Positions 1 through 64,000 of a stretch of 64,000 nucleotides of DNA are shown here, one piece after another; the stretch's first letter is position 1; each line of letters starts with the position of its first letter. Where the stretch lies: the NCBI RefSeq assembly GCF_964204645.1, contig NC_134026.1:24942650-25006649 (forward strand), written 5' to 3'. Both the position numbers and the translations under genes were made by a program. This stretch comes from Tubulanus polymorphus. Lineage: Eukaryota; Nemertea; Palaeonemertea; Tubulaniformes; Tubulanidae. Below the pieces are notes generated by a model. That model was not told the DNA's origin. It searched no databases and saw only the letters and a program-made list of their open reading frames with translations.

Positions 1-3000
1 TAAAATTTTAACTAACCACCATAAAGGAGATTTTTTTGTGTGGTAAGGTGTTAAACTGTATAACCGGCTTTTTATCGGGTAGCATTTTCCATTTTCAATG
101 ATTTTTTTTCAACAAAAGTACCTTCCGCATAAAGCAAGGTTTCGTTTTAAGTTCTTTCCTCGGGCTACGTTTGATTGACGACATATCTCTATAAGATGAA
201 AGTCTAGGGCAGGAAACTTGTCAAGCTAGTTGCAGAGACGACGAGCATATGGGTGAAAAGTCGCGCTGTAACTGAGGTAATCGTCTTGTATACCTGAAGG
301 CAACCTGCATAAGCAAACCAATGCATCCTCACGTTCAATTTGTATCATTATTAAACAAAAGTATACAAGATGTGGCGATCTTCGCTGCTAGAATAAGGAT
401 AATTGTTAGTTATCCGCGTTCACACCGAATTCTTTGAGTTACTACTTGTTTGCTTCAGGTTTTCTACAAATAGAGATTATTTGTATGATGTCTGGGAAAT
501 TTTTACATTCACTAAAGATGAGTATCACAGGGGAAAGAACCAGCATGGTTTCGAAAAAGATTCGGTTAGTTGCCCGGTTATTTGGTCAACGCGCGTAATG
601 CTGTTATGACAAAACTTGATACAATAAGGTCGTGTAACAGAAGAGTGGCTGTTCCGCACCAAAGTGGCTTCATACGGGTATGAAATCTTATTACGAAACC
701 TCTCAGACATTGCTTTTGCAACTGAATGAACTTTTTCACATTTGAAATTTTTCAGCTTTGGAAGTTTACCGATCGTATTTCTGATGACGTTTAAGGAATG
801 AAAGTTTACTTATCAAAATCTGCAGCACGTACATAGATTTCCGAACAACGTCATAAATACATTTGTCACACATTTTCTAGAGGTGACGATAAGCAGGGCT
901 CATTGAGTTTCGTCAGTTGGACGGACATTTTATTCTCTGCAGCTTTTATCCTCGTGAGCATCTCCTCACCGAACAAAGCCATCTTGCTACTAATGAAAGA
1001 GGGCAGAGCGGATACAGGAGCGAGGACATTTGTTCATATCTATCTCATTAATGTTCTCCCGAACGTGGCGTAAAATAATTCTACGGCTTTGATTCACAAC
1101 GTCCACAGGGAAGTGTCGCACAGCTATATGAATGCTTAAATCATTGCCGTATGCGCGGCGTACGTGGGCTGCTTGGCCATATTTTAGTTTCAAATTACAA
1201 ACGAAATTATAAGTTCGTGACTTTCGGGATTCTCAAGTCGGTATTTAATTTTCTCAAAGCTCATGACATCGCCACCTTATTTATAAAGGCATTTCAAAAG
1301 TTTTGTCTCATCTTTTTTGACATCGGCAACCGTGTATTTTTTGTGAACATGTTTAACTGATTACATGATTATTTGACATTACATGAAATTACATTTTCTG
1401 TTCAGCCTTTTGACTATACCGAACGTGTATATTTCCATTGACGTCGGTGCTCGTCGAAGTCGGAGCTATTTGCATCGATGGCATGAGTGTCTCATGAAAA
1501 CGTCTGCCTTAATTACGGACAACACCAGTCACAGCCATTGACAAACCGCGCAATAAACTTTCCATCTTGGCGACAACCCGTCGAGTTTTTGTCAGTTTTT
1601 AAGACACTCGCACGAGTTGAAACCCATGAACTAGGACATAAAACGATGGCCGAGTTACCGTTACCAAACAACGAATGAAAGTATATCAGCGCAGATATTC
1701 GATTTTATGCCATCTTCCATGATTTATACAGGTGCCAATTTCTGACATAGAGAAAAGTAACCTATTCTAAATATTTCTCTATGGTTGCGAAAATGACAAA
1801 CCTTATTCAGAAAGATGTTCATAGATACCCCTTTAGATTGATTTTGTGAGTCTGTGCGTAAGAAGAGGTTAAGCTCATTTTGGTGAATAACATATTACAT
1901 ACCATAAATCCTATGTGTAATAAACATGAAAATCATTATTCATCATTTGATATTTCAGGTCATATTACACTCGAAATATCAATCCGATTACACTTCAATT
2001 AACGTGTTAAAGAACTCGTTAGAATCATTTTAACGACTTAAATCGGGATATATTGGGCAAAGCCTCTCGATGGTCACTGCCGTCTTGATCACGATAGTGA
2101 CGTCATCATCGGACGTCACTAGGGATTCCTTCTTGTCGCTCTTTCAGTTGGTACCGCTGGTGATTTTAATTTATCAGTTTCCTGGATAGATGAAGCCACA
2201 TAATTCTTAAGAACGTGTGTCGTGGTGAATTGTACTCAAAAGAAGCTTATCGATAAAAATTATCTAATTACTTAAAATCTAATATTTATCTAACTACTTA
2301 TTCATACGCCACACCATATCCGCTTGTGTCTTTTGACCGGAAAATACCTGCTGTTTTAGAGAAAGCGTTAGCACACGATTCTCTCTGTCGTTCTTACACA
2401 CTATACCTCGAGTAATCGACAGTACAAGAAAAATGAGCTTGAATTATTGATAACACGCAACATAAACTTTTACCTCATATCGCCGGTTAGATTTGCCGAA
2501 GTGTCATCAATAAGATAGGAAGAGAGAATTAAGCGGGAAGAAATCTCAGTCTTTTAGTCAACAACCGAGTACCGAGAAGAAAGTTGACGAATCGACCGTA
2601 CAATGAACACTCCTGCATGACACAATAGTTTACAGAGAAATAAGCGCCATCAAATTACCATTTATAGATTATAGGGTTTGAAAAAGCCATAATGGACCTG
2701 AAATGGATGAATCTTTTTCTCTCACGTGGATTTGTTTCTGCCATGAGATGCAGAAATAAAAGCCACTTTTCCGCATTATGAATCATGGACTATCATATTC
2801 GCTTCTTTCACGGTGAAAGATATAACTTTGACAAAACCAGCACCAAAATCATTGAAGCAAAAGAATTCGTCTAATCAGTTGGATTAAATAAATGCCGTCA
2901 TCCCACATTTGTAACACATTACATGGCATAGGATAATATACTTATTCTGAGTGTATCCATAAAACTAAAGAACATGGTAAATATGGAATTCCTACGTCAT

Positions 3001-4680
3001 ACGACCCTTGAAGAATCTGTCGAAGCATGGAATTAACTCATTACAATTGCATCAGCACGTGTTATTTCTTACTCGAATTATTTATGTTGTAATATTCATA
3101 TCTGCAATTTGTGTCGACTCCTTTTTATCACGAATTGTCTATCATGTTTTCGAGTTACGAAGCCGATGTCCTTACAAATTCAAGACAGGGCCATCAAATC
3201 ACCAATGAAGAATATTTGAAATTGTGTGATGTGACAGACAGACGATCTAGTGGAAACCATTTAAAACATATTTCTATTTATACTTTCGTACAATATTTGA
3301 ATTTTCGTTAAAAAGAATCGATGGTTATTCAATCAAGGTCATTGCGAAGCGCGTCAGCAAACCCAATCTTCGTCAACGTGCAGTTTAATTTGATATTTGT
3401 CGATTGTGGCATATTGGATCTGTTCACCGAGCGTATGAGATATTTCGTTAACTCTCTTTCGTAATTTGATAGACTTTAATAATTAAATGTCAGGTGAACC
3501 CGATGCAAAGAAATGGAGGAATTTTGCAGATGGCACATAAACGAAGTTGTCACCAATTCGTAGGCAGCCTTATTATCTATTCAAAGGCTGCTCAAGTACG
3601 TTACGAAAAGTAATTATTCGTGATGGGTTCGTCTTTTTTCCGCAGTGTAATTTGCGTTCAGTATTTTGAATTTTTCATGGCCACTTACTGCAAACAATAT
3701 TGAATGAAAGTGTAGTAACGAAAACCTTACAAGCGATCGATTAAGATCATATGATAGATCTTGATATATCAATATACGTCGATTTTCTTCTATTGAACTG
3801 ATTTGTATGTTATGCAGCAATATGAGCTTTATTTCTGCGATCATGTTTTGCGGCACCTGCGATTCAATCTAGTTTACCGATCATTTCAGTAAACAAACGC
3901 AACATTCCGCCAACATTATTTGGATTGGACGTTCCGGTTGGAGCAGATGAGCAATTATATTGATTAGATATAGGTGAATACCAACGGTTTTCCGTATAGA
4001 ACTGTGGAGAATCTATCAAATCGGCCAAGCATCGTCCAGCTAATTAAGACTAGCGTATCAAAATAAGCGCCTCGTCATCTGAATCTGGCCTAAATCATCT
4101 GATCATGCAGATGTGCTTTAAAAGACAATTCACACGACTCCAAGGTGGCAATCATTGCCAAGATCATTGTTTATTGGAAAGGCGATAGAGCCGAATAATT
4201 CTTGGGTGTCTTATCGATAAGACAACGTGAACAATTGGCGTGTGCACTGAGCGGTATTCGGTTGACCTATAACACGCCTTGACAATTATAACAGAACCAC
4301 CAGAAATCGAAGCGAGAATTGAAGTTGCACTCGCTGCACTTCGTTGGCAATTTCTAACACAATTTTTAAGTGAGAAAATACACAAGTATTTGTGAAGTCG
4401 GTGAATTCTAGAATGATTAGTAGTCGGGTTAGGTATGCCTACTTTAAATTGGGTTACTTAGAACATTTAATTTCTTATTTTACACCTTCAAGACATCACG
4501 CATCACATCACATTCAGTGATACGAAAAAATAAGAAATCCGATTCAATCTTTTCCTTGTCAAGAATTCATTACCAATTGAAATGATCTAAAATTTCGGGA
4601 AACATTTCTAGATAACGTAAAATTCGTTGACGCAGTTGACTGTTTATTTGGGGAGAAAGGAATGATGGGTTGCGTAAAAA
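1..4680. other. Intergenic DNA, no gene recognised
   Basis: I find no convincing exon, RNA gene or repeat here. Open frames are all under about 85 codons on either strand, have no recognisable motif and are not flanked by consistent splice signals. Composition is ordinary AT-rich non-coding DNA like that between the genes further right. Distal exons of a gene outside the window or lying to the right cannot be excluded. Confidence 0.5.
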
Positions 4681-4689
4681 CAAGAAGCC

Positions 4690-6713
4690 TTGATCACCTT
4701 GTAAAGAACTCTTACAAACGTATGTTCCGTGATCACTCTTACTAAAAACTTAAGAAAAGCTGAATCAGATTATTATTTTCAAAAGTTTTTCGATATAGGT
4801 GCTGATATGAAACTTAAATGGAAACTTATAAACCAGATACTTCGTAAATCATCTTCTGCTATCTTACCTAGTGTTCTTAAACAAAATAACCAGGAATTCA
4901 AAGGTGACTATCGCATAGCGTGTGGGTTTAACGATTTCTTTTCTAAAATAGGCTCGCAAATTTCTGAGACTATACCTGATTTAATTTCCCTGGTCACAAA
5001 CACACATATTACTTGAAAGATCGTACTAACGAAAATTTCTTTATGTTTCCTACTAATCCTTGTGAAATTGAATCTATAGTTAGAAATCTTCATCCGAAAA
5101 GTGCAGGGTTGGACGGTATTAGTACATTTTTACTTAAAGACACTATAGATCTAATAAATGCTCCTTTATCGCGCTTCTATAATGGTATTGTTCCGTTTGA
5201 CATGCTAAAGTTAACAAGCTAAAGTTGACCCGTTATTCAAATCAGGAGATTCGGAAAATTTCAATAATTATCGTTCAATCTCTATTCTTCCGGTATTTTC
5301 AAAGATTTTAGAAAAGCTGGTTTTTAACAGATTATCCTCCTTTCTCAATAAACATAATGTTATTTCTTCAAATCAATTCGGTTTTCGAATCATTCCACAG
5401 CACTTGCTCTTGCCAAAGTAACGGACACTCTTATATCATACCTTGATAAAAATATTCAGCCATAGGCATTTTCTTAGACCTAAAGAATGCATTCGACACG
5501 GTTAACCACACAATTCTGCTCGGTAAATTAGATCACTATGGTATTCGGGGTTTACCTCTCAAATGGTTCGAAAGTTACTTGTCTGATCGTGGTCAAATTG
5601 TTTGTTGTAATAGTATCAATGTTCCCCGAGGTTCTATTCTCGGTCCTTTTTTATTTTCATTATACATAAATGATTGTGTCAATGCTTCAAAAATTCTTGA
5701 CTTCGCCCTTTTTGCAGATGACACAACATGCTTTGCTTATTCAAAAGATCATAAAAAGATATTCCAACTGGTAAACAATGAACTCACCAAACTTCGCATA
5801 TGGTTTTAAGTTAACAAATTGTCTCTTAACCTAAAAAAATGTCATTTTCTCATTTTTCGGAAATTTCAAAGGTATCCCTTGTGCTATGAAAATTGGAAAC
5901 GTCCCAATAAAGCAAGTTCATTCCACAAAATTTCTTGGTTTATATATTGATAGTAAACTTACGTGGTCTGACCACATATCATTTGTCTGTAAAAAGATAT
6001 CTCGTAGTATAAGTGTTTTAACTAGAGTTAAAAGAAGATTGCCAGTTTTAGTGATGAAAACCTTATACTATAGTTTTGTTTACCCGTATCTCAAATACTG
6101 CAATTTTATCTGGGGCAATAACTACGATTCGAGAATCAGGCCAATAATTCTACTCCAAAAGCGTGCGATCAGGGTTATATCAATGGCTGCCTTCTTAGAT
6201 CATACAGCCCCCATCTTTAAAAACTTAGGTATCCTTACTTTCGAGCAATGACGAAATTTCAATTGTGCTTTTTCATATTAAAATTTAAGAATTCACTACT
6301 GCCTAACTCGTTTTCAGATTATTTTTCATTAAACTCCGACCTTCACCACCATCAAACTCGAAACCGTCATGCATATAAAGTAGAACAATTTAGCCCCCTT
6401 AACTTGGAATAACTTGCCTTACTCACTGAACATCATTGGATCAGTATCCCTTCCAGTTTTTAAAACGTGCTCTCAAACAGTATCTCCTCATTTAATGTTT
6501 CGATAACTTTGTCAGTCTCTGCCATCTGGCACTTAAATATTTTCTGTGTGAATGTGGTGTGAAAGAGTGTGATTGGGTGTACCAGGGTGACATGAACATC
6601 ATATAAACCTTAACAGGTTTCTTCATGTTTCCCTCCATCTTGAATTTTTGTATTTGTATTACTTTGTACGATTATTATAATTCAAAATGGAAAATAAATT
6701 ATATTATATTATA
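4690..6713 (+). mobile_element. Decayed 5'-truncated non-LTR (LINE) retrotransposon
   Basis: A reverse transcriptase broken by several stops and frameshifts can be followed across three frames. 4,729-5,016 resembles the endonuclease-RT linker of CR1/Jockey-type elements (FFSKIGSQISETIPDL). 5,090-5,220 carries the 'KSAGLDGIS' block, 5,224-5,460 the 'NYRSISILPVFSKILEK' block, and 5,460-5,806 the fingers/palm with 'FLDLKNAFDTVNH', 'PRGSILGPFLFSLYIND' and the catalytic box as FADD. 5,886-6,251 matches the thumb (STKFLGLYIDSKLTWSDHI). The 3' end is an AAATAAA followed by a short ATT/TAT repeat near 6,690-6,713, typical of LINE 3' tails. No apurinic endonuclease domain is visible upstream, so the copy is 5' truncated. 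It is inactive as it stands. Assignment to CR1/L2 versus Jockey is not resolved. Confidence 0.85.
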
Positions 6714-7359
6714 TCAATACATTTATGAGCATTCGACTTAACGGTATTACGGTGTAAGAATGCTTCAATCATTTTTTCAAAAGCCATACTTCGGTTAGAA
6801 TATACTTGCAATCGATAATGTTCAAATTTTAAGATGTATCGAAATGCGTTTCTAGTGACATCTAAGAGGTATGTCTTCAATATCACCAATTTCAGCCAAT
6901 ATAGTATAGTCATTTCATGTTCAGCTTTCCCGTATGAAAAAAAAATTGAAAATCAGGACGATTCTAGAATGTCGTTCTTTTGGCTAAGAATTACAAATGT
7001 CGCGATGAGATGAAAATAATTAAGATAATGAAAATTTGTTAATTGACGACTACTTTCATCAAATGCCTTTGAAACTGAAACATTATTGATCGACAATTTA
7101 ATGTTAGCGCGTCGCACCCTCCCTAACATTCAACGTTTTACTAAATATTTCTTTTCAAATAATAAGAAATCATATTGATTCGACAGATTCGATGTATTAC
7201 TTTTTTCCAGTTTCAGGTTCTAACGGCGTCAAAATGGTATTTGATCATAATTCCATTAGTCATTGAAAGACTTTTGGCGTATCAGAAAATCTTATGTTCT
7301 TGTTATACTAATGCGAGAGAGAAGAAATTCTAGAAAAAAAGAACTACCACCAAACTTAC
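6714..7359. other. Intergenic or intronic, nothing firm
   Basis: AT-rich sequence. The minus-strand frame at 6,704-6,913 overlaps the LINE tail and shows no domain or splice context. If the minus-strand signal-peptide exon at 7,360-7,492 is real, this stretch would be its first intron, but I could not find a matching phase-1 downstream exon. Confidence 0.4.
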
Positions 7360-7492
7360 CGGTACTTTTCGCTATTCGTCTAACACCATTAAGAGGATCA
7401 TCCCTGCAGTCATGTGAGTAGCATAGAACTAAAACACAAAGCCCTACGTACAGAAAAATAAAAAATCCCCTGTGTCTCACGGGTGCTTTCAT
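7360..7492 (-). CDS. Possible first coding exon of a secreted or membrane protein
   Basis: Reading leftward from an ATG at 7,492, the first 26 residues look like a signal peptide: basic start (MKAPVRHRG), hydrophobic core (FFIFLYVGLCVLVLC) and a small residue at the likely cleavage point. A short polar segment with one cysteine follows (SHDCRDDPLNGVRRIAKST). The frame then meets a strong donor, ACCG|GTAAGTTTG, leaving phase 1. Upstream, a TATAA-like sequence on the minus strand at 7,591-7,598 is well placed for a start about 25-30 bp downstream. I do not recognise the protein and could not find the remaining exons, so this may be a pseudo-exon. The inference rests only on signal peptide, donor and TATA co-occurring. 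Confidence 0.3.
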
Positions 7493-7599
7493 AGTTTAGA
7501 GAATTTTTTAAAGAAGAAACACAAAAACCGGTCGAACTATCAGACGTGCGATGTTTTCATACAACGCGATGCGACAGCAACAATCGCCAACTTATAAGA

Positions 7600-9260
7600 G
7601 ATCCCTTCGCTCCAAAATGTCGCTAATTTTACAACAGCATCCGCGTAATATGCATGTGAATGCCTTAGCCATGCATTAGCTAGAAGCTCTGACCAATGTT
7701 GTCACTACTAGCGTATAGGCGGTAATTTTGTGAGATGTAAAAGGAGGTGTGGCGACAAGAGTTATATAGCGCCAACTCTATCTGCTTTTACTTATCAACC
7801 CCCTCTTTTAGCGTTTCATACATTGACTGATCTCATTTCATTATCCTTGAACAAACACCTATTTCAACCAACACCCAACACCCGAACACCCATAAGGGAA
7901 AAGGTAAGATTTATATACCCGTGCTAGTGAGTAACGTGAAAAGTAGACGAATAGCACCAAAAGTACACGTTTTTCACGATAAGCTTCTATTTCTTTTACA
8001 ATATGGAAACCTGTAAAATAACGATTTGATAATTAGTTCTGCTCAAGGCAGTGAAGGCTTGTCTTGTAGTCTAGTGAAATTGTCACTCACTAGTGCTCTA
8101 GTAAATTTTTCACTAAGAGAGTGTGTAGGAATATTCTATAAATTTACTTTTTAATACAAGGCCTTCATAATCAAATTGTCGCATAAAATATGAAATTATG
8201 ATGGATGAAAAGGTTATAAAGCGCACGACCATTGATCCGACAATCAAGGCTATGCATAGTATACTGTAGCGGTCGTGTTCAGACAATATAATTGTTTCAT
8301 TGATCTGAAACTGTATAAACTTTCAGCGCAAATCAGCTCATTAAATTCTAAGTTAAACACACATTTGACAAGCTGTATATCGATTGATCGTCTTCAGGTT
8401 CAAAATATCCTGAATATCTAAGAAATATGTTCTATCCTAGTGGATAACTCATGTCAAGTACTGCGGGAGACTTTTCAAGTACGATAGCTGATATTCGACA
8501 AACGATAGATTAATGAATCTAGCTGAGCCAATGAACGTGATATCTTCTAGATGTCGTGATATAAATTGATGCGATATGAACTAATATTAAGATAATACAG
8601 ACTGTCTGAGTGAGAAATGTGCTTCATTTTCTGAAAACTATTTCTGAAAATGAGGTACAAGGTATGTCTTCAATTGTGGTACCAATTACTTTGATCTAAA
8701 TTTAACCAAAACTACTCGACGAATCAACTCCAGAAAAACGGCCTTTAAATATCTTCCTTTCTCTTCCCATGTATGTGATTCCACGATAGGAATTGCATCG
8801 AGTAAAATCCTACAACGAACATTTTAATCAAAATTCAAAAGTTTAGACTAACTGCGACAAATATGGGCGTCGTTTTATTTCGCGGACGGGAGTCAGCGCC
8901 GTATACGGTTTTATGACGAAAGAAGACACTGACGAGGTTATTAATTATGCAATTTATTGGTCATGTTGAGAAAGGAAAATCATATGGGGAAAAATCTCCC
9001 TCGAGAACTCTTACTCGAAAAGATATTGTGATTTGATACTCTGTTGACACGTTTTGTGATCGCAATACGGCCGGTGCATTTTCTTAGAAGAAACAGAAAG
9101 TGAACATTTATAATCATTAGCATTTTGCCCGACATTTCGTTGCACAAAGGGTAGATTTTATCTCCCGGTTATTCACAAATGAAGCTACTCGAATCATTCT
9201 TTATCTACATGTAGGACTCGAACCGCAGAAAATTAAAACACTATATCATAAACTATAGAT
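7600..9260. other. Intergenic, no gene recognised
   Basis: No supported coding exon, RNA gene or mobile element. A short (AT)n-rich tract near 9,262-9,291 marks the right end and may supply the TATA-like promoter region of the next gene. Confidence 0.45.
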
Positions 9261-9309
9261 ATACATGATATACATATATATATATATATATTATCCTAAA
9301 TTGCCAGTG

Positions 9310-9420
9310 AGCAAACCTTGGATCCAGGTCAAAAGGACGGAACTGGTTAGAATTTATCATGATTCAATAATAGAAGGATATTCATATCGCAATATGCACG
9401 ATTCTACGAGATACTAATAG
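9310..9420 (+). other. Putative 5' UTR exon of the 9.5-kb membrane-protein gene
   Basis: A textbook donor (ATAG|GTAAGTG) lies at 9,420/9,421 and an acceptor (CCCTTGCAG|GG) at 9,520/9,521. Together they define a 100-nt intron directly in front of the coding exon. The left end of this exon is only estimated from the TATATA-rich stretch at 9,262-9,291. No ATG in frame with the protein precedes the donor. Confidence 0.45.
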
Positions 9421-9535
9421 GTAAGTGATATTAGTTGTCGTTTTCAACGATGTGCATGTAGTAGTATCGGGGGTATTGTTTTATTACGTAACCTCAATTC
9501 AAATCTATACGCCCTTGCAGGGTCGCTTGCTGAAA

Positions 9536-10837
9536 ATGTCGATGGATAAAGCAGAAATGGTGGACAACGCCAATGACAGAAATGAGACGTCGTCTTTAAC
9601 ACCAGAGAGGAGAAATACTGAACTGGAAATGAGTTACGGCTCATTAGTAACATCCAGTTTACCAACAACATTTCAAGCCGAATCCTACGCTCCACGGAGG
9701 GATGAAGAACACAATTTCGGTGGAAGTAACTTCTTGGACTCTATAAACGCATCCTTCAAGCATAAACTGGATGGCCAAAGCGTAAACCTGGTGAAAAAAT
9801 ATGAAACGAAATACGGTCGAAGACGAACAGCGGCCATATTGGGTTTATCATCTCCGGTCCTACTTCCATTAGCTATATTAGCTATAATGACTTTGCCCTG
9901 CTGGATGACAAATAAAATGCGAGTGTTATCGATTTGGCTCTGGGTCTTAGCGATTGCCACGATACCCCCGTCAATTCTATTTTTCTGCGTGTACACTAGG
10001 GAATATAGTGTTTCTCTTCACACGGGGGATATGGTACCCGTGGAAGTAGTAAACAAGTTCAACGATATATCCTGTAAGGGGGTGAATCTGAATTCACCAG
10101 ATATGGTCAAGCTTTACGTTTATCACAGGTTACCAAATATACTCGATAATTACACGGAGCCATTTAACGACGTCGGGAAGCGGGAGATCAGTTCGCCACC
10201 TTTTTCATATTTGAAAAAGTTTTATTTATTACAAGGTACGTCGTTCGAGTTGGTTCTCAATGCTACGAAATATAAACAAACTGGCAAATCGTATAATGTT
10301 TCGCACGTCGACATACATGTCATTAAAGGTCAGGAAAATTACGATAAATGGCAACGAAACCCAGCGGGCAACAACACTTTTGTGAACGTGAATACATTCC
10401 TTTTGGAAGGAAAGTCTGCTTATATTTTCAAAGCAAAAACCAAAGCCAGTGATAACTATTACGTTGTTGTTCAGAGTTTGGGAAATTCAAACGTGAGTCG
10501 TGTAGATTTTGGAACTGGATTTTACATGAATCGCACAATATACAATTTGCCAAAAGGCCGATTGCTGAAATATCCAGAATATATTCTTGGTGATATAGCT
10601 CTAGATTTTCCGTATACTGATCCGCGCGTTGTGGTTATCCTTGATGGTCGGTATATGGGCAAAAATGACGAAGAAACAACTGTAACATTCACGTGTATAC
10701 CACGACTAACTGCGTATCTATCAGTATTTGTGCTGTTTCCTTGTTTGATGGCATTCCTCGCATCTCTTTGGATTTGTTGGGCCTGTAAAGACGAACCGAT
10801 CCAAATAATGCGTGGAGATTCGTATGAGAAAGTGTGA
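9536..10837 (+). CDS. Three-TM glycoprotein, possibly APD1-4-like ectodomain, no RING
   Basis: A 433-aa protein in one coding exon. I start at the ATG at 9,536 because a good acceptor lies 15 nt upstream (CAG at 9,518-9,520); the longer open frame begins inside an intron. Residues 1-95 are polar and probably cytosolic. Two hydrophobic segments follow at about 98-122 and 128-153. Then comes a roughly 230-residue presumed extracellular domain with many N-glycosylation sequons (NYT, NAT, NVS, NNT, NVS, NRT), and a third membrane span at about 393-417 followed by a short tail starting CKDEP. The layout (TM hairpin, beta-rich ectodomain, C-terminal TM) recalls the N-terminal and middle domains of APD1-4-type E3 ligases, but the RING finger is absent. 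The family assignment is my inference and weak; the gene itself is well supported. Poly(A) signal at 11,054. Confidence 0.8.
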   Translation: MSMDKAEMVDNANDRNETSSLTPERRNTELEMSYGSLVTSSLPTTFQAESYAPRRDEEHNFGGSNFLDSINASFKHKLDGQSVNLVKKYETKYGRRRTAAILGLSSPVLLPLAILAIMTLPCWMTNKMRVLSIWLWVLAIATIPPSILFFCVYTREYSVSLHTGDMVPVEVVNKFNDISCKGVNLNSPDMVKLYVYHRLPNILDNYTEPFNDVGKREISSPPFSYLKKFYLLQGTSFELVLNATKYKQTGKSYNVSHVDIHVIKGQENYDKWQRNPAGNNTFVNVNTFLLEGKSAYIFKAKTKASDNYYVVVQSLGNSNVSRVDFGTGFYMNRTIYNLPKGRLLKYPEYILGDIALDFPYTDPRVVVILDGRYMGKNDEETTVTFTCIPRLTAYLSVFVLFPCLMAFLASLWICWACKDEPIQIMRGDSYEKV

Positions 10838-11053
10838 TTTTGATGTTTATACTTGTAGCGTACGTTTAATATATTAAACCAATGAATGACACGAATAATA
10901 AGATATTCTTATGATTCATTACTATCTGGGTTCAACCGGGTTCCAAATACGTTTCCGTTAACCGGTTCACTTTTAGAGGCTGTTATTTTGTTGGTATAAA
11001 TTACTACTAGTATATAGACCTACGTTTCAGGTTTTGTTATTATAATAAGCCTT

Positions 11054-11059
11054 AATAAA
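11054..11059 (+). terminator. Poly(A) signal AATAAA
   Basis: Canonical AATAAA about 217 nt after the stop codon of the 9,536-10,837 gene and before the next gene's promoter region. Likely its cleavage/polyadenylation signal. Confidence 0.6.
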
Positions 11060-11241
11060 AGACGCGTATGAAAATAGAAACGAACTACGTACATACAAAC
11101 AACCTACATACAAACGACAAATACCATGAACCTGTGACCGAGTCAAAAGTGAGTTTTATTTTTGTAGAGAATAAAATGTTTTGTGAGATCACGCGGAGTC
11201 ACGTGTTACTTATCAGTTGTCAGTTACTCCTTGCCTCCTTG

Positions 11242-11256
11242 CCCCCCCCCCCCCCC
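11242..11256 (+). repeat. C homopolymer, 15 nt
   Basis: Uninterrupted run of 15 C in the spacer before the nucleoredoxin gene. Run length is prone to sequencing error. Confidence 0.9.
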
Positions 11257-11505
11257 TGACAGCGTGGCTAGGCATTCCCTCGCGATCCTAGAGAGCGTAG
11301 AAGCACGAGTAGGATACTTCGTTATTTTCACTGACAAATATACTATAGTATGTAAATGATTCGCAGTACTGTTTGTTGATTATAATCGCGCTTGGTTGAT
11401 AAAGCGATACTCGCTGGCACTGTCAACAACGCTGTTTCACCATAGTTGACGACACTGGTAAACATATTGTGTTCATTCGCCAGAGGACTGCTACTGAAAC
11501 CAAAG

Positions 11506-13727
11506 ATGTCGGTCTTAGAAGCACTGAAAGGGAATGTAATAGACGGATCAGGAAAAGCTGTTGATATTGCCGCATTTGTGGGAGAAGGGACGGTATTTGG
11601 ACTGTATTTCTCAGCACATTGGTGCCCGCCTTGTAGGAAATTCACCCCAGCATTGGCTGCGTTCCACCAGATGTTTAAAAAAGACAAGCCGGATAAACAG
11701 TTCGAAATAATATTTGTCAGCTCAGATAGGAATGAGAATGATTTTAAAAGCTATTATTCAACCATGCCCTGGCTTGCGTTGCGATATGAATGCCGCCAAA
11801 CAAAGGTACGTATATATGTATATGAACGTCAATTCCAAGCGTGGTATATACCGTAGTACGTCAAAATTGTCCGGAGTCCAGACGAAAATTATTCAAATAA
11901 AATGATACCTTTTTATCTTATATAAACTTACTTAAATCTTTTTATAGGACACACTGAGTCGCAAGTTCAAGGTGACCGGTATTCCTGCTTTGATATTATT
12001 TAACGGTGCAGATGGATCAGTGATAAATACAAGTGCACGGTCCATAGTTTTTGATGATCCTCAAGGAAAACTTTATCCATGGAAGCCCCCAACTTATAGT
12101 GGATTAATTAAAGGGAATCTCATAAAAAGCGATAAAACATCCGTCGAAAGTACTTCTATTAAAGGCAAAGTCAAGCTACTTTATTTTTCAGCGCATTGGG
12201 TATGGATCAACCAATTTGTTGAGTAGAGGTATAATACGTTCATAATTTATACTTATGCACACGGTCTCATGATTATTTTTAGTGTCCACCGTGTAAGGCA
12301 TTTACCCCCAATCTGGTTACTTTCTACAACAAATTGAAGAAAACAAACGATAATTTCGAGGTCATATTCATAACTAGTGATCGCGACGACGATTCATTTA
12401 AAGAATATCTTTCGACCATGCCCTGGCTCGCTATTCCGTTCGGTGACGGGAGAATCGGTCAATTGGAATCATTGTTTGAAATCAGTGGTATGTAAGTTAA
12501 TGTTTTAGTCTCATGTTTCTACAAGTTGTTGGAAAACGATAATTTTCTAAAACAAGAAAACCGAATCCTAAATGAATTATGAACATCTTGCTTAAATCGT
12601 GTTTATTGACCCGACAATGAAATAGTGTATACTGATAGAATAACACTGGGAATGATCTGCTGTACCATAGATTACTATATCTGAAAGTTGAAATTTTATT
12701 CTAGGTTCATATCTTCATTACTCCGATGCACCATGATAGTTGATTTGTCACTATCATTATATCATTATCTATAAGATGACATCATCAATCTATAGTTGTT
12801 CTGGACACGAAACATACAAATGGTCAGATTATCTTATCTAATCAGTACGCAGCTGTTTCGATGGACTCGACGAAATTTTATGAATTTTGGAAAATATATT
12901 CACATATGCAAAATAATCGTTTTCTTTCACTGAAACTTTCAAGGTATTCCATCTCTGATCGTCCTTGATGAAAATGATAAAGTTATAACAGAATCTGGTA
13001 GATCAATGGTCGACTATGATCCCGAGGCCAAGGCACGTAGAATGATATGAGTGATATAAGCACAATCGACTGATATTCTCTTCCAAGCCGTCGGATTTTG
13101 TTTCATATTTGATAAATTCTCCGTAACTTGTTTACTTTACAGTTATTCCCTTGGCGCCCGCAACCGATTGAACCACTGGATAGCTCAGCGGCTGCAAATA
13201 CTGTAAACAATGAAACTTGCGTTGTATATTTCACTGGTAAAGACGTCGACGCTTTCTTATGCTCGGTTGATTCTATCATTTGTAAAAATCACTATTGATG
13301 AATGAAATCGATGATGATATTTTCCAGATGGGACTGATGATGGTATCGGTCAAGCCAAGGCCGCAATGAAGGACATTGCCCGTGAGCAACTTGCGAAGGG
13401 TGATGAACAAGAGCTGTATTTCCTATATGCAACCGTGAGTATATATTCCATAATTCCTACCCACATGAGCGCACTATGATGCAATATAACATTTGTACAT
13501 GAGTTTCATTTGTTGTTCACTATTTTTGTTTTTAGGGCAAGGGCATAGCCCAAGATTTTAAGGAATTCATAGGGCATAAACAGGATCACCCATCACTCGT
13601 CATTGTAAGCGTTCCTGATAGGAGAATGTACGTTTGCGATAAAGAAAATCTTTCGAAAGATATTGTTGAATCGTTTATACGCGACTATCTGGCAGGGAAT
13701 CTGACAGCTCTATATTTTGGTCAATAG
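11506..13727 (+). CDS. NXN: Nucleoredoxin, seven exons
   Basis: Exons: 11,506-11,805; 11,948-12,199; 12,283-12,487; 12,944-13,032; 13,143-13,236; 13,328-13,434; 13,536-13,727. They join in frame to 412 aa, close to vertebrate nucleoredoxin (about 435). Nucleoredoxins are cytosolic/nuclear thioredoxin-fold disulfide reductases; in vertebrates NXN binds Dishevelled and restrains Wnt signalling. Three thioredoxin-like folds are visible. The first has HWCPPCRKFTP (Cys40, Cys43), the FEIIFVSSD strand, MPWLAL and the cis-Pro motif TGIPALI. The second repeats all of these with HW|CPPCKAFTP (Cys185, Cys188) and SGIPSLIV. The third lacks a CxxC and ends the protein. Vertebrate NXN keeps WCPPC only in the central domain, so two intact sites is an ancestral-type feature. 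Intron 4 appears to be GC-AG (AAG|GCACGT). The gene is convergent with the VWA/EGF gene, about 380 bp apart. Confidence 0.93.
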
Positions 13728-14105
13728 ATAGGGCCTTTTGAAAAAAGTCTGTCATCATTTTAGTTTACTATGTAATGTACATTAGGGGGAGTGGGGTAGA
13801 AAAAAATGTACGTACTTTCCTCATGGGGATGCACGTATTTTGTGGATGAGACGTATCTTAAAGCACGTCAAAAACTACCTGATGTAAAAACAAATTACAG
13901 TGCGCATATATCAAAACACAGCTTAACCTACAGTGAAAGCGTAGGTCGCGTCTTGATGTCGGATTTAATACTTTTCGGATCACCATCACCGTAATAAGCG
14001 TTTCTACATTATACTGGCTATTGCCGGGTTAACAAAAACATGATTGAAGAAAATCTGCTGAGCAATATATGAATGTTTAGATATAATTTTGTAGCTTATT
14101 CTTAT
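13728..14105. other. Spacer between convergent genes
   Basis: 3' flanks of NXN (plus) and the VWA/EGF gene (minus). The short open frame at 13,806-13,994 has no recognisable feature. No canonical AATAAA for NXN is evident in the first 150 nt. Confidence 0.5.
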
Positions 14106-14111
14106 TTTATT
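14106..14111 (-). terminator. Poly(A) signal overlapping the VWA/EGF stop codon
   Basis: Reading leftward, the last codons CAA TAA run straight into AATAAAATAAGAATAAG, so the canonical signal (14,111 to 14,106) overlaps the stop. The 3' UTR would therefore be very short. Confidence 0.5.
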
Positions 14112-17100
14112 GGCAATTATATGAACCGGCTTTGTTCACACATTTGGTACCATCGTAACATTGCTCTGTGTTGAGGCATTCATCCACATCTGCAAGAAAA
14201 GGTATATACTGTATCCTTAGTGAACCGACCTAACGATTCGCTTACGGTTGATGATTTGAATCAATTTGAAAAAGCTTACCATTACATCGTCCCTTGAAAT
14301 TAAAGTATCCGAAATGGCACTGGATATCTGTAAATACATTAAGGATAAATCTGATTCTAAAAAAACACGATTGAAAGACGGCAAAATGCATACCTGCTGT
14401 CAAATAAGCTGTAACCTCTGCTGCTATAACCTCAATTGATGTGTTACTGTTAAATATATGAGGTATATAGATCAAGTGTTGGTCAGGTATGACCTTTTCG
14501 ACAACGTCATCTTCAACCTGATATACAAGCGCATAAAGTCGTATTTCATCCTTTGCCAAATCTGTTATTGCGTCTAGGGTTGGAACCCTTTCCGTTGCTA
14601 CACCCGTTCCAATAAGTACCAATGACTTGGTCGCTACTGAAGGACGAGGATCTGTCCTAAACAGTTTATTCCTAGCATAGTTAATAGCCTCATGTACAAC
14701 AGGCTTTCCATTTCGCCAGGACCAAGTTTTAGTTGCATCGAGAACGCACTGTGTATCATCGCAATCGGCAAATCCAACTGGACTTGTCACCTGGTCAGAA
14801 TATATAGCTACTGCTATGTGGATGTAATGTGGATGTATAAAGAATCGTTTTACAACTTGTTGGAATAACCTCAACATTTGTGGAAAGTCTTTTTCGTTAA
14901 CAGCGTTTGAACCATCTAGAAGTACCACCACATCGGCAACAGCCATTTCTAATATGAAATTAGATGTATTAGATCAAATGCCTTTGCGGTCAAAACATCT
15001 ATTCTTTAAATGCTCATGATTTAGCGAACATACCATGACAAGTGATATCTTTACTCTTACAAGGGCAAGCAAAAGTGCCTCCAAGATTTTTACATTCGCC
15101 ACCGTTCACACAAGGATTTTTTGCACCACACTCATCCACATCTTTAAAGAAAATGGTTATTAAATTTATATACGCGAAGACTTCTAATTGTGTTTTCGGG
15201 GCTGGGATGAAATACACTTCGTACCAACACATTTGCCCGCCACACTGTGATATCCAAATTGGCAATGGGAATCTGGAAATTCAAGAAAGATTGTTGATTT
15301 TCTTATACAAATCAATAAAATTGGGACAAATTTACTGGATTCCTACCATCGACTACTCGTCTTGAAAGTTGGAGAGCATAAGCATCGAAGTGCTTTGTTT
15401 TAAGTCCCGATGTACCAAGTTTGATACCCTGTCCAGGTGGTAGTATAGTGTTTATGAAATCGTGTACACCGCCCAAGGATACCGCATACACGCGTATTTT
15501 ATCCAAAAACAGTCTCATATAATGCCCATGAGTCACCAGTCTGTCAGTAGTTTCACCGCTTGTCAGCGCGACAACTGCTTTGGGTACACCGAAACGCGTT
15601 GTCGGTCCAAGAAGAAGGATATCGGCATCCTCGAAAGCTTTGCAAAAACGTGCGCTGTTGTTTGTCCATTGCCAACCAGCATTATCGATAGCTTGTGCGA
15701 TTTCGTGCGAGTTCGTGTATTTATCGAAGGTAACTATTTGAGTAACATTATCATTGACACCGGATACTGATATGCGCACGTAACGAGGATGTGCAGCTAA
15801 TCGAAGAACTATTTGCTTCAGAAGAATGACGAGTTTCGAAAATTCTGTCTGACTTGTTCCATTTGACAAATCCATATATATCGCCACGTCAACTTGGGCT
15901 ACTTCTGTAATTCCAAGGAAATTTTACTTCATTATGAAATTACCGGGAAGATAAGAATCGTTGAATTCGATTCGATATTCTACAAATCATAATTTTGAAC
16001 CTTCGAGTAGACTCACCCACGCAATTAATTGAATTGAATGGACACGGACACAAGTGACCGCCATCAGTATTCACGCAAGTTCCTCCGTACAAACATGGAT
16101 TCTTTATTTCCGAACATTCATCTATATCTATGAATGATCAAAACAAAATTATTGGTTACGATTGAATTTTTCGTCAATCATTGTTCGTGGATCATTGATG
16201 TTATTGTTGAAGACATTCACCTGTGCAAGCATTGTTGTGTTTAAAGGGAAGGAAGTATCCTTTTTTACAGAATGCGTCTAAAATAAAGAATGTAGATTTA
16301 TCAATAGCAATCGTAATTCACCATTTATGGTTTTTACTGAAGCGAAACTTGCTTATTCACCTTCCACCACCTGCCAGACAATTGTCCTGATAGTATTATC
16401 AATTTCCTTGTCATTCGAAGGGGTTGGTGGCATGACCAGTTGGCTGGCATTGTTGACTACTTGAGAAATGAATTCGTTCGGAGGGTTGTATGTAATTGAA
16501 TAAACTCTTATCTCATCGAACAAGATATGTTGCAGAGCTGTGATCGCTTTTTCATTATTGCTATGTTTCCCCTGACCTATGTAGATTATAACATCGTTAC
16601 GGTCATTCCGTCCACCGGGTCCTTGCAGGACCCTTTTATGAACGAAATCCAGGACCTTCCATAACTTTGGTTGTTTTGTTGTCTTGGACCACTGCTGTGA
16701 ATCCATGGCCGATATAATACAGTCAGTGTTTGAACAGGTATTCAAATAGCTGGCAACGTAGACTTCATCGTCGTAGGCGACGACGGCGACGCGTATAAAT
16801 TTCGGGTGGATAAAAAATCGTTCAACAACGGCTTTTGTAACTTTGTAAGCCACTTTCCACTCGCCTTTCGTATTTGGCATTGATGCCGACCTGTCGAGAA
16901 TGATCGCTACGTCAATATGCGCCATACCTGAAATTGTAAATCCAGCTTACAAAAGTCTGATAGTAAATCTACTATCTACGAAATACATGTACATCAAAAT
17001 AATTGAATGCAAAGACACGACAGCTTAGACTATCATTAGAGATAATCGTCAGGAGGACATACACAAGAACTCCAATATACTTATGGTAGTATCCTGTATA

Positions 17101-19417
17101 TTCTGTTGATATGGCTCATAAGAAAAAACACACTTTTCGTTTTAAAGAGACGTTACATTAAATGGAGATTGAGAGTCGTATTTCATTATATGGCCTGAAA
17201 CGGCCACCATAGTTTCCAATTACCCACGCATCTTTGATCGGCTTTTTCACAGTGACAGTGGTGTCGCCCTCGTCTATTCGAGCAATGACCGTAGTTTAGA
17301 CAAGGTTTAGCATTCAAACATTCATCAATATCTAAAACAGATGTAGAGTTTTCATTTAGTTTTCGGAGATGAAATCACATATCATTGTGTATGATCTATA
17401 ATATGAAATCTGATTACATACCAACACACTTTGACTTATCTTCAACCCAGTGGAGTCCATAGTCACATTCTTTTACATCTGGAAATGAACAAAAATTCTA
17501 CGGTGTTGTCAAACAAACATCCGGAACGATTACAATTACTAACTTCCAAGCTTTACCTTTGGCTATTTTTCGAATGAGAATTTCAGTAGTAGTGCTGATG
17601 TCTTGAACACTTATTATGTTGCTCATTAAATAGCGAGACGTTTCTGGTAGCGATGTGGACAAATGTCCACGTGACCCATCAGAACCCGGTGCGACTGCGT
17701 ACACGCGTATTTTCCTTTCACTTAACTCGTACAGAGCTATCCCTGTTTCATATGGCTTAGTGCTTCTTCCGCTTCCGAAGTAAAGAACTACCTTTTTCGT
17801 ATTGATTCGACCACCATACTCTGATTCTAGTTGTTTGGTTGCATAATTCAACGCTAGATGAGTGTTCGGCTGTCCACCAGTCCAAGATAAAGCATCGGAC
17901 ACTCTTTGGACGCATTTAGAATTGTAACACGTATTCAGCCACAGTCCATGATTGACCTTGTCGGCATATGTTATGAGTGAAACCATGACATAGTCGGGGT
18001 GGATAAAAAACTGCCGCAATGCGTATTCAACCATTTCGTGATACTTCTGCCATTCTGTCTTATAGATGTAATTTGAGGTATCCAAAACTATCGCAACGTC
18101 CAAGCGTGAAGCCACTGAAACAGATAAACACTTATTTTCGTTAACTGTTTCTTCATTTCAAAACCGAGAATTGATTTAGAAATATCTTATAAAAATGTTA
18201 GAAGAAAAGTCTGCTTCTTTTGTGTTGCCTTACGTCTGCACTCGCCATTATTTTCTAAAAATCCATTTGGACAAACACATTTAGCGAATCTGGGCATGTT
18301 GACACAATCACCTCCGTTGAAGCATGGATTGCTGTCTCGACACTCATTTGAATCTAGAATGTACATTAGCGACAAGATCATCCAAGTATAAAAAAGGTCG
18401 ATGAAATACATTTATATATAGTTCAATAATTTAAGCTCTACACACCTATACATCCTGGACCAACCAAACGAAACCCATAAGCGCAAGTATTATCTAAAAT
18501 CAAGCAATTATATATAGTAAATTCTGTTACGTTTCACCTACATTATCAAAATAGTTTTAGGCTTCATGTTGATTTACGATTACCTTTTTTGATAAGATCC
18601 ACAACAGATTTTGCCACCGCTGTCGCCGACTGCTCGGTTATAACTAAAGGTAATTGTAAACGCTTCTCTGACGATATAAAGAAGCTAACAAAATTCCGCT
18701 CTTTTCCATATTCTAGTCGGTAGACGCGGGTTTCAGATGCTCGAAGGGCTGCTAGAGAATCAACTGTGTCTTTTGAAAATCTCGTTTCGCCATTTCCGAT
18801 GAGAATCACTACTTTTGATGCGAATGGACGCCGTCCTTTGCTCTTCAACACTTCATCATTTGCCAACTGAGTTGCCAAGGCTGTATATGACTGTTGGCCG
18901 TCATAGTTTAATCCAGAAATTACTGCTTTCAGATCGGCCGCTTTCTGGTGGTCGTTCAGATAAGCAGCAACCCTAGCGATACTGGAATATGTGATGACGG
19001 CAATCTGAAAACTATTCGCAACGTTAATCGGTGCCTCGTCCACTATTTTCATTGTTATTAGTTTATGCGACTTGAATTCATCGGGAGAGACATCGTCGGA
19101 TGCTTCAATAATGATTACAAGATCTATGTAAGCTGCAAAAATAGAAGACATCGGAACCACCTGTGAAGAATGAATCTTATTTCATGAATATCATCAAATT
19201 CAAATTAAACAAGTCTCTCAATCTAGCAACTCAGGATATGAGACTCGGGAGATGGAATTTTTCGATCCCTGGTGGACTTATTGGTTACAATATAAACTCA
19301 TTGAACGTAGCCACGCTCAATCACAATGTCAAACTTGTTTTACTTACGGCGAGAGCAATAAGTTACTGATGTAAGCGATAGCAAGACAACGGCTAAATTC
19401 AAAATTAGGTATCCCAT
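14107..19417 (-). CDS. Secreted protein of five tandem VWA - mini-Cys - EGF units
   Basis: Sixteen coding exons, all joined in phase 1, give 1,214 aa. Signal-peptide exon 19,417-19,348 ([20 protein letters not shown]). VWA exons: 19,132-18,584; 18,114-17,557; 16,927-16,361; 15,904-15,347; 14,948-14,394. Mini exons with two cysteines: 18,493-18,446; 17,478-17,422; 16,277-16,221; 15,272-15,225; 14,327-14,280. EGF exons, most starting D-[IV]-D-E-C: 18,353-18,234; 17,331-17,224; 16,127-16,017; 15,141-15,034; 14,189-14,107. VWA domains bind matrix ligands, in part through a metal site (MIDAS, DxSxS); only the third keeps it (DRSAS). The others read EASDD, DTSNY, DLSNG, DGSNA. The last EGF stops after its fourth cysteine. 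No membrane span, so probably an extracellular-matrix or body-fluid protein. Resembles matrilin/collagen-VI-type modular proteins; no named ortholog recognised. Confidence 0.88.
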
Positions 19418-19527
19418 TTTCTGTAAAGCAGATCTGTGTATCGAAATTGATTAGTCTCTTTGAAAATGTAAAATACAACATGTTTCTTTTAAAAATGTAT
19501 CTAGTTTCTGAAAACGGTATTTCTTAC

Positions 19528-19620
19528 CTTCAAAGACGAGCATTCGAGATGGGACAGCGTATACAGAAAACAAAAAACAGATGTTTTAACTTCATAATAC
19601 GATATTATGATTTAGATAGC
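19528..19620 (-). other. 5' UTR exon of the VWA/EGF gene
   Basis: A strong donor (TTTGAAG|GTAAGAA) ends at 19,528, and an acceptor (CTTTACAG) lies at 19,428-19,421 just before the signal-peptide ATG. The exon contains an out-of-frame ATG near its 3' end that would start an overlapping upstream reading frame. The 5' limit is estimated from the TATA box. Confidence 0.5.
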
Positions 19621-19651
19621 TAGTGCGAGCAGATGGTATCGTTGTCCTAAG

Positions 19652-19658
19652 TATATAG
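19652..19658 (-). promoter_or_regulatory. TATA box of the VWA/EGF gene
   Basis: TCTATATAC on the minus strand, about 30 bp ahead of the inferred start of the 5' UTR exon and 235 bp ahead of the ATG. Placement fits a core promoter; not tested. Confidence 0.4.
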
Positions 19659-19723
19659 ACATTTTGTTATAAACCTGGTCAATCGACAAAATGAAATAAT
19701 TCACAGTTTGCTATATCTATTTC

Positions 19724-19729
19724 TTTATT
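19724..19729 (-). terminator. Poly(A) signal of the F-box gene
   Basis: AATAAA on the minus strand 79 nt after the stop codon at 19,808. It lies just upstream of the TATA region of the next minus-strand gene, so the two genes are closely spaced in the same orientation. Confidence 0.55.
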
Positions 19730-19807
19730 CATTTCATTAAAATTCACAATGCCATTACACTAAATTTTTCAAACAAACTACTAATGCATTGATAAAAATC
19801 TGAGATG

Positions 19808-21368
19808 TTATTCAATACTGTAGGAAATCGGATCGACGATCATATCGGTCGAAAATCGAAAGTCGACGCCCTGATTGTTCAACATAGGTTTGTAACGTGT
19901 TTCGACGTAAAGAAGTTCAGCCCAATCGATTTCAGTTGCGCTGCAGCAAGTTGCATAGAACTTCTTTAGATCTGTGTGTTAAAAACATATCAATCCAAAT
20001 GAAATGAAATCTAAAATCAAAACTGAAAACGTTCATGAAATCTAGTGACCTGCAACATTAAAATGTTTAGAAGCGCTTACTTATTTTTCCGTCTTCTTGC
20101 AGCTGACATATTTCCTCGATGGTCGGAATACAGAAAGTGGCATCAACCACCAGATTTTTCAGTTTCCTGCATTTACTTACAAGGTCTAATAGTGCCATGT
20201 CAAAAAGTTGGTCTGAGTTGTCAATGTCTAATTTCAGGTTTTCTGAAAAATGAAGCGTTGCTTATTGTTCAGACCTCCCAGAAGGCAATGACTCTGAATA
20301 TTGTACAAGAATTTTTGCAAACTAGATATTCAAATTACTGAGAAAAAATGTACCTAATGAGTCCGAAAATGAATCTGATATATGATGTATTGATTGTGGA
20401 ATATGCCATTCATCTTCCGATTCAAATCCTGACCGTATTTGTAATTCTGTTAATGGAATCTCAGGCACCAGTATCCCTGTTAACATGTGGTATTTGCACG
20501 TGCTAGCAAAATCGAATTGGACCATAAACTCGGGGCAACATTTCGTCAGATTTTTCCAAGCTGCACCAGTCAAACGATGGTCGTGAGGATCATTCCTATG
20601 AACTTTTATCTCCATTGTCGATAGACATGAACAATTATTTGCGAGAGTTTCCAACACGGATTCGCTCAAACAATTGTAATTCATAGAAATATGTTGTAGA
20701 TTTTTGAAGTGTTTCATCGTGTCGTTGAATTTAGAAATTCTAAAAATTGTCAAGCGCGAATGGAAAAAGTCGGTGATGTTCAGATGTGTTAAAGAATGTC
20801 CACTGTGGTAGCCAATAGATTCTAGAATCTTAATTCCATCTGAGATAATGAATGTCGATGATCTCATATCAAAATACCTCAAACTTTTCTGTCCCCGCAA
20901 AAATCGATTCAAGGAGACAATGAGCTTTGATCTAGTGAGATCGTATCGCCAGAACTTTTCCACTTGTAGTTCTTTTGCTTGGAATCTTTTCAATTTCACC
21001 TTCCCATAAAGAGTACCGAAGAATGTTGTCAGACATTGCTGCACACGCTTGCAGGTTAGGTATGTTGGTGTCCGGCACACTATTTCCATTTCGCGTAAAT
21101 ATGATCCGTATCTTACTGCAAACAAAAGTGCTTTGTCGCAAACTCCAGTCGCACCAAATACAAATTTTCTTTTCCTCCAAAGGCATGGGTTTTCCATACA
21201 AAATTTCCATCTTTTGCAAACACACGCGGTATTTACGCGATCGATGTCACTCAGAAAAGAGTAAATAATCGCCAATGGAATATTAGGTAAAAACTGCCAA
21301 TTAACTATCAAATTTGATGTCTGTAACATTGGAATATCTTGTTTCTTGTGAAGCTTTTTGTTCTTCAT
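19808..21368 (-). CDS. FBXO39: F-box protein, FBXO39-like, three exons
   Basis: Exons 21,368-20,354, 20,242-20,081 and 19,971-19,808 join in phase 1 to 446 aa, almost the length of vertebrate FBXO39 (442). An F-box occupies about residues 23-70: FLPNIPLAIIYSFLSDIDR, then VCKRWKF and LWRKRKF. F-box proteins recruit substrates to SCF (SKP1-CUL1) ubiquitin ligases. The rest is a degenerate leucine-rich-repeat region. The diagnostic FBXO39 block LTHLNITDFF, then KHFKNLQHISMNYNCLSE and IKVHRNDPHDH, is very clear. The conserved C-terminal tail, missing from the first exon alone, is completed by the two small exons. Substrate unknown. The ortholog call is from recognised sequence pattern and collinearity; a lineage-specific paralog is possible. 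Confidence 0.9.
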
Positions 21369-21621
21369 GCTTTCTTGTCTTAATCGTAGTCATGTGGTCA
21401 TCAATGTTTAAATCATAACATAACAATAATCATAACAATAATCACGGTTTTGTTGCCATCGATGAATTGTGGTCCAGTATTTCGATCATGAAGCTTTAAG
21501 ATTTTAAAACCGGTTATTGCTACCATTCCATTTCTTATTTCTGATACATATATGTATATAATTTATGTAGTGGGATTATGTTGGACTAATTATCAGTAAA
21601 TATGTTCGAACAAGAATTTTA

Positions 21622-22208
21622 CAATAAGCCCTTTTACAGTTTCCAGGCGCCATTTTTTTGGGTACCCGCCTGGTCCGCATTGTTGAATTTTTTGTCCCTA
21701 TTTTTCTCCGGTTTAATTTCTTTATTTCGTTCATATCTCTGGATTTGATTAAGATAGAAACAAAGTAAAAATATCGATGAACTCGGCTGATAATAAACTT
21801 TTTTATGATATCACTCATTTGTTAAGTTAATGCAACAATGCGCACTGGTGAAGTTATAAACATTGATATCGTCTTCCCGATAATTCAACTTGAATTATTG
21901 CTCATCTCATTCAAAAGTTCGTAATTCTTACAAAATTTAATCTACATCTTTGAAGTTTTAAGGATCAATAGCCATCTATATGTGGTTCTATATACCTTTT
22001 ACCGTTTTCAATTATCCGTATTAGTTTTTAAGTAGTTGCGAGTCAAACTTCCAAAACACGTTTTCCCCGGTCCCCTGCGTGCATATATCAGGAAATTTCA
22101 CAATTTCACCGGTCCCTACTTTGTTGAAAATCAATTTTTTAAGTAACCATGGAAATAAGGGCACCTAGGTTTTTGAAAAATGGTAATTAAAGATATATAT
22201 TCTCTAGG
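21622..22208 (+). repeat. Left arm of long inverted repeat
   Basis: Pairs with 23,232-23,815 in reverse complement. Shared landmarks include GGCGCC near the outer edge, the CGATGAACTCGGCTGATAA block, and AAGGGCACCTAG near the inner edge. Confidence 0.85.
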
Positions 22209-23231
22209 ATTTGTCAAAATAAACGAAATAACCCAGGTGTTGCTTTAACCAACTATCTAGGTTCACAACAGAAATTATCATTTTGTCCAACGTGTTTCAT
22301 TCGATTCCAAAACTGCACGTACGGGTATACGATTGCAAATGTGAAAGTCAGACATTATGTGGCACATGTATGAGAACCACAGTCTCAATGCTGCGTCGTA
22401 TTGCCGTCGCAATTTTACATGGCTACTTACGTGAAGTGGGCTAATACAGACCTTGAATACAGACCTTGAGAATGTGCCAAATCTCAAAACAACTATCAAA
22501 CGCATGAGATCAATTTTGACAGAAAGTAAACGAATGTTATGTTCCTCAATATATACTAATATATTCCAAAGTTCCAATCTTTCCAACACAATCGACTAAG
22601 CCTAATATATTCAAATTCAATTTGAAACACCTTCCAGCTCGTGTCACGATCAGTAATAAAGATCGAACATCGAACATTCGCAAAAAAGCAAACCCGATCC
22701 AACGGTTTGCAAGCGTCAAGTTTGACACAGCCATGGCTGCCTCCATTTGCGTGGAGCTGCTGCTGAAAATTCAAAAATGTAAATCGGGTACCGGTATTTA
22801 ACCGAGGACCGAGTGCTCGCCATTACACCATGGTATTTCTGATGGTTGACTTTTGAACAACTGGCTCGAGAATCACCAGCCAACCGCCGTATTTTATTGA
22901 TGCAATATACTGTGAAACAATATAATATTGACGGGAGATCAATGAAACTTAAATGCCTGACACTAGAAGACTTATTTCGACCTTTTTGACTATCTTAGAT
23001 GATTGGGAGAGGGGTCCAAAAATAAGGACATTTTCCGTATATTAAGGCTGCGAGTAGGGTGCTCCTCGATGTTGAAACAAATACATCCAAAACAATTTAA
23101 TTTGCAAGAGGATGAGTGTTAGATTTGTAGGTTTTATGCGATCACTGTCTTGACAAAGATGGTAACCTTAATGGGAAGGAGCGGGGGTCCGGACTACCGA
23201 CCCTCCAAACCCGTATTCTGTCCCTGTGTTA

Positions 23232-23815
23232 CTAGAAATATATCTCTATTTACCATTTTTTCAAATAACTAGGTGCCCTTGTTTCCATAGTTACTGAAAA
23301 TTTTGATTTTAACAAAGTAGGACCGGTTGAATTGTCAAATTTCTTGATATAAATATGCAAACATGATACTCTAGAAAACGTGTTTTGGAAGTTTGACTCG
23401 CAACTACTTAAAAAATAATACGGATAATTGAAAACGGTAAAAGGTATATAGGACCACATATAGATGGCTATTGATCCTGAAAACTTCAAAAATGTAGATT
23501 AAATTTTGTAAGAATTACGAACTTTTGAATGAGATGAGCAATAATTCAAGTTAAATTATCGGGAAGACGATATCAATGTTTATAACTTCACCAGTGCGCA
23601 TTGTTGCATTAACTTAATAAATGAGTGATATAAAAAAAAGTTTATTATCAGCCGAGTTCATCGATATTTTTACTTTGTTTCTATCTTTATCCAATCCAGA
23701 GATATGAACGAAATAAAAAAATTAAACGGGGAAAAATAGGGACAAATAATTCAACAATGCGGACCCGGTGGGTACCCAAAAAAAAGGCGCCTGGAAACTG
23801 TAAAAAGGCTTATTG
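23232..23815 (-). repeat. Right arm of long inverted repeat
   Basis: Reverse complement of 21,622-22,208 with scattered substitutions and short indels, mostly in A/T runs. Its outer edge touches the first base of the MITE at 23,816. Confidence 0.85.
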
Positions 23816-23966
23816 CAGTAAACCTCGCCATACTTAAACATGGCCAATTTGGATTTTGGCTAACAAAATCATTTATCAACGTATATTCCTATCCTTAACT
23901 CGGACTGCGTTTACCTCGGACCGACTTAGCCGGCCCCAGTGTATCCGAGTAAGGTGAGGTTTGCTG
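23816..23966. mobile_element. 151-bp MITE with pogo/Tigger-like ends
   Basis: Left end CAGTAAACCTCGCCATACT; the right end in reverse complement is CAGCAAACCTCACCTTACT. The ends differ at only a few of 19 positions. CAG-N-AAACCTC termini are typical of pogo/Tigger-type Tc1-mariner elements. There is no coding capacity. The expected TA duplication is not obvious on either side, possibly because the copy abuts the foldback element. Confidence 0.6.
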
Positions 23967-24210
23967 TTTATGATTGTTTTCGTAACGGCTTCGAATAACC
24001 ATCGGACTGTGAATGGCCAAATAGCTTTAGAAGTAAACTTTCTCGAGATTATGAAATGTGGTCAATGTGACAACAGCTATCAGATAATCTTTTCATGGAA
24101 TGAGAACCCTTATTGCGAACCGACAAACGGTTTCGTCCAAATAAATATGAACAATATGAACGGCATTCATTGAAGGATGATATTTCATTTAATTCTTCAA
24201 AATTGCTGTC

Positions 24211-25615
24211 TTACTGACATTTATAGAGTCTATTTATTTTAAGGATATCGTTCTGAGAGAATCCTCTTCTCTGTCCGATAGAAGCACTTTTGTCTTTTGG
24301 CTGCATGGTCGGTTTTCCGTTCTTAGAGAACGCATATTTGCTGTAATGCATGATACTTCCATAGTCATACCGGGTGTCCAGATGCTGAATCGTCGTGTTT
24401 GAATATTTTTTGAAGTTCCTTGATTTTCCTGTTAGAGATCAAATGAGACGTTAAACGGTTTTTAAACGAAAGGTTTCCATGAAAATCAATTACGTTTTAC
24501 CATCTCGAATGTTTTCGAATAAAACGTCGACATTATCATCTCGGTCGTAGCGACTTTGTTCGTGGTAAAAACCGATAGCGTGCATCATTTCGTGTATAAC
24601 TGTTCCCAAACGCCAGCAACCGGAGGACAATGACAACTTCTGCGAACTACTCTCTCTTAGACGGCCAACGTAAGAATAACACCTTCATTTTGAAATTTAA
24701 ATAGATTGATTAGTTTTAAAAACCGTTCATTGTTTGTCGGAAGATAAACAAATAAAGATTTACCCATTTCCTTTGAAAATTCGCACGTAGGAAGCCTGAT
24801 TTGTCCTTATTATCCATCGTATACAAGTAGATTTTTGATATTCCGCTACCGCTGTTGCAAATATTTTGGCTTGAGATGCAGCTGCAAATGATCAAACTAA
24901 TTTTTGTCATTTTAAAATAGTTCCAGTGAGTGAACTAAAATGCCCTAAACCTAATACCTACAGATCGAACTATCTAAAACATATGGAACGATGCCATTGT
25001 TCCATAATCTTGACTCTTTCAGGATGGCGTTGCGGCTCTGTAAATAAATATTTGATGAGAATGCCAGCCAAGATTGATTTCACGAGAAAAACCGAATGTT
25101 TATATTTCTTACATTAAACACTATATCACCCTCAAAATATTCTGAAAAAACGATGGTCGAATGGAACATTGATATTGAGCTGCTTCGGTTTTATGAAATT
25201 GCTTTTGATTTATTATTTAATAAATGAATTGTGCTTTACCTCCAAGTTCCTCTGGATTTGCTAATCGATCTGAAAGAATCATTTAGTTATTTGTGATAGA
25301 AGTAAAAGCTAATAATTCAATATATTTCTAAACATAAGTGTCTTACCACTTATTGGATGTCCATTGACCTGAAATAAAACCATTTAAGTTTAATCTATAT
25401 TCTTGGTCCACAGCACGAAGAACAATTCAACATAAACTTGCATATCTATGTGGTATGGATTTTATTTTCTCCTAAAACAATGTACCGGTATTCATGAATT
25501 GTATAATACGATGTAGATAACAAAAAATTGAATCATATCAACATTGGTCTTTTACCTGAACCCATAAACTTACTACCATCAAAGATATCAGATGTTTTGC
25601 TCTAAGATTCGCCAT
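24211..25615 (-). CDS. Minimal astacin-family (M12A) metalloprotease, eight exons
   Basis: Exons: 25,615-25,556; 25,368-25,347; 25,269-25,240; 25,141-25,113; 25,037-24,962; 24,881-24,764; 24,682-24,501; 24,428-24,211. They join in consistent phase to 244 aa. Residues 1-20 form a signal peptide (MANLRAKHLISLMVVSLWVQ). A short propeptide contains FEGDI (40-44), where Asp43 is the expected zinc-binding 'aspartate switch' that keeps the zymogen silent. The catalytic domain begins near residue 48 and has GCYSYVGR, the zinc site HEMMHAIGFYH (His142, His146, His152; Glu143 catalytic), the Met-turn SIMHYS, and the terminal LYKC, giving the four cysteines of the two canonical disulfides. No EGF, CUB or ShK domain follows, so it is a secreted, bare-catalytic-domain enzyme like crayfish astacin, plausibly digestive or hatching-related. 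Four tiny 5' exons (22-76 nt) are unusual. Gene model from splice signals only. Confidence 0.88.
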
Positions 25616-25650
25616 ATTTGGTATATTGAAAAGCTTCATGTGAAATGCGA

Positions 25651-25658
25651 TATTTATA
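25651..25658 (-). promoter_or_regulatory. TATA box of the astacin gene
   Basis: TATAAATA on the minus strand 36 bp before the ATG, implying a very short 5' UTR. Strong match to the consensus. Confidence 0.5.
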
Positions 25659-25867
25659 CAGAAAAAAAAACACGAAGCCATAAAAATTATAAAGCAATTT
25701 TACAACCGATAAGAGATCCATTAGCTTATCAATAACATCCCCTCAATTTTACCCAAATGTCAATCGGTGTGGCATATTCAGGTCATTGCTTCGTTGAAAT
25801 TAAATTGAAACTATCAATTAAAATTCACTTTCGAAAGTCGCATTACAATAATCCATTTATCAATATG

Positions 25868-26822
25868 TCAGTATTTGCTTATCACAGTTTCGATTACAAG
25901 ATCACATATTTTTGTATAGCCATTCATTGCATCTTCCGTAAATTCTTCACCTAGTCCGGATTCCAAAGTTTCTAAGAATGGTATCTTAAACGTCTGAAAA
26001 TAGAAATCAGTCTACGAATTTTGATAGAATATAGAGAAGGAGCTCCAGTAAAATCCACTAATATAATGAAAATGACCTTAAAAAGTTCAGCGGGAATTCC
26101 TAATCCTTTATGAAGTTCAGCAACAACCGCTAGCTCATCGAGAACAGCATTTACATCGGAAAGTATCCCCATCAGACCGTTCACAGCTTTCATTACGTTG
26201 AGAGCCTGGCGGTTCATTGCCTCTGAGTTATGTAACTCTTCATTGTCCACATCGCGAACATAAGGAAAGAATTCTTTATTTTCTGGGTGCTGGTTGAAAA
26301 ACCTTGAAAATATGAAGAACGTGACAAGAACAATAATGGCCTACGTATCCACTATGTACAAGTTCCATCCAGTCAATTCACCCTATTTCAAAACGCTAAT
26401 AATTTAAAAAAACCAATGATTCACCAAAGAGTGACAAGTTATAAAATTCTTTAGCGTACCGCACGAGAGGCGCCTTCTTCGAAGCTAGATTAATTTGTCT
26501 TCCTGCTTTCTTGACTACGACTTTATCAAAATTTAAGAATTTGATGCCTAATATAAAATCGGAAGTTTCTGATGAGACGCAATGTACCTACATCTCTCCT
26601 TACCTAGTGAAAAAGGCAATTCCATGAGTTTGTAAATCAGTTGCAACCAAAGACCATGTCTTTTCTATGGCTTTGAATTCATCATCACTGAGCGCCTGGG
26701 AAAATATACTGAACTATTACTAATCGTATATTGATAAAACACAGGTCCGAATCTTGCAGCAAGACAAGGAAACGGATATCATCATGATACGTTTTTTTGT
26801 GTTTTAAACTTACCATGTTCAT
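25868..26822 (-). CDS. Intracellular globin, four exons, Gln at E7
   Basis: Exons 26,822-26,814, 26,695-26,604, 26,302-26,077 and 25,993-25,868 give 150 aa, the normal single-domain globin length, with no signal peptide. The protein shows the A-helix Trp (EKTW), FFNQHPENKEFFP around the CD corner with its invariant Phe, and the proximal haem ligand His98 (F8) in AELHKGLGIP. The C-terminal G/H helices run through GYTKICDLV. At distal position E7 the residue is Gln66 (MNRQALNVM) instead of His. The E7-F8 spacing of 32 matches neuroglobin/globin-X-type chains. The two inner introns sit at the ancestral globin positions B12.2 (phase 2) and G7.0 (phase 0). An extra intron follows only three codons (MNM). 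Probably a nerve, muscle or tissue globin for O2 binding. Only about 210 bp separate its stop from the astacin TATA box. Confidence 0.9.
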
Positions 26823-27539
26823 TTAGCACCGTTCCAGATTATATATTGCCTCCCAGACACTGCCACCGTGCCGACGTGCTTCTTAATGATGTACCCGGTA
26901 TACATCGATTTAGAGCGATATACACATTATTGTTGTATTTCCACTAATTAGATTCACGACGTTAATTGGGCTTTCTACAATGGATAATGTAAGCTTATAT
27001 GTATATATGCCTATTGTGAGATCTCCAATCCCACGTACATTATTTATAGGACAGCCCGCAAATTTGCAGACTGCCACCGTCTAGTGCTGCCATGGGCGAA
27101 CATGTGCTCCGTTTGAATATAAAAATTTCTTCTGAAAATAGCATTTAATTTATATCTTGGTGTTAGACGATTATTGAAAGTTATTCTCGTAGATATTATA
27201 TCATTTGTAATTAATCATTGTCGACAAGCATTTTATTTGTTTTATAGAATAGTAATATAAACATGTCCAGTTTTCTCGGCTAATGATTTGATATATCGAA
27301 TTATTCGCAGTTACACGATTCTTGAAGATTATTCCCAGGCCTAAAGATGAAATCAAAACCAATATTTATAAACTTTTATTTTTTAAACATATTTTAATAA
27401 TTACGTTAACGATGTAAAATCGCAAACCATGCATGATACGGATGTTGTATTCTAAAAATGTCCTCGTGGTGGGAGTGTTGAACACTGATTTTGATAGATT
27501 AAGTTTATTTGTATAGTTCACGATCTTGCACTTTCTTCA
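26823..27539. other. Shared upstream region of the divergent globin and giant genes
   Basis: About 0.7 kb between the globin ATG (minus) and the first exon of the large plus-strand gene. No coding exon seen. It presumably holds both promoters. Sequence near 27,540 becomes locally CG-rich (CAGCGCGCGCGTGCAG), unlike the surrounding AT-rich DNA. Confidence 0.5.
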
Positions 27540-27544
27540 CACAG

Positions 27545-27720
27545 GATTTGTCAGCGCGCGCGTGCAGAGATAGACTGATGAGTGCAGCGGCTGATGTACG
27601 CTGAAACACTCAGATGACTATCAGTTGCTGCTGAGGCTGCGAGAGGAGCTAGCGTGGTGCGTGAGCTCCTGGTGATTTTTCGCCCAGATGCTTTAGGTTT
27701 CGACACAAGGAGATATTAGG
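27545..27720 (+). other. Putative 5' UTR exon of the giant coiled-coil gene
   Basis: A CG-rich stretch ends in a good donor (ATTAGG|GTGAGT at 27,720/27,721). The next acceptor is TTCTATTTTCAG at 28,479-28,490, followed by 82 nt of leader before the ATG at 28,573. Left end estimated. Confidence 0.45.
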
Positions 27721-28572
27721 GTGAGTATTCTAGAAGTTTCTTAAATAGTGGAGGTACCGTACGTAGTTTGAATGGCCATAAAAGCGTAAATAAATCTCAT
27801 TTTCAAATGATTAAGTCACTGGATTAAGTAAGTTTTTTTTTAACATTTCTCATCGAGCAAGTGACTGGAAATGGATAACATATTCATAGGCTACAAATCT
27901 TTGGTAATTACAAACTATTCAAATTGACTAATTAAACACTATTGAAATTAACTGTTAGGCTAATTAAACATTGATTATTACAGGTACTTGAACACGTAGC
28001 CTACATTCATAATAAAAAAAGTTTAGAGCTTTAGAAGTTTATTTCATAATGAAAAAAATTGATGTAGGCCTACCCGTAGTTAGTTAGGCCTACCTAATCG
28101 TTGGTGGTAAGCTCTTTATAATCGGATGGGCTTATACCAATGTGGTTTGTGAAAATATCCAATCGTGAAACTAAACCACAGTCAGGTTACTGACTAGCCT
28201 ACCCGGTGCCGGCTTATAGTTGATTTGACTTAAAATTCTGGAATTCATATTTTTCTGTCAGAGCACTGCCAGAATGGGTTTATTGTTTAGCACTGTCATA
28301 GGAAACACACATCACAAACTCATGACATGCTCTATGATTGTGGTGAGTTTTCAAGTTCATGGTGGTTCATGTTGTGAAATTGTCAGATTGTCAAGCATTT
28401 CACCAAGTAGGCATGGTGTCCCTCAACCCATAGTTTTAAGCACAACAAAACATCAAATTCATTACATTGCACATTCACTTCTATTTTCAGACTACTCCTT
28501 GTGGATACATTTTGTTGTCCATGGGGTTCGACCCATATTTTAACTAAGACTTCAATTCAAGCATAATCAACA

Positions 28573-31500
28573 ATGTCCAAAAGAAAAACAAACCTTGAGG
28601 CCATGGCTAATTCATGTAATGATGAAGATTTGAGATCTGCTCTTGAAGCGGAGAAAAGCAAAGTTCGAGTTTTACAGCGTCAAAAAGTCGCGGAGGTAAA
28701 ACATGTAAAAGATGCCGAAAAACGAAAATACACAGTTGCCCTGGGCGATTTAAAAACCAAGTTGCATCAAGAAAAACTGAAAGAAGTTGAGCAAGTAAGA
28801 GAAATTGTCAGTAAGAAGTATGAAAATGAGATACAAGTAATTACTAAACAAAAAGATTCTGAGATCCTCAGACTGCAGGCTGATGTAAAGAAGATTCAGG
28901 GGGATTATGAGCTGGTGAGAAAAGATGGTGGAGAATCCCCGAAAAAGCGTGCTTATGAAGAGCAACGTTATCGGATGATTGAGGCAGAAAATGCGAAACT
29001 CTGTCATGATTTGTTAGATATGAAAAAATCGAAGAAAAAGTTAGACGATTCGTACCACGCTCTGTTGTGTGCCGATCGCGAAAAATTAATTGATCTACGC
29101 CGAACTGAAGAAGAACACAAACTAGAAGTGGCAAAATTGAAAAAAGAAGCTCACATCGAAACTCGTAAATTGGTAAGACAAATATTTTTGATGTTTTCAG
29201 ATGACTTCAAAGTTAGCTAATACTATACCCTCATCACCCATTTTGAGTCATTCCTCCACGGCAACGTTAAATTTTTTGGAAGATTTTAGAACTTAGGTTG
29301 TGTAGAACTGTAAAAATGCATCTTTGGTATCAATTACACGGATAGACAGTTCAGGTAAATTTAAATTCATTGAGAGATGTATCGCTTGGTAGGAGAGTGG
29401 TGTACGCACTGCAGGCAACAGCTTCCAACCCCCAGAATGTTTATCTGAATGCGATAAATTTAGCCTGGAAAGAGATTAGCGCTTCTGTTATACATGTAAT
29501 GTACAAGCATTGATCTAGTAGTGGTTGTGTGGTAGGTGTTCTGATTCAGTCTGTTTGAGTTGCATTAAAATTTGATCAACCAAACTGACTTATTTAGGCC
29601 TACCTATCCTGGAATATACTTTTAACTTTGGAAGAAGAGTGAAGGAAAACAGAAAAGTCTACGTTTGACTCTTTGACCTTTGAAAAATGACGAAGAATCA
29701 AGCAACAAATACCAGTACTCCCTAAAGATAAAGATGTAGCTGGCTGTGGGAATAAATCGAAACCTGTTCAATGTTCCATGATTAATTTTCTTCCTGATAA
29801 ACTTTCTGCTAAGTTCTATGAAACTTTGGTCCAAAAATAGCTCTTGATATCAGTGATTCTTTGCCATGGAACAACAGATAAGTTTTTCCTGCGTGAAGCT
29901 TGCTCATTCGAAAAGCATTCGCTGAACTGAACACCATCAACCTGTTCTCACAAGTTACTCGAAGTAGCGTAATACGATTCACAAGCACCTCCTGTTTTCT
30001 GTTAAGATGATCAAAAATGATCAGTGATTAATTTTCATTGTATTGATAGCTATCAGAAGGGAAAAAAGTATTGAATACAATATCATAATGTTATTTATTT
30101 ATATGAAATAAATCCACTTGACTGTGAAACTCCCCAGGGGTTAGCTTGAACCAGGATCCAGTTATATACAGAATGTTTCTGACAGCATAATCCAATAAAG
30201 TTCTAGGGTAAAAAGAAACATTGGCCATGCCACGTTGGCAAAACCACGCTCAACAAGAAAGCGTTGTTGTTATCTACCTGAGCTTGCTGTCTTGCTGTGT
30301 AGCTACCTTGAGTTCGCTTGCTGATTTAGTATGTTTTTAGAGAACATATGTACCGCAATCTAAGAAAAAGCATTGTGGATATAGGCAGTGGTAAATCCAA
30401 CAGGGAATACTAATGTTCCTATCTCAATATCATATGGATTAATATTCTTATAATCTAGTGATGGATTTTAAAAGATATTTATATCCCACCCAATGGAACA
30501 AGGTGATTTGATTAGTCAGCAATGGTGCTTTCTTCTTTGTTTTGCTTATTCAGAACTTTAAGAAAAAATATAAGGTTCTGTCAATTTCTTTGCAGCTGGA
30601 TGAGATTCAGGCTAGTAATAGGATCGTGATGAATCTGAAGAAAGAACTTGGTTACCAATCGGAAAATTACCATTCAGATGTCGTCAATAAGAACTATATA
30701 TCGAGCATTGATTTACATGCCCAATCAACACCCAAAAGTGCAGTAGTAAATTCAGAAAGTGATTCAGATAGTGCCATTGGAGTAAGTTATTTTCACCTTT
30801 CTAATACAGGAATTTATATACTGAGTAAACAATAGATAAAATGATGATGTAGATTTTGTGTTATGCATGGTTGATTCAACTCATTTTTTTTAAAGATGTC
30901 TCCAAGGCAAGATGGTGAGATTACAATGTACCAAACCCGAATTTCTGATCTCTGCTCCAAAAATAGATGGCTAGAAGATCGCAATGCCATCTTACAACAG
31001 GACAAAAATGAACTGGTAATTTAATGCGCATAATCTCTTCAAATATAGTAATAGGCATTCTTTGAAAATATATTTCTCTTTTCAGATACAGAGAAATAAA
31101 GAACTGGAAAAGCGTTACAATCCTGTCCAAGACAAAAATAAGAAATTCCTGAAAAAAAATATTGAACTCACACAATTGAATCGCACTTTAGAGGATAAAG
31201 TCAAGAAAGTAGTTGAGGATAATAAGAAACTGGTAAATGTTTTCTTTTATTCTGTGTAGAATTCAGTGTTATGAAGGTGCTATATAGTCAAATAGAAATT
31301 CGTAACTGAACCAGGTGAATTGAAATCAGGTCTGATCCTCGAGCTGAAACCGTTGAAAGATAAACAGGTTATGTATACGTAGCTTGGCAAATCTAAAGCA
31401 TCAACGCATTATAAACTCAATTAATAAGAAATCATCAGGTGTTTGTCGGTTTCTACATCGATGTTAAAAGGTTAATTGGACTGTATGTGTGGTATTTACA

Positions 31501-34500
31501 TGAGCACGTCTAGGCTTAGATTAGTGAAATGTTGCTACATCATTAGCACTGATACAGTTCCCCTGGGCTCCAAGAAAATAACTTTAATATGTATAATCTA
31601 TACATGAATTGCTAATGATAAATAAGAAAATTTTCAGCATAACTGATATAGTTTCACTAACTGACATTCGGGTTTTGGCTCATGAGTCACAACTGATAAA
31701 GTAGTTTAGAACTTAATGAGCTGCTCAACTGGCTGTTAGTGGGGTAGTGTAAATCCGGATCGTTTTTTGTAGGATTTGTTGAGTTAAACACAGATGATCC
31801 AAATGAGTCACTTTGTTGCATTTCAGAAAAACCAGATGGACGAGAATCTCGGTAGAACAGAATCTCTGAGTCAAGAGCTGAAAAAAGAGCAAGATAAAAA
31901 CGTTGACTACGTCGAGTTGCGCGAAAAATACCGAACTGTGAAGAAAAATATGAAACAGCTCCGAGAAAATCAAGAATCTCTCGAACAAGAATGTAGCGTA
32001 AGTGCTTCCAGATTGAGATATCGCTAAGAAAATATCGCTTGGTGCTTTTAATCTTAGGCGGTATTCTCTCCATAACTCCTGGTGATTATCTCTCCTCACT
32101 CACTGCGTGCACTTATTCTACCAATTCTACCATCGCCCTACTGCAATAGATGTTGAAAGTACTGCACCCTTGTGATTTATATCTGAATTGAAGGTGTCTG
32201 CATCTGCTTCTAAACGTCTAGAATAAGGGAGTAGTGTAACAAAGGGTTTACTATAAACACTATAAAATTTAGATGTATATACGTGAGGATACTTTAAGGA
32301 AGTCAATCCTGCTCTTTGGAAACACGATTTATAATACATATATTTATTTTTGGGGGGCATAAATGCATGGATTCTTTGGAATAAAGATTAGTCAATGATA
32401 TAAATCATGAATAGAAGATTATATTTGAAAGTGATTTTTGATGTACAAAAGTTTTTCTGTATCTGTATTCATACATATTGTAAGTAAGAATCGATTTGAG
32501 AAGGCAAAGAGCACTCTTTGTAACCATAGAAAAAATCCATGAGCTTGAATGAATATTTCCAATTTAGCAATATTCAATATGTATGTATGGATTTTTCATC
32601 AAATATTCATTGCAGGGGATAGAGAATTATGTGTTACTAATGATTTTATTAAATGGGAGCAATGTATGAAAGATTAAAGGCATTTTTGCTGATGAATACA
32701 ATTCATCGTGAATATTTTGATTTGCCTTTTGATGACTAATGTATATTTGGTGTTCTCTACAGGAAAGGGAGAGACGAATTGATTTGCTACGTGACAGACT
32801 TCACAGATTATCTGCTCATAAACACTCGTCACAACTCCATTTGAAGGTTTGTATGAAATTGATCATAGGCAATATTCAGTTGAACTTTCAATGGGCGATG
32901 TACGTAATGTGTAACATTTTTGCTTCTAGCACCAACCGGACGAAAAGTCTCTAGATTCAGAAGTTGCTAATATTTTGGCTGCGGATATAGAACCACACTC
33001 GTTAACAGTAAATGATACAGGTTGGGATGATGTAAGTAGATGTAGTGAAGTATAATGATAATGTTAGACTTTTATGTTCTGCAAATCCTTGTGTACATGA
33101 TTTCAGTTGTCTCAAGAGGAATTTGAAAGAAACTATAGACGACTCATGAAAGAACACCATTCTTTAGAAAAAGCAAATACTGTCCTCAGATTAAAGTATC
33201 AGAACTATATAGCAAATTCATGTAAAAACAAGGTATGTCTGATCACCATATATCAAATGTACATTCCAATGAATGAAATTAATTAACTTTGTTTTCGTTA
33301 TTTTGAAGCAATATTTGGAATCTCAATTGAAAGCTGCTCATAACAAAATCGAAAATTTGGAGGACAAGTTTGCTCACAACAAAGAGGAGGTGAGCTTACT
33401 GTTTTCATTATCGTGTTATGATGGCAATATTTATTTTCTGCAATCTAAAACTGTTTTTCTTTTGCCATCTTCAATTTATGGACATGTTTACGTAGTGAGT
33501 ACGATGTTGTAGTGCCTACATCTATTGATGTTGTGGCTGGTGTTGTTGATGTTCTGGTACTAGTTTTATTTATTGTGCATGTATCATGTCCATGGGTTTC
33601 TAAAAGATATTCTTTGTTTTTTCTTATATCTCAAGGTTCCACAGCCATCTAGGAAACGCCGACTTCCCGTAAGCGACAAGCATTTCAACTTATCTATCCA
33701 AACCAAAAATTTGTTTAAACAATTTAATCAAACTTTTCCATTTCTGTTCAAGGAGATAAATTGGATTGCTGAGAAACAGAAATTAAACGCTTCTAACAAA
33801 TCACTACTTGAAAAGGTGAGGGTTGAATGTAATATAATTTTCATTTCTGAGGTATTTCAATTGTGCTGAAATTTTGATTTTGACGACTGTTGTGCAGCAA
33901 GGCTGTTACCTATTACGCCTATGATAACAGATTCGTAGTTCAATGGCTGTGGTCGGACACAGATGTTGTTGGTGGAATTCTAACACAGTCGTTTATGACT
34001 TAGATCAACTCGGATGAATTAAGATGAACATAGTGCATTAGCAATTCTGTCTACCTGCATGACCTGATCTGTTGGAACGTCCAAATGCTCAGCTAGCAAT
34101 AGCATTGTTTTTTATCACTGGATTACAATATTTCACCCATGGATAAAGATAGTAATAAAGAGGTATCAGTTGTAATCTATATCATATATTTTAGTCAAGA
34201 TGTGGCATACATATATGAATGTATTAATCCAAAATCCAAATAGCAGCAAATGGTCCACTCGGTTTAAAACCATTAAAGGAATTATTATTTTTCGAGTCTA
34301 GTGGTTCCAATTTAAATCTTATTACTCCACACATTTTGCTTCAGGTGCGTAAATTAGAAGAAACGTCTCACAGACTTCAAGATGAATTGAAAGATTCAGC
34401 TGAACAAAATGAAAACCTTGAGTTCCGCGTATTAGAATTGGAAGAGCAGGTAATCTAACATCTTGATATATTTCTAAAAGAGTTAATGAGAAAAAAAGTA

Positions 34501-37500
34501 AAAAACGTTTTATACGAAAGAATTGAAGAATTGCACATCTTTGTCATTGTTTTCTGACATCTGTGAGGTTCACTGTTTGATCATATTGTTCTTGGCTAAA
34601 CAAGCAGAGAGCCTTTTATCAAACAGAAACCTAATATGTCGCTCTCAGTGTGTAAGGTTAACATCTGCTTAAGTAATTATTATGTTACATTTGAATTTGA
34701 TAGACTTAGGCTATACTGCATAGACTGACCATTCCACCAGAAAACGTTACACAGTGATGATTGTAATATTGTCTTTTTGCCCTGGCTGTTGTGATTGAAT
34801 TTTACTGTTTTCTGAAAGAACGAAGGGATTCATCATTTCTTGCGTGACGTCTTAGTACATCAAAATGATTTAATGTACATACATCTGTCATGGCAATTGT
34901 TTGCAGTGTGACTTTAGCTAAGATGGTTTATATAGCGATATGTTTGAATCTTATTGATGGATAGACTATCAGTTTATGCGAATGATAAGCGTAAGAGAAA
35001 CAGCTGAACAGTCGCTTTTGTATTAATAAGATATTCATTTCGATATTTTTGGATTATCATAAGTTGGAGAATATGGGACAGGTAATATATTCACTGTTCT
35101 TCTTCCATATCCCTTACAGACAGATGAAGAATGACTAATTCTAAGATATAAATCCCAGGTATCATGCACTGAATGTATATCAAAGATACCGGCTTTAAAA
35201 AATCAATCTGAAATTGTCAATCACTACGCTGATATAAGCGTGCAGCACCATGTATTTAGAATAAGTTACAATTATCAGATGAATGAATCTTGGTTTTGAA
35301 ATTCGAGAAATCTCAAATCTCATTATTGATTCTGTGTATTGTTATATTTATACAGATCTCACTGTGTCTTCATATCAAAGGATTGTCAAATAAAGTGTTG
35401 CATGTACCACTATTGCTCGTGCTTAAAGTTACCAATTATTTACTCAAAAACGTGAATGACCATAGTATTTGCACACGCACAAAGAAAAAAGAGTTCATCA
35501 TGTGAAAAATATATGAAATACATCATATTCACCATCATTGTTAAGAAAAAATGTCTTGAAATTTGTATGGATATGATTTTCATTGAAATTCTTCCTTATT
35601 TCAGCGCCAAGCTAAGTCCAGTGGTGCAAATCCTAATGAGGAGGATGATACTGAAATAACTTTTGATGAAATCCACAGTACAGTATGTATACTTTCATCT
35701 ATATAGGGGGTCATCCTGTGGTCAATTTATCTCATCATATTTCAGTAGATATAGAGAATGAATCATCATCAAACAAATTCATCTGCAATTCTGAGTACTG
35801 CGATAGATTTATTCGATCACGTTTTGCTGAATCAATTTACGTTCATGGAGTTCAAGAAGAGGTTTGAGTAAAAATCAATTTCTTATGACATTTATTTCAG
35901 GCCTTGAATATCGATGACTTGAAAAATAAGATTGAAGAATTAAAAACTAAATATGTAAGTATGCTAAACTTAAACTCCAATAAAACTGGAATCTTATCTG
36001 AAGCAATTAAGTTGAAGGACGGTGTCCACTATATAGTAATGTATTCTCATTAGATTACTTTTACTAGTGAATATGAGCCACCTGGTTAGCAAGACCAATG
36101 TGTAGATTGAAATTTAATCAATTCATTGAGTGCTGCAATTATTTCTGAAACAATGCACGACTGAACTGCATGTAATTCAATTGTAGGGTTATTTAGTCTC
36201 GCCGCAATAGGCATTGTACCCTAGTCCTGCGGTACACAGGGGGCACGCGTGTCTGTGCAGTTACACACACAATGACCTGACGAGAGCCTAACTATATCAA
36301 ATCAGTCGAGCATCTAATAACAACATTTTTAGTAGTAAACCAGTTATGTACTAATGAGACTGGTGGCAGGCGCACATGTGTTTATCAGTGATTCTGCGGT
36401 TAACAATTGTCTATAAGGAGTAAATGCCTATCAGAGCAACATGTTGGATATAAATTTGTAATATCTGGGAATATATTATTGGTGTAATGGCTCAAAATTC
36501 ACCCTCATTGCAGGTACATTTGTATTCCTTTTTTGAATGTATTGACTTTTATGTGTTTCATTCTGTTCCTTTGTGCAGTTGCCAGTGCTGCGTTCAAAAG
36601 CATAGTTCTATGTGCAGTTCATAACACATGTTTATGGTTTGAAACTGAATCTTTTTAAGAAACATTTCATGATAGATCTTTACAACCAATCACCAATTTG
36701 ACTTTCAGAATTCGAAACTTATTTATCCTTGTAAAGATATTCATAAGAGACACATAGTGGAATCAGCCCTTATATGTAAACTTTCGAAATCCAATTTATC
36801 TACTAATTTAGATACTGGTTTTTCTCCCCATAACCAATTATTATCCAGACACATCAACTCTTTATTAGATTTGGGTTGATGTCACTATGTGTCACTCTGT
36901 TATCGCCACCCTCTTCAGTCCACTTCACTTAGTTACATAATTTGTTTTTACTCTGAACTGTTTAGAATTGCTGTGGTTTCCATGGTACCCCTTGATGTTA
37001 TATTGCTTGGTCTGTTTATCTTAAGTTTTGACACACTGCTTTTATTTTAGATCCTGTGAGTTTATATGCTTTGTAACTTGTTTTTCTGGTCATTCCACCT
37101 GATGATGGCTGTTAGTCAACAGCCGAAACGTTGTGGTTTCGTAATAATAAATTTGATAGTATAATTTCAAATTCGAAGTGTGGGATTTCTTCATTCATTT
37201 ACATTTCATGAAGTTGATTTGATCAGTATTGGGATTAAGCAATTTTTGCAAAACCAGAATTATTTAGGGCAACGCTGTATGTAAAATGAATTGAAAACAC
37301 TAGTAAATTACTTTGACCTGAAGAATTTTTATGACAGTTTAAGATGATTGTTTGTTGACAGTGAGTGCATTGAGTCCTGGGGCCCATTTGATTTACTTGT
37401 GGGAATGTTCTATATTTTTAATCGGTGAGATCTGAAAAAGAAAATGGCATGTTCTGAGGTAGTTGGTGGCATTGAATCTTAAATTTGAGAACCTCTGATA

Positions 37501-40500
37501 TATCTTATGTTGAATTTAGTTATATTATTTACATACCAAACCTTACATACATATAATGCAGTGGCCACTGTCGTCTCTTAACTGTCCACGACATGATAGT
37601 ATGTTTTAGAATACTTCTATGTAGTGCCCTATGTGAGTAAACATTTAGATCCCTACCTAAATACTTGGTAGATTTACTGTTTGTGATTATTCCTATCATG
37701 TTAATCATTCATTAGTTGTCATATTTGTTAATTTACTATTTGTTTATATTTTTGAGGCTGCCCATCTTGGACGATCCGAGAAGACAGTCCTGCTGCAAGC
37801 TAAAGCTATGCTTGATATTGCTGACAAGGTATTGCCTAAAGAGCATCATCTTATTCTTGAAATGCCCTTAATCGATTTAGTGTAGTTAAAAAAGAATTTC
37901 ATTTCTTCAACTTTCAGCGAAATAAATCTCAAGAAACAATAGAAAAAGCATTACGAGAAAGAATCAGCTTATTAGAGACAGAAAAGGCTGAATTATTGTC
38001 AGAACAGGGTATATCCAGCGATCTCGTACTAGAATTTGAGGAGGCAAGAAACAAACTAATTGACACAGAACTGGTATGGCATTATAGAGCATTATACAAA
38101 TTGTTTGCTTTTTTTATGATTGGTCTATTCACTATCGATTACTATTAAATATTCTTGATATACAATTCGAGAACTATAGCCAGTGATTGATGTTCAATTG
38201 AGATTTCTATCATCAGTTTTCATGTTAGTGAAGTCTGAGTAAATCTACACCTGTTCACAAATATACATGTTCCACACTCGATTGGCAAACAAAATCGATA
38301 ACGCAATTATTGATAAAATGCCTTCATCATGTATAGGTTGAATTTACGACTATACATTAGCTGCAGTTTTAACAATGGCGCCTGGTTTTAATCGCGCATA
38401 AAGAAATTAATCATGAAGTGAACTCTGCATAGATCATTAGTAAATCGATGCTGATTCTGGTTCCACAGTTACCCATACGTCCAGTCTCATTCATATTAGT
38501 GACAGATATGCTCCATATATACCATATGCCATATATGCTCCAGATATGACCCATGAATAGATAATGTAAAATGTATTGAGAATCCTATTAAAAAAGAAAC
38601 CAGAAGAATATATCAATTATTATGCTATGCTTGTATAGTTACATTATCTTTCCTGTATTGCATGGGAAAAATTTATGCAAATTGATTCATTTCGATGATT
38701 GATATTGTTGGATCATTGTGTTCAGATAGATTATCAAATCTTGATCAGTAAAAGCATATGAAGAATTTTTTAAAGAATTTTCGGGTGAGTGGTGCTTGTG
38801 AATCTTCAATCATCGTAAAAATGCTGCCAGCTGTCACCTTGATCTCTTGAGCTTAAAAAGAGACCAACCTTACAGTGTCTGAATGTATCATAGCTGTCAC
38901 TATAAGCGACACGTGAAGTGCTGGTACCCGAGACATCTTCTACTGTAGATTCTTATCTATGAAGACCTTTTACTATTTTTGTGTAGAAACTCGACGAGCT
39001 TGTGTCTGAAAATAAAGAACTACGAGAATCTGAAGCAGCTTTGAAATACAAGGAAAATATATACAACAAACGTGAAGACAAATTCAAGCAGGAGAATGCT
39101 GAATTGAAAAAACAATTGGCAGCATCAATGGAGGGTCGAGGCTCAGAAACGGCTTTCATCCAACAGCGGATGGATAAATTGCGGTTCCTACAGCAGGTAG
39201 GTGATATGTATTTTGCCCAGTCCAATTTGATGATACTAATTCTAACAAAGAGAACTATTGTATGTATATGATGTTTATCTCATCATAAACCTATCATAAA
39301 CCTGTGTGGTTTGAAACACATGCTCGTTCATCCACTGGTTACGTAAATAAAGCATAGAGAAGGTTGTATACCGGTAGATTTTATTCTGATCCTAATATCT
39401 TAATATCTTTTTACGAATGATTCAAAAGTCATATCTTCGTTCTAGCAATTGTCGCTGCTGGAGAATAGCAACACAGACTTGACTAATCGGCTGATGTCAC
39501 TACAAGAAGAAAATAGTAATCTTCTCGAACAGATATCCAACCAGGATACATCATCGCTGGACAAACTGGGAGAAAATGAACAGAAATTAGCTGGCACGAT
39601 CAGTGTTTTGAAGGTAACTTGATTACGGGTAGAATAGTACACATGATTGGCATACATGTTGCCAGTATTATACACATGTTCTTTACATTCAAACTTCCAT
39701 AGATCCTATATACGGTAGATAGATATATATCGTGCTTATGTTGAGTACTGTATTTTCAAAAAGGTTTCTTTCACGGTGTTTCAGGAACAACTTCAGAAAG
39801 CAAAAGAAAATGAGAAGAGTCTTTCTGCTCAGAATTCCCAGTCAATGAAAGAGATGGAGTTACTCCGGAATAAGAATGCTGAACTTGAGGATATAAATAA
39901 AGAAATATCGTCGAATTTCCATTTGCTCAAAGACAAGCTCGTTTCAACGAAGGATGATGTAGATGTGATGAAGAAGAAGTTGAAAGAGTCGGCATCAGGC
40001 TCTCCTGGAGGCGCAGACGAACTCCAGAGAAAAGTTCGGAAACTAGAACAGGATAATCTTGATCTGTTGAAAGAACTTATCGTTGTACGACAGGAACAGA
40101 ATGAAACAGAAAGTGCAGCATCATCTCAACCTCAAGCATCATCTGATTTAGAGAAGGATAATATGCAATTACGCACTGATAATTTCAAATTGAAGGAAGA
40201 ACTTTCTGCTAAAGAAAAAGAAATGAAAGAAACCCACGGTATCACTGAACAGAAGAACAAGGAAAATCTGGCTCTGAGGAAAAAGTAAGTTTTGTAGCTT
40301 GATTACTTCATTCGAATTTTTATATCTAATCAAATATTTGGGATTTTTATCAGAAATTCATTAAATCTGTTATAACCTGATGTTTTTGCAGTATGTGGGA
40401 GACAATGGAATGGTAAATTGAATTATTTTAGTTTGCAGTATTAGAATGCTTAACACAATGTGCATGCAATTTGATGAGAATTGAAGGGAAAGAAATTGAA

Positions 40501-41140
40501 ATAATTTTCTCTTTAGTTGCTTGTGTGGTGTGATGTATATGATGTTTTCATTTATAGCTGGTGTAAGACTGAATAGATTGCAGTGATTCAATTACAGTTA
40601 TATGTGTATCTATTTTGAGTTTGGAAAATATTGTAGTAGTCTTTTCCTGGTCATCATTTAGGCTATTCTTTACTACCGGGTATTGTCATTTGCTTAAGAT
40701 TTTCATGCGTATACCATAGATCTTTTGAATTTGGATTGTTGTTGTTTGGTTTTCATTCTGAAATAATGAGTTCTGCCTGGAATTAGCCATTTTCATGCTG
40801 TGCAAGTGTTCATTAACATATTAAATCTTTTTATGATTATTATTGTCATTCATCTTTCCTTTCTGGTTAACAGGTTTGCAGAATATGAACAGCTGAAGAA
40901 AGATCTACCGATGATGAAGACCGAGCACAACGCGCGTTTGTATGAGATAAAGATGGTGAAAGAAGAGAATTTCCATTTGAAGAAGAAACTTGAAGAGTTA
41001 GAAAAGAAGTTGAAAGATGGAAGGAGCAAACCTGATGGCAAAACTGTAATGGCTGATGAAGATGTTAAAGCAGCCTTGTTGACACCGTTCAAAGCAGCTT
41101 TGGCTCCAATAAATGTTTCCATACCTGAAGTCGAGGAAGA
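28573..41140 (+). CDS. Giant gene part 1: JAKMIP-like N-terminal coiled coil
   Basis: Coding exons: 28,573-29,172; 30,596-30,781; 30,896-31,015; 31,086-31,232; 31,827-31,997; 32,763-32,846; 32,930-33,031; 33,107-33,232; 33,309-33,389; 33,636-33,668; 33,753-33,815; 34,345-34,449; 35,605-35,682; 35,901-35,954; 37,757-37,828; 37,918-38,073; 38,987-39,196; 39,446-39,613; 39,785-40,284; 40,874-41,140. All junctions are phase 0 except the last two donors (phase 2). The first 600 residues are collinear with JAKMIP (Janus kinase and microtubule-interacting protein) N-termini: DLKTKLHQEK (59-68), WLEDRNAILQQDKNEL (287-302), ERERRIDLLRDRL, then an acidic gap and a second coil. JAKMIPs bind microtubules and GABA-B receptor/JAK partners. 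The region is nearly all heptad coil. Reading past the last donor gives a TAA at 41,142-41,144, so this could also be a terminal exon of a separate gene. Confidence 0.8.
36690..37165 (+). mobile_element. 5'-truncated Penelope-like retroelement, in an intron
   Basis: 36,715-36,879 is an open frame ending in TGA. Its end (KRHIVESALICKLSK, then GFSPHNQLLSRHI) matches the tail of the GIY-YIG endonuclease in Penelope-like elements. Downstream, at about 37,100-37,135, is CTGATGATGGCTGTTAGTCA followed by ACAGCCGAAACGTTG. GGCTGTT pairs with AACAGCC around a 4-nt loop, a motif characteristic of Penelope-like 3' regions. The reverse transcriptase is missing. The copy lies in the sense orientation within the 35,955-37,756 intron. 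Confidence 0.7.
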
Positions 41141-44100
41141 GTAAGTATTGTATTGTATTGTGTGTAATGTAGATTCGTTACTTATTTAGTTGGGTGGAAC
41201 CTAGTATTATATTAGTCATAGTAGAATCGGATAGGTGGCATCATAAGTATACAATTCTATGGTTAATGCACGGTAACATGTGGGCCGATTCAAATCATTA
41301 GGTTTATTCATTTTCCACTGTGGCACAGCATGAATAGCTTTATGATCTTTATTTTATGATTCTGTGCAATTAATGAGTTGAATATCAAATTGATTAAAAC
41401 TTGTATTACGTATATTTTGAAATTCATTGCATTCAAATACGTAGTATGATTCTAAATCTAAAACCGCCTCTAACCACGCAAGCGATGATTGTGAAATTTC
41501 TGAAAACATTGCTGTATCAGTTTGAAATTAGTCATTGTACAGTTTGATACAATACCACTCTTAGATTCTGTTGAATTCTTTTATTCTATGTGTCATCAGT
41601 GTGCTTTTAATGTTAAAAATAGTATAAGAAATCGATGAGTTGGGGGAACCAACAGCTGTATAACATATCTCATTTATTTATATATTCTGCTGGGCGTAAT
41701 ACTCCGACTCACATACATCGCAGGACCTGCCATTGTGACCATTGCATTCAAAAGAGCATCTTTCATTCAATGGAAGCCTTTCACTTTTCCAAGTTATCCT
41801 TGATTATTGTAGCTAGATCCATAAATCATTAAAGTTGAATAAATGTTAAGAAGCTTTTTCTTGGAGAAATTTGGTATATTAGATCATATTACTAAATGTC
41901 TTTTATGAGTTATTATGTCTTTTATATACTTCGGTTTGAAACAGGCAGAATGATCGAAGGCTGACAATTTTTATCACCTCTGAACAGCAGCAGTATTAGT
42001 TATGAAATGATTTGCATTCGTTCCCTATGCGCACCTGTTCATTGAGGAGTCATTCCAATTGCGTTGAATTGAGCAGTTCATGTTGCTTAGAGATATCAGG
42101 GCACTGATGTTGTGGAATAATTGAACTAAAGTGTTGCATACTGTGACTGTCACAGTCTTTTAAAAGACTTAATGGGAAAAACTGCATTAGACTGGGATAA
42201 TATGTCTTATACATTTTATATGTATTGCATTTCCCTTGATGTAGATTTGATTGGTAATTCTAAAACTAGATACTTTAATTTGTTGATATTATTTATGAAC
42301 ATCAGTTGTAAAAACTGAAGGTATTGACTATTGATCCCGAGAAAAGACATGGAATACTTGATGTGCAGTCATATATTGTTCGTAATGACACATGCATCAG
42401 TCCCAGCTGGAACCTCAGTAAAATGCAGATCTATATTATTGTGTCAGGATATACGCACCTATTACTACTGGAATTATATCACTAAACCATGGAATAAGTG
42501 TACAGTGCTTTGATAAAGAGAATTTCATCTGTAAATGATGACTTCTCATAAGGTCCAGTCGCCCAACTCTGGTGGGATCAAGGTTAAAATCAGGTAAATT
42601 GATTTGATGGAATGTCTATATTGATTTATTGAATCTGTTATCTATTGATTAGTGTTAGTACATTCCATACGTGTTACTATAAATTATTTTCGCACAGTCT
42701 TATCATTGACAGTAGGAGATATGTAGATGATTTTTGTCAGAATTTGTACTTTAAAGATAACTCTGATTAACTCTTTATCATTCTTTTTACTGTGAACAAT
42801 ACTTGTTTAACTCTTGTCAAATGTATAAGCCCATCGCGAGCAGGAGGGTTTCAGTTTAGGTTTTCCTGATACAGTAATTCATATGAATAGTTGTAACGTA
42901 AACTGTTATTGTTTGTCATGCAATCAAGCCATTCATCAGAATTAATAAGGAGACTGGTTTGATCATGAGTATTTAATAATTCACGACGCCCTGTTGCCTT
43001 TTGCAGCATGTATGTATTCAGACGTTTCTGTAAGAAATAATGTTCATATCGTGTTAGTTCTTCATTGAAATTAATAGAAAAGATATGCTAGTCACATTTA
43101 ACCATAAGCATTCAGTCATATGTAATTAAGAAGGGTATAATTTAGTTTACATTAGTTGCATGGGCTTTGCATTACCCCCATATACCACCTATCCACCCAA
43201 CTGTCACACGTAATTGGTATAATAGGGACATATATCAATTCAATTTAGTAACCCTTTTATCAGTAATCTCAATCATCAGAGAATTGATTTTGGTTTGATA
43301 TTTCTTCCTACAAAAAAGGTTGCCGTATTTTTGCATAACATTATGTTCTCATGTGCTATTTTTTTATTTTGCATGTAAACATGTCATTATCGGGTACACC
43401 TTTTACATATGTACATTTTCCCCTTTCGAAAGACATGCAGTGGTGAAATGTATATCAGGTTTTTGAGTTGTTTGAATAGATACCGGTAGTTGTATTTTGT
43501 CGTGAAAATCAATACACATATAGCCAGCCAGGAGTGTTTCTCTTTATGCTTGTGTCCTTTTACGGGATGTTGAAAGTATTCTAGGAAATGAAAGTTTTCA
43601 CTATGATATATGTCTTATTTTGTCTTTGATAGCCATGTTTATTTCGAGAATATTAGTATAACCCAGTAAGATTACAATATCGGGCACAAAGTTGTTTCAT
43701 TTATCATTCAATAGCCAAGAATTTGCACCCTATTCATGTTCAGGTATTTCCTTGTTCAGCGACTTCAATTGAGGTTTAGATTTTTACACCGAAACACTTA
43801 GGATTTTTTTGTAGATCATTAATTATTTTTGTAAGGAAAAAATTTGAAGCATGCACGTGTGGCTGCTCAGTTTATATTACCGTAAATACTTGAATATTTG
43901 TCAAATGATTTATTATGAAGACAATATTGTTGGAATTCATACTGTGGAGACTTAATTGTTTGTGATCATATTACTATGCGTGTGCCTGTGTAGATATTAA
44001 ACAGTGGACATGTAGTTTATGTTAGTAAAGGAAACATATACAATACAGTTCTTAATCTTTTACTATGGAATTCTATCGGGGAAGGTAAGATAATCACTAG

Positions 44101-44196
44101 CTTATCATTCTACAAGAATATATTTCAAGATAGGATTTATGTAGCCTTATATTTCTCTGATTAATTTAATGAATATCACATTTTCTTTAATTGAAG
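41141..44196 (+). other. 3-kb intron, or intergenic gap between two genes
   Basis: No coding exon, RNA or recognisable mobile element. A poly(A) signal AATAAA occurs at 41,838-41,843, about 700 nt after the in-frame TAA at 41,142. It would end a JAKMIP-like transcript if the locus is two genes. No clear TATA box precedes 44,198, and the sequence before it (TTTTCTTTAATTGAAG) is a good acceptor, favouring one gene. Confidence 0.5.
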
Positions 44197-53086
<8,890 letters not shown>

Positions 53087-54482
53087 GTAAGTATTTCATA
53101 TGAACATTGTTGAAGTAAATGTTCATTCTTTTATTCGACATAATCGATACATCATGTATATGAACAGTTGCATTGTAAATCTATCCCAGTTCTCATTTTA
53201 CGAGAATTCAAATTGGTTTCGTCATTAGATGGGTGGTTTTCATTTCATATTAGTTAAACAGTAGCAGTGGTTTGAATTGAGTGTAAACTGATGGACGCTT
53301 TTTTGAATTGTCTCGGATTATGAATGGATCAAGTTGTAGAATTAGTGCGCTCCAATAAGCTCAAATTGTTGGCTTTACGGAACCGATTAAGAAGCTCAAA
53401 GTCGGAGAGCGTTAGTAGTTTTCTGATGGAATTATTTGATATATTTTATGTTTCTTCTCTCAGTTATTTCTAATATAATCACGTATAGTTATGTATAGTG
53501 TTGTGCAGATTTGAGAACACTTGAAAATTATTGATAGGTCTAGAGTTATTTTGAGTATAATATTACTCATGGCTGTGGAACCTTGGTTAAGGATTTTTAT
53601 GGATTAATGAATATATCATCTATGTATAATTTGGTATATGATTTTGAAAACCCATTTTTTATCAAATTGCTTTGAAATGTATGTCAGAAATACAAATTTT
53701 CCAGATATTAATGATGCACCTGTTGCAGATATCGATTGGATAAATATGTATACTGTTGTATATTTACAGCGAAATACTGGGCGGTGCCTTCGTTAGGAGC
53801 TACCGAGCAGCTGTCATTAAATTGTTTATAGAACCATACGAAAATGCATATGTTTCATAATATTTAATATCAAGCCTTTGGTTGGAAATGTTGCAAATTT
53901 GTAACCTTCAATAATCAAAATAATTGTAACAAAAGATTTTTGCAAGATGTGACAAAAATGTGTCATTTAATGTCAATGCGTAATATAAATATTAATTCAT
54001 CAGTTCTTGATCCACCTTTTCCCTGTCTGGCTTTTAAAGTGTGTGGAGTGTGTATGCTAGGTTTGATAGAATTTGTAAAGATAGTAGGTAATCAAAACAG
54101 TTTTTGCTGTTTCTAATTTACTATCAGACATATAAGAGTTATGCAAATCATATATATATATATAAAAACAGATGAATGAAGAAAGCAGGGAGATATAAAA
54201 TATGAGTGGGATTGAGTTTCGTGTGGATATTTATCAGGTAGTTATTTATGGTTAAATTATCATGCCTTCCAATGTATAATATTTATTTGAATTATTCACT
54301 ATTATGCTAATCAAGTAACAGTTTGTAGAATAATAGAACAAGAGAGAAGCTAGGTAATGATACACTATGTTAATCATTTTCGGTTTTCTACAAGTGTACT
54401 GGACAGTTCGATTTGGTGTTTGTACACTGTGCGATTTGTTTAAAGATGTCCCTGCTTTTCGAGGTCTGGTCAATCAGTACAG

Positions 54483-55433
54483 CAGGAATCCGCAAATAAT
54501 GATGAATTGACATTGGATAATCGAGTAGTCGAGTTTACTGACACGAGTAACAAAATGTTGAATTTGGAGAATGTCAGAGATGGTGTATTCACTTTGAAAG
54601 CTTTATGCGAAGCTGTTTTACTGCGTGAAGGAATTCGATATCCTGAATATGGAGATATTTTTGACTTGCAGTTGAACACCGGCGGTTGCAGTCCTGGAAT
54701 TGCAATTAATGATACAGATAGCACCTCTCAGGACGTTTTGTTGAAAGCTGTTGATTCAGAAGTTTGCCATTCAGGCATTGATAATGTAGCATTTGTTGAT
54801 GATGAGAATTCTTACCATTATGAAGAGGTGTATGGTGAAGTCAATCAAATAGATACTGATTCTACAATTTGTGAGCCAGTTGATGAAATAAAGATGTCGT
54901 CAATTAGTTTAAATGAGAATATGTTACAATATTTCACACAACAAACAAGTGGCATTAATGAAATTTATGATAATTACTCAATGCGCCATTGTTACTCAGA
55001 TCCAGGGGATTATTGCAGTTTTGGAAATGCTGTGGTGACTGAAACCGAACTTGATGTTGATATGGAAGAAAGATCTAACTGTAATGAGAACTTGTCCAGT
55101 AATTCCTTAGAGAGATTTTCTTCGACATCCATACTTCATGAACATGAGAAGTTTGGTGATATTATCGAAGCCATGAACAGTCATTTGGTATCGTACGGTT
55201 CTGAAACAGTTGATTCAGTGGTACTGGATGATGTAGACTCTGTTTACTCTGAACCAAGCTCTCTTCTACTTGAGAGCCCATTGTTTTCATTGCCTTTGAA
55301 GAAGATAGTGAGGAATGAATCAGAAACTGCTGCGGATTTAAGCCACCCTGAAGCTCAAATTGCCGAAGCAAATAGTATTTCTGACAATAGTGATAACCAA
55401 ACAGATGTAGATTTGAAAGAACGTGGGTTTCAG
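54483..55433 (+). CDS. Giant gene part 3: acidic, non-coiled cassette exon
   Basis: A long open exon, starting at an acceptor (CAGTACAG|CAGGAATCC) in phase 0 to match the preceding donor at 53,086. It encodes about 317 residues rich in Asp, Glu, Ser and Asn, without heptads and with no domain I recognise. Two phase-0 donors are possible: GGGTTTCAG|GTGAAG (ends 55,433) and CATCATCTG|GTTAGT (ends 55,634). Both are in frame with the next exon. Because the flanking exons are also phase 0, skipping this exon would keep the frame, so an alternative cassette is plausible. Predicted disordered. Confidence 0.6.
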
Positions 55434-55715
55434 GTGAAGTCTTTGGATAATAATGCCAGTTTGTTTCGAGAGAAAGATGGAAGTATCAAAGTTGAATGTG
55501 GTCACATAAATGGAGAGATTCGAGAATCTTATGTAGCTCAATGGAACAGTCCCAAGAAGAATTTTTTTGTTATTGATATTCATGTCCCATCTATACGTGT
55601 ACCGTGCATTTATTACCTAACTCTTCATCATCTGGTTAGTAGTGGAATGTTATTTTGGTGAATAGGGATATGAAAAAACCATAATAAAAACATTTTATCC
55701 ATTCATCAAGATACC

Positions 55716-55733
55716 GGGGGGGGGGGGGGGGGG
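55716..55733 (+). repeat. G homopolymer, 18 nt
   Basis: Uninterrupted run of 18 G in the intron after the acidic exon; could form a G-quadruplex. Length prone to sequencing error. Confidence 0.9.
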
Positions 55734-56024
55734 TTAGACGTCTGCTGCTATTTTACGGTTGTGTGAAAATATATAAGCCTTGCATACATTACTGCTCACA
55801 CATGGGTTATATATCGATAATATGAAAAAGTGTAGCAGGTGTGAAAATTATTGATGAGATTATAGGTCAGCTGTTTCCACGATGACTAAATATGGGTGGA
55901 TTTCTGTAAGCGTGCGTTTTAAGCACATTCTAGTATCTACGGGTTTTTATATGGATTTCGTGCGTGTATTTGTAACTTAGTATTATTGAGAATAGAAACG
56001 ATATTTCAATCTGTTTGTTAATAG

Positions 56025-59000
56025 GATGGTGATGTGATCATAGCCCAGGTGTCACAAAAGAAGGCTTTGGCTGAAAAGGGAAGTCAAACCACAAAGTCAC
56101 TAGATTCAGTAGATGAGCCAAAAACCGAAGATTCCATTCCTCTCAGAGATCAACTCCAACCCGTTCAAGTTCAACCTCAAAATGCAGGTAATTATTGAAA
56201 GAGCTTGTCTAGTGAAATGTCATTTGAACATACTGTATGATTTCAAATTGATGAATATTCGAATATTTTCTCTTTAAGTTTCTAAGCCAGTTCCAAATTC
56301 ACCAGAACATGTCAAAGCGCTTGATGATTTAGCCAATGCACTATCATTTGGTGATCTAGAAAACGAACATAGACCATCTCCCACGCATGATTCACCAGAA
56401 GTCATCGAGCCAGAAATATCTTCACAGAATAAACCTAAGGTTGAGTCAGCTCCTAATCTAGATAATTTAGCAGAACATTTACCACCACAGAAATCAAATA
56501 CCAAAACCAAACCCGATGCTGGAAGAAAAATGCGTTCTGGTAGGTCACCAAGGCCAAGGCAGTATGGTGGAGAAGATTCCGATAGTTCTGTAGATGAAGT
56601 ACCTGTCGCTGGGGTGAGATTCTCTACATGTTTTAAACGATTTTTATGAATTCTCTGTATTGTTGTCTGATGCCAGGTGGTGCCTGTAATTTATGATGAA
56701 TGATATGTATTTCATAGGGAACTGTTCGACGCTCGTCTGCTATGTTTGATGTGGACCCTCGTCAACAAGACATACCGGTACTCAATAAACAACCAGATTC
56801 TGAAATGATACAGCCAACTCATCGTCAACCAGCGCAAATGGTATGATACATTTACTTACTCATTTTGTAATTGAATATACATGGCAGTCTTGCATATGCA
56901 CTTACATTGTATATTAATTAATGATAACCATGATTTCCAACTAATATATGGAAATACACAGCCCTGCTAGTATGAAAAATCTATTGCACATACTGATAAA
57001 TCTATGAATTAGGAAGACATCTTGGTGACAAGTTTTGATAAATTCTGGGTCTGAAAATATTCAGATCTTTTTACTCATACTGAAGGTGCTGTGTTTCAAG
57101 GTACATGGTTAGGTGCGTGGGAAATTTGTGTGACTTTTCTGGGAGTTGGACATCGAAAAATTATCTATAACTTCTTCCAGAAACCACTTTCTCAGCGGCC
57201 AATAGATAACGCTAGTCCCAACGAGCGCATAAGATTAATTGACAATCTTGTTAATGCTTTACCGAATCAGGATTCAAGACATGGCCGGAGTAGCTCACCG
57301 AAATCACATCGTACCTATCCGACATCACAAGCAGAACCTTACCATCGTCATCAACCTGCAGAACGAGAAAATGAAGAGGACCACTGGCGTACAATCGAAA
57401 ACCAGCCCTCACCTAGTCATCAAAAACCACGTCCAGAAGATCGTTTTTGGAAGCAGGTAACATTTTTGAACTCAATTTCTCATTCATTTTTGAATCAGGT
57501 AATTACTAACAGTACTAACTGTCTTAGATGGTTAATTATTAGTTTTGCTTATTCTAACACATGCCAAGCTGATCTCTTACAAACTAACTGAAATTCTAGG
57601 TTGAATCTAAACCCAATCAGTCAAAATCTGGGAAACCATTGTTCGAGGATTTAACAGTTTCAATGACCATTAGTGACGATGAGACAAGCGATGTGGAGGG
57701 TCATCATGGGACAGTACCTCCTCCAAGGATATTCAGTGATAAGCATCCGAATGTTCATAATTCCTATTATCCGCAGAGAGATAATGATGAAATACCGAGC
57801 CTCATCGATTTCAGTCACAGCCGATCACCAGCTCCACAAAGACGAATACCTCGAACTCGTTCTAATGAAAGTGTAGCTGATAGCGGAGTCAGCACTATGC
57901 CAATAGGCGATCCGGAGTATAGTTACATCAACTTTCCAAATTCACGTCTTGAATCAAAACCAACATCGCGTCAATCAAATCAGCCTCATGAAGCAGTATT
58001 GAGACCAGCCAGTGCTAACCGTGCCTACGGTCAACCGACACAATTCACTCCTAGAAATGCTGCTGAGGTACAGGAACAACCACAGTTATCAGAATGGCTA
58101 ACTCATCAGCTGGTCGACAATAAGAGTATGGCGTCGAATACTGAGAGGTTCCAACATCGAGGGCAACAGCCCGCATGGCCCGTCGGACCAATGAGGAATG
58201 TATCGACTGATACTGAAGATTTGAATAAACAGCTACGCGATGAAATTCAAAAATTGCAGCAGAAAATAGCTGATTTAGAATGTGAAAATAGAGTGAGTGC
58301 TTATAGGCATTGCCCAAGTGGATTTTTGTTCAATGATTACACTTATTTCACTCTTCCATGATTAAGATAACATTCTAACAACTAATACACCTTAACTTAT
58401 TCTGCTACTTAGTTATTGAAAATCCTTTGTTTGATTTGAAGAAAATCTTAACATTTGATTTCAGATAAAACAACGTGAACTAGAGACATATCAATTTGTT
58501 AATAAAGGAATGGAAGATAAAATGAAGGATGCTGAAGACACATTTACTTGGAAAGCTAAGGTAATTGTTAGATCTAGAAATAACAATTACGAAATAGGGA
58601 AACTAACATTTCATGACGTTTGTAAGCTTTTAACCGCATGACCTTAGTACATAAGTGACAACTACTAATATTTAGTTAATCTACAGAAAATACATCAGTA
58701 GAAAAAATTAGTGAATAGATGAATATCTTATTTACTCTCCCACTACTTAGGATAGTTCCAAGAAAATGTCTGATAATTGGACTTGGACAAAGACGTCCAA
58801 CCCTCAAGTTCCTGAAGAAAAATTTTCATCCCTCGCCATTCTATACTAGTCTGTATATACTTTATTTGTAAATAGAAGGTGAGAGGTGTACATATTGATA
58901 TATTGTATTGTGTTGTTTTCACGTGTGACCTCTGACCCCCTCTCACCTCAGTATATAATGTAATCACTCTGAACAAGTCGAATTGAGGGTTTGCAGATTT

Positions 59001-61269
59001 TTTGGCTGAGTTCCTTAAATTAGTTGCATGAAAAATTTGCGTTATGTGTGGCAGCTTTTTCATTTCTATGTTTTGCAATCAATTTGATAAACTTGTAAAT
59101 AGCCTGGTTGTTGATAAAATTATTATTCTGAAGGTTTTTACATTCTGTTTTTAGTTAAAGGATAAAGAACGTGATCTACAAGCATTAGAGAGAGTTAATC
59201 GGGATTTAACTGAGGAGGTAACTGCAATTTCTATCAATTCTATCAATCTTATTTATCCTACCTATCTAACTAAAAAAATGAAACTCACAACAGCTAACAG
59301 TGAACTAAAATCAATTTCAGAATTTTTTGTTTTGACATAATTCTGGTCATTGCATTCAGTTAACATTGTCGATGTGTATAACTTTGTTAGTGTTGTAGTC
59401 TTCTAACCAATTGCACTGCTATTAATTTGCATAGAACACTAAATTAGAAGAAGAGCTTTATAACAAACAAAGACAGGTTTCTGAACTTCAAGGAGAAGTC
59501 AACAATTTAGATAAAGTTATTAATTCTAAGGTATGCCTCTGATGATATCAAATGTAGTATATCATAAGTTATTGTTGATTTAGATAAATTATGCTATCGC
59601 AAATGAATTGATTTTCTCATTTTGAAATCAGATTATGCAAATTCTCCGATTAAATCTGTAGGAGGCAGCTGGTAGTGAAGCTATAATCGATGAGCTTAAG
59701 AAAGACCTTTTACATACTCAAAATGTCCTCGAGCAAGCAACTAATCATAACTTAGATTTAGAGAAACAACTACGTCAACTTAAAATTAGTAATGATCGTA
59801 AAGATAAAGATGTCAACTTCAAGGTATTCATCATCAATGCCCTAAATTATTGCCTCTGATGAATTATTGTTTAGCCAAATAACATCTGAATGTCTTACTA
59901 ATTAATTAATCAATCACTAATCAATGCACCAAAAACCCGTGTACTTGTATTTTATCACGTATCTTTTGTATTTGTTTGTTTTCTCACTTGGTTATACATT
60001 GATTTTTCTTAGAATAATAAACTGGAGGAAGCGGAAAGAGAAATAAGTAGATGCAAGGATGCAGCACGTGAGTCCGAAAAACAACGCATGGAAATGCAAG
60101 GGCAACTACGATCTGCAGAACAGGATCTTCTGAAACTGAATGAAGCTGACAAAAAGTTACAAGCACTTAGGGAAGAATATGAAAAACTTCTGATGAAGGT
60201 AGATTGATCTCTTAAGAATATAAGATTCCAGATTTACCTCATGCCTGTTACTCACATGCACAATTAACAAATCTTTCAGAATGCTGATCTTCAGGAACAA
60301 ATACGTCAACTTGAAATCATAAAACGTGAAAAGATCGATTTGGAACAGACTGTCGATGGCCTCAAGGGACAGTTGAAAAACTACAATCAGCTCAAAGCGG
60401 ATAAAGCTGGAGTTGATGTTAAACTTGATATGGTGCAGGAAGCACTAGAAAACAAGGTGAATTTCTTAAGCACAGCGCTCAACTATTTTTGTTAATTGTT
60501 TCAAAAGATTTATAGACATGAAAATTATGATTTGTATTTTAAACTGCTGCAAACCTGTTAGACAGTAGAGGCTGAACAAATAAATGCAGAAAAACAGAGC
60601 CTAACCAGTTATATCAAACGGTTAGAAGGCGAAGGAGCCTCGGATAAGGAAAATCTTAAAGATTATGATCAAATCAAGGCTAGGGCAAGTTGCTAAATAT
60701 GTATATCCTGGTGTAGGTTTTCTCGTCATGGAAATTAAGATCCGTTGCAAGGCTTGGTGTTCTGAAAGATCCATCGGCAATTTCTGAAGGAAATTTCTTT
60801 TACTGTAGAGGTTTTATCCTGCTGGTCTTATTGTAAACGCTGGTGTGGGGTGCCATAAACTGTAAATTCATGCTGTTTGTTTGTTTATCTATTCAAAATA
60901 GGACATTCATATACTTAAAAAGTAACAGAACTTTAATTCTTATCTATTTCAGTATAATGAAATGGAGAAAATAAAAGACCGAGCGGAGAGGGCTGTTGCC
61001 CCTCTCAGAGCGAAAGTCACAAGACTCGCTCATAAATGCAAACAAAAGGTAAAATAAGTTATTCCATGTGAATGAGAGCCTATGAAATGCCTAAGATTAA
61101 TATGATTATCTTCATGTCACAGGATGATATGATAAAAAGGCTGGCAGATGAGATGCAGAAGAATGGTTCTCTGTCACAACCATTAAAAGCAGATGTGGAC
61201 CAAATACGGGATGATATGGCATTGGAAGAATATAACAGGCCACTATCACCAATAGGAGGCAGTGTCCAA
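56025..61269 (+). CDS. Giant gene part 4: disordered linker plus coiled coil before the SH3
   Basis: Exons: 56,025-56,187; 56,279-56,613; 56,718-56,840; 57,181-57,456; 57,600-58,292; 58,465-58,560; 59,155-59,217; 59,435-59,530; 59,662-59,823; 60,013-60,198; 60,280-60,456; 60,562-60,684; 60,953-61,048; 61,123-61,269. The first five encode Ser/Pro/Arg/Gln-rich, probably unstructured sequence (GRSPRPRQYGGEDSDSS). From DLNKQLRDEIQKLQQK near 58,220 a coiled coil resumes and runs to 61,048. In RIMBP proteins an N-terminal coil likewise precedes the first SH3. The intron after 60,684 appears to use a GC donor (AGG|GCAAGT), because the nearby GT site would shift the frame into a stop. All other junctions are GT-AG. 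Only the 56,187/56,279 junction is phase 1; the rest are phase 0. Confidence 0.82.
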
Positions 61270-61347
61270 GTAAGAATCAATCGTCCATGGTCTCCAGCAT
61301 GTTCGAATTCATCAAATTGAATGTAACTTATCTCCTTTGTTTTACAG

Positions 61348-63931
61348 GATGATATGATTCCAGCATCTTCAGTGGCTCAACAGGAAAGCTCACCGAGAAC
61401 TTATTCAAATCCACCTATGTCATATGATAACTACAGCCAAAAAAGACCAAACGAAAATGAAATGCCTCACAAAAATGCGTTCAATAACCCACAAAATGGA
61501 GATATTGTTCCAACCAGGTTGGGACGACAGGAACATGCTCCACCGTCTCATTCAAACCTTGACTTGGATGAGACAATGAGCAGTTCATCGAGAATGCCAC
61601 AGTTGAATAACCAACGCTTTGACATGCAACAGCATAGTCCACACCCGGAGAACTATTTGTCGAAACATTCCCCAAGATCTCAACAACCAGACAAGCCCAG
61701 TATTTATCAAGCAATCACAGACTACGACCCAAAACATTTTTCTCGTAGTGGTCATCCAAATTTGGATCTACCGCTTAGAGAGGGAGATGTTGTTAAAGTT
61801 TTCGGTGAGTATTCTTCCTCCATGAATTAGATTATGTCAGATGTGGATATCGATATTTGAAGCCAAGAAGGTCACATTAGTCGGTATATACATGTAGTAA
61901 AATGTTTCGCTTATAGGACCCATGGACGATACAGGTTATTATGAGGGAGAAGTAAATGGTCGAACTGGTTTAGTACCAGCTGACTATTTACAACCCCTCC
62001 ATCAGGATGCAAATCCTAGAAGACAGAAGAAACCTAACCAACCGTCATATACTGATAGTCCTGAACAAGTCATGGACATGTATGATAATTTACAACGTTC
62101 TCATACACCAAACCACCAAGGTAAGAGATTAGTGGGTTAAAGCATTGTATAGAATATCAATACGTTGTAATTGTAAATGATTATTTTCTTACACGTACAG
62201 TGCCAGATCTCCAATCACAAGCTAGAAGCCCATTTCCACCGAACTTTGTGCCTCAACGGGGTAATGTACCAATCCCATCAACAGGCTGTACAGAGATCTT
62301 ACCGACCACTGTGATACGTGATCAATCTCAACAGCCCAGTCCAAACCTAGAGCATACACGCAAACAACGACCAAAATCTTCACCCGATATACGTCCAGTT
62401 AGAGATACGCCTAATATGAACCGTCCTACATCTCGTCAGTCAAACAGAGAAGGTTGGTTGAACTCACTTTTTGTTTCTTAACTGGCTCGTATATTATTGT
62501 TTAGAAGATTCTGCTCAACTCTTGATTGTGTACTAACAGGACCACCTGAACCACCAAGTGATTTCCGCATCTCGCGTATATTGAGCAATGAAACTGTAAT
62601 GGTCGAATGGTTACCACCTCGTTTAGATGATTTGGATAGGAGTAATGGTATCCAAATCACTGGATATAAGGTATGTTAATCTACATTTTTCTTTCTTTAT
62701 TCCGAATCTTTTATGGGACAGTTTGCTATGGATTTATTTCTATGCAGTATCTACTAAATAGTGATTATAGATTTTAGAGGATATGTGTAACTAATAATGA
62801 ATATAGCTCTCAATAGGATGTTCAGGACCAGTTGGTCTTTCCCATTGCAATGATATTATCAACCAAAACTAACACTTCTAAGCATTAACCCTAGTTAGGA
62901 GTAGACTACTGGTATATAGTCTCATAACATTTATTTTGTAATTTTATCCATCATTACTACCTTTAGATAACTGAGATTTTGCCTGATTCTAAGTGTTAAG
63001 GTATGGGTTTTTATGTAACCAATATAAATGTTGTATCACCATTTTACATTTCATTATTATGCACATTTGATATCTTATGATACTGCACCAACCAGTTTGT
63101 CCCTTTACGCCCTCATTCCAAGGGTTCAAATCATTGTTGTTTCATTATTCACTATCAGTATTCAATTAGATTTTCAATTTCAATGTAGTAAAATATTTTG
63201 CATGTATATGTCACTGATATGACGGGTATGACTTCAAATATAATCTACTTATTTCCAGATATATGTCGATGGAGATCTGAAACATGAAGTAAGCAGCCCT
63301 CATATTAGCAAGTCACTGGTTGGCAAACTGGATCTTAGTAAGCCGCATAAAATAAGTATTCAAAGTTATTCAACGTTGGGAGATAAATCTCGCGTTATTC
63401 ATACACGCTTCGATGATATTCTGCCGGAATTCCCCGGAGAAGGAATGTCGGATTTAGGCTCGCATCTCGGTGATGAAATGGAACGTGGATCGATGATGTC
63501 GAGTAGTTACTACGAAAATGGAGAGAAACGAATAGTGAGTTAATGAATTCATTCCCCTGAGATATTCAATTGCAGCTTTCATTAAACGGTGTATAATTTG
63601 TTTTGGATATGATTTTGTTCCAGTTCGCCGCTCTCTATGATTATAAACCCAGTGGTCAGTCTCCTAACCGTATATTATCAATGAAAGCTGGAGATCCGGT
63701 TGCAGTTTATGGACCGCTAAGATCTGATGGATTTTACCATGCCAAGGTGTGTAATATTTGCCTTATGTAATATTGTACTGATCATATCAAGTCCAAATTA
63801 ATGTAGACACATGTGAGAAAATGTTGTTATCTTATTTCCTTCAGGTTCATGGACGTAAAGGACTTGTGCCTGCAAGTTTCCTGGAAGAGTTACCCTTAAA
63901 ACATCGTAAACACAAGAAAAGCAGTAAGAGG
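61348..63931 (+). CDS. Giant gene part 5: RIMBP-like SH3 - FN3 - SH3, open at edge
   Basis: Exons: 61,348-61,804; 61,917-62,120; 62,201-62,452; 62,540-62,670; 63,259-63,534; 63,624-63,746; 63,845-63,931. The first SH3 spans the 61,804/61,917 intron: AITDYDPKHF, LPLREGDVVKVFG, then DDTGYYEGEVNGRTGLVPAD. A Pro/Arg-rich linker follows. An FN3 domain (EPPSDFRISRI, VEWLPPR, ITGYKIYVDGD) spans 62,540-63,400. A second SH3 (FAALYDYKPSG, DPVAVYGPLRSDGFYHAKV, KGLVPASFLEE) fills the last two exons, followed by a basic KHRKHKKSSKR tail. The SH3 'VFG|' phase-1 intron and FN3 sequence are typical of RIM-binding proteins (RIMBP/TSPOAP1), which couple presynaptic Ca2+ channels to RIM at active zones. RIMBPs usually have three FN3 domains between SH3-I and SH3-II; here one is seen. 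The reading frame continues beyond the window. Confidence 0.9.
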
Positions 63932-64000
63932 GTGAGTAACTTACTGTTTATTTGAATAGATATGTTATAATATGTGAAAAATTATTGGTTATTTTGATGG

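Follow-up and report, generated by a model that had tools for sequence, protein, structure and literature searches.

A long predicted gene of Tubulanus polymorphus with a JAKMIP-type coil and a RIMBP-type tail suggests a common origin of the two families

Introduction

In vertebrates, the nerve-cell scaffold proteins JAKMIP and RIMBP form distinct families, and the JAKMIP proteins are microtubule and kinesin partners. The 64,000-nucleotide stretch of Tubulanus polymorphus DNA analysed here (the window) carries a chain of phase-matched exons that begins like a JAKMIP and ends like a RIMBP, raising the question of whether this locus is a fusion of two unrelated genes, a pair of adjacent genes or a single member of one older family. 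The JAKMIP family is called vertebrate-specific in one paper (PMC3765260), while another (PMC5840792) reports that Nematostella has a homologue of NECC1/NECC2. Among open-access papers, represented mostly by their titles and abstract openings, we found no report of a relation between JAKMIP and RIMBP.

Results

Gene model

With the start fixed at the ATG at 28573, our own exon-chaining script returned 51 exons encoding 4,296 aa, all in frame. Fifty of these lie inside the window and the last (64473-64607) in downstream DNA; an in-frame stop is found two codons upstream of the ATG, and a stop at 64605-64607, ~0.6 kb past the window, closes the gene. An earlier note on this DNA had described a phase-matched chain of 54 exons and ~4,480 codons with no stop before the edge; the chain itself was recovered, with the smaller count given above, and it is closed. 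In exon order, a JAKMIP-type coil comes first and an SH3-FN3-SH3 tail of RIMBP type last, up to the stop, as follows (all on the + strand).

28573..29172, +: exon 1, containing the start ATG; N1, the first JAKMIP block at the N-terminus, with homology to the RIMBP N-terminus of this genome
30596..30781, +: exon 2, its start reset to the acceptor TTTGCAG followed by CTGGATGAG; LDEIQ...KELG aligns with JAKMIP1
30896-31015, 31086-31232 and 31827-31997, +: exons 3-5; second JAKMIP block N2, RIMB1_N-like
32763..33031, +: exons 6-7; last part of the first coil, and the acidic gap
33309-33389, 33753-33815 and 34345-34449, +: exons 8-10; JAKMIP_CC3 domain
35605..39613, +: exons 11-16; remainder of the JAKMIP-collinear region
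39785..41140, +: exons 17-18; coil reaching further than JAKMIP; the phase-2 end of exon 18 is GA followed by GTAAGT
41141..44196, +: inferred intron of 3,056 nt (the disputed junction)
44197..53086, +: exons 19-29; central coil of ~1,500 residues, with one 2,811-nt exon (44457-47267)
54486..58292, +: exons 30-35; mostly non-coil linker, its second part proline/serine-rich
58465..61269, +: exons 36-43; second coil region, with a DUF4527 (PF15030) match near its end (~60280-61269)
61348..62120, +: exons 44-45; first RIMBP-type SH3 domain
62294..62452, +: exon 46; SH3-to-FN3 linker
62540..63534, +: exons 47-48; FN3/Ig_RIMBP2 domain, nearest to RIMBP FN3-III
63624..63931, +: exons 49-50; second RIMBP-type SH3 domain and basic tail
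64473-64607, +: exon 51, outside the window; stop at 64605-64607

The gene region scored 1,072.5 (51 exons), against at most 10.5 (one exon each) for 20 dinucleotide-keeping shuffles and 2.3 for its reverse strand with the same script, whose codon table was trained on the window gene itself. The upstream 28.5 kb scored at most 14.9 and the downstream 29 kb at most 30.1; flanking DNA is a poorer control than the shuffles because that table is so fitted to coil that a 470-aa open frame at 9425-10837 also escaped it. Matching splice phases alone do not prove one gene, since in the 60 kb around RIMBP the script merged several neighbouring genes (by eye, presumably VPS53, PGAM5 and a kinase exon) into a 53-exon in-frame chain, partly via tiny exons; frame consistency is therefore weak evidence for one gene. 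The window gave no match in Rfam or tRNA scans, nor did nine loci scanned with Rfam, and an NCBIfam scan of five exons returned generic coil matches only. A let-7 candidate scoring slightly below its family's gathering threshold is in keeping with a bilaterian invertebrate.

JAKMIP-type 5′ part

JAKMIP_CC3 (PF16034) matches aa 486-572 (62.6 bits, cut-off 30.2, E=5.1e-17; partial, profile 112-196/200), and in the whole genome it exceeds its cut-off only in this gene, in exons 8-10. A provisional human JAKMIP1 sequence, which is supported by a full-length JAKMIP_CC3 match of its own (304.5 bits), is collinear from 11 to 815 with residues 5-779 of the uncorrected model. The earlier claim that these exons follow the N-terminal half of JAKMIP was thus right about collinearity and too modest about extent, which is nearly the complete length of JAKMIP1. 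With filters off, this JAKMIP1 sequence scored 690 against model residues 1-1,069, compared with at most 195 for 100 heptad-keeping shuffles, 204 for the reversed sequence and 244 for a central-coil decoy; phmmer with default filters gave no match between it and the whole 4,273-aa model. A vertebrate JAKMIP ends after its third coil with a hydrophobic C-terminus, at ~810-840 aa. The window gene has no protein end at this point, and its frame continues through coil exons to at least 41140.

RIMBP-type tail

The tail is matched by SH3_2 over two stretches (79.5 bits, E=1.4e-22) and by Ig_RIMBP2 (PF25523; 68.5 bits, cut-off 27, E=5.8e-19), and its best PDB matches are KIAA1666 (which we take to be RIMBP3), 'RIM-binding protein, isoform F' and RIM binding protein 2, bearing out the earlier reading of the 3′ part as RIMBP-type SH3-FN3-SH3. 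The profile search that had been put forward as a check in the earlier note found JAKMIP_CC3 over cut-off in the 5′ part and SH3_2 and Ig_RIMBP2 in the 3′ part. The tail encodes two SH3 domains and one FN3 before the stop. It is not the genome's RIMBP, which is a separate three-SH3 gene at ~C2:26.712-26.734 Mb, 1.7 Mb away on the same chromosome; where the earlier note had a coil tied to an active-zone scaffold, the RIMBP active-zone scaffold itself is this other gene and the window gene is its paralogue. JAKMIP_CC3 was not found in the RIMBP model. Single scans of a C-terminal part against a genome contig collection and of an N-terminal part against viral contigs found no relative.

N-terminal homology with RIMBP

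Searching the whole genome with residues 1-219 (E<=1) returned three places in two genes, the window gene (two exons) and the N-terminus of RIMBP (E 6.4e-7), and the reciprocal search from the RIMBP N-terminus returned two, RIMBP and the window gene (E 7.8e-9). Each of the two blocks, N1 and N2, consists of coiled coil, and provisional sequences were used in several of the comparisons. Alignment scores against RIMBP were above the controls for N1 (147; shuffle maximum 87, 0/2000 reaching 147; decoy coil windows 0/72) and for N2 (117; shuffle maximum 107, 0/2000 reaching 117; decoys 0/70). A second decoy set, of windows along the RIMBP coil, was unusable as a control as it overlaps the match itself. 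Using hhalign, a two-row JAKMIP profile matched a two-row RIMBP profile at 96.4 % (E 1.4e-9), the match being confined to N1, while two single-sequence decoy coils gave 0.3 % and 1.4 %. Among Pfam families, RIMB1_N (PF25566; E 2.1e-5, profile 3-126/129) matches N2 best when that block is taken by itself, at 24.8 bits under the cut-off of 28.5, compared with 107.6 for the true RIMBP. Two N2 intron positions (3/4 and 4/5) coincide with RIMBP introns; the other three of the five N-terminal boundaries compared are unshared or match only within a residue. The C-terminal coil scored 67 against RIMBP, which is not above chance (reached by 69/2000 shuffles and 20/72 decoys), and a genome search with it returned nine places, none in RIMBP.

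Our search with Ig_RIMBP2 placed all four of its genomic matches in the window gene or RIMBP and none in other genes. As RIMBP is also the only other gene matched by the N-terminus, we prefer to see the window gene as a paralogue of RIMBP at either end, and as the one gene in the genome with JAKMIP_CC3 over cut-off, over seeing it as unrelated families fused.

DUF4527 and gene neighbourhood

The coil before the SH3 part matches DUF4527 (PF15030; 43.1 bits, cut-off 29, E=4.5e-11; partial, profile 26-129/277), which we take to be the C4orf50 family. A genome search at E<=1 found DUF4527 in one place only, within the window gene, where a lone exon gave 19.8 bits, below cut-off; it lies ~26 kb from JAKMIP_CC3. 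The genes downstream are MAEA and CtBP. Human 4p16 presumably holds JAKMIP1, C4orf50, CTBP1 and MAEA, with JAKMIP1 and C4orf50 taken to be neighbours yet separate genes, so that the MAEA and CtBP neighbours and the DUF4527 coil together resemble this presumed human set. A DPYSL gene presumably adjoins each vertebrate JAKMIP. Of nine amidohydrolase places in the nemertean genome, examined for CRMP/DPYSL synteny, none is near the window, the sole one on C2 lying at 5.99 Mb.

The 41140/44197 junction

The junction is the longest intron of the chain (3,056 nt; next 1,802; median 217). An in-frame TAA (41142-41144) overlaps the exon 18 donor, which is automatic for a GTAAG donor in phase 2. Directly after the acceptor, ATG 44199 stands in fair context (GAAGGATGA) with a purine at -3 and could start a separate gene. 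One AATAAA is present at 41838, a density of 0.33 per kb versus 0.75 in other long introns. Over the 3,000 bp before 44199, six windows of 500 bp give CpG values between 0.44 and 0.80, with no recovery, whereas the values upstream of CtBP (1.55), MAEA (1.61) and VPS53 (1.15, from the one valid window, -500..0, the others, which wrap past the sequence end or begin within the gene, being left out) are high and RIMBP shows only a weak recovery (0.94). Mean CpG is 0.59 in the junction (6 windows), 0.58 in the gene's introns (24) and 1.09 in the 5′ flank (11). This depletion is not decisive for one gene, however, as the downstream flank (64.65-73.6 kb, 17 windows) is equally low at 0.58 and, although windows upstream of the 28573 start reach 1.53, the last 500 bp are at 0.37. 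One transcript across 41140/44197 is predicted.

Discussion

We consider it probable that the window gene is both the genome's JAKMIP-family gene and a paralogue of RIMBP, and that JAKMIP and RIMBP derive from one ancestral gene. Its two ends are homologous to the two families, its marker domains occur in the copy numbers given above and its neighbours are MAEA and CtBP. That the ends of one invertebrate gene correspond to two vertebrate families suggests, at the level of sequence, shared origin rather than fusion of unrelated genes.

The most serious alternative, which we nevertheless regard as unlikely, is that two genes lie side by side, with a ~1,055-aa JAKMIP stopping at TAA 41142-41144 and then a separate RIMBP-like gene from ATG 44199, the second being homologous to vertebrate C4orf50 and in the same order and strand. 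The length of the junction intron, the stop in frame at its donor, the ATG just past its acceptor, the AATAAA at 41838, the presumed adjacency of human JAKMIP1 and C4orf50 and the merging of separate genes by our script elsewhere are all as this arrangement would have them. Yet the donor TAA follows from donor and phase, CpG does not recover before 44199 and AATAAA is less frequent than in other long introns. A Ciona Rimbp isoform, according to PMC7565545, also combines a long N-terminus with SH3 and FN3 on one transcript, and in our model of the genome's RIMBP the two ends likewise belong to a single gene, though that model comes from the script that also merges genes. Two genes here would in any case leave room for a shared ancestry of JAKMIP and RIMBP.

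The earlier note called the gene a JAKMIP-RIMBP fusion, and each end does match its own family by profile. A late joining, within this lineage, of a JAKMIP gene to a RIMBP-like gene of an unrelated family is very doubtful, given that the JAKMIP-type N-terminus is homologous to that of the same genome's RIMBP and shares two intron positions with it, indicating that such ends were already together in a RIMBP-type gene; with that homology, 'fusion' is probably the wrong word. If anything less probable still is a RIMBP copy that arose by duplication in this lineage alone and has an enlarged coil, its likeness to JAKMIP reflecting common coiled-coil ancestry or composition only. RIMBP, on the same chromosome, is indeed the only other gene that the N-terminus finds, but JAKMIP_CC3 is present in the window gene and not found in the RIMBP model, the provisional JAKMIP1 sequence scores 690 with the window gene versus 304 with the RIMBP coil, and the stretches LDEI...KELG, LEDRN and LEFRVLELEE are common to the window gene and JAKMIP1.

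Under the preferred reading of one paralogous gene, an ancestor combining an N-terminal coil with an SH3/FN3 tail would have given rise to both branches, the RIMBP branch having three SH3 and several FN3 domains and the branch of the window gene ~2,600 coil-like residues and an SH3-FN3-SH3 tail. Vertebrate JAKMIPs may have lost or split off the tail, of which C4orf50 is a candidate remnant. Evenly poised, in our judgement, is the wider proposal of a single animal gene family with JAKMIP and RIMBP as its two branches, in which the window gene keeps the ancestral layout of the JAKMIP branch (coil and SH3-FN3-SH3 tail) and vertebrates divided that layout between JAKMIP1 and the adjacent C4orf50, leaving the 'vertebrate-specific' JAKMIPs as what remains of an active-zone-type scaffold. 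The putative protein may act as a long rod-like tether, whose JAKMIP-type end would, by analogy with reports on Jakmip1, hold microtubules or kinesin-1 while its SH3 end would hold proline-rich partners as in RIMBP, keeping cargo or a membrane scaffold at a distance from the track. If correct, JAKMIPs would originate inside the RIM-binding-protein family, microtubule transport would gain a testable link to SH3-based presynaptic scaffolds, the uncharacterised C4orf50 would have a proposed identity, and one long gene in one animal would account for two adjoining genes in another.

Comparison with known systems

A very long rod with a terminal binding module is reminiscent of the giant golgins and other long coiled-coil tethers, by analogy, although Pfam scans of part of the exons gave no golgin family at cut-off and JAKMIP and RIMBP domains are present instead. 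With JAKMIP1/Marlin-1, JAKMIP2/NECC1 and JAKMIP3/NECC2, the window gene shares the collinear coil at nearly full length and JAKMIP_CC3; the vertebrate proteins stop at ~810-840 aa, whereas its coil runs on to SH3-FN3-SH3. Its likeness to C4orf50 lies in the DUF4527 coil match before the SH3 part; C4orf50 is presumably a neighbour of JAKMIP1 on human 4p16. RIMBP (Rbp, RIMBP1/TSPOAP1, RIMBP2 and RIMBP3) shares with it the RIMBP-type SH3, FN3-III and a homologous N-terminal coil; RIMBPs have three SH3 and two to three FN3 domains according to PMC7565545, while the window gene has two SH3 and one FN3, a far longer coil and JAKMIP_CC3.

Gene model and domain content

The window gene starts at ATG 28573 on the + strand, with an in-frame stop two codons 5′ of this ATG, and closes with a stop codon at 64605–64607, found in fetched downstream DNA slightly beyond the window edge, where an earlier note had left it open. 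Exon chaining gave a model of 51 exons and 4,296 aa (exon 2 start corrected to 30596); the frame-consistent chain of that note stands, with counts lower than those given there (54 exons, about 4,480 codons). The exon-chain score, based on a codon table trained on the window gene itself, was 1,072.5 for the region versus at most 10.5 in 20 dinucleotide-keeping shuffles and 2.3 on the reverse strand. Phase 0 was found in 40/50 introns, whose sizes have a median of 217 nt and a maximum of 3,056 nt, the latter being the disputed junction between exons 18 and 19. By a simple heptad score, ~2,650 of the 4,296 residues are coil-like, with a fraction of 0.94 in the central 1,532 residues versus 0.27 for one shuffle of the same residues. 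The coil includes a lone 2,811-nt exon (44457–47267), much longer than the adjoining exons, which perhaps derives from intron loss or retrocopy.

Pfam analysis bore out both family assignments of the note, returning JAKMIP_CC3 (E value 5.1e-17) in the part up to 41140 and, in the 3′ part, SH3_2 in two stretches, Ig_RIMBP2 (E value 5.8e-19) and DUF4527 (E value 4.5e-11). Collinearity had been claimed for the N-terminal half of JAKMIP; it holds and extends further, as the first 1,069 model residues follow human JAKMIP1 over almost its entire length (phmmer, filters off, 130.1 bits), although default filters and the whole 4,273-aa model returned no match. The human JAKMIP1 sequence used here is supported by its own full-length JAKMIP_CC3 match of 304.5 bits. 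The local score for this pair was 690 (≤195 in 100 heptad-keeping shuffles). Decoys also exceeded their shuffle maxima (central coil 244, maximum 213; reversed sequence 204, maximum 194), so part of the excess is due to coil order alone; 690 lies far beyond it. The FN3 domain is nearest to FN3-III of RIMBP (29–30 % identity vs 19–23 % for FN3-I and -II), and both SH3 domains share 38–48 % identity with SH3-III of the genome's RIMBP and of human RIMBP.

One gene or two

The disputed junction joins a phase-2 donor (GTAAGT after 41140) to 44197; the in-frame TAA there is automatic for such a donor. A second gene could possibly start at ATG 44199, which sits in fair context, and frame consistency does not decide the matter since the same chaining script joined several genes around RIMBP. 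However, CpG observed/expected shows no rise across the 3 kb before 44199 (0.44–0.80), and the junction (0.59) resembles the other window-gene introns (0.58). The ratio is ~1.1 upstream of 28 kb, drops abruptly to ~0.6 where the gene begins and remains low to ~76 kb (coordinates extended past the window), as expected for the mosaic gene-body methylation of an invertebrate. It rises to at least 1.15 at the CtBP, MAEA and VPS53 starts; because it hardly rises at the RIMBP start and is likewise low in the downstream flank (0.58), this evidence is supportive, not decisive. A long N-terminus and SH3/FN3 domains also share one gene in the chained model of the genome's RIMBP, as in a Ciona Rimbp isoform described in PMC7565545, which argues against two genes. 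We consider the window gene probably a single gene.

Relationship to the RIMBP gene

A canonical RIMBP lies 1.7 Mb away on the same contig (about C2:26.712–26.734 Mb), encoding RIMB1_N (E value 5.3e-31), Ig_RIMBP2 (E value 9.1e-36) and three SH3 stretches, which rules out the window gene as the genome's RIMBP. Exons of VPS53 and PGAM5 (identified by eye) were seen 5′ of it within C2:26.685–26.735 Mb. Human PGAM5 and RIMBP2 are presumably both on 12q24.33, and the PGAM5-RIMBP linkage is possibly ancient.

The earlier note had proposed a JAKMIP-RIMBP fusion, yet the N-termini of the two genes match reciprocally. Residues 1–219, searched against the whole genome (E≤1, 14 candidates scored), hit three places in two genes, namely the query itself (two exons) and the RIMBP N-terminus (E value 6.4e-7, residues 19–205), while the reverse search (34 candidates scored) returned two, one being RIMBP itself and the other lying in the window gene (E value 7.8e-9). 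The first block, N1, aligns without gaps (window-gene aa 20–103, RIMBP 19–102, 33 % identity, E value 1e-9), and its score of 147 was reached by none of 2000 heptad-keeping shuffles (maximum 87) or of 72 decoy coil windows (maximum 78). For the second, RIMB1_N-like block, N2, the score of 117 exceeded all 2000 shuffles (maximum 107) and all 70 decoys (maximum 90); in isolation it covered nearly the whole RIMB1_N profile, though its 24.8 bits fall short of the cut-off (28.5). Profile-profile comparison of JAKMIP-type and RIMBP N1 (two rows versus two, human sequences included) gave 96.4 % probability (E value 1.4e-9); two decoy coils, each a single sequence, gave 0.3 and 1.4 %. The C-terminal coil showed no similarity to RIMBP above chance (score 67, reached by 69/2000 shuffles and 20/72 decoys), and none of its nine places in a genome search fell in RIMBP.

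Five N-terminal exon boundaries were compared by eye, with exon lengths checked, and 2/5 are identical in position and phase; phase agreement alone is weak because most introns are phase 0.

N-terminal exon boundaries, window gene versus RIMBP
Shared boundary 1: 26 residues past the RISDL/KISDL start (the gapped N2 alignment shifts this boundary by one residue)
Shared boundary 2: 17 residues past the RTLEDK/RRLDDK start
Near match: 14 versus 13 residues before RISDL/KISDL, one residue apart
More divergent: exons of 57 versus 70 residues
Window-gene aa 200: without counterpart in RIMBP

Judged by sequence, the N-terminus is homologous to that of RIMBP, and the two ends of the window gene belong together.

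Copy number and synteny

The genome comprises 267.8 Mb in 77 contigs, the window being C2:24942650–25006649; among those whose size was seen, C1, C2, C4, C5, C6, C9 and C12 span 11.5–32 Mb and C13 and later are <0.25 Mb. It holds a let-7 candidate just under the gathering score of 53.5 (51.1 bits, E value 1.3e-7), which points to a bilaterian animal. JAKMIP_CC3 exceeds the cut-off at one place, in the window gene; a second place, on C3, is under the cut-off and contains a stop. DUF4527, which we take to be the C4orf50 family, also has one place, in the window gene ~26 kb from JAKMIP_CC3 and under the cut-off as a lone exon. All four Ig_RIMBP2 places lie in the window gene or RIMBP.

Genes downstream of the window gene on C2
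MAEA, − strand, PDB match, E value 1.5e-94
CtBP, + strand, E value 8.9e-81

We assume that human CTBP1 and MAEA adjoin on 4p16.3, that JAKMIP1 and C4orf50 stand side by side on 4p16 and that 10q26 carries both CTBP2 and JAKMIP3; if this is correct, the neighbours mark the window gene's position as the JAKMIP locus, and the tail may have become detached as C4orf50. Counting against this synteny, no amidohydrolase was found near the window gene; a CRMP/DPYSL gene presumably lies beside each human JAKMIP. A literature search found no paper giving human coordinates of these genes.

Other features of the 5′ half of the window

5450–5809, + strand: reverse transcriptase fragment of a LINE-type element (RVT_1, E value 4e-16)
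5835–6251, + strand: frame without Pfam match
9425–10837, + strand: 470-aa frame without introns, containing hydrophobic segments and a domain named after E3 ligases, APD1-4_M (E value 1e-8)
11446–11856, + strand: thioredoxin-like frame
14242–19181, − strand: five similar open frames in series, with VWA in both of the two scanned
20322–21389, − strand: F-box frame
25972–26340, − strand: globin frame

The LINE-type element (5450–6251) is probably degenerate, and the series of VWA frames suggests tandem duplication.

Proposed function and comparison with known families

RIMBPs bind RIM and Ca channels via their SH3 domains. On the simplest inference, the encoded protein would be a long tether whose N-terminus lies on the microtubule side and whose C-terminal SH3 domains bind proline-rich partners. 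According to PMC3765260, Jakmip1 associates with microtubules and kinesin-1; RIMBP SH3 binding to RIM and Ca channels is covered in part by PMC7565545.

Our literature search found no report of JAKMIP-RIMBP homology, and a common origin of the JAKMIP-type and RIMBP N-termini, as suggested by their alignment, is the best-supported new claim. We hypothesize that the ancestral gene split into JAKMIP1 and C4orf50 in vertebrates. JAKMIPs are called vertebrate-specific in PMC3765260, whereas PMC5840792 describes a NECC1/NECC2 homologue in Nematostella.
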